A stretch of DNA of 64,000 bases from an uncultured Myxococcales bacterium. Its GTDB lineage: Bacteria > Myxococcota_A > UBA9042 > DTJE01. The DNA lies in the NCBI GenBank assembly GCA_903936705.1, contig CAIZWN010000076.1:1-64000 (forward strand). Direction: 5' to 3'. Shown here in pieces: positions 1-64,000 of this stretch. The number at the start of each line of letters is the position of its first letter. The first letter of the stretch is position 1. Position numbers and translations under genes: made by a program. The notes beneath the pieces were generated by a model. It was given only the letters and a program-made list of their open reading frames with translations. It was not told where the DNA came from and made no database searches.

Positions 1-165
1 CGTAACGTCCGTTGGCGTAACGTCCGTTGGCGTAACGTCCGTTGGCGTAACGTCCGTTGGCGTAACGTCCGTTGGCGTAACGTCCGTTGGCGTAACGTCC
101 GTTGGCGTGACGTCCGTCGGCGTGACGTCCGTTGGCGTGACGTCCGTTGGCGTGACGTCCGTTAG
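1..165. repeat. 15-bp tandem repeat (11 copies visible)
   Basis: Units of cgtaacgtccgttgg start at position 1; the first seven are identical and the last four carry one or two substitutions (gtga for gtaa, gtcgg or gttag at the end). The 15-bp period keeps the reading frame and encodes the PTDVT pentapeptide on the minus strand. The array continues past the left edge. Sequence-perfect units point to recent slippage expansion. Confidence 0.95.
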
Positions 166-372
166 CGGGGTGTCAATCTGCGGCGTATCCGTCGGTGGTA
201 CGAGGTCCGATCCTTGGTCCTGAGGTACTTGAACATCATCAGTGATACCGGGATCGGTCGTGATACCGGGATCGGTGCCGTTGTCGGCGCCGTTGTCGCT
301 CCCACCCCCACAACCATTTGCCGAAAGGACCAGGATGACGCATGTGACCGCGATTCGATGGCACGTCCTCAC
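1..372 (-). CDS. Lipoprotein with PTDVT pentapeptide repeats, 5' part only
   Basis: The gene runs off the left edge, so only the N-terminal ~124 residues are visible. The GTG start at 372 is chosen because GGAGG lies 5 nt upstream; a second in-frame GTG at 384 lacks a good site. The first ~20 residues are a short basic stretch and a hydrophobic core ending in ANGC, a plausible type II signal peptide although N at -2 is unusual in a lipobox. A Gly/Asn/Asp/Pro-rich linker follows, then at least eleven P-T-D-V-T units. Such Asp/Pro/Thr linkers normally tether outer-membrane or surface lipoproteins; the functional domain would lie beyond the window. Function unknown. Confidence 0.7.
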   Translation of the reverse strand, partial: MRTCHRIAVTCVILVLSANGCGGGSDNGADNGTDPGITTDPGITDDVQVPQDQGSDLVPPTDTPQIDTPLTDVTPTDVTPTDVTPTDVTPTDVTPTDVTPTDVTPTDVTPTDVTPTDVTPTDVT

Positions 373-758
373 GTGCGCCTCCACGGAAAAAGATGCTTGA
401 ATGGTCCAACGGGGGCAAGCGAGTGTCAAGCAGGTATCCCTTTTGGTCACGCCCCTTGTTGAGAGGCTGGTCGGAGCCACGCCCGCCTGGGGGTGGCTTA
501 CCGGGTTTTGCACGTACCTTCTTGAAAATACATTCGTTCTATTGCGACAGGAGCCTCCCGTCGGGTAACTGTGCTGCCGACAACGGGTTTGACTTCAGGA
601 ATCTGATCCTCAGGGTGTCGCGAAGGATTGTCGAGGCTGGATTGGCTGTTCTTATCGGTTTGGGGCCGTTTGCAAGTTTGATCCGACTGACCTGACCCCC
701 AAAAACACGATCAAACGACGAGAGAGTCCTCGGGTAGGATCAAGCCAGGACGACTCTG
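373..758. other. Gap between the lipoprotein gene and IS3 orfA
   Basis: No convincing gene was found here. The right part, from about 686, probably belongs to the IS3 element: tgacctgacccccaaaaa is a plausible left terminal inverted repeat, but the matching right end has been lost so it cannot be verified. The remainder is the upstream region of the divergent lipoprotein gene. Confidence 0.4.
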
Positions 759-1025
759 ATGAAGGGGAAGCGATTCACGACGGACCAGATCGTAGCGATT
801 CTGGATGAAGCGAAGGCCGGGATGCCGGTCAAGGAGCTTCTGAGGAAGCACGGGATCGCGGAGCAGACGTTCTACCGCTGGAAGGCCAAGTACGGCGGGA
901 TGGCCGTGGGCGATGCCAAGCGGCTGAAGGAACTCGAGACCGAAAATGCGCGCCTCAAGACCATGCTCGCTGACGCGATCCTGGATGCCAAGGTGCTGAA
1001 GGACCTGCTTTCCCGAAAATGGTGA
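759..1025 (+). CDS. IS3-family transposase OrfA
   Basis: An 88-residue protein with a helix-turn-helix region (about residues 5-45, including the QTFYRWKAKYGG segment) and a C-terminal heptad-like helix rich in Leu/Lys/Glu, the usual OrfA layout for DNA binding and dimerisation. It overlaps the next ORF by 7 nt in the -1 frame (the gaaaatgg region near 1015-1021). This is the classic IS3 arrangement, in which a frameshift makes the OrfAB transposase. Confidence 0.9.
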   Translation: MKGKRFTTDQIVAILDEAKAGMPVKELLRKHGIAEQTFYRWKAKYGGMAVGDAKRLKELETENARLKTMLADAILDAKVLKDLLSRKW

Positions 1026-1720
1026 CGCCCGCGGCGAAGCGGGAGGCAGTCGAGGTCGCGGTCAGCGAGCACTCGACAAGCCGCCGTCGCGCTTGCGGGC
1101 TGGTCCATATGCACATGAGCGTCCTGTACTACCTGGCGAAGCCTCGGGATGACGGGCCGTTGCGCGAGGCGTTGAAGGACGTGGCCACGAAGCGGCCACG
1201 GTTCGGGTACCGGAGGCTGCACGTGATGCTGGGGCGGGAAGGGTTCGAGGACAATAATAAAAGGGTGTTCCGGGTGTACCAGGAAGAGAAGCTTCAGGTC
1301 CGTCGTAAGAAGCGCAAGTGCACAGCCAAGTATCGCGGGGATCCTCGAACTGAGCCGTCCCACAGGAACGAGCGGTGGTCGATGGGCTTCGTCCACGATC
1401 GGACCGCCGACGGACGTGGGTTGAAACTCCTCAACGTCGTGGACGACTACACGCGGGAGTGTCTGGCCATCGAGGTGGACACGTCCATCGGCGGCCAGCG
1501 CGTGGCGCAAGTGCTGGACCGGGTCGTGGCCGCACGAGGCCGTCCAGAAGCGTTGCTGAGCGACAACGGGCCGGAGTTCACGGGACGGGCCATGGACGCA
1601 TGGGCCCACGAGCGCGGCATCAAGCATCAGTTTATCGACCCAGGTAAGCCGATGCAGAATGCGTACGTCGAGAGCTTCAACGGCAAGCTTCGCGACGAGT
1701 GCCTAAACGAGAACTGGTTC
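1019..1720 (+). pseudogene. IS3-family transposase OrfB, 3'-truncated
   Basis: This is the DDE integrase-core protein of the IS3 element. The HTH_21-like region (KRPRFGYRRLHVML) is followed by the catalytic core: first Asp in VNVVDDYTR-type context, second Asp in LLSDNGPEF, Glu in YVESFNGK. Family similarity stops after RDECLNENWF at about position 1720. The frame then runs to a stop at 1849 through unrelated Arg/Pro-rich sequence that is antisense to an ISKra4 remnant. The usual ~40 C-terminal residues and the right end of the element are missing, so it should be inactive in cis. Confidence 0.85.
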
Positions 1721-1967
1721 CGGCGTGGTCCGACTCGTCGGCATTCAGCCGGCATTCGACGGCACGGGCCGCGACCGAAAGAGCGCTGCGACGTGCCGCA
1801 GTCTCGATCGCCTCGAAGTCCAGCCGATCGACACTGTCGGGTCCTATGAGCGCTTCGATCTCGGAGATGACCTCCGCGTCGAGGAACGTTTTGAGCCCCC
1901 TTTTTTGGCCACCTCCTCGGAGGCCGCCTCGGGCGGGTCCACAATCGCCTCTGCCCATTGCTCGCAC
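1720..1967 (-). pseudogene. ISKra4-like transposase, N-terminal fragment
   Basis: The translated segment contains FLDAEVISEIEALIG and, shortly after, LDFEAIETAARRSALS and RLNADESDH. These resemble the N-terminal region of ISKra4-family transposases, which continue into a Cys-rich zinc-binding region. Here the frame leaves the family right after SDHAG, at about 1720, exactly where the oppositely oriented IS3 orfB also breaks. The upstream end overlaps the DUF6788-like ORF in another frame. This is a truncated remnant; the true start is uncertain. Confidence 0.6.
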
Positions 1968-2260
1968 GCGGACCAGAAGGCATCGACCGTCTTACGAAAC
2001 TGCCGGCCCGCTTCCACCTGAAGACGCACGTCATCCGCCTGACCCGCCGGCACGTGGCGCGATTGAGTCTTTCCCTTCACGACCCGCACCACCCGGTAAT
2101 ACGGGCCGTGACGGGCACCGACGTCATCCTCGCAGGAACAGCCCGGCCTGTTACACCGCAGGTACTGCTCCGAAAATGTACCTCGGCGCATCGGCCTTGG
2201 CTCCGAAAGCTCCTTGACGAGGGCTAAGACCGCTGGCGGGGCTACTTTGCAATCAGGCAT
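1844..2260 (-). CDS. DUF6788-like protein, IS-associated accessory ORF
   Basis: A 138-residue protein with the signature RGTFSEQYLRCNRPGCSC followed by a G-H-G-P-Y-Y-like segment, typical of small proteins often found beside transposases and annotated as DUF6788. It starts at ATG 2260 with AGGAG 6 nt upstream. Its 3' half overlaps the start of the ISKra4-like fragment in a different frame, suggesting that both belonged to one element. The Lys/Arg/Ser-rich tail may be natural or a frameshift artefact. Biochemical role unknown. Confidence 0.6.
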   Translation of the reverse strand: MPDCKVAPPAVLALVKELSEPRPMRRGTFSEQYLRCNRPGCSCEDDVGARHGPYYRVVRVVKGKTQSRHVPAGQADDVRLQVEAGRQFRKTVDAFWSACEQWAEAIVDPPEAASEEVAKKGGSKRSSTRRSSPRSKRS

Positions 2261-2280
2261 GCAAATCTCCTAATTTGCAT
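2259..2280. promoter_or_regulatory. Inverted repeat spanning RBS and start codon
   Basis: ATGCAAAT (2259-2266) and ATTTGCAT (2273-2280) form a perfect 8-bp inverted repeat around a 6-nt spacer that contains the Shine-Dalgarno of the minus-strand DUF6788-like ORF. In RNA it could pair and hide the ribosome site; as DNA it could be an operator. Confidence 0.45.
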
Positions 2281-2391
2281 TAGTCGAATGCAAAGTATGA
2301 CGCACTGCAAACGCGCCGCCACGCCTTCCGCAAAATCCTGTCGTGCACCCCGAGTGCGGTGCCATGTTGACGCCTCGTATCAGATCATGAG

Positions 2392-4074
2392 ATGCTGGGA
2401 GCAATGCTAAAAACTCTACTTCAGCGGGACGGAAACCTGATTGCCGAGGGTGCTGGCATTGGCACCACAGGTGCTTTTCTGCTGGTTGCCGCCCATTTCC
2501 TGTCGCTCCACTTGGCTCCGGAGTTGACGCCATTCCCAGAACGCATACTCTTGGAATCGTTCGGACTCTCCATACGTTCACTGCTGGAAGCTACGATATT
2601 GGTGTCCCAGAATGGCGGCATCTATCTTCTTACCGTCCCCTTGCTGTTGCTGGCCTGGCGACCGACGCGGCAGGTCGCAATCGTGCTGATTGGCATCGTC
2701 CTGGAACTTTGTGTTGCCTGGGGCACGGCGCTGATAATCCTGCTCGCCTACAACTTTGACCCTCTGGCTGGCCTGCTGTGTGTCCCTCTGGCCGTCCCTC
2801 TTGCCCTAATACTTGGTAGATGGCGCAGGCTTTCCCCGGGGGCGATGGTTGTCATCGTGGCAGCCCACGTGGTCCTATTCGTCAGTGTTGCCAGCCCTGT
2901 CGGGAGTGATCTCTCAGGATTCTGGCGTTGCTGGTGGATTCTTCCGTTGGCCGTGATCGTCGCGAGCCTGACCATCCGGTTCGGAACCGCTTCGCTTGCG
3001 GCCCCACGAAGCCGGTTCGTTGATATGTGGGGATTGAGTGGGCTCTTGCTTGGTACGGTGTTGCTCCTGGCTATTTCGATTACATCGATTGGCTTTAGCG
3101 AACCGTCATTGAACCTGTATTTGGAGAGCCCCGCCACCGACGTTCTAGTAATCGGTACCCCCCCCCAACTTCTTTGGACGGATAATCGGGCTATCCGAGT
3201 GCTGCCGGAGGCCTACGGTCATTCGCGGGAGCCATATTTACTGGACAGCGAAGCACAGAATCCCTGGCAGATTTGGCCGTCGGCATTCGGAGGCTTCTTC
3301 GTGCAGACTTGCGGCACCGTCAAGCGGTGGAGAAGTCCTCCCGCCGGTGGCCGGATTTCGGACCAGCCGGAGGTCCAGTTCCAGTTTCCGTCTACGTCTG
3401 CGTTCGGCAAGGAGAACGAACAGGCGGCAGCGGTGGTGGAAGATCCGTTTTCACGCAGGCTGCTAGCTGTCAGCGAGTGGTCCTCCAACTACACCATAAC
3501 AGAGATTGATACCGGGAGGATCCTGCTGTCAGCCCGTCTGACGGGCACCAACTATCCGTATGTTTCAGCGACCTTCGACCCAGTGACGAAGGTAGTCTAC
3601 GTCACCGCCTTCCTGGACGACGGAGGGTTGTATGTACTCGATCTCGCCTCTCTAGAGGTCAAACGGACGGTACCGGGACTCTATCTCCACAGGACCGTGC
3701 TTGACCACGAACGGGACGTCCTTTGGGGTGCGCGACCTATGACGGGAGAGGTCGTTGGAGTCGATCTTCAGAGCTTCGAGGTTCGTTATCGAGTGCGTTT
3801 GGGATGGGGTATACGTGACCTCGAGCTTGACCCAGAAAGCGGTGACATCTATACGTGTTCGTTCCTAAACGGCGAAGTGTTCCGGATCGATCCGGCGACC
3901 AGGACTAGTTCGGTTATTGGTCGATGTGGCTCATACTGCAGATACCTTTTCCTCGACTCCCCCAATCGCACTCTCTGGGTGGCGTCTCAAGCGGGGATCT
4001 GTCTCGTGCCGCTGCCCGCCCTGAATCCTGAGGGCACCGTCGCTCCCGGGCCTGCGAAGCCGCCTGTAAGATGA
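2392..4074 (+). CDS. Membrane protein with C-terminal beta-propeller-like repeats
   Basis: A 560-residue protein in two halves. Residues ~20-235 hold about seven hydrophobic segments, so this half is an integral membrane domain. Residues ~250-550 are soluble and contain repeated blade-like units of the form 'DP.TK.VYV...L.VLDLAS', as in YVTN/NHL-type beta-propellers. The ~70 C-terminal residues (starting GWGIRDLELDPESG) closely resemble those of the protein at 23776-25335, so the two are paralogues. ATG 2392 is used; ATG 2404 is possible. It is transcribed towards the first SPASM radical SAM gene. Role unknown; a membrane-tethered sensor or scaffold is an inference only. Confidence 0.75.
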   Translation: MLGAMLKTLLQRDGNLIAEGAGIGTTGAFLLVAAHFLSLHLAPELTPFPERILLESFGLSIRSLLEATILVSQNGGIYLLTVPLLLLAWRPTRQVAIVLIGIVLELCVAWGTALIILLAYNFDPLAGLLCVPLAVPLALILGRWRRLSPGAMVVIVAAHVVLFVSVASPVGSDLSGFWRCWWILPLAVIVASLTIRFGTASLAAPRSRFVDMWGLSGLLLGTVLLLAISITSIGFSEPSLNLYLESPATDVLVIGTPPQLLWTDNRAIRVLPEAYGHSREPYLLDSEAQNPWQIWPSAFGGFFVQTCGTVKRWRSPPAGGRISDQPEVQFQFPSTSAFGKENEQAAAVVEDPFSRRLLAVSEWSSNYTITEIDTGRILLSARLTGTNYPYVSATFDPVTKVVYVTAFLDDGGLYVLDLASLEVKRTVPGLYLHRTVLDHERDVLWGARPMTGEVVGVDLQSFEVRYRVRLGWGIRDLELDPESGDIYTCSFLNGEVFRIDPATRTSSVIGRCGSYCRYLFLDSPNRTLWVASQAGICLVPLPALNPEGTVAPGPAKPPVR

Positions 4075-4181
4075 GAGGCCGGCTGCCGAGGTTCGTCGAA
4101 AGCGTGCGCGGATAGGGCAAACGGCAGGCGCAGGAAACCGCTTCTTCATCCTGGGCTCCCCTCGAATGGTGTGACACTAAC

Positions 4182-4226
4182 ACGCCACTCGCTTTCCGGG
4201 CTGTCCAGAATCCGGGGACCAGATCA
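4182..4226. repeat. 45-bp inverted dispersed repeat, copy 1
   Basis: This segment of the 4075-4304 intergenic region is the reverse complement of 17573-17617 with a single mismatch (44 of 45 positions). Neither copy lies in a recognisable gene. Confidence 0.9.
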
Positions 4227-4304
4227 AACTCGCGCACCACCTTGACGGACTTGACCTTAATATGGCAGAGGCATTCGGGCGCTTTTCCTTTTGCTGGAGT
4301 TCAG

Positions 4305-5360
4305 ATGGCCCCCTCTATTATCGATCGCTTTCGACTGATGAGGACCTATCTGAAGGGCGATGCACATCGGGTTCCAGGCCCCTTCTGGATCGCGCTTGAA
4401 ACCACAGCCCTCTGCAACCTTCGTTGCCCGATGTGCCCTCGAACCAACGCCGGTCTACTCCAAGGCAATCTGCCAGGGGAACTGCTCTACCCGGCACTGG
4501 ACGAAGCTGCGCGCCTCGGGTGCGAGAACGTCTCCCTCTATGGCCTTGGAGAGCCTTTCCTGGATGGCCGTATTTTCGACATTCTGGAGCGTTGCCGAAA
4601 TCTCGGACTCACTACCACCCTTTCGTCGAACGGCACGTTGCTCGACGCAGAACGCCGTTCCCGCCTTCTCGAAGTCGGATGCGACCATTTCATCGTCGGC
4701 ATCGACGGCACCACGCAGGCGACGTATGAATACTACCGTGCGGGCGGGCACTTCGAGCAGGTCGTCGAGAACGTTCGCGCACTTGCAGCGGAGAAGGTCG
4801 CAAGGAACGGCCGCATGACCCTCGTCGTGCAAATGATTAGGATGCGCCGGAATCGCTCCGAACAAGACGAATTCATCCGCATATGGAGCAACGTCCGTGG
4901 GATCGACAGTGTCCGGTTGAAGGAGGAAGACATCGGCCTGCGGGAACACGCGATGAAACTCGACGGCCTGATGAAGAGGACGAATCCGTGCCATCTGTTG
5001 TGGATTGGCCCTTTATGCGTCCGTCACACGGGCGACGTGTTTCCTTGCTCCCGCATGCTGATGGCGAATTCGAATCGACTTGGCAATCTCCGGGAAGCCA
5101 AGCTCGACGAACTATGGAATTCGCAGGAAATGCGGCGTATCCGGCGCCTTCACGCAGAAGGGTTGTACGCCGAGGACCCCGTGTGTAAAGATTGCAAGCT
5201 CCTCCGGATAAGGCTGCCGTTCGTCCTGGGTGCGATGGCCGTGCCGACCCGGATTGTTCAGCGGTGGGTCCCAGTAGTCGAGCGCATGACCCTCCCCATC
5301 CCCTGGCTCCTCAGCGAAAGATGGAGCGCTACGAACGAGGGACCTCATCATCCACCCTGA
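4305..5360 (+). CDS. Radical SAM/SPASM-domain protein
   Basis: A 351-residue radical SAM enzyme. The 4Fe-4S/SAM motif CNLRCPMC sits near residue 40, followed by a (GG)LGEP-type segment (YGLGEPFLDG). A C-terminal SPASM-like Cys cluster (CHLL...LCVRHTGDVFPC and DPVCKDCKLL) would bind auxiliary Fe-S. ATG 4305 is chosen because GGAG lies 5 nt upstream; an in-frame TTG 63 nt earlier lacks support. Known SPASM enzymes modify peptides, sugars or cofactors; the substrate here is unknown. It converges on the B12 radical SAM array with a 140-bp gap. Confidence 0.88.
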   Translation: MAPSIIDRFRLMRTYLKGDAHRVPGPFWIALETTALCNLRCPMCPRTNAGLLQGNLPGELLYPALDEAARLGCENVSLYGLGEPFLDGRIFDILERCRNLGLTTTLSSNGTLLDAERRSRLLEVGCDHFIVGIDGTTQATYEYYRAGGHFEQVVENVRALAAEKVARNGRMTLVVQMIRMRRNRSEQDEFIRIWSNVRGIDSVRLKEEDIGLREHAMKLDGLMKRTNPCHLLWIGPLCVRHTGDVFPCSRMLMANSNRLGNLREAKLDELWNSQEMRRIRRLHAEGLYAEDPVCKDCKLLRIRLPFVLGAMAVPTRIVQRWVPVVERMTLPIPWLLSERWSATNEGPHHPP

Positions 5361-5500
5361 CGGACCTAGTGCTTGTTTTAGGCTCGCTTCACCGGATACA
5401 GTCGTCAAGAATCTGGCTCCTAATATGATCGGCGCTGGAGGCAGCCGGGACGATATCGTTATACCAGGTAACCGCCAACCAAGACCTTCCTGAAACCAGG

Positions 5501-6913
5501 TTAAACCCTGTTCAGCGGTGATACGGCGCGTCGTGCCGCCAAGCCGAGGAGAACCCCGGCGGCCCTCGATGCGTATGCCAACCATTCAGGGTTGTTCCTG
5601 AGGATGAACCAAGCTGCCCGGAGCGCCCCCCCACGCAGCCCGTAGAATTCCAGGAATGCATCACGACAAAGCCTCGACAGGTCGGCCGTTGTCAGGGCAC
5701 AACGAACCTCCATCGGCATCGTATCGACCAGGTCGCTCCCTGGCAGGTAATCCAGGGGATGGAAGTCCACGAGGGTCGGACGAACAGCCACTGCGAACTC
5801 GATGTTGCCACGGATAGTGTCCCGGTCGTCTCCGGGAAGCCCGAAGATATAGGTCAGAACCGTCGCCAACCCCATGTCGTTCGCCATGGGAATCGCTTCC
5901 CGCAGGGCCGCCGGTTCGTCGGCGGAACGCCCAATGGTTCGAAGGATGGTCGGGTCCGATGACTGGGCGCCGTAGTTTACCAGTTTGCAACCGGAGTCCT
6001 TGAGCATACGGAACGCCCGCTGGCGGTCGCTGCCGAAAGTCAGGGGGTGCAGCGTGATGCCCCACGAAAGGCGAAGATCCCGATGCCGAAGGCCCTCGCA
6101 AAAGGCGTCTAGCCAGTCCAAACGCATCGCGAAGACGTCGTCCAGGAAACGAATGTACCGAGCGCCTCGGGTCCGGACCAGGAACTCGACCTCGTCCAGG
6201 ACCCGGTCGACAGGACGTCCACGATATCGACTGCCCCAGTATTTCCAGGCCACACAATATGCGCAATGATACGGGCAGCCCCGGGACGCCATCACGACGT
6301 AGTAGGGACGTTTCATTGAGATTTCGAGCAGGTCCCCGGACAACTGGTCGAAGACGGACCAGTCTGGAATTGAAAGACGACCCGGGGAGACGATAGCGGC
6401 CGGCGGCGTCACAACTCGCTGATCAAATTCGTCGTGGAAGGCAATCCCCCTCACTTCGTCGAACCCGGTTCTCCCCTCGTAGGCCCGAACAAGGGAGACA
6501 ATCGTCTCGTCGGCCTCGCCGATCACCGCCACGTCGATACCGGCGTCAAAGACATCGTCCAATTGCAACGTCGCAGGTCCGCCCGCGACAAGGCGGCCCC
6601 GGTATAACTCCCGGTCCAGCCGGGAAACGACGCTTCCGACCCGGAGGATCGACGCGTGCGTCGCGCTGAATCCGATGAGGTCGTACCGGCACGCGTTGAG
6701 TTCATCTGCTAGGTTGCGTGCGCGTTCCTGGTCGAACAGGCAGTCGAGAAGATCCACCGAGTAGCCGCATGCCTTCAGGGCTGCCGCTAGGTAACGCAAT
6801 CCCAACCCAGGTCGCTTCTGAAAGGTCTCCGGCATGAATGCGTACGGGTGGCCTTCCGACGCTGGAAGATACACCAGGGCTATCCTTCGAATCGAAGGAT
6901 CATCCTTCTGCAC
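5501..6913 (-). CDS. B12-binding radical SAM protein (array member 5)
   Basis: A 470-residue protein with an N-terminal Rossmann-like cobalamin-binding domain (about 1-165; YLAAALKACGYSVDLLD and VAGGPATLQLDD segments; no DxHxxG motif) and a central radical SAM barrel with CPYHCAYC near residue 215. The C-terminal tail has FLEFYGLRGG, a weaker form of the FYxRP motif of its neighbours. It is the last gene of a five-gene minus-strand array, 100 nt after the preceding one. The start is GTG 6913 with AAGGG nearby; an in-frame TAA lies just upstream. Class B radical methyltransferases and several lipid- or sugar-modifying enzymes share this build; the substrate is unknown. Confidence 0.88.
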   Translation of the reverse strand: MQKDDPSIRRIALVYLPASEGHPYAFMPETFQKRPGLGLRYLAAALKACGYSVDLLDCLFDQERARNLADELNACRYDLIGFSATHASILRVGSVVSRLDRELYRGRLVAGGPATLQLDDVFDAGIDVAVIGEADETIVSLVRAYEGRTGFDEVRGIAFHDEFDQRVVTPPAAIVSPGRLSIPDWSVFDQLSGDLLEISMKRPYYVVMASRGCPYHCAYCVAWKYWGSRYRGRPVDRVLDEVEFLVRTRGARYIRFLDDVFAMRLDWLDAFCEGLRHRDLRLSWGITLHPLTFGSDRQRAFRMLKDSGCKLVNYGAQSSDPTILRTIGRSADEPAALREAIPMANDMGLATVLTYIFGLPGDDRDTIRGNIEFAVAVRPTLVDFHPLDYLPGSDLVDTMPMEVRCALTTADLSRLCRDAFLEFYGLRGGALRAAWFILRNNPEWLAYASRAAGVLLGLAARRAVSPLNRV

Positions 6914-7013
6914 ATAGCCCTTGATACTTATGGCTTCCTCCTGGTTGGAAGAGGGCTGATTCGAGCGACATGCATCATTCCTCCCATTCGGTCAATCAGA
7001 CTTCCCGCCAGCA

Positions 7014-8474
7014 CTATGGAATAAAGTTGTTGAAGTTCTTGGTCCGGCCCAAAGGGTGACCGGCATGAAGAAACATCCGCATGCCGGCCAGCCAGGGAAC
7101 TCCGAAGAACCGCTTCTCCAACAACAGCATCAGGGATCGGAAGGGAACAACCGATGTGGCGAGGCCGCTGCACACCAAGCGACAAACCTGCGACTCCGCG
7201 AGTCCCAGGACGACTGACAGCTGGAAGACCCGAAAGAGGCGTTCGAGCCGCGTGGCATCCGGCGACCGAAAGCATGGTCTCATCTTGAACCTCCCCGACG
7301 CGACCTCCTGCTCGATGCCAGCCAGTTCCTCCCTTGTCAGATATCCCTCTTCCATGGCCCGCTGTGTCAATCGGGTACCGCGTAGCGGAATCGTGAAGTT
7401 GATTCGCGGAACCTGCACACCGAGTTCCTTGTTCAACCGTACGGTTGACAGGGCCTGGCAGAACGTTTCCCCAGGCATACCGATCATGTTGAAGGAGGCC
7501 AGCAGAATTTTAGCCTTCCGAACCCGCTCGCAACCCGCTCGAAGAACGTCGTCGCAGGCGGGCCTATCCAGGATTCGTTCCCGGAGCGTCTCGTCCCCGG
7601 ATTCGATCCCCACCGCGACACCGTGGCATCCCGCTTCCGACAGCAACGAGACCGTCTCCTCGGTCAGGCTCATCGGCGTCGCGTTGCATGTAAACGGCAC
7701 TCCGACGTCCCGGCGGTACCGTCCAGCAAACTGTCGCAACCATCCGGCATCATGTGTGAACAGGTCATCACCCATATGTACGTGTCGGGCCGGGTACCGG
7801 GCCAGAGAGGTCGCTATCTCCTCCACGAAACCTGGGGCGCTCTTGCGCCGCACGTACTGGCCCAGGGACCGGGTTCCACGACTCAGTTCGTTGTTGTAGC
7901 AGTAGCTGCATTTATTGGGACAACCGCGTCCAGACACGAAACGCCGCACACCCAGTTCAAGGAGATATGGGTAGGGCTCAAATAGAGACACGTCCGGCGC
8001 CGGGAGCGACTCGATATCCTGCAGGTAGGGAGGAAGCGGGTTCCGACACCACGCCCCGCCATCGACGCGCCAGTGCAGTCCCGGAACGTTTTCGAAATCT
8101 CCCTGTCCCGACGACAGCACGCTTGCTAGGGCCGGCAGTGCAACGTCGCACTCACCGGGAATGACTAAGCGGAACTCGGGCCTGGCAAGGACAGCCTCGA
8201 TATCGAGCGTTGGGTAGGTGCCTACCACGACGAGAGGAGCTTTGACGCAACCCGCGATTTTCGATGCAAGTGTCAGCCCCCAGTAATGTCCTCCGATATC
8301 GATGGCTATCACGATCAGCCCGGGATCGAAACGGCCGAGTGACCCGAACAGGTCCCGCTCGTCGTTCTCGATGAAGAGCCGGGGCAAATGTCCTTCCAGC
8401 TTCAGCACGCTGGACAAGACCAGGAGAGCGGCAGATTCGTTCATGCCGGAGTCCTGGATGAACGCGATACGCAC
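7014..8474 (-). CDS. B12-binding radical SAM protein (array member 4)
   Basis: A 486-residue cobalamin-binding radical SAM protein. The N-terminal domain (~1-150) includes LIVIAIDIGGHYWG and VVVGTYPTLD. The radical SAM motif CPNKCSYC lies near residue 190, and a later MIGMPGET segment matches the conserved GxPGET strand of this family. GTG 8474 is supported by GGGAGG 7 nt upstream. The C-terminal ~100 residues are more divergent than in the other array members and lack FYxRP. The gap to the upstream gene is 64 nt, so co-transcription is likely. Reaction and substrate unknown. Confidence 0.88.
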   Translation of the reverse strand: MRIAFIQDSGMNESAALLVLSSVLKLEGHLPRLFIENDERDLFGSLGRFDPGLIVIAIDIGGHYWGLTLASKIAGCVKAPLVVVGTYPTLDIEAVLARPEFRLVIPGECDVALPALASVLSSGQGDFENVPGLHWRVDGGAWCRNPLPPYLQDIESLPAPDVSLFEPYPYLLELGVRRFVSGRGCPNKCSYCYNNELSRGTRSLGQYVRRKSAPGFVEEIATSLARYPARHVHMGDDLFTHDAGWLRQFAGRYRRDVGVPFTCNATPMSLTEETVSLLSEAGCHGVAVGIESGDETLRERILDRPACDDVLRAGCERVRKAKILLASFNMIGMPGETFCQALSTVRLNKELGVQVPRINFTIPLRGTRLTQRAMEEGYLTREELAGIEQEVASGRFKMRPCFRSPDATRLERLFRVFQLSVVLGLAESQVCRLVCSGLATSVVPFRSLMLLLEKRFFGVPWLAGMRMFLHAGHPLGRTKNFNNFIP

Positions 8475-8538
8475 GTCAGAACCTCCCGAAATTCCGCCGA
8501 CAGGGTCATCGACGCTGCGGTAGGAAAGAAGACTTGCA

Positions 8539-9945
8539 CTACCCGTGCTGGATGCAGGTCTTCAGCAGCGTTGCCACTCCTCGGATCGAACGCCGCATCT
8601 GCTCGAACGACAATAGGTCCGGCAGCCGCCTCCACACGTACGCCGGACGAAGGTAGAATCGCCGGTAGGCAAACCGTTGGAGTTCCTTCAACTCCGCTTT
8701 GTCACGAAAGCCGTTCGGAATGAAAACTGGCCCCCGGAAGTCGATCTGAGACAGGTCCCAGGTGTCGTCCAGGCGCCCACAGTCGGCGAACGGATTTTCA
8801 AGCCCGTAGTATTTCCACAGGAAGAACTGCGCATAGTCGGGGGCCAGGTCGATGGCCAGGTCGATCGTCCGAAGGACGTCTGCCCGATCTTCGCCGGGCA
8901 AGCCCAGAATGAAGGACGCGGTGACCTCGATGCCGGCGTCCCTGGCAGCCCGAACAGCCTTCAGCGCGAGGTCCGGGGTGATTCCCTTGCCGACCCGATC
9001 TAACGCGTGCTGGTTCGCTGATTCGACGCCTACTAGGACGTTCCAGCAACCCGTAGCAGCCATGCGCTCCAAGACATCCGGCGTCATAAGGTTGGCGCGC
9101 ATAAGGGCCGACCAAGTCACGTCCAGCTTCTCGCGCTCCAGCCCATCGCATAACTCAAAAACCCATTCCTTCCGTATCCCAAACGTGGCGTCGCTGAACT
9201 GGATCTCGCGCGCCCCGTATCGCTCGATGGCAAACCGGATCTCGCGCAGCACGTCCGGCACCGAACGCAGACGGTAGTGAATAATCTTGCTGTAGGTAGC
9301 CTCCTTACAACAAAGGCAGGCGAACGGGCATCCCCGGCTCGCGAGGAGCGGGTACATCGGCGTACGTCTGTAGCGATGGGGGACGAAGGTATACCGCTTG
9401 AAATCAATCAGGTCCCAGGCGGGAAACGGGAGCTTGTCGAGATCCTCGACGACGTCTCCTGCTCCAGTCTCGACCACCCTACCGCCATCGCGTACGAGCA
9501 GTCCAGGTATAGCGGAAAGATCGGTTCCGCCGTGCGCGGCAATCCGGGCCATCGCCAGTTCATATTCGCCGCAAATCGCGAAGGACAGGCCTCCGGCATC
9601 GTCCATGCACTGGCGAAGAAACCCGGCGTCCACACTGCCGCCTAGGCCTAGGATCATGTGCGGGGCAGCGCCGTGAATCCGACGGACCAGTTCGATTGTC
9701 ACGCGTGGTTCAGTCTCGCGGGTATAGTCGAAAGGAAGGAGAAGCGTCAGATCAGGATTTACCTCCAGCACGCGTTCGACCGTCTCATTGATATCAAGAT
9801 CTTCGAGAAACGCGTCCAGAATCGAAACTTCGGTACCTGCTTCGCGAAGAACCGCCGCCGAGTACAATGCGTACTGCGGGGGATGACGAGGAAAGATCCC
9901 CTGTTTCGTGACGCTGAGAGGCGGCTCGATCAGGAGTACCCGCAT
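8539..9945 (-). CDS. B12-binding radical SAM protein (array member 3)
   Basis: A 468-residue protein starting MRVLLIEPPLS, the usual first strand of the cobalamin-binding domain in this family, followed by YALYSAAVLREAG and a LGLGGSVDAGF segment. The radical SAM motif is CPFACLCC near residue 208, with an extra Cys between the second and third ligands. ILGLPGED and a C-terminal RRFYLRPAYVWRRL complete the family pattern. Co-directional with neighbours at 58 and 64 nt. It probably transfers a methyl group or rearranges an unactivated carbon; the substrate is unknown. Confidence 0.9.
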   Translation of the reverse strand: MRVLLIEPPLSVTKQGIFPRHPPQYALYSAAVLREAGTEVSILDAFLEDLDINETVERVLEVNPDLTLLLPFDYTRETEPRVTIELVRRIHGAAPHMILGLGGSVDAGFLRQCMDDAGGLSFAICGEYELAMARIAAHGGTDLSAIPGLLVRDGGRVVETGAGDVVEDLDKLPFPAWDLIDFKRYTFVPHRYRRTPMYPLLASRGCPFACLCCKEATYSKIIHYRLRSVPDVLREIRFAIERYGAREIQFSDATFGIRKEWVFELCDGLEREKLDVTWSALMRANLMTPDVLERMAATGCWNVLVGVESANQHALDRVGKGITPDLALKAVRAARDAGIEVTASFILGLPGEDRADVLRTIDLAIDLAPDYAQFFLWKYYGLENPFADCGRLDDTWDLSQIDFRGPVFIPNGFRDKAELKELQRFAYRRFYLRPAYVWRRLPDLLSFEQMRRSIRGVATLLKTCIQHG

Positions 9946-10003
9946 GAAGGCTCCGACAGCGAATCATGACCGAGGGAAATGGTCGTGGATCAACCCAGGT
10001 TAG

Positions 10004-11470
10004 TCAACCCGAGATGGAACTCTGGGTTGAAGCTCCCACTCCCTTTTGCAAGGCCACGGCGGCGATGGTCCGCAAGGCGTCAGAAATGTCAGCAAAGGAC
10101 AGGGTCCGAAGCTGGAATAGCTGCCGCACGATCATCTTCGGTCGAAGGTAGAATGACAGGTGCGCGCGGGCCTGGAGCGCGATGATCTCTTGTGCCGTGA
10201 AGCCATCGGGAACGTAGACAGGCGGCACGTCGTTGCAAGGATAGGTAGTGTAACGCTTCCAGTCTTCGGGCGCCAGAAGCTTCCCCTCCGACAGCAACTG
10301 TTCGTACAACGGCGTTCCGGGATAAGGGGTGAACACGGTGTACTTAGCAAAATCCAGGTCCAGGGTTTTAGCAAACTGGATGTTGCGTTGCATCGATTCC
10401 CTGGACGCCCCCGGGACGCCGAGCATGAAGAAGCCCACGGTCTCGATGCCGGCCTTGCGGCACATCTCCACTGCTTTAATCGCGTGGTCCAGGCTCGCGC
10501 CCTTGTGCAGGGTGTCCAGTTCCTCGGCATCGCCCGCCTCGAACCCGAACATCAGGCGGCGCAGGCCAGATTCCCGCAGCGCTTGCAGGAGTTCCAGGTC
10601 CACTAGGTCGGTTCGGGTCTCGGTGATCCAGACCTGCCGTTTGTGCAGGCCCCTCCGAATCAGTTCGGCCGCGTAGTCCAGTCCTTCCTTCTTCCCCAGG
10701 GGGAAGATTGGGTCGACGAACGAGGGCTGCAGGATTCCGAACTTCTCGTAGACGTGCTCACACTCGTCCGCTATGTTTACCGCGCTCCTTTTCCGGCGAA
10801 CGTTGCCCATCACCCGCAGCGAACAGTACGAGCAATTGAAGGGGCAGCCCCGAGAGCCCAGAATCAGGATCCCGGGGTCCTTGACCCTCGCAAAACTGAG
10901 AATGCGATACCGCTCCATCGGAAACTTGTGCCACGCCGGGAAGGGCAGCGAATCCAGGTCGGCGATCCGCGGCCGCGGAGGCGTAGTCACGACCCGGCCC
11001 CCTTCCAGAAACGACAGACCCTGGATGCCATCCAGCGAGGGGCTTCCCCTCTCCAGGGCGCGGACCAACTCAACGAAGGTGATCTCGCCCTCGCCAATGA
11101 CCACGACATCGACCATGCCCTGTCGCAGCAGGGCATCCTTGAAGACCTCGGCATGCAGATTCCCTGCGACGATTCGCGCGCCAGGAACATGCTTGCGTAT
11201 GGACTCGACGATTCTCGGGGTGCCGGCCATCGTGGCGGTCACCAGGGACAGGCCGACGACGTCCGGACAGACGCGCTTCAGGCAGCGCTCGAGCTCAGCC
11301 TCGTCACCGGCCGCCAGTGAGTCGTCGTAGACCTCCACGTCGATGTCGGCACTTTCGAGCGCGGCCACCAAGTATGCCAGAGTGATCGGCGGCATCGGCG
11401 CCAGCACGCGCTGGTAGTCACCTCCGAGTTCCCGCTGGGAACGAAAGATGTTGATTAGAAGCACCTTCAT
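10004..11470 (-). CDS. B12-binding radical SAM protein (array member 2)
   Basis: A 488-residue protein with an N-terminal cobalamin-binding domain (MKVLLINIFRSQ, ITLAYLVAALES, VAGNLHAEVF) and a radical SAM motif CPFNCSYC near residue 215. FMLGVPGASRES replaces the usual GxPGET, and the C-terminus carries LSFYLRPKMI. ATG 11470 is chosen because GGAG stands 7 nt before it and the protein then begins with the canonical strand; a longer frame to 11527 adds only atypical residues. In array with 58-63 nt gaps on both sides. Substrate unknown. Confidence 0.9.
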   Translation of the reverse strand: MKVLLINIFRSQRELGGDYQRVLAPMPPITLAYLVAALESADIDVEVYDDSLAAGDEAELERCLKRVCPDVVGLSLVTATMAGTPRIVESIRKHVPGARIVAGNLHAEVFKDALLRQGMVDVVVIGEGEITFVELVRALERGSPSLDGIQGLSFLEGGRVVTTPPRPRIADLDSLPFPAWHKFPMERYRILSFARVKDPGILILGSRGCPFNCSYCSLRVMGNVRRKRSAVNIADECEHVYEKFGILQPSFVDPIFPLGKKEGLDYAAELIRRGLHKRQVWITETRTDLVDLELLQALRESGLRRLMFGFEAGDAEELDTLHKGASLDHAIKAVEMCRKAGIETVGFFMLGVPGASRESMQRNIQFAKTLDLDFAKYTVFTPYPGTPLYEQLLSEGKLLAPEDWKRYTTYPCNDVPPVYVPDGFTAQEIIALQARAHLSFYLRPKMIVRQLFQLRTLSFADISDALRTIAAVALQKGVGASTQSSISG

Positions 11471-11533
11471 GCCCGTTCTCCACGCCCAACCGGCGTCGAC
11501 ACATGGCCGGCCCCGATGGAACAACATCGTATC

Positions 11534-13060
11534 TCAGCCATCGTACCATTTCGGTTTCACAAGGCGGGTGTAGTTATCGTGCCGGAACGGGTTGACAAAC
11601 TGCAGCGTCGTAGAGGCGAAGATGCGCGCCGAAACCATCGCCCACCAGAGGTACATGTTCCGCCGGTAGGCACTGCTGGACAGAATCCCTTTCAGGAACC
11701 ACTTGACCCCGACGTATCGACGGCTCAACTCGATGATCGCTAAATCGATCTCCTCCCGTTTCATCTTCTCCGACCCCATCACCGGGGTCGACATGTCGTA
11801 GAAGTCGAAGTCCTCGACCTCCAGCCACTTATTCTCGTTGGCTTCCTGCCAGAAATCGGTTCCAGGAAAGGGGGTTGCAGCGTGGAAGGCAGGGTAATCG
11901 GCATCAATCAAGCGGGCAAACTCCAATTGCCGTTCGATGGATTCCGGGGTTTCGGAACGCACTCCGAGAATGAACGTCGCCTGGCGGAACACGCCGGGGT
12001 ACTTGCTCTGCAGCAAGCGGAACGCCTCGACGGACTGGCTCTTCGAGTAGAAGTTCTTGCCCCAGCCTTTCAAGTCGGCGTCCTCGGCCCGCTCGACACC
12101 GATGCAGAGATGTGCCAGGCCAGCGCGAACCATCTTTTCGAACACACCCAGGCGCTCGTCTCGGAGGATCAAGTCGGCGCGCATGAAGGCGAACCACTGG
12201 ATCGGCCATCCCTTCTGAATCAGGGCAGTAGCAAACTCGTCATTCCAAGCGGAGTCGATGTTGAACGTCGGGTCCACAAACACTAGGCTTCGTCGCCCGT
12301 ACTGCTTGTATAGGATCTCGATCTCCGCGACTGTGTACTCCACCGACTTGGTGCGCCAGCGGGGGTGCAGGGTTTCGCAGCCGTCTTTTATCTTGCGCTC
12401 GGCCATCTGTGTCCACCAGACGCAGAACGAGCACCTGGCACCGCATCCCCGACTGTGGTGGATGGTCATGGCACCCGCGTTGAACAGCCGTTTCGCCTGC
12501 CCGTAGCGATCCATCGGCATCAGGTCGAACGCGGGAATCGGCAGGCTGTCCAAGTCCTCGATCAGCTTGCGAGGGGGGGTCAGTAACACCTTCCCGCCAC
12601 TCATCAAAGCAATCCCCTCTACCTGCTCCGCGTCCTGCGTTCCCGAGTCTAGGGCCTTCAGCAGTTCCCGGAAGGTGATCTCGCCCTCGCCACGAACGAT
12701 ATAGTCGATCGGGTACTTGGGCAGGTACCGTTCCGGCAGGTTGGTAAAATGCGCACCACCTAGGACGGTCACGATGCGGGGATCGATGCGCTTGACCAGG
12801 TTAACCAACTTCAGAACCTCGCCGGCATACAGCGCATGGTTCTCGCCCGCGGCGACCACGTCCGGCGAGAACTCCCGGATACGGCGTTCCAGAGTCGCCC
12901 AACCCATCTTCTCCGGAAGGCAATCGATCACGCGTACACGCATGCCAGCATCGCGAAGAACCGCCGCCAGACTCGGTAGAGACTGGGGCATCATGAAATT
13001 GTCATGCTCGTTCATGTAGGGCCAGAGAAGGCGCGGCGGCGCCACAAGGAGAACATTCAT
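11534..13060 (-). CDS. B12-binding radical SAM protein (array member 1)
   Basis: A 508-residue protein and the first gene of the five-gene array. The N-terminal domain (MNVLLVAPPRLLWPYM, LGGAHFTNLPERY) is cobalamin-binding type; the radical SAM motif is CGARCSFC near residue 210, with Gly instead of the usual Pro after the first Cys. FILGVRSETPES stands where others have GxPGET. The C-terminal tail lacks FYxRP. The ATG at 13060 is preceded by a purine-rich but weak ribosome site. No clear promoter was seen in the ~400 bp upstream. Substrate unknown. Confidence 0.88.
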   Translation of the reverse strand: MNVLLVAPPRLLWPYMNEHDNFMMPQSLPSLAAVLRDAGMRVRVIDCLPEKMGWATLERRIREFSPDVVAAGENHALYAGEVLKLVNLVKRIDPRIVTVLGGAHFTNLPERYLPKYPIDYIVRGEGEITFRELLKALDSGTQDAEQVEGIALMSGGKVLLTPPRKLIEDLDSLPIPAFDLMPMDRYGQAKRLFNAGAMTIHHSRGCGARCSFCVWWTQMAERKIKDGCETLHPRWRTKSVEYTVAEIEILYKQYGRRSLVFVDPTFNIDSAWNDEFATALIQKGWPIQWFAFMRADLILRDERLGVFEKMVRAGLAHLCIGVERAEDADLKGWGKNFYSKSQSVEAFRLLQSKYPGVFRQATFILGVRSETPESIERQLEFARLIDADYPAFHAATPFPGTDFWQEANENKWLEVEDFDFYDMSTPVMGSEKMKREEIDLAIIELSRRYVGVKWFLKGILSSSAYRRNMYLWWAMVSARIFASTTLQFVNPFRHDNYTRLVKPKWYDG

Positions 13061-13472
13061 AAGTGAATCTTTCCCGGGCTTCGAGTCAGGGCCGCGGGCC
13101 TACAAAACCACAAACGGCGAACCCAATTCAGAGGGTACCATCCAGGCCCAGCAAAAAGGCGCGGACAATCCAAGGAAATCGTCACGGCTTCGGGTAGGGC
13201 CCCGGAGCCGGTCTGGGAGTGGGTTTCGGAGCCGGACGCCACGAAATCAACATGTTTTCTCCATTGCCAACGGTACCTAGGAATTGTACCGAGCGGCTTG
13301 TTGGCTGTCAAGAACTTCCTGGGCTGACCTATCCACTCATGTTGGCGACGGCGAGTCGGGTGGGCACCGGCACCCCTTTAGGCGCATAACACTTGAAAAG
13401 GACTGACAAAGTATTTGACAGATATGGGCCGATATCAGACAATTCCTTTGCGAAACCGTGGAGTTATCGAGA
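13061..13472. other. Intergenic region upstream of the array
   Basis: No gene was recognised. It separates the divergent array start (13060) from the IS4-like remnant (13473). Apart from the promoter-like pair at 13415-13443, nothing stands out. Confidence 0.5.
13415..13443 (+). promoter_or_regulatory. Putative sigma-70-type promoter
   Basis: TTGACA (13415-13420), a 17-nt spacer and gacaat (13438-13443). It lies 30 nt before the start of the IS4-like remnant and could have driven that transposase. Confidence 0.4.
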
Positions 13473-13660
13473 ATGTCGGCGGAACGGATTGTAGCCTTCC
13501 TCGGGCAGGTCTTCCAGGGTTTTCATCGGAAGAATCAGAAGACGCTTTCGGTTCTGGTTACGGCGCTGGTCACGGTGGGCAAGGTAGGTGTGGCCTCGCT
13601 GGTCTCCCCATCGTTTGAGGAGTGTAACCCAGGTCGCGGTTATACACCAGAACTAATTGC
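13473..13660 (+). pseudogene. IS4-like transposase remnant, N-terminal part
   Basis: From ATG 13473 the translation gives about 43 residues (including VFQGFHRKNQKTLSVLVTAL) that resemble the N-terminal helical region of IS4-type transposases. The similarity fades after VGVASL and the reading frame enters unrelated sequence before the IS701 insertion at 13669. No continuation was found on the far side of the IS701 element. The C-terminal part of a similar transposase lies at 26625-26930. Confidence 0.4.
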
Positions 13661-13668
13661 GCAGGGCA

Positions 13669-15225
13669 CTAGTACTACTGTGTCGTAAGCTTGGCAGTGA
13701 TACTTGACCTGTGTTTTGCTTCCTGGCAAGGAGGTGGACATGGGTGGTGTCAGCCGTCGCGAACGCTTCGAGATCTACCTTGGGAAACTGGCCGAGGCCT
13801 TGCGACACAAGGATCGTCGCGAGCCGCTACGGGCCTACTGCACGGGCCTGCTGCTCCCTGGCGAGCGGAAGAGCATGGAGCCGATGGCGGCCCGGCTGGA
13901 TCCGACCCGAGTCCAGGCGAGGCACCAGTTACTCCAGAACTTCGTATCGCAGTCGGCGTGGGATGACGAGGCGGTGATGCTGGCGGCCCGCAAGTACGCG
14001 CTGCCCGCGATGCAGGAGCACGGCGCAATCGAAGCGTGGATGGTGGACGACACCGGGTATCCCAAGCAGGGGAAGCACTCGGTGGGCGTGGCGCGGCAGT
14101 ACTGCGGGATGGTCGGGAAGACGGCGAACTGCCAGGCGGCGGTGACGACGTCGGTTGCGAGCGACTGGGCGAGCCTGCCGGTAGCGCACCGACTGTACCT
14201 GCCGGAGAAGTGGGCTGCCGACCCGGAGAGGCGGAAGAAGGCTGGGGTCCCCGAGGACCTCGCTTTCACAAAGAAGTGGGAAATCGCGCTCGCCCAGATA
14301 ACGACCCTGCTGGCGGAAGAGGTGCCGACCGGGGTCGTCCTGGCTGATGCCGTGTACGGAGATGCGTCGGGATTCCGCGAGGGCCTGACCGCGCTGGGGC
14401 TCCGGTACATCGTTGGTATCTGCGGAACGACGAGCGTGTGGCGTCCTGGGGAGGCACCGCTGCCTCCGGCCGAACGCAGCGCCCGTGGAAGGCCGCCGAA
14501 GCGGGTGCGTCGGGATGAAGACCATCAGCCGGTGGCCGCCAAGGTACTCGGGATGTCCTTGCCGATGTCAGCTTGGTCCGACGTGACCTGGCGTGAAGGG
14601 ACCCAGGGCGGCATGACCTCACGCTTCGCGCGAGTCCGGGTCCGTCCCGGTCACCGGGACTACTACCGGACGGAGCCGCGGGACGAGGAATGGCTCCTGA
14701 TCGAGTGGCCGGCGACCGAGAAGGAACCGACGAGGTACTGGCTGTCCACGGAACCGGCCGACATCGATCTCGCGGTCCTGATCCGGCGGGCGAAGCTCCG
14801 CTGGCGCATCGAACGGGACTACGAGGAACTGAAGCAGGAACTGGGCTTCGCTCACTTCGAAGGCCGCGGCTGGCGGGGATTCCACCACCACGCCAGCCTA
14901 TGTATCGCGGCCTACGCCTTCCTCATAGCCGAGCGTGCTCGGCTTTCCCCCCATGCAACTCCGCGTAAATCTCCCGTCGAAGCGCCTCCCGTACCCGTCG
15001 GTTTCCGACCCCGAGGATCCGCCCGTCCGGGCTGAACGCCACCAGCCAACGTCCATCGCGACTACCCGGATCGAGATTGCCAGCCACCTGATGCGCGAAC
15101 TCGAGTGGTGCCCTTATTGCCGGAGGCGACATGACGCGATCATAACCACGACCCCGGCTCCACGGAGCCTGATGACACGTCTACGCGACAGGCTGGCCAG
15201 ATGGCTTGCAACACAGTAGTACTAG
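13669..15225 (+). mobile_element. IS701-family insertion sequence with complete ends
   Basis: Terminal inverted repeats tactactgtgtcgtaagc (13673-13690) and its near-complement ending at 15221 (gcttgcaacacagtagta, 15204-15221) match at 16 of 18 positions. They are flanked by a CTAG direct repeat (13669-13672 and 15222-15225), which fits the 4-bp YTAR target duplication known for IS701. The element proper is therefore 13673-15221, 1,549 bp, with one transposase gene. Confidence 0.88.
13740..15035 (+). CDS. IS701-family transposase, probably frameshifted near its C-terminus
   Basis: 431 residues in frame from ATG 13740, which has AGGAGG 5 nt upstream. The protein carries the DDE-type core of IS701 transposases: WMVDDTGYPKQGKHSVGVAR (first Asp), VLADAVYGDASGFR (second Asp) and WRIERDYEELKQELG with its Glu. 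The frame stops right after GFRPRGSARPG. In the +1 frame, sequence resuming at AERHQPTSIATTRIEIAS and reaching CPYC looks like the usual IS701 tail, so one extra base around 15025-15032 has probably cut off about 45 residues. It may still be active if the tail is dispensable, or the extra base may be an assembly error. Confidence 0.8.
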   Translation: MGGVSRRERFEIYLGKLAEALRHKDRREPLRAYCTGLLLPGERKSMEPMAARLDPTRVQARHQLLQNFVSQSAWDDEAVMLAARKYALPAMQEHGAIEAWMVDDTGYPKQGKHSVGVARQYCGMVGKTANCQAAVTTSVASDWASLPVAHRLYLPEKWAADPERRKKAGVPEDLAFTKKWEIALAQITTLLAEEVPTGVVLADAVYGDASGFREGLTALGLRYIVGICGTTSVWRPGEAPLPPAERSARGRPPKRVRRDEDHQPVAAKVLGMSLPMSAWSDVTWREGTQGGMTSRFARVRVRPGHRDYYRTEPRDEEWLLIEWPATEKEPTRYWLSTEPADIDLAVLIRRAKLRWRIERDYEELKQELGFAHFEGRGWRGFHHHASLCIAAYAFLIAERARLSPHATPRKSPVEAPPVPVGFRPRGSARPG

Positions 15226-15365
15226 GTAAAAGATAAGCCTTCCGGCCTACTGCAATCCGACGTATCATAAGCCAGGAGTCGCTACAACGAGCCCGACGAC
15301 CGCAGGATAGTTTGCGATTCGGGGGTGCCACGACAAGGCCGATTCCGGGCTTGGCATAGTCATGT

Positions 15366-16376
15366 ATGAGGAATGATACGGTGAGTAACTCGCACCCCAA
15401 CTTGACGAACGCCACTTCGGGAAGCGTTTCCGGACCACGCAGATCCTTTCGCTACCACATTCTGTCAGTCGCCGGTATTGTGTGCTTAATGCTTCTCGTG
15501 ACAGAAGTGATTCTTCGCTTCCTGCTCGGCAACATTGGAATGCCAAAATACGTTCTTCATCCACCTGACGGTCGCTGTACCGGCCTGCAGCCAGGGACGT
15601 CTGTCGAATATACTGGTTGGGCATGGCGGGTTCCGAAGGTTATTCATGATGTAAACGGGCTTGGGTACCGTGGAGAGTTGCGTGAACGGGAAGACGCCTT
15701 CGGCGCCTTTCGCATTCTCATGATTGGTGATTCCTACGTATATGGCCAGGCGGTCGAGGCTGATCAGACCATGGCGGCTCACCTCGAACGATCGCTGGTC
15801 CGCCGTTCGTTACGCCCCATCGAAGTCCTGAACTTTGGCGTACCGGGGTTGAATCTGGAAGAAGACGTTGAACAGTACCGCAAGTTTGCTATTTCGTGGC
15901 GGCATGATCTTGTGCTGTTGGCTGCTGATAACAACGACCTGGCCGCGCCGATTTGCGACCTGATCGACCAACCTGTCGTGATGTGGTTGATGAAGCATGT
16001 TCGGTTGGCCAGGGTTGTGTACTATGTCGTCCTGGCTGTCACTTTGCCGGAACGCACGCAGGTGTCATTACTTTCGGAAGAGCGCATCCGGCGTGGTCTG
16101 GATGCGTTCGTCGAAGCCAGCCGTCGGGCTGGGGCGCGATTCGCGGTGTTTCTGGTCGATGGCACGATGCTGGAATGGGCACCGGAGGGGATGCTCGATC
16201 GGGAGGTAGCGGAACGCACCGTACCGTTGCTTGTGCTCAACCGATCGGAGATCGGCGAGAAAGATGAGATCGAACAGATACCTGGAGAGGGGCACTTCAG
16301 CGACGAGGGGAACCGGTTGGCCGCCATCCGCATCGAGCGATGGCTTGAGAGAAACGGGTTGTTGCCGGAACCCTAG
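15366..16376 (+). CDS. Membrane-anchored SGNH/GDSL-type hydrolase
   Basis: A 336-residue protein with one transmembrane anchor (about residues 30-54) and a periplasmic SGNH-like domain. Block I is MIGDSYVYG near residue 117 (nucleophile Ser); block V is probably GEGHFSDEGN near residue 307, where Glu precedes the His instead of the usual Asp. Such proteins often add or remove O-acetyl groups on exported polysaccharides. A paralogue lies at 34182-35435. Start ATG 15366; the ribosome site is weak. The gene sits 140 bp right of the IS701 element and 264 bp before the GT2 gene. Confidence 0.75.
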   Translation: MRNDTVSNSHPNLTNATSGSVSGPRRSFRYHILSVAGIVCLMLLVTEVILRFLLGNIGMPKYVLHPPDGRCTGLQPGTSVEYTGWAWRVPKVIHDVNGLGYRGELREREDAFGAFRILMIGDSYVYGQAVEADQTMAAHLERSLVRRSLRPIEVLNFGVPGLNLEEDVEQYRKFAISWRHDLVLLAADNNDLAAPICDLIDQPVVMWLMKHVRLARVVYYVVLAVTLPERTQVSLLSEERIRRGLDAFVEASRRAGARFAVFLVDGTMLEWAPEGMLDREVAERTVPLLVLNRSEIGEKDEIEQIPGEGHFSDEGNRLAAIRIERWLERNGLLPEP

Positions 16377-16566
16377 GTAGGCCCGGTCGCCGTACACAGC
16401 TCTCGGCATATGTCGGACAATTCAATCGGCTCCACTGTGTGCCGCCGTAATCGCCTTCCAGGCCGCCGTTCGTTCGCTGGGAAGCGCCATGTCGGCAAAG
16501 CCCTGCAATAGTTGAAGTCGGGAGTTGAAGATCGTTCGCTACAGCGTAACGCAATCGCTAAGTGCA

Positions 16567-16594
16567 TTGACAGCGGGAAGCTGGATTATAAGAT
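16567..16594 (+). promoter_or_regulatory. Putative sigma-70-type promoter for the GT2 gene
   Basis: TTGACA (16567-16572), 16-nt spacer, taagat (16589-16594), leaving a ~40-nt leader before the ATG at 16641. Confidence 0.5.
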
Positions 16595-16640
16595 GGCCGT
16601 TCGGTAGCGGCGGGCTGGGACCGCCACAGCGAAGGTGGGC

Positions 16641-17420
16641 ATGGGCATCAGGAAGGGACGGAAGACCACAGGTGCTGCGACCTTCGTGGCGGGAACCTCC
16701 GTCTCGTTCGTTATAGCGGCGTTCAACGAGGGACCCATGGTGGGCCGGGTCGTGGAGGGCGTCCGGGCTCATACCCCCGGTCTCGCTGAGGTGATCGTGG
16801 TCGATGACGGCTCATCGGACGACACCACGGAAGTTGCCGAGCTCGCCGGCGCCAGGGTGATTAGGCTTGGCCTCAACCGGGGCAAGGGAGAGGCACTGCG
16901 GGCCGGTATCCGCGAGGCCGTCGGCGAGGTCCTTATGTTCATCGATGCCGATGGCCAGGACGATCCGGCCGAGATTCCGTCACTGCTGAGGGCGTTGACG
17001 CCTGGTGTGACGATGGTGGTCGGTTCCAGGTTCCTCGGTGTCTTCCTCGAGGGCTCGGTGACGCCGCTTCATCGCCTCGGCAACCAGTTCCTTACCCGGG
17101 CCTTCAACCTGCTGTACGGCACGTCGTTGACCGACTTGGAGGCGGGCTTTCGCGCCATTCGTAGCTCGGCTCTTCATGTCCTGGACATGAAGGCGGTGCG
17201 GTACGAAGTCGAGGCGGAGTTCACGCTCCTGGTGCTCCGGAGCGGAGGTCGCGTCGTCGAAGTGCCGGTAACGCGGGCCCCCCGTCCTTACGGGCGCTCC
17301 GCGTTCCGATCCTTTCGGGACGGGTCCAGAATCCTGGCGCGTATGGTAGTCGGCCGGCTTGAGACGATGCGGATGTCGGTCCGCGCCATCCGGTCGGTTG
17401 CGGAGGACGACGTTCGGTGA
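16641..17420 (+). CDS. GT2-family glycosyltransferase (polyprenyl-phosphate type)
   Basis: A 259-residue GT-A fold enzyme. Landmarks are SFVIAAFNEGP, VVDDGSSDD near residue 55, the metal-binding DADGQDDP near residue 100, GSRFLG, and EAGFRAIR near residue 175. The soluble single-domain build resembles dolichyl/polyprenyl-phosphate sugar synthases, which load a sugar onto a lipid carrier at the cytoplasmic face. GTG 16635 is an alternative start, but ATG 16641 has AAGG at good distance. It is about as long as, and clearly related to, the protein at 40789-41478. GT-C proteins further right could use the product. Confidence 0.82.
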   Translation: MGIRKGRKTTGAATFVAGTSVSFVIAAFNEGPMVGRVVEGVRAHTPGLAEVIVVDDGSSDDTTEVAELAGARVIRLGLNRGKGEALRAGIREAVGEVLMFIDADGQDDPAEIPSLLRALTPGVTMVVGSRFLGVFLEGSVTPLHRLGNQFLTRAFNLLYGTSLTDLEAGFRAIRSSALHVLDMKAVRYEVEAEFTLLVLRSGGRVVEVPVTRAPRPYGRSAFRSFRDGSRILARMVVGRLETMRMSVRAIRSVAEDDVR

Positions 17421-17572
17421 GGATTAGGCTCGTCTCGACTGGCCTAGAGAATCCGGGGATCTGCGCCCTATCTGCCTACCCCGAGGCCCCCGTCTATTCG
17501 ACCGCTGTGTTATGCTAACCTCGCCTCTTCTCCACCGACAGCGGCCCCCGCAACTCCCTGCTGGCCAGCCTG

Positions 17573-17617
17573 TGATCTGGTCCCCGGATCCTGGACAGCC
17601 CGGAAAGCGAGTGGCGT
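17573..17617. repeat. 45-bp inverted dispersed repeat, copy 2
   Basis: Matches the reverse complement of 4182-4226 with one mismatch. It lies 17 bp left of a TAACCGCTCGGTA-type element. Confidence 0.9.
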
Positions 17618-17633
17618 CTTGGTCTGGTCTTGC

Positions 17634-17655
17634 GTAAGCGCTCGGTAAACCGCAT
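17634..17655 (+). repeat. TAACCGCTCGGTA-type element, copy 1
   Basis: Reads gtaagcgctcggtaaaccg followed by cat; one base differs from the copy at 28561-28582. Other copies are at 17892-17913 (minus) and 20660-20683. Confidence 0.7.
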
Positions 17656-17724
17656 CTGCGTGTCGCGGCAAAGCGGATCTGTCCTTCCGCCATGGCGGTC
17701 AGGGTTCAACGATTCAGTTGGTGT

Positions 17725-17841
17725 TCAAGCTGTTGCTTGGACAGATGCGGGATTCGGGGCTTGTCCCTGGTCCTGTTGAGGGGCGGCGGCGGCCCGGGCC
17801 TTCACCTTGCGGGAAACGGTACCTGGGGCTTGGTTGCTCAT
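17725..17841 (-). CDS. Small ORF (38 aa) in the duplicated leader region
   Basis: Starts ATG 17841 with GAGG upstream (gaggtgcaaccg before ATG) and encodes MSNQAPGTVS followed by a Lys/Arg/Ala/Gln-rich tail. The upstream ~100 bp and the first codons are closely similar to those of the ORF at 28633, where residues MSNPAPGNVS are followed by a different sequence. It may be a remnant of a duplicated gene start rather than a functional peptide. Confidence 0.35.
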   Translation of the reverse strand: MSNQAPGTVSRKVKARAAAAPQQDQGQAPNPASVQATA

Positions 17842-17891
17842 CGGTTGCACCTCCGCAGGCAGTGTGCTCCGTGGTGCGTATGCTTAGAAGA

Positions 17892-17913
17892 ATGTGGTTT
17901 ACCGAGCGGTTAC
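17892..17913 (-). repeat. TAACCGCTCGGTA-type element, copy 2
   Basis: On the minus strand this reads gtaaccgctcggtaaacca followed by cat, 50 bp upstream of the small ORF. It matches 28561-28582 except for one base, and the similarity continues through the RBS into the first codons. Confidence 0.8.
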
Positions 17914-18002
17914 GTTCTTTGCGACTCATTTCATGTTGGCAGACAGGGGGGCTTACGATGATCCTTTCAAAATTTGAGGGGATCACTCAGAGGACCCCTG
18001 CG

Positions 18003-18031
18003 TTGACATACCTAATCCACTTCCCTAAAAT
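18003..18031 (+). promoter_or_regulatory. Strong putative sigma-70-type promoter
   Basis: TTGACA (18003-18008), 17-nt spacer, TAAAAT (18026-18031), with 26 nt left before the ATG of the toroid gene. It is the best consensus -35/-10 pair on the plus strand in this window. Confidence 0.65.
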
Positions 18032-18057
18032 CTGCCCCGTTCTTGGGGACGTCAATC

Positions 18058-19158
18058 ATGAAATCAAGCTTGGAAGCAGCCCGGGACGCCGCGATTCGGT
18101 GGCTGCTTCACTCGGGCGTGCGCAACGCGGACGGCCCACTTTCGGGTTCGTTCAACGCGTGGCACGACCGGACCTGGGGCTGGGCCTATAGCGAGGTCAC
18201 GGGCTACGGGATTACGCTGCTTTGCGACCTTCATGAACGGGATCCCTCGCTGGAAAAGATGACCGCTGCCGTCTCCGCCGGCCATTGGCTTCTTCTCCAG
18301 TCCAGGTCGGGTCGTGCTTGTCGATGTCGCCACCTGCCCGAGGCGGGTTGGCTGGATCACCTTTGCGCGTTCGACAATGGCATGATTCTCAATGCGCTGT
18401 GCCACCTGTTCCGCGCGACCGGTGACCAGATGTGGCTTGAGGCGGCGGTCGAGATCGCGAATTGGCTGACGGATACGATGTCTTTGCCCGATGGCGGCCT
18501 CGTAGCCAAGCGCGGGTCGAACGGTGGTATTCCGGAGACACCGGAACGCTGGTCCAGCCGGACTGGTCCCTATCAAGCGAAGGTGTCACTGGGCTTGGCG
18601 CATCTAGCACGGTGTACCGGGAACGGGGCTCACGCCCTAGCGGCCGTAAGTCTTTGCCAATGGGCCTTGCGCTTCCAGCGCCCGGACGGAAGGTTTGTCA
18701 CGGACGTGGTGCTGGGGGATACCTACCTCCACGCCCATTGTTACGTCGTGGAGGGGCTCCTGGCGACGGCCGCGCTGACCGGTTCCCAGGAGCTTGTGGC
18801 TCCGGCCATGGCGGCCTTAGAGTGGATGCGTTCCGCAGAGACTACCGACGGAGGCCTCTCCCGGCGGTTCAACGCCGGTGCTTTCGAGGCGGAGGAACAT
18901 GCGGATTCGACTGCCCAGGGGCTCCGTCTGCTGGCGCTGGCTGGCACCTGTACGGACCGAATCCAGGTTATGGCATCCCGTTTCCTCGAATTGCAGTGCC
19001 TCGACGGCGACCCTTCCCGACACGGCGGCTTTCGCTATGGTCGGAGGGGTACCGAGTTCACGCACAACGTAACCACCCACGGGACGATATTCGCGATCCA
19101 AGTTCTCGACATGTGCCTTCGTGGAACGGCCGGTTTCGACTGGGCTAGCCTCGTCTAG
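18058..19158 (+). CDS. Alpha/alpha-toroid protein (VpsJ/terpene-cyclase-like fold)
   Basis: A 366-residue protein made of alternating hydrophobic helices and Gly/Asp loops, such as QRPDGRF, TTDGGLSRRF and RHGGFRYGRR. This pattern is typical of alpha/alpha-toroids in prenyltransferases, cyclases, some polysaccharide lyases or epimerases, and VpsJ-like polysaccharide proteins. The motifs YLHAHCYVVEG and HADSTAQGLRLLAL recur in the paralogue at 39806-40792. No signal peptide is visible, so it is probably cytoplasmic. It lies between a GT2 gene and wecB, which suggests a role in glycan synthesis; the reaction is unknown. Confidence 0.65.
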   Translation: MKSSLEAARDAAIRWLLHSGVRNADGPLSGSFNAWHDRTWGWAYSEVTGYGITLLCDLHERDPSLEKMTAAVSAGHWLLLQSRSGRACRCRHLPEAGWLDHLCAFDNGMILNALCHLFRATGDQMWLEAAVEIANWLTDTMSLPDGGLVAKRGSNGGIPETPERWSSRTGPYQAKVSLGLAHLARCTGNGAHALAAVSLCQWALRFQRPDGRFVTDVVLGDTYLHAHCYVVEGLLATAALTGSQELVAPAMAALEWMRSAETTDGGLSRRFNAGAFEAEEHADSTAQGLRLLALAGTCTDRIQVMASRFLELQCLDGDPSRHGGFRYGRRGTEFTHNVTTHGTIFAIQVLDMCLRGTAGFDWASLV

Positions 19159-19254
19159 GAAGCCCGGAGGTTCCTCGCGGTTCCGCACGAAGCGAGACTC
19201 ACCTCGGGTTCCTGTAGCGCAGAGAGTTGCCGGGTTTGACACGGGGAGAGACGC

Positions 19255-19455
19255 ATGGCATCAAATGAAAATGTGAAGCCCTTCGACAGCCACCGACCGG
19301 CCAAGCGTGTCACGAAATCAACCGGCGGAGGACGACTTTCTGCCGGCAGGCGACCCCCGGTATGGCTCGTCCGTTCTCCGGATGACCTCCTCAATGAGAT
19401 GAGGGGCCTGTCCCGCAGGTACCGGCAGACCCACACGTCCGCTTGCGCCCCCTGA
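19255..19455 (+). CDS. Small basic protein upstream of wecB
   Basis: A 66-residue ORF from ATG 19255 with GGAG 6 nt upstream, ending 13 bp before the wecB GTG. It is rich in Arg/Lys/Ser/Pro and has no recognisable domain. The good ribosome site and tight spacing favour translation, possibly coupled to wecB, but codon evidence is weak. It could be a leader ORF. Confidence 0.4.
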   Translation: MASNENVKPFDSHRPAKRVTKSTGGGRLSAGRRPPVWLVRSPDDLLNEMRGLSRRYRQTHTSACAP

Positions 19456-19468
19456 GTTGGAGAACGTT

Positions 19469-20638
19469 GTGACGAAGTTACTATTCGTCCTGGGAACGCG
19501 ACCCGAGGCCATCAAGCTCTTTCCGGTGATTCGCCTAGCCCGGATGCTACCGTCGGATTTCGACATTAAGGTTTGCACGACTGGACAGCATCGCGAGATG
19601 CTCGAACCATTTCTCAGGCTTTTCGATCTGCGTCCGGACCACGACCTCGCGATCCTGAGGCCCGACCAGACACTGTCTGGAATCGTAGCCGGCGTGCTCG
19701 AGGGCCTGGACCCGCTCCTGGTCGCCGAGCGGCCGGACTGGCTTCTGGTCCAGGGCGATACATCCACCGCGATGGCCGCTGTCCTGGCCGCTTTCCACCG
19801 CAATATTCCTATAGCCCATGTGGAGGCCGGCCTGCGGACCTGGGACCTGAACGCACCATTTCCCGAGGAAATGAACCGCCAGGTAATGGGACGGGTCTCT
19901 ACCTTGCACCTGGCTCCCACGGTGTGGTCGCGGGACAACCTGCTTCGTGAGGGCGTACCCGAAGACCGGGTGGTGGTGACCGGAAATACAGGGATTGACT
20001 CGCTGCGCCTAGCCCGGGAATCCTCCACTCTCAGCAAGGACGTCTCGGTTCGTTACCCGTCCATCGCGGGACGCAAATTGATGCTGGTTACGGGACACCG
20101 CCGCGAGAATTTCGGCCAGGGACTTGCGGACGTGTGTACCGCGATCAGGCGATTGGTGGAAGAGAACCAGGACCTGGCCGTTGTCTTCCCCGTACACCTG
20201 AACCCAAATGTTAGCGAACCGGTGCGCCGAATCCTCAGTCCGGCAGTGGCGACGGGCCGGCTGATTCTGGACGAACCCGTGGACTACCCGACGTTCGTGT
20301 CGTTACTGTGTGCCGCTCATCTGATCCTAACTGACTCCGGGGGAGTTCAGGAGGAGGCTCCGAGTGTCGGGAAGCCTTGTCTTATCACAAGGGAAAAGAC
20401 CGAGCGCCCGGAAGGCTTAGAGGCCGGCGTGGCGCGGCTAGTGGGAACGAACACCGAACGGATCGTGTCGGCTGTTGAGGATCTGCTGAACAATCCCGAG
20501 GCAAACGCGGCAATGTCCCGGGTCGTTAACCCTTACGGAGACGGGCACTCGGCTGAACGGGTTCTAGCCGCGATTGTGCAGCGATCGTCGTCAGGATTTG
20601 ACCTGGTGGGGAGATCCAGGGGGCCCTCTCTATTGTGA
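19469..20638 (+). CDS. wecB: UDP-N-acetylglucosamine 2-epimerase (non-hydrolysing)
   Basis: A 389-residue enzyme interconverting UDP-GlcNAc and UDP-ManNAc in the cytoplasm. GTG 19469 is chosen (GGAG 6 nt upstream), which puts the family N-terminus TKLLFVLGTRPEAIK directly after the start. Further signatures are HVEAGLRT near residue 115, TGHRRENFG near 205 and DSGGVQEEAPS near 290. The usual LR-D/T-TERPE segment reads TREKTERPE here. With the WecC-like gene at 27075 it would supply UDP-ManNAcA for a surface glycan. A 165-bp copy of its 3' end occurs at 28735-28899. Confidence 0.92.
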   Translation: MTKLLFVLGTRPEAIKLFPVIRLARMLPSDFDIKVCTTGQHREMLEPFLRLFDLRPDHDLAILRPDQTLSGIVAGVLEGLDPLLVAERPDWLLVQGDTSTAMAAVLAAFHRNIPIAHVEAGLRTWDLNAPFPEEMNRQVMGRVSTLHLAPTVWSRDNLLREGVPEDRVVVTGNTGIDSLRLARESSTLSKDVSVRYPSIAGRKLMLVTGHRRENFGQGLADVCTAIRRLVEENQDLAVVFPVHLNPNVSEPVRRILSPAVATGRLILDEPVDYPTFVSLLCAAHLILTDSGGVQEEAPSVGKPCLITREKTERPEGLEAGVARLVGTNTERIVSAVEDLLNNPEANAAMSRVVNPYGDGHSAERVLAAIVQRSSSGFDLVGRSRGPSLL

Positions 20639-20659
20639 TAGGGTTGGGCATGTGCTCCG

Positions 20660-20683
20660 GTAACCGCTCGGTAATGCGGTTTA
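20660..20683 (+). repeat. TAACCGCTCGGTA-type element, copy 3 (rearranged)
   Basis: Shares gtaaccgctcggta with the 28561 copy, but the flanking aaaccgcatt is present as its reverse complement aatgcggttt. It lies 22 bp after the wecB stop. Nothing else was recognised in the 20639-20874 gap except a promoter-like pair. Confidence 0.6.
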
Positions 20684-20802
20684 CCCAGTGCTCACGTGAT
20701 TTCTCCATCCGACAGAGGTAACTGCTTTCAGCCCTTAGCCCACCCACCATCGCCTGTCAACTTCCCTCACAACGTTGTCGTGCACCCTTCGGCCGGCCCT
20801 AT

Positions 20803-20832
20803 TTGACGCGGGGCCCGGCCTGCTGGTAGCTT
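20803..20832 (+). promoter_or_regulatory. Putative promoter for the B12 radical SAM gene
   Basis: TTGACG (20803-20808), 18-nt spacer, tagctt (20827-20832), 43 bp before the ATG at 20875. Confidence 0.4.
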
Positions 20833-20874
20833 CCTTCAAAGGGCGTTCGATCCGGAACGTACAGGTAACGACCG

Positions 20875-22224
20875 ATGGAAGACCATAAACACCTAGCGGC
20901 CGCCGAGATCGGAAGCATTCTGCTGGTTTTTTGCGCGCCCTCAAAAAGGCAACTTTACATCAATAAACTGCCCCCTCTTGGGATCCTAAGCCTCGCCTCG
21001 TACCTTGAATCCAAGGGGATCCGGACCGACGTGATTGACCTGCAAATCGACGATTTCTCACGCATAGATCCTGGTGCGTATCGCGTCATCGGGTTCTCGG
21101 TCAACGTCGCGAACGTCGAAAGCTCGCTCGCATGCATGCGGAGGATCCGCCGGGATCATCCGCAGACCCGGATCGTCGTCGGCGGTCCCCATTGCAAGAG
21201 CTTCCCGGAGTACTTCATTGGAATGAACTTCATCGACGCCGTTTGCATGGACGAGGGAGAGGAGGCTTTCCATGAATACATTGAGGGCCGGGACAGCGTC
21301 CCTGGTATGCACATCAAAACCGGATCTATGGAGACCACCTACCCGGGCCCGCGAAAGAGAATCGAGGATCTCGACAGCCTGCCCTTCCCGGCCTTGGACA
21401 AGGTTGATCTTACGAGATACAACTACTACCCCCGACGGAGCCGACCGATTTCAAGCCTGATGACCTCGCGGGGCTGCCCGTTCGGTTGCATCTTCTGTTT
21501 CCAAACCTTGGGACGACGGTGGCGAAAGAGAAGCGCCCTCAGCGTCGTCTCGGAAATCGAATGGCAGGTGAAGACTCTGGGTGTCCGGGAGATCGCGGTA
21601 TACGACGACAACTTCTCACTGGATCGGGCTCGCGTGCTGGAGATTTGCGATCTCCTCATGGCTAAGGGTTTGAAGGTGTCTCTACAGTTTACCAACGGGC
21701 TGCGTGCGGAACACCTAGACGAGGAGGTCCTCCAGGCATTGAAGCGCGCTGGAACCTGGTTAGTAGGTGTTGCGCCGGACACAGGCACCGAACGGGTGAT
21801 GGAACTGATCGAGAAGAAGGCGGATCTGGGGCAGATCCAGGACGTCGTCCGGATCTGCCGGAAACTTGGCATCCGAACGTTTGCGTTCTTCATGCTGGGC
21901 TTTCCGGGCGAAACCCGTGAGGAGATCGAGAAGACGATTGCCTTCGCGAAAAAGCTCGATACTGACATGGTGCAGTTCGCCCGTGTGCTCGCCTACAAGG
22001 GAACGAAGCTGTTCGAGATGCTCGACATTCGAAACCACGACCACGGCCGGGAGATGGGCTATTTCTACGAAAGCAGGGAGAACCGGGCGCTGACCGAATA
22101 TGTCCGGCGGGCCAACCGGACCTTTTACCTGCGTCCCCGCAAACTCCTTGGGCTCCTGCGCATGCACTCCATGAAGGATCTCGTGTCGCTGGGATGGTAT
22201 TCGATCATGACACGCAGCATCTGA
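20875..22224 (+). CDS. B12-binding radical SAM protein
   Basis: A 449-residue protein. The N-terminal cobalamin-type domain (~15-150) includes LGILSLASYLESKG and VVGGPHCKSF. The radical SAM motif CPFGCIFC lies near residue 205. FFMLGFPGETREE matches the GxPGET strand, and ANRTFYLRPRKLL near the C-terminus is the tail motif shared with several array members. It converges on the gene at 22236 with only 11 bp between stop codons, so the two transcripts must overlap at their 3' ends. Substrate unknown. Confidence 0.9.
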   Translation: MEDHKHLAAAEIGSILLVFCAPSKRQLYINKLPPLGILSLASYLESKGIRTDVIDLQIDDFSRIDPGAYRVIGFSVNVANVESSLACMRRIRRDHPQTRIVVGGPHCKSFPEYFIGMNFIDAVCMDEGEEAFHEYIEGRDSVPGMHIKTGSMETTYPGPRKRIEDLDSLPFPALDKVDLTRYNYYPRRSRPISSLMTSRGCPFGCIFCFQTLGRRWRKRSALSVVSEIEWQVKTLGVREIAVYDDNFSLDRARVLEICDLLMAKGLKVSLQFTNGLRAEHLDEEVLQALKRAGTWLVGVAPDTGTERVMELIEKKADLGQIQDVVRICRKLGIRTFAFFMLGFPGETREEIEKTIAFAKKLDTDMVQFARVLAYKGTKLFEMLDIRNHDHGREMGYFYESRENRALTEYVRRANRTFYLRPRKLLGLLRMHSMKDLVSLGWYSIMTRSI

Positions 22225-22235
22225 TCACGGCCGGT

Positions 22236-23705
22236 TCAACGTCCCAGGCGCACAAGATGGTAGAGGTACCTCATAAGGATGGTTCTACCGCGTGGCTCAC
22301 GACCCAGGACCGTGGCCAGTATTCCAGACAGGATCTTGCTCAGAAAAATCGACCTGGGCAGGCGTTCGAACCGCCGTTTCGCTAGGAGCCACCGGACGAC
22401 GGGTCTCGGCAGGAAGGGAAGCCAGGCGAAGATGAATCGTAAGGATTCGGCGGTCCGTTGTTCTTGCCGGTCAACTATCGAACCAAAATTTTCGTTCGAA
22501 CCGACGCGACCGTCGGCGATGCTGGCTTCCAGTTCCGGATCCAGGTCCCCGCGAGTCCTGGCGTCGTCGGCCACCTGGGTCATCGGGTAGTACGCAATGA
22601 AGAAGCAGTTGAGCCGGCCGGGGCGAATCTCGTTGTAGAGTTGCAGCGCCTGCACGTGGTGCTCAAGGCCGTCCCCTTCCAGGCCAACGATGTGGTCGCA
22701 GAAGAACGGGATCCGCGATTGATGCAGTGCCTTCAACGCGGATTCGATCTGCTCGTTGGTCTCGTACCGCGCGATCCGGCGACGGGCTTCGGCGTTCAGC
22801 GTCTGGATCCCAATCTCGATCTGGACACAGCCGGCCTCCCTCAGGAGTTCGAGCTCCTCGATGCGGGTGGTGGCCGGATGAGTTTCAACCACGAAAGGTC
22901 TGTGGATGCGCGCGCGGTAGCCTTCGCAGAACTCGCGAGTGCGCTCGATGTCCCCCGTGAAAATGTCGTCCTCAAAGAGGACCGCGGAGAATCGGAAGTC
23001 CCGCAAGGCCTGCTCGAGTTCATCAAGCACGTTCGCCACCGAGCGGCGTCGGACGAAGTGCTTCTCGTTCGGGTACACCTTGCGAAGAGAACTGTTGTTG
23101 CAGAAACTGCACTTGAAGGGGCAGCCCCGGCTTGCCATGAGAGTGTACACAGGCTTGAAGTAGGGGGCCTTCTCGTAGAAAAGCGTCTTGTCCGGAAACG
23201 GGATCGCGTCCAGATCCTGAAACAGCGGACGAGGAGGATTGGTGAAGGTTCGCCCTTGCAGGTTTGCGACCCGCTCCGGTCCGCGGCCCGAATCTAGCTC
23301 GGCGCAGAGTTCGACCATCGCCTCCTCGCCCTCGCCGATGCAAACCCAGTCTATCTCGGGATGACGCAGGACGTGTTCCGGCGCGGTTGTAGGGTGGATT
23401 CCTCCGAAGATGACCGGGGTGCCCGGACGCCGTTGCTTGAAGGCACGGGCAAAGCCGACCTGCCACTGGAACCAGTCCGTGGTCGATGAGAACGCGATGA
23501 GGTCCGGTTCCAGGCCGACCAGTTCATCCACCAGCCAGGCGTCACGGTTCATCCAGGACGCCGCCCAGGGAAGATCCAGTGTCGCGTCTCGGAAGAGAAG
23601 CGGGTTGAATATGAGGGAGACGCGGTGCCCGGCCCGTTTCAGGCAGGCCGAAAGGTACTCGATGCCCAGGTTCTCATACGCTCCGTAGACGAAGGCGACA
23701 TGCAT
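22236..23705 (-). CDS. B12-binding radical SAM protein
   Basis: A 489-residue protein. ATG 23705 is chosen (GAGG 6 nt upstream; MHVAFVYGAYENLG is a typical first strand); a longer frame to 23828 would overlap the upstream gene. The cobalamin-type domain holds VIFGGIHPTTAPEHV. The radical SAM motif is CPFKCSFC near residue 200. DHIVGLEGDG replaces the GxPGET strand, and the C-terminus lacks FYxRP and is unusually basic and hydrophobic. It is third in a minus-strand operon after the SPASM gene and the propeller protein. Substrate unknown. Confidence 0.88.
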   Translation of the reverse strand: MHVAFVYGAYENLGIEYLSACLKRAGHRVSLIFNPLLFRDATLDLPWAASWMNRDAWLVDELVGLEPDLIAFSSTTDWFQWQVGFARAFKQRRPGTPVIFGGIHPTTAPEHVLRHPEIDWVCIGEGEEAMVELCAELDSGRGPERVANLQGRTFTNPPRPLFQDLDAIPFPDKTLFYEKAPYFKPVYTLMASRGCPFKCSFCNNSSLRKVYPNEKHFVRRRSVANVLDELEQALRDFRFSAVLFEDDIFTGDIERTREFCEGYRARIHRPFVVETHPATTRIEELELLREAGCVQIEIGIQTLNAEARRRIARYETNEQIESALKALHQSRIPFFCDHIVGLEGDGLEHHVQALQLYNEIRPGRLNCFFIAYYPMTQVADDARTRGDLDPELEASIADGRVGSNENFGSIVDRQEQRTAESLRFIFAWLPFLPRPVVRWLLAKRRFERLPRSIFLSKILSGILATVLGREPRGRTILMRYLYHLVRLGR

Positions 23706-23775
23706 CCAGATCCTCGGGACAATATGGGTTTCGCTGCCATCCCCATCCGGCGCTCCGCCCATGGCAATGCGGACG

Positions 23776-25335
23776 TCATCGTAATCCTTTTCCAAGTGGA
23801 ATGCGAAGCACGCCCAGGCTGGATGCAACGAATAGCGAACTGCTATCGCGGGAGATACGCAGGCCGCGAACGAAGCGCCCCACGAACCAGGAACCGGCTT
23901 TGGCGCCGGTGTCCAGGTCGAACGACAACACTTCGCCTCGAAGGAAGCTGGCGGCGTAAAGACGTCGGCGTTCCGTGTCGAGTACCATGGATCGCAGACC
24001 CCAGCCGACGAAGCGGTAGTTCAGGATGCGTCCAGTGTCATAGTCGAGGGTCAGCAGCAGGCCCAGGCTGGTCACCGCGGCGTATGCCTTTCGGGCCTCT
24101 GGATCAAACTGGCATCCCCAGACCAGCGACAGCCACATCCAGGAATATTCGTCCGAAGGGGCCAACGCACGCGCGACGAACGGGTTCCCACGAAACGCCA
24201 CCAGGGCTGCCGCCCGGCCGTTGAACGGGCGGAGCACGCCGGGCGAGTAGCACAAGATGCCTTCGTGGCGCCTTGGGTCGTAGAACACGTCACCCGGATC
24301 GAACGGTGCCTCCACGGGGTCGGAAAGGCGCGCTAGGTCCGATCCCCGCAGCCGCTCCATGGTCATTGCTTCATCGAAGAAAACGCCGATGGAGTCCCCA
24401 TCCGGCTCGTAGTACATCACGACCGAATTTTCGCTGAACGACGCTTTGCCCAACAGTTCGAGCGGGCCACTGCGAGGAAAGGCATATACGGCCCCCCGCT
24501 TGCCGGGGGCGATGTCCCCCCAGGCCGCAACAATCAAGCGATCCAAAGATTCCACCTCGACCATCCCTTCGGCCCTCCCTTGGCCCAGGCAGCGGGGCGT
24601 TCGCGAGCCGTCGGTAGGAATCTCGCAGACGCTGCCGTACAACTCCTCCGGCAACGACGGGTCGTCGGGCAACCGCTCGAACATGCCGGGCTGTGTCGTG
24701 AAAACCAGTCGCCCGCCATCGGGAGCCTCCCAGACCCGTCTCGGGTAACGAGACACCCACAGCGACCGGCCGGGAACACACTGTTTCATCTCCGAATGGG
24801 TGGGAGCAATCATCTGGACGAGCGACTCCTGTTGCAGGCGGAGATAGTCGTCGCACCGGACCCGGCCGTCCTCCCGTCCCCATCCTAACAAGCAGGCGAG
24901 AATCCAGAGGCCAACCGGAAGCGCCAAAGGGATGCGGATCGAGGGCCGCAGCCGTTCGATAAGTAACCCAGCCAACACGACGAGGGGCAGGAGCCAACGG
25001 ACCCAGGCAGCGGTGGCCCAGTAAAGTTGCCAGCCAAGGCCAACGGCGACATAGAGCAATAGAAGGTGGACGCTCACACAGGCCAGTCGCGCAAAGCCGA
25101 TGGTCCATCGCCATGAGCGCCCCGCGCGACGCATCCCGGCCAAAGCGGCGATCAGCGTGGCCAATCCGGCCGCCGCGATCGGACCAGGCCAGTCAAGGAT
25201 CGATTTCAACCACGAGAACCCGCCCAGCGCGCCGATGAAGAAGAGCAGCAGCGCCAAGGTCTTCGGCCACCGCTCAACGGGAAGCGGAGGAGACACTAAG
25301 TCGATGACCTTCCGGCCCAACGAATCCCGGCCCAT
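23776..25335 (-). CDS. Membrane protein with C-terminal beta-propeller-like repeats, paralogue 2
   Basis: A 519-residue protein with about five transmembrane segments in residues ~25-170 and a soluble C-terminal half made of repeated blades (VFTTQPGMF, CQFDPEARKAYAA, LDTERRRLYAASFLRGEV). The last ~70 residues match those of the 2392-4074 protein closely (GWGLRSMVLD against GWGIRDLELD, then SFLRGEV against SFLNGEV). ATG 25335 starts 17 bp after the stop of the SPASM gene. Sitting inside a radical SAM operon, it may be the membrane component that receives or senses the product; that role is speculative. Confidence 0.75.
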   Translation of the reverse strand: MGRDSLGRKVIDLVSPPLPVERWPKTLALLLFFIGALGGFSWLKSILDWPGPIAAAGLATLIAALAGMRRAGRSWRWTIGFARLACVSVHLLLLYVAVGLGWQLYWATAAWVRWLLPLVVLAGLLIERLRPSIRIPLALPVGLWILACLLGWGREDGRVRCDDYLRLQQESLVQMIAPTHSEMKQCVPGRSLWVSRYPRRVWEAPDGGRLVFTTQPGMFERLPDDPSLPEELYGSVCEIPTDGSRTPRCLGQGRAEGMVEVESLDRLIVAAWGDIAPGKRGAVYAFPRSGPLELLGKASFSENSVVMYYEPDGDSIGVFFDEAMTMERLRGSDLARLSDPVEAPFDPGDVFYDPRRHEGILCYSPGVLRPFNGRAAALVAFRGNPFVARALAPSDEYSWMWLSLVWGCQFDPEARKAYAAVTSLGLLLTLDYDTGRILNYRFVGWGLRSMVLDTERRRLYAASFLRGEVLSFDLDTGAKAGSWFVGRFVRGLRISRDSSSLFVASSLGVLRIPLGKGLR

Positions 25336-25352
25336 TCTGAAACCTACCTTCA

Positions 25353-26507
25353 CTACGTGGCCCACCTTCCACCGCGGGATCTCGTGCCAGGTCCGCGGAA
25401 CGGAAACAATCGGTTGTACAAGAGGTTCAGTTCGGTCGTGCAGTTCCAGTAGCACTCGCGACAGGCGCCGAGTTTCTGGCGCATCTCGTTGTAGGGCGGC
25501 GAGGCCCAGAGTTCGCGCATCGGGGTTTCAAGGACGTTGCCGACGGGACGCTGCCAGCGAACGTAGGGTTCGCAGGGGTAGACGTCGCCGTAAGGGCTAA
25601 CCACAACAGACACGTAGCCTACATAGCACCGTAGGCTGCTCTTCTGGCCCCGGAACGCTGGTAGGAAAAGATCCAGGTACTCTTCGCTCGAATCGATTTG
25701 AAGGTCGTGCCGTAGCCGTTTCAGCCGTTCGATAACGCGACCCGCCTCAGCGAGCCACGCCGGATCCCGACCCGTCAGCGGGGACTTCATGTAGTCGAAG
25801 TCGTGCACCGGCATGAACCCAATATGATCGCATCCCAGGTTCAGCGTCATCTTTGCAATGGCTTCTGCCTGGTGCAGGTTCCTGACAGACAACGTCGCGA
25901 TCGCGTTGACGACCACGTCCGGGTTGATCTGCTTCCGGAGTCTCACTAGGTGGCCAATGGCCGCGCGGATGGTGTCGAAGTTACCAGGATGCCCGCGCAG
26001 CGTGTCGTGCATGTCGGCATCAGCGCCATCGATGGAGAAATTGATCAGGTCGATCCCCGTTTCCAGAAGGCGTGCCGCGGCGGCTTCGTTGCCTAGCAAG
26101 CTACCGTTGGTGGTGATGTTGGCAATCATACCCAATCGCTTCACGTACCGCAGCAGTTCGTTCAGGTCGGGACGAAGGGTCGGCTCGCCGCCGATGATCG
26201 CAATTCCGCTGGTGCCGATCGCGGCGAAATCATCCAGCACGCGCTTGAAGGAATTCGTATCTAGTTCCCGGCGACCGGCTAGGTTCTCGCGGACGGCACG
26301 TCGGGGGAACTCGCACATCAGGCAGGAATTGTTGCAGCGATAGGTAAGCATCAGCGTGGCGAACACCGGTCCGGCAAGGGGTCGTCCGAGGCGGTCTCCC
26401 ATTGGCACGGTGATGAGCTTCGACCCCTGACGAAGGAGCCAGCCGGCCCGGCCCCTCTTCAGCGCCCTGATGCTGATATCCCAATACTCGCGGCGAGGAA
26501 AAGACAT
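25353..26507 (-). CDS. Radical SAM/SPASM-domain protein
   Basis: A 384-residue protein with CNNSCLMC near residue 60, the SAM-binding IIGGEPTLRP near 105, NFSIDG near 155, and a C-terminal SPASM-type Cys set (CYVGYVSV...GDVYPCEPYV, CRECYWNC). The ending TELNLLYNRLF resembles that of the 36400-37434 protein. ATG 26507 follows a near-perfect promoter whose predicted transcription start falls on the start codon, so the message may be leaderless; no Shine-Dalgarno is visible. It is the first gene of a three-gene operon with the propeller and B12 radical SAM genes. Substrate unknown. Confidence 0.87.
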   Translation of the reverse strand: MSFPRREYWDISIRALKRGRAGWLLRQGSKLITVPMGDRLGRPLAGPVFATLMLTYRCNNSCLMCEFPRRAVRENLAGRRELDTNSFKRVLDDFAAIGTSGIAIIGGEPTLRPDLNELLRYVKRLGMIANITTNGSLLGNEAAAARLLETGIDLINFSIDGADADMHDTLRGHPGNFDTIRAAIGHLVRLRKQINPDVVVNAIATLSVRNLHQAEAIAKMTLNLGCDHIGFMPVHDFDYMKSPLTGRDPAWLAEAGRVIERLKRLRHDLQIDSSEEYLDLFLPAFRGQKSSLRCYVGYVSVVVSPYGDVYPCEPYVRWQRPVGNVLETPMRELWASPPYNEMRQKLGACRECYWNCTTELNLLYNRLFPFRGPGTRSRGGRWAT

Positions 26508-26514
26508 GCGCGCG

Positions 26515-26542
26515 ATTATATGGACGGAATATGCGCCGTCAA
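26515..26542 (-). promoter_or_regulatory. Near-consensus sigma-70 promoter, apparently leaderless
   Basis: On the minus strand, TTGACG (26542-26537), 16-nt spacer, TATAAT (26520-26515). Only 7 nt separate the -10 hexamer from the ATG at 26507. Confidence 0.7.
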
Positions 26543-26624
26543 TATGCCGGAACACTGAGCGATCCTCTCAAAGCCGGATAGGGTCGTCGGAAGCCTCGGT
26601 AGCACCGGGGCGAGCCTGCAAGCA

Positions 26625-26930
26625 TCACTGGGGGCTGTGTAGCGGGCGATGTGATGGCAGGCCTACGGTGGGGCCGACGACCGGTCCAGCGTTCAGGTCG
26701 AAGACCAGATTCCGGAAACGTCGTAGCCAGACGAGAGGTAGGCATCGCGCCAGGTCGTGGGCCTTCCATCCCATCTGGAAGGCGCTGTGGGTTCGGGTCC
26801 TGACGGTGTTGGCTTTGTAGAGTCGGTCGAGCCCCTTGGCCTCGGTGTGTTGGGAGATGAGGAAGACCTGGAAGCTGGCAACAGCTATGACCAGGATGAG
26901 GCGGTCGGGAGGATCTTTCAATTTGTGCTC
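26625..26930 (-). pseudogene. IS4-like transposase remnant, C-terminal part
   Basis: About 100 residues including HKLKDPPDRLILVIAVASFQ and HSAFQMGWKAHDL resemble the C-terminal end of IS4-type transposases, in which a helix after the catalytic Glu precedes an 'F.LGW' segment. No catalytic residues are left. The N-terminal frame continues antisense into wecC without family resemblance. This remnant fills most of the 26508-27074 gap, which otherwise holds the wecC promoter region. Confidence 0.42.
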
Positions 26931-26937
26931 GCGTAAC

Positions 26938-26946
26938 TGGTATACT
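26938..26946 (+). promoter_or_regulatory. Putative extended -10 promoter for wecC
   Basis: TGGTATACT matches the extended -10 form (TGnTAtAaT). It leaves a leader of ~120 nt that contains a CCTTCC-ctaaa-GGAAGG hairpin at 27003-27019. Confidence 0.4.
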
Positions 26947-27074
26947 AATCTGCGGAATCGTTCCTGCTTCGCGGCAGCTGATAGACGCAAGGCCGATAAT
27001 TCCTTCCCTAAAGGAAGGTAGGCGCACGAATCGGGCCGGTGCCGGGATGGCTTGGCTGATTCACTGGAGGCATC

Positions 27075-28412
27075 TTGAAGTGCTGCGTGCTCGGCCTGGG
27101 TTACATCGGCCTGCCTACGGCGGCTCTCCTGGCGGCGCGCGGTCATGACGTCCTGGGTGTGGACGTCGATCCACAACGGCTCGACCTGATGGTCCAAGGC
27201 GTGCTCAGGGAATCGGGCCTTATGGAACTGATCGAGGTCGGAGTTCTTTCCGGCCGGCTGAGGACCGGGACCACTGTCCACGAGGCGGACACGTTCGTTA
27301 TCTGCGTGCCCACGCCGCACGTAGCCGGTCGGCAGGACTTGACCCTGGCCGACGTCCTTGCCGCCATCGAGTCGATCGCCCCGCACCTTCGCAAGGGAAA
27401 CCTCGTTGTTCTCGAGTCGACGGTCCCGCCCGGGACGACCGACGACGTGATACGCCCTTGCCTCGACCGCCTGTCTGGGCTGTCCTGCGGCAGCGACTAC
27501 TTCCTCGCCTACTGTCCAGAGAGGGTGCTACCGGGAAACTTGGTCCACGAACTGGCGCACAACGCCAGAATTGTCGGTGGCGTTGATGACGAGAGCGGCA
27601 GAAGGGCTGCGGCCCTGTTCCGAACCATCGTCTCGGGCGAGGTGCTCGTCACCGGCTCCCGCACGGCCGAAATGTCCAAGCTAATGGAGAACACCTACGC
27701 GGCCGTGAACATCGCGCTAGCCAACGAATTGGCTTGGCTAGCAGAATATGCGGGAATAGACGTGCGGGAAGCGATCGCGCTAGCCAACCGCCACCCGCGA
27801 GTGAACTTGATGAACCCAGGTCCCGGCGTGGGTGGACACTGCATACCGGTGGATCCCTGGTTTCTGGTAGATGGGACCCCCGCTTCGGCTTGCCTTATCA
27901 GCCAGGCCCTTCGGACTAACGACGGTATGCCGGGTCGGGTCGCTTCGGCGATCGGCGATGCCCTGGCCCGCATTGGGAAGCCAATCAGCGGAGCTCGGGT
28001 CGTCCTGATGGGCGTGGCGTACAAGGGTGGGGTCGACGACGTTCGGGAATCGCCAGCTCTTGGCGTCGCCACCTGGCTTTGGGAATCGGGGGCCGATGTG
28101 ATCTTCCAGGACCCGATTGCTACGGGTTTCCCGCACCCGGTCGAGCCGGACCTCCTGGCGGCGGTTTCCGGTGCGGACGCCCTCGCTGTGATCGCCGATC
28201 ACCCGCAGTACCTGGGGCTCGAACTGCTGCTTCCGCGGTTGCGTCGGCTGATGCGCCCCAACCCGCTGTTTGTGGACACACGAGGCGTGGTGAAGTCGGC
28301 CGAAGGTTTCCTGTTCTGGCGCCTGGGTTGCGGCTTCGCCAAAGACGGCAATGTCGTGCTGAACCGTCCCGCCCAACCTGTCGTCTCCGAGGAACTACGG
28401 AAAACGTCCTGA
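27075..28412 (+). CDS. wecC: UDP-N-acetyl-D-mannosamine dehydrogenase-like enzyme
   Basis: A 445-residue member of the UDP-glucose/UDP-ManNAc 6-dehydrogenase family, which oxidises a nucleotide sugar twice with NAD+ to the uronic acid. The Rossmann motif LGLGYIGLPTA begins the protein. ESTVPPGTT lies near 114, conserved Lys near 202 (EMSKLMENTYAAVNIA), and the catalytic Cys at ~256 in GPGVGGHCIPVDPW. GVAYKGGVDDVRESP marks the C-terminal NAD-like domain. The TTG start has GGAGG 4 nt upstream. WecC is the likely member because wecB is nearby, but another sugar is possible. Confidence 0.85.
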   Translation: MKCCVLGLGYIGLPTAALLAARGHDVLGVDVDPQRLDLMVQGVLRESGLMELIEVGVLSGRLRTGTTVHEADTFVICVPTPHVAGRQDLTLADVLAAIESIAPHLRKGNLVVLESTVPPGTTDDVIRPCLDRLSGLSCGSDYFLAYCPERVLPGNLVHELAHNARIVGGVDDESGRRAAALFRTIVSGEVLVTGSRTAEMSKLMENTYAAVNIALANELAWLAEYAGIDVREAIALANRHPRVNLMNPGPGVGGHCIPVDPWFLVDGTPASACLISQALRTNDGMPGRVASAIGDALARIGKPISGARVVLMGVAYKGGVDDVRESPALGVATWLWESGADVIFQDPIATGFPHPVEPDLLAAVSGADALAVIADHPQYLGLELLLPRLRRLMRPNPLFVDTRGVVKSAEGFLFWRLGCGFAKDGNVVLNRPAQPVVSEELRKTS

Positions 28413-28560
28413 TGTCCGGAGCCGCCCGCCCGCATCCAGACGATACTGAACAAGTCAGCCTGACGGGTGTCCATCGAAAAATCGCATCACAGAGGAAAAC
28501 CTTCCGCATGCCGCCTCAGGCCTTCCAGACCAGAAATTCTCGCATCATATGAGGGCGTTC

Positions 28561-28582
28561 GTAACCGCTCGGTAAACCGCAT
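28561..28582 (+). repeat. TAACCGCTCGGTA-type element, copy 4
   Basis: Reads gtaaccgctcggtaaaccg followed by cat. From here to about 28670 the plus strand is similar to the minus strand of 17913-17810, including the GAGGTGCAACCG site and the ATG. Confidence 0.8.
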
Positions 28583-28632
28583 TCTTCCAAGAAGACGCCC
28601 CCCGGAGCACACTGCCTGCTGAGGTGCAACCG

Positions 28633-28893
28633 ATGAGCAACCCAGCCCCAGGTAATGTTTCCAGCACTGTCTCGGACCGGCCAGGTACCAATCCAGCCGT
28701 CGTGTCGCGGTGCGATCAGTTTGTTGCCGAGGCCCTGGTTGGAACGAACACCGAACGGATCGTGGAGGCTGTCAGGGATCTGCTGGACGATCCCGAGGCA
28801 AACGCTGTCATGTCCCGGGTCGTAAACCCTTATGGAGATGGGCACGCGGCCGAACGGGTCCTGGCTGCGATTGTGCAGCGATCGTCGCCATGA
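28633..28893 (+). CDS. Mosaic ORF with a duplicated WecB C-terminus
   Basis: An 86-residue ORF (ATG 28633, GAGG upstream). Residues 1-10 resemble the small ORF at 17725. Residues ~24-35 come from a 36-bp segment also present at 52680-52715. Residues ~35-86 copy the C-terminal end of WecB (VGTNTERIV, VVNPYGDGH, AERVLAAIVQRSS). It lacks all WecB catalytic residues, so it cannot be an epimerase; it is probably a recombination product that kept an open frame. It converges on the next gene with 12 bp between stops. Confidence 0.55.
   Translation: MSNPAPGNVSSTVSDRPGTNPAVVSRCDQFVAEALVGTNTERIVEAVRDLLDDPEANAVMSRVVNPYGDGHAAERVLAAIVQRSSP
28702..28737. repeat. 36-bp dispersed repeat, copy 1
   Basis: gtgtcgcggtgcgatcag and the following 18 bases match 52680-52715 at 32 of 36 positions, all differences being C/T transitions. 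Confidence 0.8.
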
Positions 28894-28899
28894 TCTGAC
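28735..28899. repeat. Partial duplication of the wecB 3' end
   Basis: About 165 bp corresponding to 20438-20602, extending a few bases past the coding end (tgacc at both). Roughly 85% identical by eye, so the duplication is not recent. Confidence 0.85.
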
Positions 28900-28905
28900 C
28901 CGGGG

Positions 28906-29907
28906 TCACGGGATGAGGGCGCGCTTCAACTCGTACCCCGCAGCTTCAATTGCGAATGCAACCCCGCGAAGTCCGTTTCCAGCCACGTTCAGGACCAGCG
29001 AACCGTGGAAGCCGCAGCCCGAGCATAAGGCCCGTGGCACCCGCGGTACGTCTTCTATAGGGAACAATCCGCCCGTCCAGCGTGCCCTGGTGGGTACCAG
29101 GACCCGATCGCATGGCCGGATGGTCCCGTCAGCCTCGACCACGAAGAAGAGTCTGCCCCCCATGCACTCCAGCGGAAGCCCCTGTCGTCCCCTGATCATC
29201 CCGAGATCGAAGGGCATGTTTCCAAGCGCAGGATGCCTGCGGACCATGTGCCGGAACAGGTGGTCGGCCACGCGGTCCCGTGCTTCCCGGGGGGGCGCAA
29301 GATCCTCACCTGCACGACCTTCATGCGCATGGAACGCCTGGAACACCACTTGGGCATCGAGGCCTCGCGCCAGTTCCAGAAGGTGTTCGACGATCTCGAC
29401 GGAACAGTTGAACTTCGTTAGGGTTGTCGTCAGCCGGACCGGGATTGCCTGGCGCCTGGCCGCCTCGATCCCCAGGATTGCCGCATCGAACGAGGCCCTG
29501 CCGCGAAGGCGATCGTTGATTTCCTGAGGGCCGTCCAGGCTTACCTTGATCTCGTCCAGGCCGACCGCCCGATCGGGATGCATCGCAAGGGCCCCACCGG
29601 ACGTGTTGGCCGAGACGTGGATTCCGAACTGTCGGGCGCGCTGGGTCAGGGCGCCCAGATCCTCGCGCAGGAACGGTTCGCCGCCCGAGAATGACAATCG
29701 TTGAAGGCCCGCGCGCCCGAGTGCTTCCACCAGCGACAGGGCTTCGGTTGCAGTCAACTCCGGTTCGTCGTCCGGCTTCGACCGTGCGCAGCAATAGGAA
29801 CAGCCGCGATCGCACCGGCGGGTCACGTTCCACCGGACCGCGACGGGCCCCCGTACCAGGGAGCGTGCCAGGACCGCCATTCGGACTGCCGCATCGACAA
29901 CGCCCAT
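28906..29907 (-). CDS. Radical SAM protein with SPASM-like C-terminus
   Basis: A 333-residue protein with CDRGCSYC near residue 32, SFSGGEPFLRED near 73, SLDGP near 122, and C-terminal Cys residues in GTIRPCDRV and CSGCGFHG that suggest one auxiliary cluster. The start ATG 29907 lies 4 nt after the stop of the DegT-like gene and has GAGG 8 nt upstream, so the two are translationally coupled. Related to the proteins at 25353 and 36400. A DegT/radical SAM pair would fit synthesis of a modified amino sugar. Substrate unknown. Confidence 0.85.
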   Translation of the reverse strand: MGVVDAAVRMAVLARSLVRGPVAVRWNVTRRCDRGCSYCCARSKPDDEPELTATEALSLVEALGRAGLQRLSFSGGEPFLREDLGALTQRARQFGIHVSANTSGGALAMHPDRAVGLDEIKVSLDGPQEINDRLRGRASFDAAILGIEAARRQAIPVRLTTTLTKFNCSVEIVEHLLELARGLDAQVVFQAFHAHEGRAGEDLAPPREARDRVADHLFRHMVRRHPALGNMPFDLGMIRGRQGLPLECMGGRLFFVVEADGTIRPCDRVLVPTRARWTGGLFPIEDVPRVPRALCSGCGFHGSLVLNVAGNGLRGVAFAIEAAGYELKRALIP

Positions 29908-29911
29908 CGGG

Positions 29912-31138
29912 TCATCCTCGCGAAAGGCGACGGAGGGCGTCAGCCACGCGCTCCACCTGTCGGTCGTTCAGGCCGTCGGCAAACGGGATCTGCAGCGCGT
30001 GCGCAACACCATCCCGAACCCCGGGGTAGGAATCGATACCAGCTGGATCCAGGCAAGGGACCAGCGGACTTCCCCGTGCCGTGCCGATCCCCTCCTTCCA
30101 GAGGCGGTCGGCCATCCCCGCCGGATCTGGAACGCGTACGACGTACATGTATCTTCCGTGCCCGGTCTCTTTCTGCCGGGGAGGACGTTCGACCAGCCCA
30201 TCGTTTCCGATCGCGGCATCGTATGCAGCCCAGATCCGATCCAGCCTGGCCTTCCTGACGTCCCACGCATCCACCTGCGCCAGTCCCAGCATGGCCTGGA
30301 GGGGCGACAGGCCCATCGTGTCCCCACGACCCAAGCCGACCAGCGACCCGTAACTTGACCGCGCGCCCTCGAACAGGCCCCGGTTCTCGAAGATCATGTG
30401 GGTGGCAACGTACCCCGGTGCAGCAAACAGGAGGTTTCGTTCGATCGAGTAGGTGGCCAGTTGCAGCAGCGCGCGGGCCCCCTTTCGCCTGTTTCGATCG
30501 ATCATGGAGCGAACCTTCGAGGCCAGTGCATCGTCGCGGGTGACGACGGCCCCGCCGCCCAGGGTGTTGATCGATTTCCGGGCCTGGAAACTGAGGATTC
30601 CCGCAATGCCGGTCACGCCTGCCGTTCGTCCGCCCGCTTCCGTACCGAAAGCATGGGCACAATCCTCGACCATCACCAGTCCCTGGCGGGAGCAGGTGTT
30701 GGAGAGTGCTTCGAGACGGCAGGGCAGTCCGAACATGTGGGTCGCAACCAGGACGCCCCCTGCGCCTTCGCGTGCGATGCGGTGGTCCAGATCCTCCGGG
30801 TCGAGGTTGTAGTCGGCGGCGATGTCGGCAAAACGCGGCGACAGTCCGCTTGCCGCCACCGCAGGAAGCAGGCCGTCGTATGTGTTGACCGGCAACCAGA
30901 TAGGCGAGCCTCGCTCGAGGTCGAGGGCTTCGAGGATTGCTCGCAACGCCACGCGACCGGAACTCGTGGCGATGACGTGCGGTACACCCAACCGTGACGC
31001 GACTGCCTCCTCGAACTTTCTGACGGCATTGCTTCTGGCGTCGGAATCCGTCAGCCATCTTCGCAAGACCCAGGAGGATCGGACCAGGGGACTGAATGCC
31101 CGGTGAGGAATGGGGTCCGGCAGCAACGGCACCGGCAT
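29912..31138 (-). CDS. DegT/DnrJ/EryC1-type PLP-dependent enzyme
   Basis: A 408-residue fold-type I enzyme of the sugar aminotransferase family. The PLP-lysine is K188 in SFQARKSINTLGGGAV and the cofactor-binding Asp is near 159 in VEDCAHAFG. ATSSGRVAL near 57 is the substrate/PLP phosphate loop. ATG 31138 is preferred because GAGGGA lies 8 nt upstream; a longer frame to 31216 is possible. Family members aminate keto-sugars, and some dehydrate or epimerise them. It is followed by a radical SAM gene at 4 nt. Confidence 0.85.
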   Translation of the reverse strand: MPVPLLPDPIPHRAFSPLVRSSWVLRRWLTDSDARSNAVRKFEEAVASRLGVPHVIATSSGRVALRAILEALDLERGSPIWLPVNTYDGLLPAVAASGLSPRFADIAADYNLDPEDLDHRIAREGAGGVLVATHMFGLPCRLEALSNTCSRQGLVMVEDCAHAFGTEAGGRTAGVTGIAGILSFQARKSINTLGGGAVVTRDDALASKVRSMIDRNRRKGARALLQLATYSIERNLLFAAPGYVATHMIFENRGLFEGARSSYGSLVGLGRGDTMGLSPLQAMLGLAQVDAWDVRKARLDRIWAAYDAAIGNDGLVERPPRQKETGHGRYMYVVRVPDPAGMADRLWKEGIGTARGSPLVPCLDPAGIDSYPGVRDGVAHALQIPFADGLNDRQVERVADALRRLSRG

Positions 31139-31270
31139 GGATACGTTCCCTCGAGTTCGGTGAAGGGCCGCCAGCATGATGTCGGCTCGCCCGGGAACTG
31201 TCAAATGACCGGACAATCGGTTGGACCAACTGACGCCGGACGGTTTCGAGGTGATGGGGCAACGTGAACG

Positions 31271-32746
31271 TCAGTGGGAAGTCGTCGAATCCTCGCGGTC
31301 CTCGCAACCGGACTGGACCTTCCGAGACCGATCAAAATGAAGCGCGCCGCCCAGCATACGCATTGCGGTGCGGGCGCTGCGCCAGGTTTCGTCGGCGCTG
31401 CGCATGCGACCGAGGGCCTTCAGGACGTATCCAGGTCGGTAGTAGAAGGCGATGTAGGCGAATTTCGTCCAGGCCTCGATGGCGTCCTCGCCAATCGTGC
31501 TCCACAAATTGGGGACACGCGATGGCACTGGCAGCCCGCGGACCCAGTCCTCCCAGTAGTCGCTCCCGGTTCGTTCGACCAGTTCCTTCTGGAGATCCGA
31601 CCCGGGCTTTGCGATCATCCGGGAGAACTGAGCGTAGTCAATCGGAAGGCTTAATGCGTACCGGATTGTGTGCAAGGCCGATGCGTGGGTCTCGCCCGGA
31701 ACCCCGATCATGAAGAACCCCAGGGCCCGGATTCCCGTATCCCGCATTTCCTGCAGTCGTTCACGAACGCGGTCCATGGATAGATTCTTGCGTAGCAGCG
31801 AGAGTGCCGCGGGTTCGGGGGTCTCGATCCCGACGTAGATTTGTCGACATCCAGACTTTCTTGCCAGCTCCAGGATCTCGCGATCCAGGCGATCGAGACC
31901 CGCTCTGCACGACCATTCGAGGTCCAGGTGCTCGTCGATCAGTCGTTGGCAGAACTCCATCGACCATTTTCGGTTTACGAAGAAATCCGCATCGAAGAAG
32001 TCGATCTCCCGAACGCCGTGGACCTGGTGGCATTCCCGGATCTCTGCCATGACCCGGTCGATGGGATTCCGATACCTTGGGCGAGAGGGAATGGCACAGT
32101 AGCGGCAGGGCATCGGGCAGCCGGTTGAGGTTACCATCACTGTGAAATTGCGTCGCTGGGACACAATCGAGTGGTAGAGGGCATTGGGCAACAGGTGCCG
32201 AGCGGGCGGCGGCATGTGCAGGTAGGGATTGGGCACCGGATCGATCGGACCAATGATGACGGACCCGTTGGGATCCCGGGCCACAACTTCCGGTAGGCCG
32301 ACTGGATCCCGCCCGTGTTCGATCGCATCCAGCAGGGCCGGCAGGCCTTGAACCCCGAAATGGAGGATCCCGTAGTCGATGGCATCACATGTCAGCGTGG
32401 CTGCGGGGTACAACTGGACGTTGATCCCGCCGGCAACCACCGGAATGCCGAAAGCCATCTTCAGTTCTCGCATCCACCGTGTGGTTTGACGGAACATGTA
32501 GGTCGTCAGGGTGAAGGCGAGGATGTCCGGTTCGAAGGGGCGCAGTTCCCGGATGACGTCTTCGACGTTCAGCCTGCGGGCGTTAGCGTCCACAATGCGA
32601 ACTTCATGTCCAGCGGCTTCGGCAATCGAGGCGGCGTAGGCCAGGCTGATCGGGGGAAGGCGGCCGAAATCCTCATCGACGATCTTCAGGTTCTCCTCGA
32701 ACACTTCGTGTCCGAGAGGGGCGTAGATGAACGCGACCTTCAGCAC
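31271..32746 (-). CDS. B12-binding radical SAM protein
   Basis: A 491-residue protein from GTG 32746, which has GGAGG 5 nt upstream and gives the canonical N-terminus (M)LKVAFIYAPLGHE. A frame reaching back to 33142 contains only atypical sequence. The cobalamin-type domain has VVAGGINVQLYP. The radical SAM motif is CPMPCRYC near residue 200. FFMIGVPGETHAS and AFYYRPGYVLKAL complete the family pattern. It lies 132 bp upstream of the DegT gene on the same strand and divergent from the DegT gene at 32971. Substrate unknown. Confidence 0.88.
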   Translation of the reverse strand: MLKVAFIYAPLGHEVFEENLKIVDEDFGRLPPISLAYAASIAEAAGHEVRIVDANARRLNVEDVIRELRPFEPDILAFTLTTYMFRQTTRWMRELKMAFGIPVVAGGINVQLYPAATLTCDAIDYGILHFGVQGLPALLDAIEHGRDPVGLPEVVARDPNGSVIIGPIDPVPNPYLHMPPPARHLLPNALYHSIVSQRRNFTVMVTSTGCPMPCRYCAIPSRPRYRNPIDRVMAEIRECHQVHGVREIDFFDADFFVNRKWSMEFCQRLIDEHLDLEWSCRAGLDRLDREILELARKSGCRQIYVGIETPEPAALSLLRKNLSMDRVRERLQEMRDTGIRALGFFMIGVPGETHASALHTIRYALSLPIDYAQFSRMIAKPGSDLQKELVERTGSDYWEDWVRGLPVPSRVPNLWSTIGEDAIEAWTKFAYIAFYYRPGYVLKALGRMRSADETWRSARTAMRMLGGALHFDRSRKVQSGCEDREDSTTSH

Positions 32747-32970
32747 CCACGCCTCCGTGGATCGTTCGCCGGGCGGGCGCCGCACCTTCCAGCGGCACGT
32801 TCGCGGTGAAGAAGGTAGCGGCAAGCTTGCTGGAATGCAAGGACGTTGCCTTGCCGGCTTGACCCGACGGAAGCCACGGTTGAGTGGCGGAGGTTCAGGG
32901 GGCCGTTGACGCGGGGGTACGCGTCGGCAAGAATGTTCTTGATCCAGCCACGTCAGGCAGGCGGTCCCAG

Positions 32971-34209
32971 ATGACGACGCGACAGGCCCTTCCCCTTTAC
33001 CATACCAGCGTGTCGTCGCTTCGGGTCCGCGATTTCCTTGACGTTCGGTTGTCGGCGAACGCTGCCTACTGGAGATCGGTCGAGGAATTTGAATCGGCCT
33101 ACGGATCGGCTCACGGTGCCGCCGAGGCCGTTCTGGTGCCAACTGGGCGAGACGGGCTCAGATTCATCCTCGAATTCCTGCGGACGCCAGGGCGCACGAG
33201 GGTCGTGGTTCCGGCCCTGGGTGACAGCAGTATCATGGAGATGGTTCTGGACGCGGGCCTGGTGCCGGTTCCTGCCCCCGTCAGGCCGTCGGACGGAACT
33301 CTGGATCTCGGTCGGGTCGAGCCGCTGCTCGATCGGCACGTTCTTGCGGTGATTCCCGTCCATCTTTTCGGGAGGGCGTGCCAGGTGGAGCGGCTTGCCG
33401 AAATGACATCCCGGCAGGGCATCCAACTGGTAGAGGACTGTGCCCACGCGCCCCTGACCCAGCATCAAGGCCGGTGGTTAGGGACGTTCGGCATCGCATC
33501 GTTTACAAGTTTCGCACCCTTCAAGCTCATTGATTGCGGGGGAGGCGGGATGGTGCTGACCAACGACCGGCGACTTGCCGCCGCAGTCCGCGCGGTTGCC
33601 AGGCGCCATGTTCCGATAGGACTCGGATCCCTGGCAGCCCGAAGTCTCGCGTCAGTGGCGCTGTCCCTGGGAACGTCCCGCATGCCGTACGACCTGGTCG
33701 GTCACCCGCTGTACCTTCGGATGGGCAGCGGCGGTCATGCGGTCCGCTTCTACGAGGATCGCGTTCGGCCTCTGTTGAAGCACGGGGCGGACGAGGGCGT
33801 TCGAGGTCTTCCTGCCTTGCCGTTCGTGAGGTCCGGCTTGCGGCAGTTGATCGGACTGGCGTCTCGCCTTGGTAATCAACAGCGACTTGCCGGGCTTTTA
33901 AGGCGAGGTCTTCCTCTGGGTTTGCTTCTCGAGGGCGATGCCGGTTCCGGCTCGTCGGAATACGCGCAGGTCGCATCCTTTGCCGATCGGGACCGTGCCA
34001 TGCGAGTGCTGGTCCGTCGTGGGATCGATGCTGTACCGAACCCTGCCGAGGCGTGGGGCGATTGTCCGGTGGCCAGAAGGCTTCAGCGGGAGGGAGTCCT
34101 GCTTCCCTGGTTCGACAAAATGGCCGACCAGGACGTGGACCTTCTGAGGAAGGCGTTGGTCGAAGCCGCCGGGACGATCGGTCACGGACCTGGGGCGGCG
34201 TTCGACTGA
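32971..34209 (+). CDS. DegT/DnrJ/EryC1-type PLP-dependent enzyme, second copy
   Basis: A 412-residue fold-type I PLP enzyme. The Schiff-base Lys is K185 in SFAPFKLIDCGGGGMV, the PLP-binding Asp is near 156 in VEDCAHAPL, and VPTGRDGLRF near 57 is the phosphate loop. It is only distantly similar to the DegT protein at 29912, so it probably acts on another sugar. ATG 32971 is chosen since family homology begins soon after; the ribosome site is modest. Its last 28 bp overlap the end of the convergent SGNH gene. Confidence 0.83.
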   Translation: MTTRQALPLYHTSVSSLRVRDFLDVRLSANAAYWRSVEEFESAYGSAHGAAEAVLVPTGRDGLRFILEFLRTPGRTRVVVPALGDSSIMEMVLDAGLVPVPAPVRPSDGTLDLGRVEPLLDRHVLAVIPVHLFGRACQVERLAEMTSRQGIQLVEDCAHAPLTQHQGRWLGTFGIASFTSFAPFKLIDCGGGGMVLTNDRRLAAAVRAVARRHVPIGLGSLAARSLASVALSLGTSRMPYDLVGHPLYLRMGSGGHAVRFYEDRVRPLLKHGADEGVRGLPALPFVRSGLRQLIGLASRLGNQQRLAGLLRRGLPLGLLLEGDAGSGSSEYAQVASFADRDRAMRVLVRRGIDAVPNPAEAWGDCPVARRLQREGVLLPWFDKMADQDVDLLRKALVEAAGTIGHGPGAAFD

Positions 34210-35435
34210 GGCGGCCGGTCCGCGTCGGTTTTCGTGCCCTGATTGGCGGGAACAGACTGCCACCACTTCAGAATCTCGTTTGCGATGATTTGCCCGGCGA
34301 TCGCATGTGCCGACTCGTTCCAATGCCCATCGCCGGGAGGCGTGTTTGCGAAGCCGTGCAGGAAGACGCCGTCGCGGTCCGCGATCTGCTGAAGCCTCGG
34401 CGCGAGCGTGATCACTGGGACGTCGTGATCTGCGCAGAACTTCCGGATCCGGTTGTCCGCGTAGAACAGGTCGTCTATGGATATGGAATCCATGAAGCGT
34501 TTCCGGACTGCAGCGTCAGGGAAGACCTGGATCGGGTTGCTGAGCGTGACTATGGCGAAGGATGCCCCCGTTTCCGCCACCGCCGTCTTCATTTCCAGCA
34601 GCAGCAGTTGCGTCACCTCCCATGCGCTTGCAAGTTCGGGTGCGTCGGGACGCACGTAGCTTGCCGTGAAGGTTACGAGGCCTCCCAGGAGGTCAGATTC
34701 CTCGCCTTTCCTCTTCCTCTCGCGGGAGCGCTTGAACTCGATGAACTTGTCGTAGATCGCGTCCAGATCGATGACCTCGGCGATGCGCAACCGGTCGCGC
34801 AGACCGAGGTAGGCGCGGTACCAATCTCCCATCCGGATTCCCAGGGCCCGCGCGTCCGCAAACGATAAGTCCAGCGTCAGGCGTCCCTGGTCGATCCGGT
34901 AGAACGGACAGTTGGCAGCCTTTGTGTTCAGGACAGGCGAGTTCTCGACGATGTCGTTTTCGGTGGTAATCTGCAGCAGGACCAGATCCGGGTTATAGGA
35001 CCTGACGTCCTGCTGGAACGTCAGTAGCTCCTGGGCGGTTCCGTACCCTCGGACACCGAAGTTGAGAACCTCGACATTGCGACCGGTGTCCGTCATTCGC
35101 TGGTTGAGCGTCCGTTCCAGCTCGGACCAGTACGTGGATTCCAGCGGCACCTGATACGCGTCCGAGTACGAGTCGCCCACGATAGCGATCCGGTATGTCC
35201 CGGGTGTCTTTTCGACGCTTCGCTCCCGGTCTCGATACCCTGCGCTGTTGACGTGGATCCATGCCTTGCCCTCGCCGTCCTGCCAGCCTTCGGCCCCGGG
35301 TTTTAAAGCCCAGCCTCTTCGGTCGTCGTACTGGTAGAAGTATGGCCTGTGGATATCAAGCAGCCGTAAAGCGGCTTCGCCTATCGCCAGGCCGAGCAGC
35401 GTGCCTGCAGCCAGCATCAACAGCTTCCATCGCAC
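34182..35435 (-). CDS. Membrane-anchored SGNH/GDSL-type hydrolase, second copy
   Basis: A 417-residue protein with an N-terminal transmembrane anchor (about 5-25) and an extracytoplasmic SGNH domain. Block I is IVGDSYSDA near residue 85, with VLNFGVRGYGTAQE next; the catalytic His is in GDGHWNESAH near 385. GTG 35435 (GGAAG 7 nt upstream) starts 4 nt after the stop of the preceding membrane protein, so they are coupled. Likely O-acetyl transfer or removal on the exported product, by analogy with AlgX/DltD-type proteins. Paralogue: 15366-16376. Confidence 0.78.
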   Translation of the reverse strand: MRWKLLMLAAGTLLGLAIGEAALRLLDIHRPYFYQYDDRRGWALKPGAEGWQDGEGKAWIHVNSAGYRDRERSVEKTPGTYRIAIVGDSYSDAYQVPLESTYWSELERTLNQRMTDTGRNVEVLNFGVRGYGTAQELLTFQQDVRSYNPDLVLLQITTENDIVENSPVLNTKAANCPFYRIDQGRLTLDLSFADARALGIRMGDWYRAYLGLRDRLRIAEVIDLDAIYDKFIEFKRSRERKRKGEESDLLGGLVTFTASYVRPDAPELASAWEVTQLLLLEMKTAVAETGASFAIVTLSNPIQVFPDAAVRKRFMDSISIDDLFYADNRIRKFCADHDVPVITLAPRLQQIADRDGVFLHGFANTPPGDGHWNESAHAIAGQIIANEILKWWQSVPANQGTKTDADRPPQSNAAPGP

Positions 35436-35439
35436 CGCG

Positions 35440-36276
35440 TCACTTCCGTCCGTTGCAGCTAGGGCTTGTGTTCCGCTCGCCAGACCCGCGCAACGGGTAC
35501 TCACCGGAAACGAGCCAGAACATCAGGTACACGACTGCCTGCCACATATCCCAGTACTTGTCGTTCTCGGTCATCAGGCCCAGCATATCGATCAACACAC
35601 CGCTAAAGTTCGCGAGTACGATCCCGCCAATCAGATGCAGCGTCCTCGGGGGCGAGGCCTGCCTGATGAACTGCGTCATGTCGGCGAGGGTTGCGCGTGC
35701 TCCCCGCAAGCCTTCTTTCCGGGGGACCTTCCAGGCGGCCAGCGCAAGCAGGCACAACCCGACGACCACGATCGAGATTTGCAGGAAGAGCCATCCTCCG
35801 TTGAGGTCTCGTATGACGTGGTGGATCGGCTTGAACCCGCCAACCAGCCAGGAGAGCGGCTCGTACTGGATCTCTTCCAGATGCACCCAGTAGAGGAACA
35901 CTGCGATGCCTCGCGGGATCCATCCCGGCAGGCCTTCGATGCGACGGAACCACCACGAGGCAACCGCCAGCGGCAGGATGAAGGCTGTCAACTCATCGAT
36001 TAGAAAGGAGTCAGTGTTCGAGCAGGCGAGCAGCCTGCCGACTTCGGGGCTGAACCGGAAACACCATTTCGTAGGCTGCCAGGTGAACAGCCAGTAGTCC
36101 AACCACGGCAGGAACCCCAGGGCGCACGCCCAGACCAAAACCTGGGGAAGCAGGTACCACAACCACAAAAGGCGGCCTTGCTTCCTGGGCGCGACCCACA
36201 ATCCGCGCAGGGGCGCCTTGAACGCGATTAGGACCGCAGGCATCAGGAAAAGAATGAGATAGTAAACCAGGAACAT
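35440..36276 (-). CDS. Polytopic membrane protein of unknown function
   Basis: 278 residues with about seven hydrophobic segments (first at 2-19, then ~37-65, 95-110, 120-135, 160-180, 210-230, 245-262). It contains Trp/His-rich loops such as WVHLEEIQYEP and GGFKPIHHVIRD. No family was recognised. It is the first gene of a pair with the SGNH hydrolase (4-nt gap). A polytopic protein next to an anchored SGNH protein recalls the MBOAT-plus-AlgX arrangement, but this one lacks a visible MBOAT signature. Start ATG 36276. Confidence 0.65.
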   Translation of the reverse strand: MFLVYYLILFLMPAVLIAFKAPLRGLWVAPRKQGRLLWLWYLLPQVLVWACALGFLPWLDYWLFTWQPTKWCFRFSPEVGRLLACSNTDSFLIDELTAFILPLAVASWWFRRIEGLPGWIPRGIAVFLYWVHLEEIQYEPLSWLVGGFKPIHHVIRDLNGGWLFLQISIVVVGLCLLALAAWKVPRKEGLRGARATLADMTQFIRQASPPRTLHLIGGIVLANFSGVLIDMLGLMTENDKYWDMWQAVVYLMFWLVSGEYPLRGSGERNTSPSCNGRK

Positions 36277-36399
36277 GCAGCTACCGCCTCTTCACTACGA
36301 CTCGCCGCAGTGGAGACGCATGGTGCCGACCCACCCGGACACGTAGCTTATCGTTCATTTTAGTGGTGGCCTAGTCAAGGGACGACGTTGCTGAAGTGG

Positions 36400-37434
36400 T
36401 CAGGTTCTTCGCCGCTGGCCGTGGGTCTCGATTCGGGATGATCGTATGGTGCCGATCACTGTCATTGCCGCCTCGCGGATCGCACGTGGGTCGAGCGAGT
36501 AGAGCAGGTTCATCTCGACTTCGCTGTCGCTCCAGCACGACCTGCACGGTGTCGCGTGGAGCCGACTGAACGCCTCGCCGAACCCGGCGGTTGCATCGAC
36601 AGGTTCGTCGAGGCCCACCTTGGCCCCACACGCGTGCATAAAGCCGTCGGGTTCTATCCTGCAGAAGATCCGTCCGGCCGAACACGTGACCGGCCGGTGG
36701 TCCGGCCACTTCCTCAGGTACAACAGGGTCGGCATCGAACTGGTGATGCAGTTCTTTTCTTGCCGCTTTGCGATGATCAGGCGGTCGAGGAAGGATCGAT
36801 AGGCATCGACGGGAGGCAGTAGTCCGGCGACGTCGTTTGACGTGAGCGGGAAGGAGTCGACTGGCGATACGCTCAGAGAGACCCTTTGCTCGGACGCGAA
36901 GGAAAGAAAGAAGTCCGGAATCCCGACGTTGTGTCGTGTCAGTGTGGCGTGAACCCGTACGTTCAGACCAGCAGCGACCGCCTTTCCGATCCCCTTGGTA
37001 GCGGCCCTGAAACTGCCCGTGCCACGGATCCGGTCGTGAACCTCCTCTGGTCCGTCGATGCTGACCGTAACGAAGTGGGCCGCGATGGCCTCATCGATCC
37101 GATCTGGCAGCAGGGCGCCGTTCGTGTTCAGCCCGACCAGGACCCCCGCGCTGCGCAGGTGCCGCATCAGGATGCCTATGTCCGGACGCAGCAGTGGTTC
37201 CCCCCCGGACAGCGTGACCATCGCGACGCCGTGGTGTGCCATTGCGTCGGCAAGGTCGAGCGCTCGGGATGCGGATAGTTCGTCAGCGGCTGCTGCTGGC
37301 CTGTCGCAATATGCGCACCGGGAGTTGCAGCGATTGGTTACCGCCCAGCCGACCAGCAGCGGTGAGTATCGATGGAGGACCTTTGCGCCTGCGGCGGCGA
37401 GAACTGCGTTGAGCATCCGGCTTGCGCTGGTCAT
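36400..37434 (-). CDS. Radical SAM/SPASM-like protein
   Basis: A 344-residue protein with CNSRCAYC near residue 37, TLSGGEPLLRPD near 75, SIDGPEE near 125, and a C-terminal cluster region (CSAGRIFCRIEPDGFMHAC, CRSCW). It ends EMNLLYSLDP, like the 25353 protein. ATG 37434 has AAGG 8 nt upstream. It diverges from the PP-loop operon with 133 bp between starts. Substrate unknown. Confidence 0.85.
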   Translation of the reverse strand: MTSASRMLNAVLAAAGAKVLHRYSPLLVGWAVTNRCNSRCAYCDRPAAAADELSASRALDLADAMAHHGVAMVTLSGGEPLLRPDIGILMRHLRSAGVLVGLNTNGALLPDRIDEAIAAHFVTVSIDGPEEVHDRIRGTGSFRAATKGIGKAVAAGLNVRVHATLTRHNVGIPDFFLSFASEQRVSLSVSPVDSFPLTSNDVAGLLPPVDAYRSFLDRLIIAKRQEKNCITSSMPTLLYLRKWPDHRPVTCSAGRIFCRIEPDGFMHACGAKVGLDEPVDATAGFGEAFSRLHATPCRSCWSDSEVEMNLLYSLDPRAIREAAMTVIGTIRSSRIETHGQRRRT

Positions 37435-37534
37435 GGGTCGTACCTTGGCGGGGTCGCCGATACGGCATGATATCGGCGACACCGCGGCCATGCAACACCG
37501 GGGGGCTCCGGTTCGGGCGGGACTACCCAATGGA

Positions 37535-37543
37535 TGCTATAAT
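37535..37543 (+). promoter_or_regulatory. Putative extended -10 promoter of the module B operon
   Basis: TGCTATAAT is an exact extended -10 (TGn plus TATAAT), 25 nt before the PP-loop ATG. No good -35 was seen, as is usual for extended -10 promoters. Confidence 0.5.
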
Positions 37544-37567
37544 GCCGCGTCTCGTCTGGGTAGACTG

Positions 37568-38311
37568 ATGGCGGACGGTGGTTCGGTGGCCCTGATGTTC
37601 TCAGGCGGAGTGGACAGTACCACGGCCGCCATGATGCTGGCCCGCAAGCATGACAGGGTCCACCTTCTGTCGTATTCCAACGGTTACGGGCACTATCGGA
37701 TCGGACGGACTCGCGAACGTGTGTCGGAGTTGCGTCGGATCTGCGGCGACCGCTTCGAGCACGAGGTCCTTTCCGTACAGGACCTATTCGAGTCGTTCGT
37801 GGCGGGTCGGGCGGAGGAGGAATTCCGACGGTACGGCTCGGGTTTTGTATGGTGTATGGGTTGCAAGATGGCGATGCACACCCGCAGCATCGAATACTGC
37901 CTTGGAAAAGGCATTAGTCGGATGGCCGACGGATCATCCCAGGCTACCGGCGAGATGGTCGAGCAGATGCTGGTCAGCGTCCACCTGATCCGACGTTTCT
38001 ATGCTCGCTGGGGCGTCGATTTCCGGACGCCGGTCTACACGATCCCTCGTGAGGAGGAGATCGATTACCTGAAGACTCAAGGTTTCAGGATGGGGTTCCG
38101 GATCGGGAGCCGCTTCCTTGGTGTGCAGCCCAAGTGTCGTCCGGGCGAGCTGTACTACCTGCCCTTCCTCGTCTTCAACCAGCCGCCGGTCCACGACGAG
38201 GACAAGGTAACGGCGTTCATCGAGGAGAAGGGGCGGGCTGCCGACGCACACCTTGCCGAGTGGTGCCGCCGCATGGGTATCCCGACACCGGTGCGATCGG
38301 GGGAGGCCTGA
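37568..38311 (+). CDS. PP-loop ATPase, probable sulfurtransferase-type enzyme
   Basis: A 247-residue member of the adenine-nucleotide alpha-hydrolase (PP-loop) superfamily. The ATP-binding SGGVDS motif is at 12-17. Cys96 and Cys99 form a CxxC (FVWCMGCKMA) and Cys190 (PKCRPGELYY) stands alone, a CxxC-plus-C pattern like the Fe-S or Zn sites of TtcA/TtuA, ThiI or QueC-type enzymes. Such enzymes adenylate a substrate and then transfer sulfur or an amine. A cysteine-desulfurase-like gene lies two genes downstream, which favours sulfur transfer. First gene of a plus-strand operon; its stop overlaps the next start (TGATG). Confidence 0.75.
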   Translation: MADGGSVALMFSGGVDSTTAAMMLARKHDRVHLLSYSNGYGHYRIGRTRERVSELRRICGDRFEHEVLSVQDLFESFVAGRAEEEFRRYGSGFVWCMGCKMAMHTRSIEYCLGKGISRMADGSSQATGEMVEQMLVSVHLIRRFYARWGVDFRTPVYTIPREEEIDYLKTQGFRMGFRIGSRFLGVQPKCRPGELYYLPFLVFNQPPVHDEDKVTAFIEEKGRAADAHLAEWCRRMGIPTPVRSGEA

Positions 38312-38580
38312 TGGGCTGCTGCAACAAGATCCACCTAGATAATCCCATCTCGTGGTTCCGGTATCTCGTCGGCCTGTGCTTTTTTGTCGTCGTTCAGGCC
38401 GTCGTGATGGCGGGCCTTGCTGCCGGGTCGCTGGTGTCGGCGCGTTGCCGAAACGTGCGGGGGTTCCATCGGGCCTGGGCTATGGACCGTATTCGAAGCA
38501 TCCTTCGCCCCGAGGGTTTCCGGGTCGGCGGGGCTAGGTCGGCCTGTGCCGGACCAGGGAGCGAGGGGGGCGGGACGTGA
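38311..38580 (+). CDS. Small membrane protein, function unknown
   Basis: 89 residues with one strong hydrophobic segment (~residues 15-43), an MGCCNK start and a Gly/Ser-rich tail. GGAGG lies 4 nt before the ATG, which overlaps the preceding stop; its 3' end overlaps the next gene by 4 nt. The overlaps on both sides argue that it is a real gene. The N-terminal Cys pair could bind metal or take part in a sulfur relay. Confidence 0.6.
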   Translation: MGCCNKIHLDNPISWFRYLVGLCFFVVVQAVVMAGLAAGSLVSARCRNVRGFHRAWAMDRIRSILRPEGFRVGGARSACAGPGSEGGGT

Positions 38581-39803
38581 TGCTTCCCCTTGATGTCGCA
38601 AAGGTGCGCGCCGACCTGCCAGTGCTGGCAATCCCGGTCCGTGGGCATCTTCCTGCCTACCTGGACTGTGCGTGCACTACGTTGACTCCTGAGCCAGTGA
38701 TCCAGGCCGTGGCCGCGCACCTGCGGTCGATTCCGGGGTGTCATGGCCGGGCCAACCACCGGTTCGGGCGTGAAGCCACGATTGCCTATGCGGCGGCCCG
38801 CGAGACGGTCCGGACGTTCGTTGGTGCGGCAAGGGCCGAGGACGTCATCTTCGTGCGCAACGCGACCGAGGCCATCCATCTGGTCGCCGCGGGGCTGCCA
38901 CTGAAGGCTGGCGATGCCGTGCTGACCACTGGCATCGAGCACAATTCGAACCTTCTGCCCTGGCTGGGCCTGGCTCGGAGCCGTGGAGTCAGGTGCCTGG
39001 TGCACCGGGTCGATATCGCCCGGGGCTTCGATCTGGACGCCTTCCGAAGGGACCTCGTGGATGGCGTGCGCCTCGTGGCCGTAACTCACGTGTCCAACCT
39101 GTGCGGCATCGAACTGCCCATTTCCGAGATAGTGGCGCTTGCGCACCGGAAAGGTGCCAAAGTGCTGGTGGACGGTGCCCAGGCTGCCCTGTGTCACGAC
39201 CCGGCTGTGGCGGACCAGGGGATCGATTTCTACGCAATGTCCTTTCACAAGGTCATGGGACCCACTGGCATCGGGGCGCTGGTGGCGGGACGGGGTGCGC
39301 TGGACCTGCTGGAACCTACCGTGCTGGGTGGCGACACTGTGGTGGACGTCAGGCCGGATGGCTTCGATATGGCAGCCGCGCCGGCCCGCTTCGAGGCCGG
39401 GGTCGGGAACTACGGGGGTGCGGCAGGCGCCAAGGCGGCGGCCGAGTACGTCACTTCCCTGGGCAGGGAGGCGATTAGGCGCCACGCGGTTGGCCTGAAC
39501 CGGCTTGCAACCGAGGCGCTTGCTCCCCTTCGACGTTTTCGCCTGGTGGGGCCGCTTGATCCCGAGGCTCGGGGATCCATCTTGAACTTCCGAATCGATG
39601 GCCTGGACAGCCGACGTTTGGCTGGACTGCTGGACGAGCGTGAGGGGGTGATGGTCCGATACGGGAAGCACTGCGTGCACCTGTGGTATCATGACGAGGG
39701 CTGTCCGGACACGCTGCGAGCTTCTTTCGGCCCCTGGAATACCGCGGACGAGGTCGAGCGCTTCACCCGTGCAGTTGCCGACGTAGCCATCATGCTGGAG
39801 TGA
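38577..39803 (+). CDS. Class V aminotransferase, cysteine-desulfurase-like
   Basis: A 408-residue protein starting GTG 38577 or ATG 38580. The PLP-lysine is K225 in MSFHKVMGPTGIGAL; VDGAQAALCH around 198-207 and EHNSNLLPW near 121 match the SufS/CsdA class. A Cys near residue 362 in VRYGKHCVHLWY occupies the place of the catalytic Cys, so sulfur release from cysteine is plausible. Its operon partner is the PP-loop ATPase at 37568. Other class V reactions (aminotransfer, lyase) remain possible. Confidence 0.82.
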   Translation: MMLPLDVAKVRADLPVLAIPVRGHLPAYLDCACTTLTPEPVIQAVAAHLRSIPGCHGRANHRFGREATIAYAAARETVRTFVGAARAEDVIFVRNATEAIHLVAAGLPLKAGDAVLTTGIEHNSNLLPWLGLARSRGVRCLVHRVDIARGFDLDAFRRDLVDGVRLVAVTHVSNLCGIELPISEIVALAHRKGAKVLVDGAQAALCHDPAVADQGIDFYAMSFHKVMGPTGIGALVAGRGALDLLEPTVLGGDTVVDVRPDGFDMAAAPARFEAGVGNYGGAAGAKAAAEYVTSLGREAIRRHAVGLNRLATEALAPLRRFRLVGPLDPEARGSILNFRIDGLDSRRLAGLLDEREGVMVRYGKHCVHLWYHDEGCPDTLRASFGPWNTADEVERFTRAVADVAIMLE

Positions 39804-39805
39804 CC

Positions 39806-40792
39806 ATGCACCGCTGGTTCAAGCCCGTTCCGAACCAGCCGCCCGATGGCGACGCGATGGCGGTTTGGCTGACATCGTCCGAGGTGGTACGAGAGGACGG
39901 CGTTGTCCTCTCCTGGTCCCACCCCGACCATCCCGGCCACCCGTATCCCGAGGCGGCGGCCCTTTGGCTGGCGCGTGCCGCCTGGCTGGTTGGGCGGGGA
40001 GTCGGTCCATCCGGAGCCCAGGTGCAGGCCGTCCGGGATCGTCTGGCTGGTGACTTGCGGGCGAGCGACGGCATTGGGCGCGACGGCCGTGTGTACCTGT
40101 TCGATACGGCCCTGGCCATCCATGCCCTGGCCTCCATCAGCGAAGCCTATCCTGATCTCATCTCGTCCGAAGCAGTGGATCCAGCCTCGTACCGGGGCAC
40201 CGTTCTGCGCTTCCTGGATGCTGACCTTCCTTCGCTGGGTTCTGGGGACGAACGGTCGTGCCGCTGGTCGGAGCGCTGGGCGCCGCACCTGTACCGAGCT
40301 GCGTCTTTCCTGGCCAGGACCGCCGCGCGATTGGGCGATGAAGGTTGGCGTGATGCGGCGCTGGAGGTTCGTAGGCGAGCCACTCGCGAAGCGCCAGCCG
40401 ACTACTGTCACGCCAGGGCGTACGCGGTCGAGGGCGAGGTGATCTGGAGGGCTTTGGGCGAGGCGCCGGGGCAGCTGGATCCTGCTGCCGAGGCCCTTGC
40501 ATTTGTCCGCCTTCAGAGGGATGACGGCGGATTGCCTGCCTACATGGATGGCAGCGGTCCTCACAGGGCCGACGCAACGGCCCAGGCCATTCGTCTCTGG
40601 GCGCTGGTGGATCTGCCGGCGCACGGAGAGTCGATCAGTCGGGCCCTGGACTTCCTGGCCTGTTTGCAGGCGCCCTCTGGAGGAATTTTCTACGAAGCGG
40701 GTTCGGCCGATGTAAACACGTGGGCCTCCGTTTTCGTGGATCAGGCGCTGTGCTGGACCCGGTCCGGTGCCGATCCGCTGGACCTGCTATGA
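39806..40792 (+). CDS. Alpha/alpha-toroid protein, second copy
   Basis: A 328-residue protein of repeated helical hairpins with Gly/Asp loops (QRDDGGLPAYM, APSGGIFYEAG). YCHARAYAVEG and RADATAQAIRLWAL correspond to YLHAHCYVVEG and HADSTAQGLRLLAL of the 18058 protein; the conserved His, Glu and Asp may form an active site. ATG 39806 has GGAG 5 nt upstream. Its stop overlaps the GT2 start (ATGA). In both modules the toroid gene lies beside a GT2 gene, suggesting a shared step in glycan synthesis. Confidence 0.65.
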   Translation: MHRWFKPVPNQPPDGDAMAVWLTSSEVVREDGVVLSWSHPDHPGHPYPEAAALWLARAAWLVGRGVGPSGAQVQAVRDRLAGDLRASDGIGRDGRVYLFDTALAIHALASISEAYPDLISSEAVDPASYRGTVLRFLDADLPSLGSGDERSCRWSERWAPHLYRAASFLARTAARLGDEGWRDAALEVRRRATREAPADYCHARAYAVEGEVIWRALGEAPGQLDPAAEALAFVRLQRDDGGLPAYMDGSGPHRADATAQAIRLWALVDLPAHGESISRALDFLACLQAPSGGIFYEAGSADVNTWASVFVDQALCWTRSGADPLDLL

Positions 40793-41478
40793 CCGAGTTG
40801 GCTGCCGTTTCGATTGTGATCCCCTGCCACAACGAGGCCCTTGCTATTGGAGGCGTCGTGCGCGCCTGCCATGCTGCCTTCTCAGGGCGCGTCCACGAGG
40901 TGCTGGTGGTGGACGACGGTTCGACCGACGGGTCGGCCTCTGTGGCCGAGGCGTCAGGGGCAAGGGTCCTGCGCCTGCCCGTCAATCGGGGCAAGGGGGT
41001 CGCGTTGCAAGCTGGCGTGACCGGGGCCATCCATCCCTTGCTGGTGTTCCTGGACGGTGACGGACAGGATGACCCGGCCCAGGCACCGCGCCTCGTGGAT
41101 CTGCTGGAAGCTGGTGCCGACCTGGCCATAGGCTCGCGGTTTCTAGGTACCCTGCATCCAGGCTCGATAACTCCCGTGAACCGGCTGGCAAACCGCGCCT
41201 TCACCTGGCTCGTGGCCTTGCTGTTCCGGCAGGACGTGACAGATAGCCAGGCCGGTTTCCGGGCGGTGCGACGCGACGGCTATCTGGCCCTGAACGTCGA
41301 GGCTTGCGAATACGATGTGGAGACGGACATGCTTCTGAGGGCCCTCAAGTCCGGATGGCATGTGCGGGAGATTCCGGTGGATCGGCACCCTCGCCATGGG
41401 TCGCATACGGACTTCAAGCGCATTCGCCACGGCCTGTTGATTCTGTGGACGATCATGAAGGGAAGGATGACCCGATGA
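40789..41478 (+). CDS. GT2-family glycosyltransferase, second copy
   Basis: A 229-residue GT-A enzyme: SIVIPCHNEA, VVDDGSTDGS near 40, the metal site DGDGQDDPAQ near 87, GSRFLGTLHPGS, and QAGFRAVR near 160. Closely related to the 16641 protein and likewise without C-terminal membrane segments; it probably makes a polyprenyl-phosphate sugar. ATGA overlaps join it to the toroid gene before and the carbamoyltransferase after. Confidence 0.85.
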   Translation: MTELAAVSIVIPCHNEALAIGGVVRACHAAFSGRVHEVLVVDDGSTDGSASVAEASGARVLRLPVNRGKGVALQAGVTGAIHPLLVFLDGDGQDDPAQAPRLVDLLEAGADLAIGSRFLGTLHPGSITPVNRLANRAFTWLVALLFRQDVTDSQAGFRAVRRDGYLALNVEACEYDVETDMLLRALKSGWHVREIPVDRHPRHGSHTDFKRIRHGLLILWTIMKGRMTR

Positions 41479-43217
41479 AGTGTTCCGGTCGCAGTCGTGC
41501 ATGCGCTTCCGGAACAGGCGAGGCTGGAGTCCTTGGGATCTGGGACGGCCACGACGCGGGGGTGGCCCTGATCACAGCGAACGGACTGGCCTTTGCGCTG
41601 TCGGAGGAGCGTCCATCCAGGCGGAAGCGATTTTCAGGCTTTCCCTGCCTGGCACTGGAAGCGGCTCTGGACTGGTCCGCTGCCAACGGTATTACCTTGA
41701 CCGATATTGCGCTGGCTGGCCGTCATGGTCGGGCGCCGCTGCGTATCCTGGAGCCGCTGTATAGGTGGTCCGACCCGTCACGGGATCCATTCTCGGTGCC
41801 CAGCAGGATGGCTCGAGGATGGGAGAACATCCTGCCATCACTGCCCGGTCTGCGGGCCGTCGAATCGCTGATCGCCGCGACCGTCGTTCGTGCGCGGTCG
41901 ATCCGGCTCGTGCCCCGCGGCAAGAAATCCTTGCGCTGGCACCTCGTCGATCATCATGACGCCCACGCTTTCTCGGCCCTTCTAGGGGGAGAGGGAAACG
42001 GACCGGCTGCCGTGATTACCTGGGACGCCTACGGGGAGGGTCGTTCCGGTTCCTTGCGATCGGCCGGGAATCCATTGCAAGCCCTTGAATCAATGCCGAC
42101 TTCTGCGGGTATCGCCTCTTTGTATGGGGCGATCACGGTTCTGATGGGTTTCGGCGAAGGGGATGATGGCAAGGTGATGGGACTTGCAGCGTCCGGCAGC
42201 CCGGAACCTGCCCGGAGACGGTTTCGAGACCTTTTCGACGTCCGGACCGGCATACCCGTGTTGCGACAACCCCTGACCCGGAGCGGGCTTCTGCGTATCC
42301 TGCGCGATTACTCCCGGGAGGATGCCGCCGCCGGTCTCCAGGCTGCAGTGGAAGAACTTGCCCTTCAGTGGATTGACCTGGCCCGGGCCCGGGTACCTGG
42401 AGCCCGCCGCCTGCTGCTGGCCGGTGGTCTTTTCGGCAACGTGCTGCTGAATCGGAGCATTGCCTCGCTTCCGGGCGTGGATGAATGCTTCGTGTTTCCC
42501 CATATGGGTGACGGGGGTCTTGCCGCCGGGGCGGCCCACGCTGCCTGGTGGTCCAGGTACGGATCCCTGGTTCGCCCACTGCGCCACGTCCTGCTTGGTC
42601 CGGAACCTGCTCCCGATGACGTCGCAGCCGTCGCCCGGCAGAGCGGCCGCGTCGTCTGCCGCGCGGCGGATCAGGCCGTCGAGATCGCTCGCCACCTGGC
42701 GGCTGGTCGGGTCGTCTGCCGATATGCTGGTCGCGACGAGTTCGGCCCGCGGGCGCTGGGAAACCGTTCCGTCCTCTTCGCGGCTAACGATCCGTCGACG
42801 CCGGCGCGCGTAAATGCCGCGCTGCGCCGGGACGGCTTTATGCCATTCGCACCTGCTGTACATCCCAGTGAGGCCGCAGCGGCGTTTCCTGGATCGTCTT
42901 CCGGCGCGGACCTTCGCTTCATGACCTGCTGTGCCGACGCCTCTGAAGCGTTTCGCAAGCAGAATCCCGGAGCGGTTCATGTTGATGGGACCGCCCGCCC
43001 GCAGGTTGCCGATGCGGTCTCCGCGCCGGCCATGAACGCGGTTTTGACGGCGGCCCGTGACCTGGGCCTCAGTGCCGTGGTGAACACGTCCTTCAACCTC
43101 CACGGCGAGCCTATCGTGCACACCCCAACCGATGCGGTTCGCACCTTCATGGCATCGGGTCTGGACGTTCTGCTGATGGACGACTTTGTTCTCGGGGGTA
43201 ACTGTGCGTTGGACTGA
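41475..43217 (+). CDS. O-carbamoyltransferase (NodU/TobZ family)
   Basis: A 580-residue two-domain enzyme that would use carbamoyl phosphate and ATP to carbamoylate a hydroxyl group. The N-terminal Kae1-like half has GIWDGHDAGVAL near 21 and the metal-binding VDHHDAHAFSAL at ~158-169. The C-terminal half has FGPRALGNRSVL, FMPFAPAV, HVDGTARPQ and VNTSFNLHGEPIV. Homologues act on sugars in Nod factors, aminoglycosides (TobZ) and other glycosides. ATG overlaps the GT2 stop; the last 14 bp overlap the next gene. The acceptor here is unknown, but a sugar fits the operon. Confidence 0.88.
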   Translation: MKCSGRSRACASGTGEAGVLGIWDGHDAGVALITANGLAFALSEERPSRRKRFSGFPCLALEAALDWSAANGITLTDIALAGRHGRAPLRILEPLYRWSDPSRDPFSVPSRMARGWENILPSLPGLRAVESLIAATVVRARSIRLVPRGKKSLRWHLVDHHDAHAFSALLGGEGNGPAAVITWDAYGEGRSGSLRSAGNPLQALESMPTSAGIASLYGAITVLMGFGEGDDGKVMGLAASGSPEPARRRFRDLFDVRTGIPVLRQPLTRSGLLRILRDYSREDAAAGLQAAVEELALQWIDLARARVPGARRLLLAGGLFGNVLLNRSIASLPGVDECFVFPHMGDGGLAAGAAHAAWWSRYGSLVRPLRHVLLGPEPAPDDVAAVARQSGRVVCRAADQAVEIARHLAAGRVVCRYAGRDEFGPRALGNRSVLFAANDPSTPARVNAALRRDGFMPFAPAVHPSEAAAAFPGSSSGADLRFMTCCADASEAFRKQNPGAVHVDGTARPQVADAVSAPAMNAVLTAARDLGLSAVVNTSFNLHGEPIVHTPTDAVRTFMASGLDVLLMDDFVLGGNCALD

Positions 43218-44274
43218 CGGCCTGCGCCTGCTTCCGGCCGTGCTGGCCGCCCGCGTGATCCCCGGCGGCCGACCCTACAAGATGCTCCTGTCCCTGACCG
43301 ATCGATGCAACCTGCGATGCAACCACTGCTTTACCTGGAAGCGCACCGCCGGAACCGAGATGTCTCCAGACGAAGCCTACCGCTTGCTTGCCGGCCTTCC
43401 GTCACTTCGCTGGCTGGACCTGACCGGTGGTGAACCTACCCTGCGTCCGGACAGGGATGCCATGGCTGACGCCGTGCGGGCCGCCACTGTCGACCGCTTG
43501 GCTTTCCTGCACTTTGCTACCAACGGCTTTGATCCTGCCGCTTCGGTCGCCTTTGCGGATCGACTTCATCGCCAGGGGGATCCTCCGCTGGTGGTAACGG
43601 TCAGCCTGGATGGCGACCCGACTACCCACGATGCTCTGCGAGGGCGCCGCGGTTCCTTCGACCGTGCGGTTGAGACCGCCCGCGCCCTGGATAAGCGCCC
43701 TGGTATCACGGTCTATGTCGGCACTACTGTCACCCCGGCAAACGCCGATCGCCTGGATGCCACGGCTGTCGCGTTGACGAGGGTTCTTCCGGGCCTGGTC
43801 CCGGACCGCTGGCACGTGAATCTCATGAACCGTTCGCAGCACTTCTTCGGAAACGCTGGAGCATCCCTTCCCACGGCAGTCCAGGTGCGTGTGGCTCTCG
43901 ACCAGGTGGACCGGATCCGGGGCCGATCCCTCGATCCCTTCGCGTTGCTCGAGCGAGCCTTTCTGAACGGTTTGCGGCGCCACTTGAGGGATTCTCGACC
44001 CCCCGTACTTTGCCAGGCTCTGTCAGCCTCGGTGTTCGTGTCGCCCACCGGAATCGTGCATCCGTGCCACGTGCTGGACGAACCGGTCGGCGACTTGCGA
44101 GATGCCGGGTTCGACCTCGAGCGTGTGCTGTCCGGCGATCGTGCCCGGGCCGCGCGCGCCCGGGTTTTGCGGGGGTGCGGACAGTGCTGGACGCCTTGCG
44201 AGGCCTACCACGCGCTCCTTGGCTCGCCCCTGACTGCCGTCAGGCTGGCGCTGGAACCTTCCGCCCGGCCTTGA
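43204..44274 (+). CDS. Radical SAM/SPASM-like protein
   Basis: A 356-residue protein with CNLRCNHC near residue 38, DLTGGEPTLRPD near 75, SLDGDPTT near 140, and C-terminal Cys motifs (LCQALSASVF...GIVHPCHV; CGQCWTPC) that suggest auxiliary cluster binding. The GTG start overlaps the carbamoyltransferase by 14 bp and has GGGGG 5 nt upstream, so it is the seventh gene of the operon. Substrate unknown. Confidence 0.86.
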   Translation: MRWTDGLRLLPAVLAARVIPGGRPYKMLLSLTDRCNLRCNHCFTWKRTAGTEMSPDEAYRLLAGLPSLRWLDLTGGEPTLRPDRDAMADAVRAATVDRLAFLHFATNGFDPAASVAFADRLHRQGDPPLVVTVSLDGDPTTHDALRGRRGSFDRAVETARALDKRPGITVYVGTTVTPANADRLDATAVALTRVLPGLVPDRWHVNLMNRSQHFFGNAGASLPTAVQVRVALDQVDRIRGRSLDPFALLERAFLNGLRRHLRDSRPPVLCQALSASVFVSPTGIVHPCHVLDEPVGDLRDAGFDLERVLSGDRARAARARVLRGCGQCWTPCEAYHALLGSPLTAVRLALEPSARP

Positions 44275-44316
44275 CACAATCTGCCGCTCAGCGTACCTGT
44301 GCCCCTGGAGGTCCCC

Positions 44317-45840
44317 TTGCCTGGCCGCCACGAGCGAATCGCAATCCTGGTCTTGTCTGCGTTGATCTTCCTGTTCAGTGGCTTACGTTTCGATGGCCCC
44401 AGCCGTGGCTACTGGGACACATACATATCGGTCCCGGCCATGTTCATGACCGGCCAGCCGGTAGACCTCCACCGAATTGACGGTACGCCGCGCTTCACGT
44501 ACCTACTTCAGGGGCGCGTCCCCGACGACACCTATGACCCGGCCCCAGGCTCCTACGGCATCGCCTCCGAGGACCAGCGCATCGGAACCGCGATCCTGCT
44601 GGCTGCCCCGTTCGCGCTCTTCAATCTGGCCGCCTTTCGCTGGGGCTTCGCCGCCGCCTGGACTGTCGTCTTCCTGTTCGGCTGCCTGTCCTTCAGACGC
44701 CTGGTCTTGCCGTCGCCGCGTGCTGGACCACTGGCCATCGCCGCGGCCCTTGTGCTGGTCCTGAATCCGTTTTCGCTCTATATCGAGCGCTTGAATGGGA
44801 ACCTTTTCGGACTGGCAGGCATGGCCTTTCTTTGGTGGCTGACCACCGACGAGCATCCACGCTGGGGCCTGGCTGGGCTGGTCTACGGCATCCTGGGCGG
44901 GATCCGGAATGAGGCCATCGTCATTGCTCCACTGTTCCTTGTCCTGATGTGGGCAGCCACTCGCCGAGGCGCCCCCTTCGCGAAGGCATTTGTTGCCTTC
45001 GTGGCGGCGGCTTTCGCCGGCATACTTCCGGTGCTTTTCTGGAACGATTTTGCATACGGAACTGCCCTTATTCACCCGTCGCAGGTCGAGCGGCTTCAGG
45101 GGTTCAGACCCACGTTTTTGCACCATTTCATGGGATCGGAATTCGCGTTCAATGGCTTGCTGAACTGGCCCTTCCACGATGATCTGGTTCGCACGCCGCA
45201 CTTCGCGTACCCGACCTTCCTGCTGTGGCCGCTAGTCACGGCCAAGGCCCTGGGGGTCGTGCTGCTGTCGGCGGCGGTGCTGGGGGCCGGTGTGCTTGTG
45301 CGGCGACGGCCTCTTCACGCCGCGCTGTTGCTGTTCTGGTACGGAATCGTTTACGCGCTGTTCATGTTCCAGGAGAACTGGGAGGAGCTGAAGCAGACTT
45401 TCATGGCGCTGCACCTGTTCCCGCTGGGGGCCTTCCTCGTGGCAGGGATGGGCTGGATCGCCGAGCGTTCTGCGGGGTGGAGCCGTTGGGGTGCCGTTGG
45501 AGCCCTGTCGCTGGCGCTTGCCGTCGGTGTGTGGTCGGCTCGCCTGCTGGACGTGCCGGCAGACGAGCGGTGGTATGTGCGCTTTCCGCACGCAGCCGCG
45601 AACGAATCGGGCCTGGCCGAGCTTCCCGAGGCGCTCCGTAAGGACTGGCAATATTTCTACACCAGGGAAACTACGGTCGAGGTTCAGCGGGAGCGCATGC
45701 ACCTGGCGACGCCGTCGGTGCTACCCGCGTCGTACCGTCCGATCCATTGGCCTGACGCAGAGGATCTGCGTAGCATCGCCGGAGAACCCTTCCGGAAGGA
45801 CCTTAGGACGCTGGCCATCTGGAGCTACATATATGAGTGA
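44317..45840 (+). CDS. GT-C-type membrane glycosyltransferase
   Basis: 507 residues with about ten transmembrane helices. After the first helix comes a short periplasmic loop with RGYWDTYIS, where GT-C enzymes carry a catalytic Asp. A later FNGLLNWPFHDDLVRTPHF segment is shared with the 50299-52506 protein. GT-C enzymes transfer sugars from polyprenyl-phosphate donors on the periplasmic side. TTG 44317 is chosen (GGAGG 5 nt upstream); GTG 44299 is in frame. Its end overlaps the MBL gene by 8 bp. Donor and acceptor unknown. Confidence 0.78.
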   Translation: MPGRHERIAILVLSALIFLFSGLRFDGPSRGYWDTYISVPAMFMTGQPVDLHRIDGTPRFTYLLQGRVPDDTYDPAPGSYGIASEDQRIGTAILLAAPFALFNLAAFRWGFAAAWTVVFLFGCLSFRRLVLPSPRAGPLAIAAALVLVLNPFSLYIERLNGNLFGLAGMAFLWWLTTDEHPRWGLAGLVYGILGGIRNEAIVIAPLFLVLMWAATRRGAPFAKAFVAFVAAAFAGILPVLFWNDFAYGTALIHPSQVERLQGFRPTFLHHFMGSEFAFNGLLNWPFHDDLVRTPHFAYPTFLLWPLVTAKALGVVLLSAAVLGAGVLVRRRPLHAALLLFWYGIVYALFMFQENWEELKQTFMALHLFPLGAFLVAGMGWIAERSAGWSRWGAVGALSLALAVGVWSARLLDVPADERWYVRFPHAAANESGLAELPEALRKDWQYFYTRETTVEVQRERMHLATPSVLPASYRPIHWPDAEDLRSIAGEPFRKDLRTLAIWSYIYE

Positions 45841-46594
45841 GCCCGGGGTCGCGCGGCTTTGCGTGACGATGATCCGGTGCGCGACGCTGTTGCTGGAGGC
45901 GCCTGGCCTGCGCCTGTTGACCGATCCGTGGTTTTCGATGCATCTTCGTGGGCTGCCCTGTTTCCGTCGGCCGTCATGCTCACCGCAAGCCCTTCCAGTG
46001 GTTGACGCACTGCTGGTCAGCCATCTGCATCCGGACCATTGGGATGCCCGGGCGGTCTCCCGTATGTGTCCTGTGCCGCCAGTCGCCTTCCTGCCCCCTG
46101 GGTCGCTGGCCAGGTTGAAAGGTCCGCTGCCTGGCTGGCGCGAGCTGGCGCCATGGACCTCCGCGATGCTGGGTTCGGCCGAGGTCTTTTCCGTGCCTGG
46201 CCCCCATACCGGCCCAGCACCCGAGGAAGTGAACTTCCTGCTGAGCCTTCCAGGCTGGGGTACCGTGTTTTTCGGCGGAGACGCAAGGCTGGACGAACAG
46301 GTGCTGGCCGAGGTGCGACGGCGTCACGGTGCCGTGCGCCTGGCTCTGTTGCCGGTCGGCGGGACCCGCATTCTGGGCAGGCGGACCGTGATGTCGCCGG
46401 AGGACGCTCTGCGGGCGGCCGATCTGCTCGGCGCCTCGCGCATCGTTCCGATCCACGAGGGCGGGATTTGGATGAGCGTGCCTCCACTCAGCCTCCATCC
46501 GGGCCGGGCCGCGGACCTGAGTCGCCTGGTGCACGCGCGGGGCGAGTCCAACCGCCTGCTGGTCCTTCGCGAAGGGGAGTCAGCCGACGTCTGA
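45833..46594 (+). CDS. Metallo-beta-lactamase-fold hydrolase
   Basis: A 253-residue protein with the metal-binding SHLHPDHWD motif at ~63-71 (HxHxDH), GGDARLD near 145 and a later conserved His in VPIHEGG near 207. This layout fits UlaG-like or other MBL hydrolases that cleave lactones, phosphodiesters or similar bonds. ATG 45833 lies inside the end of the GT-C gene, so translation is coupled. It may remove a protecting or activating group in the pathway. Confidence 0.82.
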   Translation: MSEPGVARLCVTMIRCATLLLEAPGLRLLTDPWFSMHLRGLPCFRRPSCSPQALPVVDALLVSHLHPDHWDARAVSRMCPVPPVAFLPPGSLARLKGPLPGWRELAPWTSAMLGSAEVFSVPGPHTGPAPEEVNFLLSLPGWGTVFFGGDARLDEQVLAEVRRRHGAVRLALLPVGGTRILGRRTVMSPEDALRAADLLGASRIVPIHEGGIWMSVPPLSLHPGRAADLSRLVHARGESNRLLVLREGESADV

Positions 46595-46645
46595 CCCCTG
46601 GTCCAGTGTCCTTGACGGTTTGGTGCCAGGGCGCCGAGACCTTCG

Positions 46646-48328
46646 TCAGGCCCCTGGCGGGACTACGAGGAATGGCCCAAGGGCGAGTGCGTCCAACCTT
46701 CCCTGGAGGAACGACCGCACGGCATCCGCGGGGGTTGCCACGATCGGTTCCTGATGCATGTTGAAGGACGTGTTGATGATGCTGGGGATGCCAGTCTTCT
46801 CCAGCACTATGCGCAGGATACGGTGGTAACCCGGGTCGTCCTCCTCGCGGACCAGCTGCGGGCGCGCCGTGCCGTCCAGGTGCACAACCGCTGGTGACAT
46901 CCTTCGCATGGTTTCCGTGCAGCGGAACGTGATCGTCATGAAGCGGGCCGTGTGTTCGGCCCCCTTGCCAAAATCCTCGTAGCACCGGGCGGCGTGGTCG
47001 ATCAGCGTGGCTGGGGCAAAGGGCATGAACTCGCTGCGCCGAAGTCGATCATTCAACCAGGTGTTGACCGATGGGTCCTTCGCATGGTGCAGGATCGATC
47101 TGTGGCCCAGTGCTCTTGGCCCGTATTCCATGCGTCCCGTGAACCGCGCGACGGTCCGGCCCTGGACTACCAAATCGGCTATCCGGGCATCTATGTCCCT
47201 GCAGCGTTCGGCCGTCAGTCGCGCCTCTTCCAGCGCCAGGCCCATCTCCTCTTCGGAGTAGAGCGGTCCCAGAAATGCGTGGGGGATCGGGTGTGGCATG
47301 GCGCCGACAGTCTCCGCCACGTGGGCCAGGGCGGCGCCGACAGCGATGCCCTGGTCTGACATGGCGGGGTGGATGAAGATACCATCCACCTCCGGCAGGT
47401 TCCACAGGCGTTGGTTCACCAGCACATTGGCGAAGACGCCGCCTGCCAGCACTATGTTCCGGTCGCCGGTCTCGCGAAGACCGCGCCGAACGAAGGCGAC
47501 CAGCACGTCCTCCAGGCGCTTCTGGGCCGCGGCGGCCACGTCCTCCTTACGGAAGCGGGCCAGTTCCGCGTATAGGCCACGTCGCCGGGAGCGGGTCCAA
47601 ACGGGCGATACGGTAAAGGAGGTGCCGTCAGGGGCGAGGTCTATGAGCTTCCGCATGATCGAGTAGGCCGGGCGTGGGTCGCCATGGGCCGCAAGTCCAG
47701 TCACCTTGCCGGCCAGCAGGACGTGGAAGCCCAGGAATTGCGAGATCTCACCGTAGAACTGACCTGGAGACCGTACTGCGTCTGAGCCCCAGAGTACCTC
47801 GCAGTGCCCGCCCCGGCAGCGGAAGATCCGCGCCGACCAGCCGTCCCCCAGGTTGTCCACCGATACCGCCAGGGCCTCTGGAAAGCCCGACGTCAGGTAG
47901 GCCGTGTAGGCGTGGGCTGTATGATGGTCGATCAGCGAGACCGGCCGACCGAAGCGTCGCTTCAGCAGTGCGGCCGACAGCGACTCTGCTGCACGCGCAG
48001 CGACGCCGCCCTGCGCCATGCCTGCCTGGAAGAACAGCCAGGCCTTGTGCAGTGGCCCGAAGAGGTCGTGTTCGCCCTCCAGGACTCCAGAGCCCAACAG
48101 GCGCGGGAGGAAGTGGGTCCTGTTACCAGCCACCACAGAGTCCACGGCGTCGATGTCCACTCCGGCGAGCGCCAGGACGGCTTCCACCGATCTGGTCGGG
48201 AAGCCCCCCTGGAAGCGCGTGCGTGTCAGGCGCTCCTCGGCAACGGCAGCAACGATCTCTGTTCCGCGCAGGAGGGCTGCGTTGGCGTTGCTGTCCTCGT
48301 GGATGGCCAGGATAAGGGGGGCAGCCAT
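46646..48328 (-). CDS. O-carbamoyltransferase (NodU/TobZ family), second copy
   Basis: A 560-residue enzyme with the metal-binding DHHTAHAYTAYL near 134-145, an N-terminal LAIHEDSNAN and EERLTRTRF, and a C-terminal half with YGPRALGHRSIL, FMPFAPATL, HLDGTARPQ and INTSFNMHQEPIV. ATG 48328 has GGGAG 5 nt upstream. It converges on the MBL gene (51-bp gap) and diverges from the B12 radical SAM gene at 48463. Clear but distant similarity to 41475-43217 suggests a different acceptor hydroxyl. Confidence 0.88.
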   Translation of the reverse strand: MAAPLILAIHEDSNANAALLRGTEIVAAVAEERLTRTRFQGGFPTRSVEAVLALAGVDIDAVDSVVAGNRTHFLPRLLGSGVLEGEHDLFGPLHKAWLFFQAGMAQGGVAARAAESLSAALLKRRFGRPVSLIDHHTAHAYTAYLTSGFPEALAVSVDNLGDGWSARIFRCRGGHCEVLWGSDAVRSPGQFYGEISQFLGFHVLLAGKVTGLAAHGDPRPAYSIMRKLIDLAPDGTSFTVSPVWTRSRRRGLYAELARFRKEDVAAAAQKRLEDVLVAFVRRGLRETGDRNIVLAGGVFANVLVNQRLWNLPEVDGIFIHPAMSDQGIAVGAALAHVAETVGAMPHPIPHAFLGPLYSEEEMGLALEEARLTAERCRDIDARIADLVVQGRTVARFTGRMEYGPRALGHRSILHHAKDPSVNTWLNDRLRRSEFMPFAPATLIDHAARCYEDFGKGAEHTARFMTITFRCTETMRRMSPAVVHLDGTARPQLVREEDDPGYHRILRIVLEKTGIPSIINTSFNMHQEPIVATPADAVRSFLQGRLDALALGPFLVVPPGA

Positions 48329-48412
48329 GAACTCTCCCGAGCGGTCTCGGCGAAGGATAGCGTTCCAGGCTTCGCGGGTCACGTACCAAGATGCATTCTG
48401 GTGTCCCTGGCC

Positions 48413-48441
48413 TTGACCCGCCTTGGAACGTTCGGCATTCT
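48413..48441 (+). promoter_or_regulatory. Putative promoter of the 48463 gene
   Basis: TTGACC (48413-48418), 17-nt spacer, cattct (48436-48441), 21 nt before the GTG start, in the divergent spacer between the carbamoyltransferase and radical SAM genes. Confidence 0.4.
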
Positions 48442-48462
48442 TGGGCAAACCCGGAGGGGTCG

Positions 48463-49905
48463 GTGCGCATTGTTCTCGTCAATCCGCCGTTCCAGGCGCG
48501 CGTTCGTCGTATTGCCCAGACCACGCTGGGGCCGCCCCTGGGTTTGGCCTACCTTGCCTCCAGTCTGCGGGCGGCAGGGCACGATGTTCGCATCATCGAC
48601 GCCAACGCGCTGGGTCTTGCTCCCGATGCATCGGCCCGCACGGCACTGGAACAGCAGCCTGACCTGGTGGGCGTTACCGCGACGACGGCCACGATCCATG
48701 TTGCCTCTGCCGTAGCGACGGCCGTCAAGCGGTTGCGCCCGGACGTGACCACGGTGGTGGGCGGTCCCCATGCCACCGCGCTGCCTTCCAGGACGCTGGC
48801 CGAGTTTCCGGCCTTCGATCTGGTTGCACGGGGCGAGGCCGAGCGTTCATTCCCTGCACTGGCGGATCGACTTGCTGTCCGTGATGCGGTGGCCGCTCGG
48901 GAGCTGCCCGGATTTGCGTGGAGGAACCTCGATGGTTCCGTTCACGACACCGGTCTGCCAGACCCCATCGATGATCTCGATGCGCTGCCGGTGCCTGCCC
49001 GTGATCTTTTGCCAATGGATCGATACCGGGGCGTGGACTCCTCACGTTTCTCTACCATCCTTGCGATGCGGGGCTGCCCTTGCGCCTGCGTCTATTGCGC
49101 GGTCCCCGAGATGTTCGGTCGTCGCATGCGCTACCGTTCTCCCGCCGGGGTCGCCGACGAGATGGAGGACATCCATCGGCGATTCGGGGTGGATTTCCTT
49201 TCCTTCGTAGACGATACATTCACGACCCGTCCCGAGTGGGTGCTGGCGCTTTGCGACGAACTTGTGCGCCGTGGCCTTCCGGGGCGCCTGCGCTGGGTCT
49301 GCCTCACGCGGGCCGACATGGTGGATGTCCTTCTGCTGCGCCGGATGAAGCAGGCAGGGTGCGTGCGCGTCGAGATGGGCATCGAGTCCGGAAGCGCCGT
49401 CGGTCGCGGCTACCTGCGCAAGGGCCTGTCCGAGGACGACGTCCTGAGGGGCTACGCAGCTGCCAGAGAGGCTGGCTTGTCCACGATGGGCTTCGTGATA
49501 CTGAACATCCCCGGAGAGACGGCCGCTGACGTCGAGCGGACGCTGGATCTGGCGATCCGTGCCGATCCCGACTACCTCCAGGTCTCCTTCCTGACTCCCT
49601 ACCCGGGTACTGCCCTGCGCGAGGATGCCCTTCGCAACGACTGGATCTCGACCGACGACTGGTCCAGGTACAGTTTTCTGAATGACGTGATCCTTCTGAA
49701 CCCTTCACTGACGGCCGAGGAGGCCCGCGCGCTGCATGCCAGGGTGACCCGCGCCTTCTGGATCCGGCCACGGACAGCGTTCAACCTGGCCAGACTGGTT
49801 CTTAATGGCACTACCCGCCCTGGCCCTCTGCTGCGCACTATTGCCTTGGGACTGGGGGCGATGGCTTTGGGCCTGCGCGACCGGGGAGGGAAAGGACATG
49901 CCTGA
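48463..49905 (+). CDS. B12-binding radical SAM protein
   Basis: A 480-residue protein from GTG 48463 (GGAGG 5 nt upstream; N-terminus VRIVLVNPPFQ). The cobalamin-type domain has LGLAYLASSLRAAGHDV and VVGGPHATALPSR. The radical SAM motif CPCACVYC near residue 205 carries an extra Cys. VILNIPGETAAD is the GxPGET strand, and RAFWIRPRTAF the C-terminal motif. Overlaps the small membrane protein by 8 bp. Substrate unknown. Confidence 0.9.
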   Translation: MRIVLVNPPFQARVRRIAQTTLGPPLGLAYLASSLRAAGHDVRIIDANALGLAPDASARTALEQQPDLVGVTATTATIHVASAVATAVKRLRPDVTTVVGGPHATALPSRTLAEFPAFDLVARGEAERSFPALADRLAVRDAVAARELPGFAWRNLDGSVHDTGLPDPIDDLDALPVPARDLLPMDRYRGVDSSRFSTILAMRGCPCACVYCAVPEMFGRRMRYRSPAGVADEMEDIHRRFGVDFLSFVDDTFTTRPEWVLALCDELVRRGLPGRLRWVCLTRADMVDVLLLRRMKQAGCVRVEMGIESGSAVGRGYLRKGLSEDDVLRGYAAAREAGLSTMGFVILNIPGETAADVERTLDLAIRADPDYLQVSFLTPYPGTALREDALRNDWISTDDWSRYSFLNDVILLNPSLTAEEARALHARVTRAFWIRPRTAFNLARLVLNGTTRPGPLLRTIALGLGAMALGLRDRGGKGHA

Positions 49906-50179
49906 AGTGACCGTCCTGCCCTTGCAGGCGTTGGCATTCCTGATCGCCTTTTTACTTCCCGGGGCTGCCTGGACGTGGCATCACGACCCCAATCGTCCCA
50001 TTGAGGTTCGCCTCGCCGTTGGCGCGGTGGTTGGCTTCCTGGTGGTCCCGATGGTCTCATTCTGCGCGGCCTGGGTCCTGGGTACCAGCGTCCGGCCTGC
50101 CCTGGTTCTCGCTGTTGCAGTCGCCTTGGCAGGTCCTGCCGTTGCGCTGGCCTTGCTGCGTCGCCGCGGGAGTCGGTGA
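49898..50179 (+). CDS. Small membrane protein, three predicted helices
   Basis: 93 residues with hydrophobic segments at ~8-22, 38-58 and 65-85 and an Arg-rich end. ATG 49898 overlaps the end of the B12 radical SAM gene, with GGAGGG upstream. No family recognised. It could be a membrane anchor for the pathway enzymes. Confidence 0.55.
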   Translation: MPEVTVLPLQALAFLIAFLLPGAAWTWHHDPNRPIEVRLAVGAVVGFLVVPMVSFCAAWVLGTSVRPALVLAVAVALAGPAVALALLRRRGSR

Positions 50180-50298
50180 ACCGGGTTATTGCAAGGCGGG
50201 GCCACCTTCGCGAGCGTTCCAGCGGATTGGACCAGGCGATGGTTGTCCGGCGGGCAAGGACTATCGAGCCAGTCGCCGGAGAAGTCCGGGTCAGGTAC

Positions 50299-52506
50299 TC
50301 AGTTGCCCCAGTCATCGACCGGGTTGCCGACCCAGATGCCAGTCGAGTCGATGCGAAGCTGGCAGTAAGTGATGCGGTTGTTCGCCAGGAGACCTAGCAG
50401 CATGCCCCCTGAACGGAGCCTCAGGCGCACCACCTGTCGATCGAGAAGAACTTTTGTCAGCGGGAGTGGCAACATGGACTCCTCGCCGGCGGCCACGATG
50501 TTGCCATAGGGCACGGAAATGTTCGATTCCTTCTCGGATTGGAGATCCTCCCCCTCCCTGCACTGCCCGACCACAACAATCGAGGTCGACGCGCCGGCGT
50601 GCAACAACAGATGGACTGGGCCGGGAGACCACGGCACCTGGAGTGCGGGCACGCGGACCACCGACGTCTCCGTGGTGAGGTCGATGTCTGCAGGTTCCGA
50701 CGTGAGGCGAACGGTGCCCTCGGTGCAGATCGGAACCTTAGTAAAATCGATTTCGACGGTAACTGGCGGGCCCGGCAGGGGAATGTCTGGTGCTGCCCAT
50801 CCTCCCGGGAAGGCGCGCTGTCCCAGCGGCGGAGGGAACCTCTGGCCCGCCTCGTTCGCTACTTCGGGCATCCATACGTGGGGGTCAAGCCATCGCAGCG
50901 GTTCGATCTTCGTCATGTCCGGGAGCAGCCCGATGTCCGTGAGATTCTTCGCTTGCAGATCGACCAGTTGAGGGCTCTCGGATGGGGCTTCGGCTTCCGA
51001 AAGAAAGTACCTCTGGTCGGCCGGGACCCGCCATTCGGCAAGCAAGGGCGAACCTGCCACGATCGCGATCGCCGGCAGCAGCACCAGCGCGATTCCTGCA
51101 AGGGGGCGGGCAACGACGAACCGCGCGCCCGAGATTCCCCATGCGATAGCAGCGAGGAACATGATGGACATGATCCCCATCTTGTTCTGGAAATCCCATC
51201 CTTCCAGGACTGCCAGGACCAGCATGACAGGCAGGCCCCACACTGCCCACAGGATTGCTTCCCGTCTTGCCTGCCACCAGATGGAAACGAACCCGATCGC
51301 CGTCAGGACAAACAGGATGGCGCCAAGTCGATCGGCCAGGAACAGGGGCCACGCCAGGAACATCGGGAACGGGTTGTGTGGGGTTCGTGTGACGAAGTCG
51401 TACAGGGGCCAGTTCATCAGCGAGTGCATCTGGAACTGGAGACCAAGCAGGCTGTGGGTCGCCGACGCAAACTTGAGGTTATGCTCGAACTTCAACAGCG
51501 TTCCGAACAGGTACCAGTGGTGCAGGTTCTCGGCCACCGTCGCCAACAGGAAGGCGACCGCGAACGTTCCGATTGCCTTTCGGGCGCCTGGCCGCAATGA
51601 GGCCGCCAGCAGGGGGGCAAGCATCGTTGGCAGCAGTGCGTGCCGCATCGTCACGACAAGACCCGCCATGAATCCTGGAACCAGCCAGGTACGGGGAGCC
51701 CTCGCCAGGAATGGCACCAGAGTGCCGCCGAACCCCAGCGACAGGATGTTTTCGTCCAGCTTCGGAATCGCGAGGACGTAAGGGTTGAAACCAGCCAGCA
51801 CCAGGCCGAACCAGCCCCACGCTGGTCGCCGGCCGAGGGCGAAGCCCACCCACCACGAGGCGATGGCGAACATGAACCCGCAGACTAATCGGAGGACGCG
51901 GGGGCCGAGGCCGTCGTACCCCAGCACCGAGGCTGCGACCAGCCCAACGTTGCCCAGCCGTGCATGCTGGAAGCTCGTCTCGATCAAGTCCATGCGGTTG
52001 CCCAGTTGGTCGGCGAACTCCGTCGTAAACCAGGCGGGAACCGCGTCCCACCTACCGATAGCTGGCACCGTCGCCTGGTAGAGGCAGGAACCGGCTTCGA
52101 GCATGCTTGCGTCATAGCGGAAGAACCAGAATAGGCCGACAGCCAGCGCTCCAAGCAGGACTTTCGGGTCAGCCGTCGGGATCCATCCGGCCAGCGAGGT
52201 ACCGTTAGAGTCGTGGCAAACGGCGCGAAGCACTAGAGCGGCACTAGCGTTCAGAACAGCCCCGACCATGACCATCCAGCCCTGCATCTCCCAGTGGCCC
52301 ACGAGGCACACGATGAACACCATCCAGGGAATCGCCCCGAACCCCCAGCCGACGGCAACGAGGATCTTGGCCAGCCCGTCAGCCGTGCGTCCGTGAGGCT
52401 CGTCCGGGCTGGCGAACGGCTCGAGCCGGTTGGCCACCAAAATACCGGCCGTAACCAGCATGGCTGTCCACGCTGTTGCTTGTAGGACGAAGAGAAGCGA
52501 GTTCAT
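50299..52506 (-). CDS. Large GT-C-like membrane glycosyltransferase
   Basis: 735 residues: about twelve transmembrane helices in the first ~500, then a soluble ~230-residue C-terminal part with beta-rich sequence. RLEPFASPDEPHG after helix 1 offers acidic residues at the position expected for GT-C catalysis. MNWPLYDFVTRTPHNPFPMF is shared with the 44317 protein. ATG 52506 has GAGG 8 nt upstream. An upstream 23-bp element is also found upstream of the 63918 gene. Acceptor unknown. Confidence 0.72.
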   Translation of the reverse strand: MNSLLFVLQATAWTAMLVTAGILVANRLEPFASPDEPHGRTADGLAKILVAVGWGFGAIPWMVFIVCLVGHWEMQGWMVMVGAVLNASAALVLRAVCHDSNGTSLAGWIPTADPKVLLGALAVGLFWFFRYDASMLEAGSCLYQATVPAIGRWDAVPAWFTTEFADQLGNRMDLIETSFQHARLGNVGLVAASVLGYDGLGPRVLRLVCGFMFAIASWWVGFALGRRPAWGWFGLVLAGFNPYVLAIPKLDENILSLGFGGTLVPFLARAPRTWLVPGFMAGLVVTMRHALLPTMLAPLLAASLRPGARKAIGTFAVAFLLATVAENLHHWYLFGTLLKFEHNLKFASATHSLLGLQFQMHSLMNWPLYDFVTRTPHNPFPMFLAWPLFLADRLGAILFVLTAIGFVSIWWQARREAILWAVWGLPVMLVLAVLEGWDFQNKMGIMSIMFLAAIAWGISGARFVVARPLAGIALVLLPAIAIVAGSPLLAEWRVPADQRYFLSEAEAPSESPQLVDLQAKNLTDIGLLPDMTKIEPLRWLDPHVWMPEVANEAGQRFPPPLGQRAFPGGWAAPDIPLPGPPVTVEIDFTKVPICTEGTVRLTSEPADIDLTTETSVVRVPALQVPWSPGPVHLLLHAGASTSIVVVGQCREGEDLQSEKESNISVPYGNIVAAGEESMLPLPLTKVLLDRQVVRLRLRSGGMLLGLLANNRITYCQLRIDSTGIWVGNPVDDWGN

Positions 52507-52598
52507 GATGCTTGCCTCGTGGGCCTTTCGGCTGACCTTCTTGTGCAAAGTCACCGATAGGTCAGTCGGGAACCACCAGTGTTCGTACCGGCAGGATG

Positions 52599-52621
52599 TC
52601 TTCGGGGGGTACTATTGTCAA
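52599..52621 (-). promoter_or_regulatory. Shared upstream element, copy 1
   Basis: On the minus strand it begins TTGACAATAG and ends CCCCGAAGA. 19 of 23 positions match 63956-63978. It lies 92 bp before the ATG at 52506. TTGACA is a consensus -35; no convincing -10 follows at 17 nt. Confidence 0.5.
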
Positions 52622-52679
52622 GGTTGCGTCCTGCAGATCAGTTCTTCACAAAGGAGTTAGTGACGTCCGACCGGCGCTT

Positions 52680-52715
52680 GTGTCGCGGTGTGATCAGTTT
52701 GTTGTCGAGGCTCTG
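52680..52715. repeat. 36-bp dispersed repeat, copy 2
   Basis: Matches 28702-28737 at 32 of 36 positions. It lies between the GT-C gene and the end of the TonB receptor gene, outside coding sequence. Confidence 0.8.
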
Positions 52716-52729
52716 ATGCAGTGACGTCG

Positions 52730-54835
52730 TTACATGTCCACCCCGGCCGACAGCACTGCGTTGAACCCAGGCATCCACACGCCGGACCCGTGGTGCTTGT
52801 AGGTGGCGTTGGTCAGGTTCTCCAGAGCCAGTCCAAGGTGGACACGCTGCGCCACGGTGACGCCTGCCCTCAGGTTCAGCGTTGTCCAGGAGGGCGAGCC
52901 GCCCGCTGGGATGCGGCTGTCCTTCAGGTCCAGCGGCGACAGGCGATCCTGCCGCGCCGCGGCCCGGACATACGCCTCCACGAAGCCGCCGACCGTCCCC
53001 GGCCAGGGCACGTCCCAGCGTACCCGGGCGGTCCCGAACAGCGGCGGGATGCGGCTCATGGGCACCCCGGGCTTGTCCTTCACTTCCTGCTGGCCCCGGG
53101 TGTACGACAGGTTGCCGCCAGCCGACAGGCCCCATCCTATGTCTACTGCCCCATCGACCTCCACGCCCCACAGGAAGGCCTTGCCGACGTTGACCTTCAC
53201 CAGCACGTCCTTGCCCTCGACTGTCGGCTGGCCCTCCCATGTCCCTGGGACGCGATCGATGAGGTCTGTCAGGAAGGTCGTCCAGCACGAAGCTGCAAAG
53301 CGCAGGCGCCACACCTGGATTCGCCCGAGGATCTCCACCGTGTCGGACCGCTCGGCGCTGAGGTCGGGGTTAGGCACGTTCCAGTACCTGCCGCTGTCGC
53401 CAAACATCACGGCTTCCTGCAGGTTCGGCGCCCGGAAGCCCTCGGACCACGTTACCGCCACTGTTGCCCGGTCGCGCCACAGCCATTGGATACCTGCCTG
53501 CCCCACGTGGCCCAGGGCTTCCCAGTCCGCGGGCGGCACAATCCCGATCGCCGGTGCGGTACCCCCCATGCCGTGCAGCCGGTAGCCCCCAGACAAGCGC
53601 AGCACGTGGCCGCTCGGCGTGGAAATAGCGTCGCCCTCCACTCGGGCATAAGCGCCGTACGTGTGGAAGGTCGAACCGTCGGGGTACAGGGCGCCTCCCG
53701 TGGCCTGGTAGGCCCCGCTTTCCACAACCTTCGCACGGGCTGCGTCCACCCAGTCGTGGTAGTACATCCCGCCGTACTGCAGGCGCAGGCGGTCGTCCAC
53801 CAGCCTCGTCGTCAACCGGAGGTCGGTGCCCAGGGTGCGGTCGGTCACCCGGTCCCGGACGAGGCCCGTCACGGTGATCCGATCCGCCGCCAGGGCCTGG
53901 TCCCGCATGGTTTCCCGGAAGTCCTGGTAGGAAAAGGTGATTTCGGCCCGGGTTGTCGGCATCCTCAGCGTCAGGCGGGCCCAGCCCAGATGCAGGTCGT
54001 TGTCGGTGAAGCGCAGGGACCCGGTGGCCACGGTATCCGTGCGTCCGGCGTCCTCAATGCGCGAAAACATCCAGTTCGCGGCCACGGTCCCGCCGACCTT
54101 CGAGCCCAGCGAAAAACGGTGTACTACCTTCGCGAGGGCCGAGTACGTCTTGTACCCGGTGAAGGACTGGCGTCCTACGTTTCCGCCACCGTACAGATCC
54201 CCGAAGGCCTGGAAAGTGCCTCCTGCCATCGCGCCGAACCCGCCAACGCCTCCGGAAACCCGCCCGTGGACCGCGCCGCCCTCGTCAGCCGATGAGTAGC
54301 GCCCCCGCAGCGCCCCTCCCGCGCAACCGCCGGAGTCTCCCCGGCAGTCCACCGGGTCCGCGAGGTGCATGGATACGACGCCTCCCATGGCGTCGGAGCC
54401 GTAAAGGACGGATCCTGGGCCTCGAAGCACCTCGATCCGGTCCAGGGAAAAGGCATCGACCAGGTGCAGGTACTGGACCGGTCCCGGACGGAACACCGAG
54501 TTGTTAAGCCGGACTCCGTCAACCATCAGTAGGACCTGGGGCCCGACCAGGCCGCGGATGATCGGCGAACCGCCGCCACGGTTGGTGGCCTGCACGAAGA
54601 CGCCGGGTGTCTCCCAGAGTGCCTCGGGGGTGGTCCGTGGGGCACCTTCCGTCAGCGTCTTCGCATCCAGCAGGGTCACGGCTCGATCGGAACGAATTGG
54701 GTCCTCGGGGACTGACTTCGCCACGACGATGGTCTTGCCACCCGCGGCTTCTTCGTCCTCGGGGGCAGCCCCCCGGGCGGGTGACGCCGCGAAAAGGACC
54801 AGCAGCATGGCCGTCAACGTCAGAAACCGTCCCAT
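52730..54835 (-). CDS. TonB-dependent outer-membrane receptor
   Basis: 701 residues. A signal peptide (1-22, ending ARG-A) is followed by a possible TonB box (KTIVVAK, 34-40), the plug domain (~65-170: ETPGVFVQATNRGGGSPIIR, LLMVDGVRLNN, IEVLRGPGSVLYGSDAMGGV) and a 22-strand-type barrel. The NNSVFRPGPVQYL wording recalls the haem/haemoglobin and cobalamin-type receptor families. ATG 54835 has GGAGGG at 9 nt. Substrate unproven; with so many cobalamin-dependent enzymes nearby, a corrinoid is one guess, but the pathway product or a metal chelate fits equally. Confidence 0.88.
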   Translation of the reverse strand: MGRFLTLTAMLLVLFAASPARGAAPEDEEAAGGKTIVVAKSVPEDPIRSDRAVTLLDAKTLTEGAPRTTPEALWETPGVFVQATNRGGGSPIIRGLVGPQVLLMVDGVRLNNSVFRPGPVQYLHLVDAFSLDRIEVLRGPGSVLYGSDAMGGVVSMHLADPVDCRGDSGGCAGGALRGRYSSADEGGAVHGRVSGGVGGFGAMAGGTFQAFGDLYGGGNVGRQSFTGYKTYSALAKVVHRFSLGSKVGGTVAANWMFSRIEDAGRTDTVATGSLRFTDNDLHLGWARLTLRMPTTRAEITFSYQDFRETMRDQALAADRITVTGLVRDRVTDRTLGTDLRLTTRLVDDRLRLQYGGMYYHDWVDAARAKVVESGAYQATGGALYPDGSTFHTYGAYARVEGDAISTPSGHVLRLSGGYRLHGMGGTAPAIGIVPPADWEALGHVGQAGIQWLWRDRATVAVTWSEGFRAPNLQEAVMFGDSGRYWNVPNPDLSAERSDTVEILGRIQVWRLRFAASCWTTFLTDLIDRVPGTWEGQPTVEGKDVLVKVNVGKAFLWGVEVDGAVDIGWGLSAGGNLSYTRGQQEVKDKPGVPMSRIPPLFGTARVRWDVPWPGTVGGFVEAYVRAAARQDRLSPLDLKDSRIPAGGSPSWTTLNLRAGVTVAQRVHLGLALENLTNATYKHHGSGVWMPGFNAVLSAGVDM

Positions 54836-55253
54836 GGGTACGCGCCCTCCGTCCGGCGGGAGTCTAGAACGACAGCCAGCTGGCGTCACCCACAAAGAAG
54901 ATGACTGGTCCCAAGTGTTGCCAGCGCTCGCGCTCGAAGACCAGTTGCCCTGCGAAGAGCGTGACGTCCTGGTAAGCGTGGGCCAGTTCCTCGTGCCTGC
55001 GCCAGGTCCCGGGGTGCGTTCGTAATTCGTTGCCGATGTGCTGTCAGGCAGGGTGAGTGAACGGATCAGACACTTGAATGAAGCGGTCGTCGCGCACAAG
55101 GACAACCGGGTTCGCCTTTTGGGGAGGACGAACTCTCGGTATAGATCCGCTTCCTCTCGATACCTGCAAGTTTAGCTGCTGTACTCCTGGGGCGGCCGCG
55201 TTAGACTTTTGTGCCTGCGACTTGCGGGCCCCGTCGAAATGGAGTCCCGCGCC

Positions 55254-57068
55254 ATGATCATTCGCACGTTTCTCAAGGCAGGCTTGCTGTTGGCAGGCCT
55301 GGTGCTGTCGGTGGCCTGTTCCGAGGGTCCGGCGGCTCCCGATGTTCCTGATCCGGATGCCCCCGATGTCACGGATCTCGCGATGCCTGCCGACCTGCCG
55401 GACGAAGCGTTAGTGGAAGTGGTTGTGCCGGCGGATGCGGTCGATGCCGTGGACGCGGTCGAGTTGGTGGACGGGCCTGATGCCGTGCAGCCGGCGCCAG
55501 TGGTAGTGACGCCTTTTTTCCCGCCGGTCGTTGCCGTCGGGGCCGATATCGATTTGGCGTTCCAGGCGACAGGCGGCATTCCTCCGTATTCGAACTGGCG
55601 GGTCGTGAAGGGCGACCTTCCGGCGGGAACGTCGATCGACCCGGCGAGCGGCGCCTGGATCGGTAGTCCGGAAGCCGAGGGCCTATACTATTTCGTAATT
55701 GAGGTAACCGACTTTCTGGGCGCGACCGGGGCCGAACTGTTCGGGATCCGGATTGGGCAGGCAGGGACCGACGGCGCTTTGTATTCGAGGGCGCTGGGAT
55801 ACCAGGCCGTCTACCAGGCACGGCACGACTGGAATGGGTTCAGCTTCAATGCGATGACCCCGGATGATCCGCAGGGCAACATTGGCTTGAGCACCCTTGG
55901 CGATGCAGCCTTCCAGTCGGGCCAGTGCACGATGGCGATGGCCTACCGGGACGCGGTTCTGCGAACCCCCGAATCCGGCGCGTACCTGAAAAAGCAGGTC
56001 GATGGCTGGCTGTTCTTCCAGAAATTGACGGGCGTTCCCGGCCTGATCGGCCGCAGCTATGGCCGCGCTGATGATCCCTGGGAAGCCGGCCATCACGGCG
56101 AGGGATTCTGGCCGGACAACCCGGCAGCGCGCAACTATCGCGGTGAGGGCGAGTTCGCGGACTGGATTTGGGTGGGAGACGTCAGCCGGGACCAGGCGAC
56201 GGGCGCCGTGCTGGGAGTGGCGGCCGCATACGATCTGGCATCCGACCCGGCAACGAAGGCGGTTGCGGCCGAGTTCCTGACGGCGCTCATGGACCATGTC
56301 TGGGACAACAATCTGGATTTCATGGACAAGAATGGCCAGTTGACCCAGTACGGCAACGTCGACGGGGAAAAACTGGAAGGCTGGCCTGTCCCCAGCGGCC
56401 TCAACGCAGCTTGTGCCCTGGCCTGGTTCAAGATCGCCGCGCACGTGGCCGAAAGCGAAGGCCTCGCCAACGCGAACCGCTTCGACCAGCGCTACAAGGA
56501 ACTCCTGGGCCGGAACTACCTGTCAATCATGCGCGATTACATGTGGGTATATTCCGACTACGAAACAAAGACCTTCAATGTTTACATGGCGTTCGAAAAC
56601 ATGTTCCACTTGGCGCGACTGGAAACCGACCCGCTGGTTTCGGCCGAAATCAACCAGATCTTCCGGGACACGCTGTGGCTGAACCTGGACGACAACACCC
56701 CGAACCGCCGGGGCGTCAAGGAGGCCAATCCGGTGAAGACTGCGTGGTACCTGTCCTCGACGGGCGACCGCGACCCGGTGGCGTTGTGGCAGGCCTTGTG
56801 GCAGGTGGCCGTGTTTTCCGAAGCCCCTCTGCGCGATCGGGTCGTCAAGAATAGCGGCGATCCGACGATAGTCGTCAACCCGGATATGCCGACAGAGGCC
56901 CTGTACCCGCTGCCGTCCAACCGCCTTCCACCGGACATGGTCATATGGCATCGCAGCACTTTCGTGCTGGACGGTGGCGTCGATTCAGGAGAGGAACGGA
57001 CGGGCTGCGACTATCTGCTGCCCTACTGGATGGGTCGGTACTACGGCTGGATCGACGGCGCCTGGTAG
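55254..57068 (+). CDS. Lipoprotein with Ig-like and glycosidase-like toroid domains
   Basis: 604 residues. The lipobox LSVAC places the lipidated Cys at 22. It is followed by a Pro/Asp/Val/Ala-rich linker (~28-80, with repeated DAVDAV), an Ig-like domain (~85-150; GGIPPYSNWRV, LPAGTSIDPASGAW, typical of cadherin-like 'putative Ig' modules), and a large helical domain (~165-604) rich in Trp and acidic residues that resembles alpha/alpha-barrel glycosidases. ATG 55254 is preferred; ATG 55239 is possible. Probably outer-membrane-attached and acting on a polysaccharide. Divergent from the TonB receptor. Confidence 0.72.
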   Translation: MIIRTFLKAGLLLAGLVLSVACSEGPAAPDVPDPDAPDVTDLAMPADLPDEALVEVVVPADAVDAVDAVELVDGPDAVQPAPVVVTPFFPPVVAVGADIDLAFQATGGIPPYSNWRVVKGDLPAGTSIDPASGAWIGSPEAEGLYYFVIEVTDFLGATGAELFGIRIGQAGTDGALYSRALGYQAVYQARHDWNGFSFNAMTPDDPQGNIGLSTLGDAAFQSGQCTMAMAYRDAVLRTPESGAYLKKQVDGWLFFQKLTGVPGLIGRSYGRADDPWEAGHHGEGFWPDNPAARNYRGEGEFADWIWVGDVSRDQATGAVLGVAAAYDLASDPATKAVAAEFLTALMDHVWDNNLDFMDKNGQLTQYGNVDGEKLEGWPVPSGLNAACALAWFKIAAHVAESEGLANANRFDQRYKELLGRNYLSIMRDYMWVYSDYETKTFNVYMAFENMFHLARLETDPLVSAEINQIFRDTLWLNLDDNTPNRRGVKEANPVKTAWYLSSTGDRDPVALWQALWQVAVFSEAPLRDRVVKNSGDPTIVVNPDMPTEALYPLPSNRLPPDMVIWHRSTFVLDGGVDSGEERTGCDYLLPYWMGRYYGWIDGAW

Positions 57069-57121
57069 CGATTTGCGGCGGGCGGGTTCACACCATTTGC
57101 CTGCCTGCCTTCCGCACGCTT

Positions 57122-58357
57122 CTAGAAGAACAACTGCACCTGTGAGGTGAACGCCTTGATCCAGGGTGCGCTGGCGAGGTTTCCGCGCTTTTCGCCCCCG
57201 AACTCGGTCTTGATGTTCACGGCCGCCTTCCGGATCCAGAAGTTCAGCCCGCCCTTGATCACCAGGAGATCCTGTGCCGCTTGCCGGCTGTCGAACCAGT
57301 CCATGGTCAGCACGGGCTCGAAAAAGGTGTACCGGTAGCCCAGTTCGGCCAGGATCCCGATGCCTGAGTTCCGCGAGTGCACAGTGGACGGGTTGCCTGC
57401 GGTGTCGTAAGCCACCTCGTTTCCATGGTCGTACCAGAACACGGCGCTCATGAACACGAATTCGTGCTGCTTTTCCGGGCCGAACGGGACGTCCAGGAAG
57501 ACGTCGGCTGTAGCACCGATGGAATGGGTCAGGGTACCGGGGGTCTTCACCGTCCGATCCGCGTTCAGCACGGTCGGTGTCTTGAGGGCGCACGAGGGCT
57601 GGAAGTCGAAGCCCGCCCCGATGGACAACGTCGGTCCGCTGCCGAACGTGATGCCCTTTGCGAAGAACTCCGTTTCAGTCCCCAGGATGTTGTACCGCAC
57701 GTGGCCCGCAAACCGAGGCAAGTCTGCGGGGTTGGACAGCAGGGCCGTCTGGCCGGCTGCATCCTTCGTCACCGCGCCGGTCGAATCGCGTTGCAGCGAC
57801 TGTCCCTGGGCTCCGTTGAACACGCCTACGCGATACTGCAGCCGGCGGTCGAAGATGTAACCGCGCAACTGGACGCCCACGTCCCTGAGGTTCTTGTGCG
57901 ACCCTTCGACAAAGCGCAGCAGACCAAAGTGGAAGTCCAGACCGTTCAAACCCGGGGCGCTCTGGACGCCGTGACGGGCGAACGGCATCAGCATCATCCC
58001 TACGTCCACCATGAATTGGTCCGCGACTTTGAAGGTCATGAACGCGTCGGATACGATCAGCGCCACGTCCCAGTTCCCACCCTTTCCCAAGTTCGGCTGT
58101 TCGGTGTCGACGAAGAACGAAATGCCCTTCCATACGTCGCCCCACAGCAGAAGGCGAACCCGGCGCAGGTAGAAGTCCTTGCTCCAGGCCGTCTTGTCCG
58201 GTGCGCCGGCCTGCTGGAATTGCGCCTGGAACTGGATCAGTGCTGCCACGTTCAGGTTCGTGTTCTCGCCCAGGTCGAACCGCCAGGCATGGGCCGGCAT
58301 CGACGCCAGCAGCCCGGCGACCAGGACCGCCCCGCCCAGCCACCGTCTTCCCGTCAT
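57122..58357 (-). CDS. Outer-membrane porin (OprO/OprP-like)
   Basis: 411 residues with a 24-residue signal peptide (ending MPAHA), alternating amphipathic beta-strands and a C-terminal Phe (SQVQLFF), as needed for BAM insertion. AWSKDFYLRRVRLLLWGD and the ISFFVDTEQPNLGK region resemble phosphate-selective porin-type barrels. AGGAGG 7 nt before ATG 58357. It follows the cupin gene by 49 bp on the same strand. Anion or sugar-phosphate permeation is a guess. Confidence 0.8.
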   Translation of the reverse strand: MTGRRWLGGAVLVAGLLASMPAHAWRFDLGENTNLNVAALIQFQAQFQQAGAPDKTAWSKDFYLRRVRLLLWGDVWKGISFFVDTEQPNLGKGGNWDVALIVSDAFMTFKVADQFMVDVGMMLMPFARHGVQSAPGLNGLDFHFGLLRFVEGSHKNLRDVGVQLRGYIFDRRLQYRVGVFNGAQGQSLQRDSTGAVTKDAAGQTALLSNPADLPRFAGHVRYNILGTETEFFAKGITFGSGPTLSIGAGFDFQPSCALKTPTVLNADRTVKTPGTLTHSIGATADVFLDVPFGPEKQHEFVFMSAVFWYDHGNEVAYDTAGNPSTVHSRNSGIGILAELGYRYTFFEPVLTMDWFDSRQAAQDLLVIKGGLNFWIRKAAVNIKTEFGGEKRGNLASAPWIKAFTSQVQLFF

Positions 58358-58406
58358 TCCTGTTCCTCCTGCGAATTCGGTCTGTCCCGATGTCGTCCGA
58401 TTCGCC

Positions 58407-58853
58407 TCAACGCAATACCGGTGCCGACGGTAGCTCCTTGACAACGTTCGGCACCCCGACGGCTCCGGTATAGAAAACGACAAGAGAGACTTTGCTGTGT
58501 CCGGAATTGAAGCCGTTATGCATGGTGTTCATCACTTCGAAAACTGCATCTCCCTTCTTGAAGCTGTATTTGCTGCCGTCTTTCATCTCGACAGTCAGCT
58601 CTCCGTCGAGGACATAGGCATAGACCGGGACCGGGTGTTTGTGCCAACCCGTCTCTCCACCGGGAGGAACTGTGACAATGAGGGCGGTAACTTCGGGCTT
58701 TTCGGTCAGCAGATAGGCCAATGGTTGCCCATTGCTTGCCGTTGATGAGGTGACGAGCTTCTTGACCTCAACGTTCTGGTACTCGTCAGCCTTTGCAGCG
58801 CCGTCAAGCACCAGCAGCAGAATTCCACAAATCAGGCTCCATCCGATTCTCAT
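58407..58853 (-). CDS. Secreted single-domain cupin
   Basis: 148 residues: signal peptide 1-22 (ending AAKA), then a cupin barrel. Motif 1 is GWHKHPVPVYAYVLDGE with His71, His73 and a later Glu as metal ligands; His112 in motif 2 (MNTMHNGFNSG). GAGG is 5 nt before ATG 58853. Such periplasmic cupins bind metal and may stabilise or isomerise small ligands. Probably co-transcribed with the porin. Confidence 0.82.
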   Translation of the reverse strand: MRIGWSLICGILLLVLDGAAKADEYQNVEVKKLVTSSTASNGQPLAYLLTEKPEVTALIVTVPPGGETGWHKHPVPVYAYVLDGELTVEMKDGSKYSFKKGDAVFEVMNTMHNGFNSGHSKVSLVVFYTGAVGVPNVVKELPSAPVLR

Positions 58854-59130
58854 CAGCTCCTCTCCTCAATATTTTCTGTGAACCAACGAATCCATGAATG
58901 AAACCAATCTCCGCGTATCTGTACTACCCGAAAACTCCGTAAGCAACCGCCATTTTCCGGTTCGTGACGACGACCGCTGGAAAGGCGCGGTTGAAAATGC
59001 TTGATGGTCAGGTGCGGTTGATGAGCGGATATTCAGTCCTGCGTCCCCCGGGTAGACCACTTCTTGACCATGCTCTGCCGGTTTGCTTATTCTACCAAGC
59101 GGTTCCAGATTTTCTCCTTGATCGAAAGGA

Positions 59131-61749
59131 ATGCGGCTGGACGGAATCAACCCGTTGGCGCCCGTGACAGCCGGTCACGCGGTCCTGGATCGCCAATCAA
59201 CCAGTGGCGGGGCGATCCCGTTTCGGGGACCGAAGGCAGGTTCCGGACCTCAGTTATCCGCCAAAAACCTGCAATCATTGCTTGTCGAGAAGGCGTGGTT
59301 GATACCGCTGGTCTTCGCGCTGGTAGTTGCTCCATGGTCCGCGTATGCCCAGCCTGCATCTGCTGATCAATCATTCCCGCCTTCCTGCACCCAGGAGGTC
59401 CGTTCTCTGCTCGACCGATTTGAGCAGGCAGGCGAGACGCCTTGGGGTTCCTGGACGAATGAATCCATGTCGGTAGGACCCGGCCGCAAGATCTCGATCA
59501 TCTTCCAAAACCGGGAGAGCCTCGCCCGTGTGCGAATCAGTATCGTCGAGGCGGCCGGCACGCCGGGAGTGGAGAGCCCCGGGTTTCGATTGGTCGGGGA
59601 GGGTCCGCCGCAGGCAATGGATGATGTTCCGGAACCACGCGTCATATCAGATGCACTTCTCCAATCGATGGCGCTCCGCAAGGTTTTTTTCAAGGCATGT
59701 GTCGGAGGCATCCTCGACGGCGATAGGACCTCTGATTACGTGACCTACCCAGTGACGACCGGGAGTTGGCTTTCCGGGACGGCTGACAACATCCAGCAGG
59801 TGTTCGACGGCATCTATTCGGCCGCGAAGAATTTTGTGGACGCTGCAGGAAGCGCGATCGTCGTAGTCGGGACAGGCACTTATCGGTTCATCCGATATTC
59901 AGGTCCAGTGCAGGCCGTCTGCCAGTTTCTCGAGAGCGCCGTTTTTTTTCTCGAGGCGTTGGTTGAAGGTCGTATTGCCGATGCCGTGAACATCATGGAA
60001 GGCGTGGACGCGCAAGCCGTCGCCTTCATCATGTTTCTGGTCGGTTTTTTGTTGACCCGACGTTGGATGCCTGCATTGAGACGCGATGATGTCCGCCCAA
60101 TCTGGGTGTTCGGTCTGCTGACGCTGTCCGGAGCCATGAGGTTGCACGCGAGCCAGGTGTTGCCCCCGCATCATCTCGAGTTCAATAACTTTGAATTGTT
60201 CCAGGTGTTCAATCCGCCGGTATTTCCGGCGCTGCTGACGGCTTGGTCGTGGCTTGGAGTGCCTTTTGGACTTGGCATGGACCAGGGTTGGCTGCGTTTC
60301 CCGAACCTCCTTGCTGGCCTCTGGCTCAATATCTGTCTTATCCGGATAGGCCGTTTGTTCAATTCGTCGTGGGCCGGATTCTGGGTCGCCGTACTTGTGT
60401 CCTTTCTGCCAGCCTTCGTGACAATAGGTGCCGTTCATGAACACTATTTTGCCGAGGTCGTGGCAACCACCTGGTTTGTCGAGAGGGTTCTCCACTTTCT
60501 GGCGCGGCGTGCTCCCATCTATCCATCCCTGGTGGTTGCCGCATTCCTGGCCGTGGGGGTCGGTAACCTCCCCGCACTTGTCGTTGCCCTGGGTTTCCTG
60601 GTCGTGCTGGTCGTATCGTTCGTGCGTGGCCGGCGCCTGCAATCTCTTGTGGCCGCGTTTCTTTTCCTCCTGATGTACGCGCCCATTCTCAAGCTGTCGA
60701 TGGCCCAGGTGTTTGCTCTCGCAAGCGCGTCTCGCGTGCAAGCCCTGACGAAGACGGCAAACGTCATGACAGAGCGCTTGTTCGGCCACGAGATGCTGGG
60801 AATGCCGATCGGGGCTTTTCTGACATCGGAGCATGTGTTCGGCCGCATGTTTCCCACCAGCAGCCCTGCCTGGCTGGGCATGTGGGGATTGCTGGCATTG
60901 AACCTGGTGGACATGCCGCTTTCCTGGTTCCTGATGGCGGCCGTTGCCTTGGTCCTCTCGGCGAGTTCGGTGATCTGGCTTGATCTCGTTAATACGGTAT
61001 CCATCTGGCCGCTGATCCTGCTTATTCCTTTTCTGGGGGCGGAGCGGTTCCGTTGGCGCCTTCGCAATGGTAATTTCTCGGCAGCAATCCAGTTGTTGCT
61101 GGTATCCATTCTCCTGGTTCACGGCTACTACGCACGTTCCAGTTTGTGGGATCCGGTAAAGCTTGGTTCGGCTCAAATCCTGAAGGTCGTGGACGCCCGC
61201 CCAATTATCGATACCATCGAAGCGGCCTCACCGCATGAGGGACTCGTGGTTCTAGGCGTTGTCGAATATTCGTTTATGCAGCCGTTCTGTCGTGGGGCCC
61301 GAACCATGTACGAGTTTGAACACTGTCGTTCTGAAAGCTATCCGACTATTGGTTCTACTGGACTCGATATCCGAAAACCCCGAGAGCGTCCTATTGTCTT
61401 CCTGCCACTAAGCTTCAGGAACGACAAACAGGTTTCGAAAGCCTTGGACGCCGGACTCTGCGAAGCCCCATGGGTTGGCGGACCATTCTTCCTGGTGGTA
61501 GGTCGTAGCGGGACGGACGTTAAAGTAGCGTCCTTGCTGCCCCTTCACGAGTGTCGAGTCGTGCAGACCGAGCCTGACATGTCGTTGTTCGAGTGTCGGG
61601 TGTTGGATGGAGCTTGTGAAGGACTGTCTTCAGGGCATTCGGTAGATGCCGATGGTCATCGGATCCATGAAGTAGACTTCCGTCTGGAATCGCACGGCCG
61701 GGATCCGTTCAGTGAAGACCGGCGAACCTCCGTATCGAGCCATGGCTGA
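59131..61749 (+). CDS. Large GT-C-like membrane protein with N-terminal periplasmic domain
   Basis: Up to 872 residues. A Sec-type signal (near residues 52-74, ending AYAQ) is followed by a ~200-residue periplasmic domain (ISIIFQNRESLARVRISIVE region), then about twelve transmembrane helices (from ~290) with GAVHEHYFAEVV after one helix, and a ~150-residue soluble tail. The true start may be well downstream of ATG 59131, since the first 50 residues look untypical. The last 40 residues are antisense to the next gene. Same layout as the 61630 protein. Function unproven; glycan transfer or polymerisation is likely. Confidence 0.7.
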   Translation: MRLDGINPLAPVTAGHAVLDRQSTSGGAIPFRGPKAGSGPQLSAKNLQSLLVEKAWLIPLVFALVVAPWSAYAQPASADQSFPPSCTQEVRSLLDRFEQAGETPWGSWTNESMSVGPGRKISIIFQNRESLARVRISIVEAAGTPGVESPGFRLVGEGPPQAMDDVPEPRVISDALLQSMALRKVFFKACVGGILDGDRTSDYVTYPVTTGSWLSGTADNIQQVFDGIYSAAKNFVDAAGSAIVVVGTGTYRFIRYSGPVQAVCQFLESAVFFLEALVEGRIADAVNIMEGVDAQAVAFIMFLVGFLLTRRWMPALRRDDVRPIWVFGLLTLSGAMRLHASQVLPPHHLEFNNFELFQVFNPPVFPALLTAWSWLGVPFGLGMDQGWLRFPNLLAGLWLNICLIRIGRLFNSSWAGFWVAVLVSFLPAFVTIGAVHEHYFAEVVATTWFVERVLHFLARRAPIYPSLVVAAFLAVGVGNLPALVVALGFLVVLVVSFVRGRRLQSLVAAFLFLLMYAPILKLSMAQVFALASASRVQALTKTANVMTERLFGHEMLGMPIGAFLTSEHVFGRMFPTSSPAWLGMWGLLALNLVDMPLSWFLMAAVALVLSASSVIWLDLVNTVSIWPLILLIPFLGAERFRWRLRNGNFSAAIQLLLVSILLVHGYYARSSLWDPVKLGSAQILKVVDARPIIDTIEAASPHEGLVVLGVVEYSFMQPFCRGARTMYEFEHCRSESYPTIGSTGLDIRKPRERPIVFLPLSFRNDKQVSKALDAGLCEAPWVGGPFFLVVGRSGTDVKVASLLPLHECRVVQTEPDMSLFECRVLDGACEGLSSGHSVDADGHRIHEVDFRLESHGRDPFSEDRRTSVSSHG

Positions 61750-63918
61750 CATGCATCTCAACGGTCCCTCACGCGCAATCTGTGCGGACAGAATTTCATC
61801 GGCAAAGAACTGCCCTGCATAGCAGTTTCCCTGCTGGTAGTAGAAGCGCGGATGATCTGACGGAGGCAGCGTCTGGTCCGATTCCCAGGGAAACCACCGC
61901 TGGCCAGGTCGTCCTACGGCGGCCGACAGATACTGTGTCGGTGCGGAAAAGGCCAGGTCGATGTTCAGACGTGGCGAACGATAGGTGTAGTAGATCTCGG
62001 CATCGTCAGGAAGTTGTGGCAGGACCCTCAGCAGGAATTGGAATTCGTGATCGATGGTTCGCGGATACGTGATTTCCCGCATGGGGTCGATCGTAGTGAT
62101 TGCCACGGCCAGCAGCGCGATCGTTGCCGATAGGGCGGGCCATGCCACAGTCCACTTCCAGAAACTCAAGAGCCACTTGCCGACCCGGGTCAGTCGGTCC
62201 AAGCCGTATCCGGCCAGTATTGCGGCGAAGGGCATGGTCAAGGTGTGGTATCGGGCGATTGCGAGGTTCTGATCGACGGCCGAAAGGGATCTAACCGGCC
62301 ATGCGATCACAGCAAGCGCCGCCATCGCCCACAGGACCATCCTTTCTCGGCGCAGCAGTCCAATGACCGAGCCGATCACCAGCAGGGCGATCGTGGCGGT
62401 TGCCGTGTATTCGGGATTCAGCCAGATCTGTTGTTTCGACAGGAAATCATTGAAACCGACTCTTGTGATCCCGGGAACGTAGCTGCTCCAGAACGACCGA
62501 ATCAGAACGAAAAAGTACGGAATCCAGATGGCGCCGACAATGGCATGTGCAGTCACGGCCTCTCGGAAGCGCCTTCCAGATTTTTTGCCTCCGGCCCTCT
62601 GGTCGTACAACGACGCCATTGTCATCATCGATGCGATCGGCAGCAGCAGGATGCCTTCCGGACGGGTATGGAAACAGAGGGTTGCCGCAATGGCATACAG
62701 GGTCAGATATCTCCGTAATCCATAACGGTGATACTGCGCGAGGGGCAACAAGGCCGCTATGGCCAGCAGAAGCATGTAGGACTGTCGGTTGCCCTCGCCG
62801 GAGAACCGGACCATGAGGGGGTGTGCCGCAATCAGGATGCCGGATGCTGCAGCCGCGATGGGGCTCAACCCGATCGTCTTGGCAAGGAGGACCAGCAGTA
62901 CGGGAGCCAGCGAACCCAGGACCAGTTGGGTCGCTATCGAGGTTTCGAAGTCGCGCCCTACGAAGCGGGAAACCAGCTGGATGAGTCCGCCAGGGCTGCT
63001 CCCGTGCACCCCGCCACAGAATTCCGGTGGCACAAAGAAGCCCCCCTGATTCCAGACAATCTCGCCCGGCCCCCAAGTCGCCATACTCCAGCGAAGGCCA
63101 AGTGCGGCCGAGAACAGGAAGGCCAGGAAAATCGAGTGGGACAAGGAGCCGTGGCGGAGGCCGTAACGGAGGCCGCGGCAGGCATCCCACGCCCATCCGA
63201 GCAACATCAGCAACCACAATGCTTCCATCGCTCTGACGAGAAGGACGCAACCGTTGAAAGGGGCATTCCCGACTACGAGCCAGCCTGCCGCCATCAACAG
63301 GGTCGATGGCAAGCTTTTGATCCCGGATTCGAGGCGGGTGGAGATTGCCTCTGCGCCAGCCCAATAGGCCGGCTGTGGGTCGTCAGTCATGGGATTCGAA
63401 GTTGCCTTTGTTGCTATGGGATTCGAAGTTGCCTCTGCGACTGCAGAAGGCGTCGGTGCGTAGGATCTAGGATGCCTCCAAACATTGCGAGCGTCTCGAT
63501 CCGCCATCAGGGTCGCGAGCGCGACGAGAACTTGACGAGCCCCGGCAAGCTTCGTGTCGGTCTGCAACTGGAAGTGCGCCGTGCCGATACAGCCCGGACA
63601 AGGCGCATCGCGGGAAAGCAGCCGGACCTGGACCTTGTTGCTGCTGTTTTCGTTGGCATATGTTGCGTCGATCCGATCCTTCCCTATCGACATCCCTGCC
63701 AGGCTGAAGCCCATCATCTCCAGAAGATCTCCGGGACGTGGTTTCAGGATCTGGAACAGGTAGTCCTCGTTCCCCGGTTCCACGATGAATTCTGAGCTTG
63801 ACTCAAGGGCAGCGGTCTCGACAAAGGCCTTTGAAAGGGTGGATTCGTCGGCGACAACGGAACCGGCCGGGCAGGCGACCAGGAGGATGGCGACCAGAAG
63901 CGACCTGGCTCCGTACAT
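61630..63918 (-). CDS. Large GT-C-like membrane protein with N-terminal periplasmic domain, paralogue
   Basis: 762 residues: signal peptide 1-23 (ending SVVA-D), a ~120-residue periplasmic domain with a C-P-G-C pair near 108, a linker containing a 27-bp duplication (encoded ATSNP twice), about ten transmembrane helices (~200-600) and a soluble tail. RFSGEGNRQSYMLLL and FHTRPEGILLLP are typical of GT39/PMT-like GT-C proteins. ATG 63918. Overlaps the 3' end of the convergent gene by 120 bp. Acceptor unknown. Confidence 0.72.
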   Translation of the reverse strand: MYGARSLLVAILLVACPAGSVVADESTLSKAFVETAALESSSEFIVEPGNEDYLFQILKPRPGDLLEMMGFSLAGMSIGKDRIDATYANENSSNKVQVRLLSRDAPCPGCIGTAHFQLQTDTKLAGARQVLVALATLMADRDARNVWRHPRSYAPTPSAVAEATSNPIATKATSNPMTDDPQPAYWAGAEAISTRLESGIKSLPSTLLMAAGWLVVGNAPFNGCVLLVRAMEALWLLMLLGWAWDACRGLRYGLRHGSLSHSIFLAFLFSAALGLRWSMATWGPGEIVWNQGGFFVPPEFCGGVHGSSPGGLIQLVSRFVGRDFETSIATQLVLGSLAPVLLVLLAKTIGLSPIAAAASGILIAAHPLMVRFSGEGNRQSYMLLLAIAALLPLAQYHRYGLRRYLTLYAIAATLCFHTRPEGILLLPIASMMTMASLYDQRAGGKKSGRRFREAVTAHAIVGAIWIPYFFVLIRSFWSSYVPGITRVGFNDFLSKQQIWLNPEYTATATIALLVIGSVIGLLRRERMVLWAMAALAVIAWPVRSLSAVDQNLAIARYHTLTMPFAAILAGYGLDRLTRVGKWLLSFWKWTVAWPALSATIALLAVAITTIDPMREITYPRTIDHEFQFLLRVLPQLPDDAEIYYTYRSPRLNIDLAFSAPTQYLSAAVGRPGQRWFPWESDQTLPPSDHPRFYYQQGNCYAGQFFADEILSAQIAREGPLRCMSAMARYGGSPVFTERIPAVRFQTEVYFMDPMTIGIYRMP
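63389..63437. repeat. 27-bp in-frame direct duplication
   Basis: atgggattcgaagttgcc occurs twice 27 bp apart, so nine residues are repeated in the linker of the minus-strand GT-C protein. Confidence 0.85.
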
Positions 63919-63955
63919 CGTGAAAATGTCCCCAGCCGAAGGGAAATGAACCTAA

Positions 63956-63978
63956 TCTTCGGGGTATCCTGTTGTCAA
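63956..63978 (-). promoter_or_regulatory. Shared upstream element, copy 2
   Basis: On the minus strand it begins TTGACAACAG and ends CCCCGAAGA, 37 bp before ATG 63918. It matches the element at 52599-52621 at 19 of 23 positions. The hexamer at 17-nt spacing is ttaggt (63950-63955), a poor -10. Confidence 0.5.
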
Positions 63979-64000
63979 GAATGGCTCTGGCTGCGACAGA

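Follow-up and report, generated by a model that had tools for sequence, protein, structure and literature searches.

The 48-kb stretch rich in radical SAM (rSAM) genes within our window, a 64,000-nucleotide piece of contig from an uncultured Myxococcota MAG, is very probably a composite island that joins at least three gene sets also occurring apart, here called array L, module M, and module R. The fuller explanation that we favor, with R as a conserved system of inferred mechanism and with L and M as separate modules, stands at an even chance in our judgment.

Radical SAM inventory and modularity of the locus

PF04055 matches 14 genes of the window and no others, in every case above the cut-off. 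These rSAM genes have intact open reading frames, with one CxxxCxxC motif in each protein, just as a preliminary description of this DNA had claimed. They represent 14 of the 85 rSAM matches of the whole genome within 47.8 kb, where 0.84 would be expected (p = 1.6e-13), while the next-densest 50 kb of the same genome contains five. The proposed division into nine cobalamin-binding enzymes (B12-rSAMs) and five SPASM-like ones stands in large part. PF02310 recognizes the B12-binding domain above its cut-off in eight of the nine, and the remaining protein, w05, has no such Pfam match but aligns over 417 residues with w15, from residue 1 and across the B12 domain of the latter. PF13186 exceeds its cut-off in w03, w17, and w31, and its matches are lacking in w19 and w25, which nevertheless retain a C-terminal cysteine cluster. 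Along the locus, G+C content shifts from 0.58-0.63 to 0.65, and IS3-type and DDE_5 transposases are found within and adjoining it.

Among the neighboring genes, the two GT2 and two DegT proteins, the SufS-like class V PLP enzyme, the two carbamoyltransferases, and the MBL hydrolase had been recognized correctly, and one of two proposed SGNH hydrolases (at 15366) falls just below the cut-off. Of the WecB/WecC pathway to UDP-ManNAcA, w13 reaches the WecB equivalog, but w18 exceeds the cut-off for NDP-sugar dehydrogenases without reaching the WecC equivalog (PRK11064; 343.8 bits versus 459). Among proteins considered as GT-C transferases, those at 44299 and 50299 match no GT-C family of Pfam, and only the one at 61630 matches PMT_2, weakly. 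All 14 rSAM proteins stay far below every NCBIfam equivalog cut-off (best scores: BchE, 200.9/481; ApyD, 213/750; HpnJ, 180.5/578; AprD4, 131/500 bits), so that their substrates are not readable from family membership; the earlier description was right on the saccharide context and on the lack of any characterized family that matches.

Table 1. Genes of the locus, with position in the window, strand, and basis of assignment (percentages are identities to relatives unless stated otherwise).
Gene	Product	Module	Position	Strand	Basis and occurrence
w03	rSAM/SPASM	unassigned	4242..5360	+	PF04055, PF13186
w04	B12-rSAM	L	5501..6913	-	PF04055, PF02310; 76% G002, 68% G001 beside w05/w07/w08
w05	B12-rSAM-like	L	7014..8474	-	PF04055; 72% G002, 69% G001, 56% G046
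w06	B12-rSAM	L	8539..9945	-	Pfam; 60% in G046 beside w07/w08
w07	B12-rSAM	L core pair	10004..11527	-	Pfam; 64-80% in G001, G002, G046, G006
w08	B12-rSAM	L core pair	11534..13060	-	Pfam; 83/81/67/60% in G002/G001/G046/G006
w11	GT2, w29 paralogue	outside	16641..17420	+	PF00535; 45% to w29
w12	alpha/alpha-toroid protein, w28 paralogue	outside	18043..19158	+	alignment
w13	WecB, UDP-GlcNAc 2-epimerase	outside	19457..20638	+	TIGR00236, 434.7 bits (cut-off 210)
w14	B12-rSAM	outside	20875..22224	+	Pfam
w15	B12-rSAM	outside	22236..23828	-	Pfam; at most 39% to best relative
w17	rSAM/SPASM	unassigned	25353..26555	-	Pfam
w18	nucleotide-sugar dehydrogenase, WecC-like	outside	27075..28412	+	TIGR03026, 387.5 bits (cut-off 189.8)
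w19	rSAM	M	28906..29907	-	PF04055; w19/w25-type rSAM adjoins w21 in G004, G010, G005, G013, G025
w20	DegT aminotransferase	M	29912..31216	-	PF01041; adjoins w21 in G004, G010, G005, G013
w21	B12-rSAM	M	31271..32746	-	67% G002:C107, 57% G004/G010, 50% G005/G011, 43% G013
w22	DegT	M type	32971..34209	+	PF01041; 46% in G025 beside w21/w25
w25	rSAM	M	36400..37530	-	PF04055; next to w21 in G002:C107, G013, G025
w26	YcfA/TgsB-like PP-loop sulfurtransferase	R core	37568..38311	+	profile and fold; 15/52 genomes
w26b	89-aa membrane protein (MGCCN...)	R	38311..38580	+	relatives adjoin w26 in G014, G019, G023, G044, G147, G163, G018, G026, G027
w27	SufS-like cysteine desulfurase	R	38580..39803	+	RxGxHC and PLP-Lys motifs; PDB cysteine desulfurases
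w28	alpha/alpha-toroid protein	R	39806..40792	+	model, pLDDT 83
w29	GT2, polyprenyl-phosphate sugar synthase type	R	40789..41478	+	nearest PDB: dolichol-P-mannose synthase, ArnC, E 2e-12
w30	predicted carbamoyltransferase	R	41475..43217	+	PF16861/PF02543; GdmN/NovN/TobZ
w31	rSAM/SPASM	R core	43204..44274	+	Pfam; R loci of G002, G009, G012, G014, G018, G019, G023, G044, G147, G163
w32	513-aa membrane protein, putative GT-C transferase	R core	44299..45840	+	15/52 genomes, single copy
w33	MBL hydrolase	R	45833..46594	+	HxHxDH and further invariant His/Asp
w34	predicted carbamoyltransferase	R core	46646..48328	-	Pfam; 66-70% in relatives
w35	B12-rSAM	R in part of range	48391..49905	+	59-63% in five genomes; nearest PDB AprD4, E 7e-36
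w36	93-aa membrane protein	R accessory	49898..50179	+	45-47% beside w35 in G008, G014

The modularity of the locus is apparent from presence and absence across 52 relative genomes, with genes identified by tblastn and blastp matches and kinship controlled roughly by counting genera; all compared genomes are MAGs, so that an absent gene may merely be on a missing contig. The R core genes w26 and w32 occur together in 14 of the 16 genomes that have either one (p = 1.2e-10; p = 4.8e-7 at the genus level). The distribution of w21 from module M is independent of both w32 (p = 0.66) and w08 of array L (p = 0.35). Between L and R there is a moderate association, as w32 is present in seven of the nine genomes with close relatives of w08 (p = 0.0012), and together with the contig that L and R share in G002 this suggests that they may cooperate.

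A single pathway in which all 14 rSAM enzymes produce a heavily C-modified glycan, as first proposed, would draw on this association, on the extreme clustering, and on relatives of the WecB protein w13 (37-40%) inside the R loci of G002 and G018, which tie some of the middle section to R. We nevertheless consider it very improbable because orthologues of the 14 genes are split among genomes, with L lacking R in two of them (G001, G046), R lacking a close L in five (G007, G009, G014, G018, G044), and M independent of both, while no orthologue of w14 was found in the 52 relatives. Conservation of the whole locus in related genomes had been set beforehand as one test of this proposal, and the separation of the modules answers it largely in the negative; only w31 and w35 of the 14 rSAM proteins belong to R. 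Physical clustering thus did not mean one product. Elsewhere in the middle section, a w11 relative (56%) stands within the R locus of G012 and a w12 relative (44%) is found in G008:C181 beside w15-like and WecC-like genes.

The island could also be an rSAM hot spot where mobile elements have gathered unrelated or decaying modules, an explanation that would accommodate the transposases, the G+C shift, and further loci of the genus that are dense in rSAM genes but differ in content (G002:C34, G001:C13). We view this as possible but doubtful given that none of the 14 rSAM genes is disrupted and that R and L each recur as a conserved unit in other genomes.

Module R and its proposed function

Module R (37.6-50.2 kb) is a conserved and apparently undescribed operon, with gaps of only -14 to +24 bp between the genes from w26 to w33, and a literature search for glycan clusters with multiple B12-rSAMs revealed no described system with this gene combination. 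It recurs across Myxococcota families, rebuilt with altered gene order in many genomes, and its core is partly found in one Omnitrophota and one archaeal MAG contig. A near-complete version in G147 combines eight core genes with NifU and a CC-motif protein within 10.6 kb, and w35 is absent from it. R offers a compact, testable operon that seems to couple sulfur transfer with carbamoylation, radical chemistry, and lipid-linked sugar transfer, a combination apparently inherited together across Myxococcota families and in part in other phyla.

R probably makes a cell-surface sugar that carries sulfur and carbamate groups, and we tentatively suggest how this sugar might be built. The desulfurase w27 and the YcfA-like w26 would bring sulfur into a precursor, the SPASM protein w31 (plus w35 in some lineages) would modify a carbon centre, and w30 and w34 would add carbamoyl groups. 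The DPM/ArnC-like w29 could then place the sugar onto polyprenyl phosphate, from where w32 would pass it on to an acceptor that lies outside the membrane. Modularity, conservation, and domain identities are observed, and the order of reactions, the sulfur transfer, the carrier lipid, and the product are all what we infer. We read w32 as a GT-C transferase from its size, membrane character, and context; it has no match in Pfam, GT-C families included, and shows weak homology to w37-type membrane proteins. For w28 and its paralogue w12, sequence profiles favor terpene-cyclase C-terminal domains (E 1e-13), and the predicted fold of w28 matches SHC-, UGL-, and epimerase-type toroids alike (terpene cyclase, glucuronyl hydrolase, epimerase).

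The assignment of w26 to sulfur transfer follows its profile match to YcfA (chain 9kq6, E 1.3e-24) and a fold comparison in which YcfA again ranks first (9kq7, E 5e-10), followed by TtuA. A desulfurase directly adjoins w26 in the window and in five relatives (G002, G009, G006, G012, G014), and NifS and NifU occupy its position in G044; w27 scores 335 bits on the SufS model, below the cut-off of 475. The [4Fe-4S] sulfurtransferases TtuA and TtcA have three conserved cluster cysteines, arranged as CxxC and a distant Cys. C99 and C190 of w26 are conserved in all aligned R members, but C96 is replaced by Phe in G023, which weakens the case for a firm triad of this type and means that a TtuA-like Fe-S cluster is not assured. 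A non-thionating PP-loop amide, nitrile, or ammonia ligase (QueC-, ArtA-, or asparagine-synthetase-like), with the desulfurase only feeding the Fe-S clusters of rSAM enzymes, would be in line with weaker matches of w26 to QueC and the nitrile synthetase ArtA, with the role of NifU as Fe-S scaffold, and with the lack of C96 and C99 in TgsB. We regard such a ligase as unlikely in view of the clearly better match to YcfA by sequence and fold, the adjoining desulfurases, and the conserved C99 and C190. Relatives of w26 were not found in viral contigs, and those on plasmids belong to the distant TgsB group only.

In the tgs operon, a class V PLP enzyme likewise accompanies a relative of w26 (PMC7994395). 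The resemblance of w26/w27 to this 6-thioguanine pair TgsB/TgsA, of the carbamoyltransferases to TobZ, GdmN, and NovN, and of w35 to AprD4 could mean that the product of R is a small soluble compound containing sulfur, either a thionucleotide or an aminoglycoside-like molecule, instead of a membrane-linked glycan. Such a product is still rather improbable considering that w29 and w32 are core components, that NUDIX and DMT exporter genes are not beside w26, unlike in tgs, and that no resistance or export gene was seen. At its broadest, R might represent a novel type of pathway to surface glycoconjugates, patchily distributed in Myxococcota, Omnitrophota, and archaea, that combines YcfA-type thionation of a sugar or of a group linked to one, rework of the carbon skeleton by rSAM enzymes, and polyprenyl-phosphate delivery of a thio-/carbamoyl unit via a new membrane transferase family, with L beside it as a cobalamin-rSAM-only pathway, though we would not expect all of this to hold.

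Array L and module M

Array L (5.5-13.1 kb) comprises five B12-rSAM genes and nothing else, and module M (28.9-37.5 kb) comprises B12-rSAM, rSAM, and DegT genes; they are very probably separate modules, each presumably with substrates of its own. L is rebuilt in two congeners (G001, G002) and in another family (G046), with the position of w06 taken by another B12-rSAM in both congeners and with unrelated flanking genes in G001. The M trio recurs in five genomes (G004, G010, G005, G013, G025), and in relatives M mostly occurs without R. What a pathway of five cobalamin-dependent rSAM enzymes alone does is the question posed by L.

Lipid-tail coupling by Tes/Mss-like enzymes, suggested early on, or ladderane-type lipid synthesis has a precedent in the rSAM genes of lipid clusters in anammox bacteria (PMC2649909), and among 347 Myxococcota MAGs from the Black Sea, 12 are reported to carry Mss homologues (PMC11868695). 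Several B12-rSAMs indeed score on the ladderane model TIGR04072, but at best with 131 bits against a cut-off of 360, and the Tes model NF045702 yields 42.4 and 38.4 bits against 450. Neither FabF nor an acyl carrier protein turned up among the window genes scanned, nor did any further fatty-acid gene. We therefore rejected this reading as highly improbable, though L alone may act on a lipid made elsewhere.

Comparison with known systems

The ladderane clusters share with the window the presence of rSAM genes and differ in their fatty-acid synthase genes, none of which were found here. The window B12-rSAMs have the two-domain architecture of AprD4 and other antibiotic or hopanoid enzymes (ApyD, BchE, HpnJ), but score far below the respective equivalog cut-offs, and in L five such genes stand alone. 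The 6-thioguanine clusters (ycf of Erwinia amylovora, tgs of Staphylococcus chromogenes) have a PP-loop sulfurtransferase, in tgs beside a class V cysteine desulfurase, as in w26/w27, and w26 matches TgsB at about 30%. TgsB lacks the Cys99 and Cys190 of w26, however, and the NUDIX (YcfB/TgsC), HAD, and DMT genes are not beside the pair, with no NUDIX hydrolase match among the window proteins scanned; R instead adds rSAM, carbamoyltransferase, GT2, and membrane protein genes. With the sugar O-carbamoyltransferases TobZ, NovN, and GdmN, w30 and w34 share both Carbam_trans domains (N and C; E 1e-46 to 1e-62) and are thus predicted to be TobZ-like, yet their setting is not an antibiotic cluster but an operon that also encodes a GT2 of polyprenyl-phosphate type and a conserved membrane protein. 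Finally, w29, whose closest relatives of solved structure are DPM synthase and ArnC, and the large conserved membrane protein w32 recall lipid-linked transfer of the DPM1/ArnC and ArnT/PMT type, from which R differs in the missing Pfam GT-C match of w32 and in a precursor that would be altered by rSAM, sulfur, and carbamoyl enzymes.

Radical SAM genes of the window

The preliminary description had suggested that 14 radical SAM (rSAM) genes belong to a single glycan-type pathway, and we indeed found all of them present and intact in the window. The window opens a contig of 163,846 bases, of which it takes up the first 64 kb, within a MAG of 4.85 Mb and 84 contigs; among named relatives, those nearest are MAGs of uncultured Myxococcota or deltaproteobacteria. 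With 14 of the 85 rSAM hits of the genome lying within 47.8 kb, their density is far above chance, and the next-densest 50 kb carries five. None of the 14 reached an NCBIfam equivalog. The earlier gene list was correct overall and requires small corrections (w numbers follow gene order): in profile searches of the window proteins, Pfam models miss the cobalamin-binding (B12) domain in w05 and the SPASM region in both w19 and w25, one SGNH hit scores below its cut-off, the dehydrogenase is WecC-like though not a WecC equivalog, no profile shows GT-C identity for the genes at 44299 or 50299, and the gene for w26b had been overlooked.

Features of the window and of loci in relatives
Feature	Position	Remarks
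Array L	5.5-13.1 kb	w04-w08
Module M	28.9-37.5 kb	w19-w25
Module R	37.6-50.2 kb	w26-w36
IS3-type (rve) and DDE_5 transposases	1019-1849 and 13740-15035	beside and inside the locus; second adjoins array L
w02 and w16	2404-4074 and 23776-25335	no Pfam hits; C-terminal regions alike (36% over 78 aa); each adjoined by a SPASM rSAM gene
w11+w12 and w29+w28	16641-20638 and 39806-41478	paralogous pairs of GT2 and alpha/alpha-toroid genes
w26b	38311-38580	89 aa
Large membrane protein	50299-52506	weak homology to w32
Large membrane protein	59617-61749	
Large membrane protein	61630-63918	weak PMT_2 hit
B12-rSAM array L020	G001:C13:40-54 kb	second w07-like/w08-like pair (39%) on this contig
B12-rSAM arrays L018, L019	G002:C34:71-94 kb	
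B12-rSAM array L024	G046:C402:2-11 kb	
Archaeal locus L031 (SI047_bin43)	6.9-19.7 kb	25% G+C; w35-, w26-, w34- and w32-like genes
Variant locus L121 (G080:C95)	8.7-17.5 kb	two w26-like genes, three consecutive carbamoyltransferases, one rSAM-like gene

Division of the rSAM genes among modules

Marker genes were sought by tblastn and blastp in about 52 relatives with rough gene calls, all of them MAGs in which missing genes may reflect assembly gaps. We found one copy of the R marker w32 (a membrane protein) in each of 15 genomes and likewise one of the R marker w26 (a PP-loop protein) in 15, with 14 genomes in common, scattered across six families (Fisher p 1.2e-10; by genus 4.8e-7; genomes or genera taken as independent here and below). 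Close relatives of the L marker w08 are found in nine genomes, including two without R (G001 and G046), and those of the M marker w21 in seven, among which only the window's genome and G002 carry R. Fisher tests gave p 0.66 for M versus R and 0.35 for M versus L; L and R are associated (p 0.0012). No orthologue of w14 was found in the set of relatives, and w15 has no relative above 39% there. From these distributions and from gene neighbourhoods in relatives, we place five of the 14 rSAM genes in L, three (w19, w21, w25) in M and two (w31, w35) in R, which leaves w03, w14, w15 and w17 unassigned. The proposal that all act in one pathway is therefore not supported, since in relatives the genes separate into modules with differing distributions. 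Given their association and their presence on one contig in G002, L and R might nevertheless cooperate, though shared descent may also explain the association.

Array L consists of five B12-rSAM genes. Its neighbours in G001 encode a cytochrome c554-type protein, an MFS transporter and a histidine kinase, so that the enzymes of L probably receive a substrate produced elsewhere. Other dense B12-rSAM arrays in relatives (see table) differ in composition. For module M, w25 adjoins w21 in G002 (contig 107), G013 and G025, and the trio of B12-rSAM, rSAM and DegT aminotransferase recurs in G004, G010, G005, G013 and G025; this trio would fit an amino sugar.

Conservation and proposed function of module R

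The domains and conservation of R are demonstrated. Genes w26 to w33 are separated by gaps of -14 to +24 bases, and the set is found again in altered order in nine genomes (G002, G009, G007, G012, G014, G018, G019, G023, G044). Outside the window's class, G147 carries it almost complete within 10.6 kb, with w35 absent and an additional NifU homologue. G163 and G055 have it in part. Further genes of R stand on two single MAG contigs, for each of which a binning error is possible: one from Omnitrophota has w31-like, w35, w34 and w32 genes, and one from an archaeon (25% G+C) has w35, w26, w34, w32 and a GT2. The archaeal contig also encodes a second B12-rSAM and a polysaccharide deacetylase. WecB relatives lie near GT2/toroid-type genes in the R loci of G002 and G018.

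Protein w26 is matched to YcfA, an enzyme from 6-thioguanine synthesis, both in profile comparison (E 1.3e-24) and, using a predicted structure of moderate confidence, by fold (E 5e-10), with TtuA as the next sulfurtransferase. The adjacent gene encodes w27, a SufS-like desulfurase that carries the Cys and Lys motifs to be expected; NifS plus NifU take its place in G044. In most R loci, w26 is adjoined by w26b, a small membrane protein with an N-terminal CC motif (start M(A/G)xCC(G/N)..K). The carbamoyltransferases w30 and w34 are of TobZ/GdmN/NovN type, the proteins closest to w29 are DPM synthase and ArnC, w33 (MBL) retains a full set of metal-binding His/Asp positions, and w28 is an alpha/alpha toroid.

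From named homologues, we infer a substrate, order and product: R would build a sugar carrying sulfur and carbamoyl groups, one or two rSAM enzymes would alter it at carbon, w29 would load it onto polyprenyl phosphate, and w32 would transfer the loaded sugar outside the membrane.

Comparison with known systems

Tes and ladderane readings were rejected after the tested features failed. We found no description of R's gene combination in the literature searched, which left most subscription journals uncovered. The main rival to a polyprenyl-linked sugar is that R makes a soluble thionucleotide or aminoglycoside-like compound. R and the 6-thioguanine clusters have the sulfur pair in common, whereas NUDIX genes are absent from R. 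The tgs operon (PMC7994395) likewise pairs a w26 relative with a class V PLP enzyme, as w26/w27 in R, and its match to w26 is the unnamed gene behind that enzyme.
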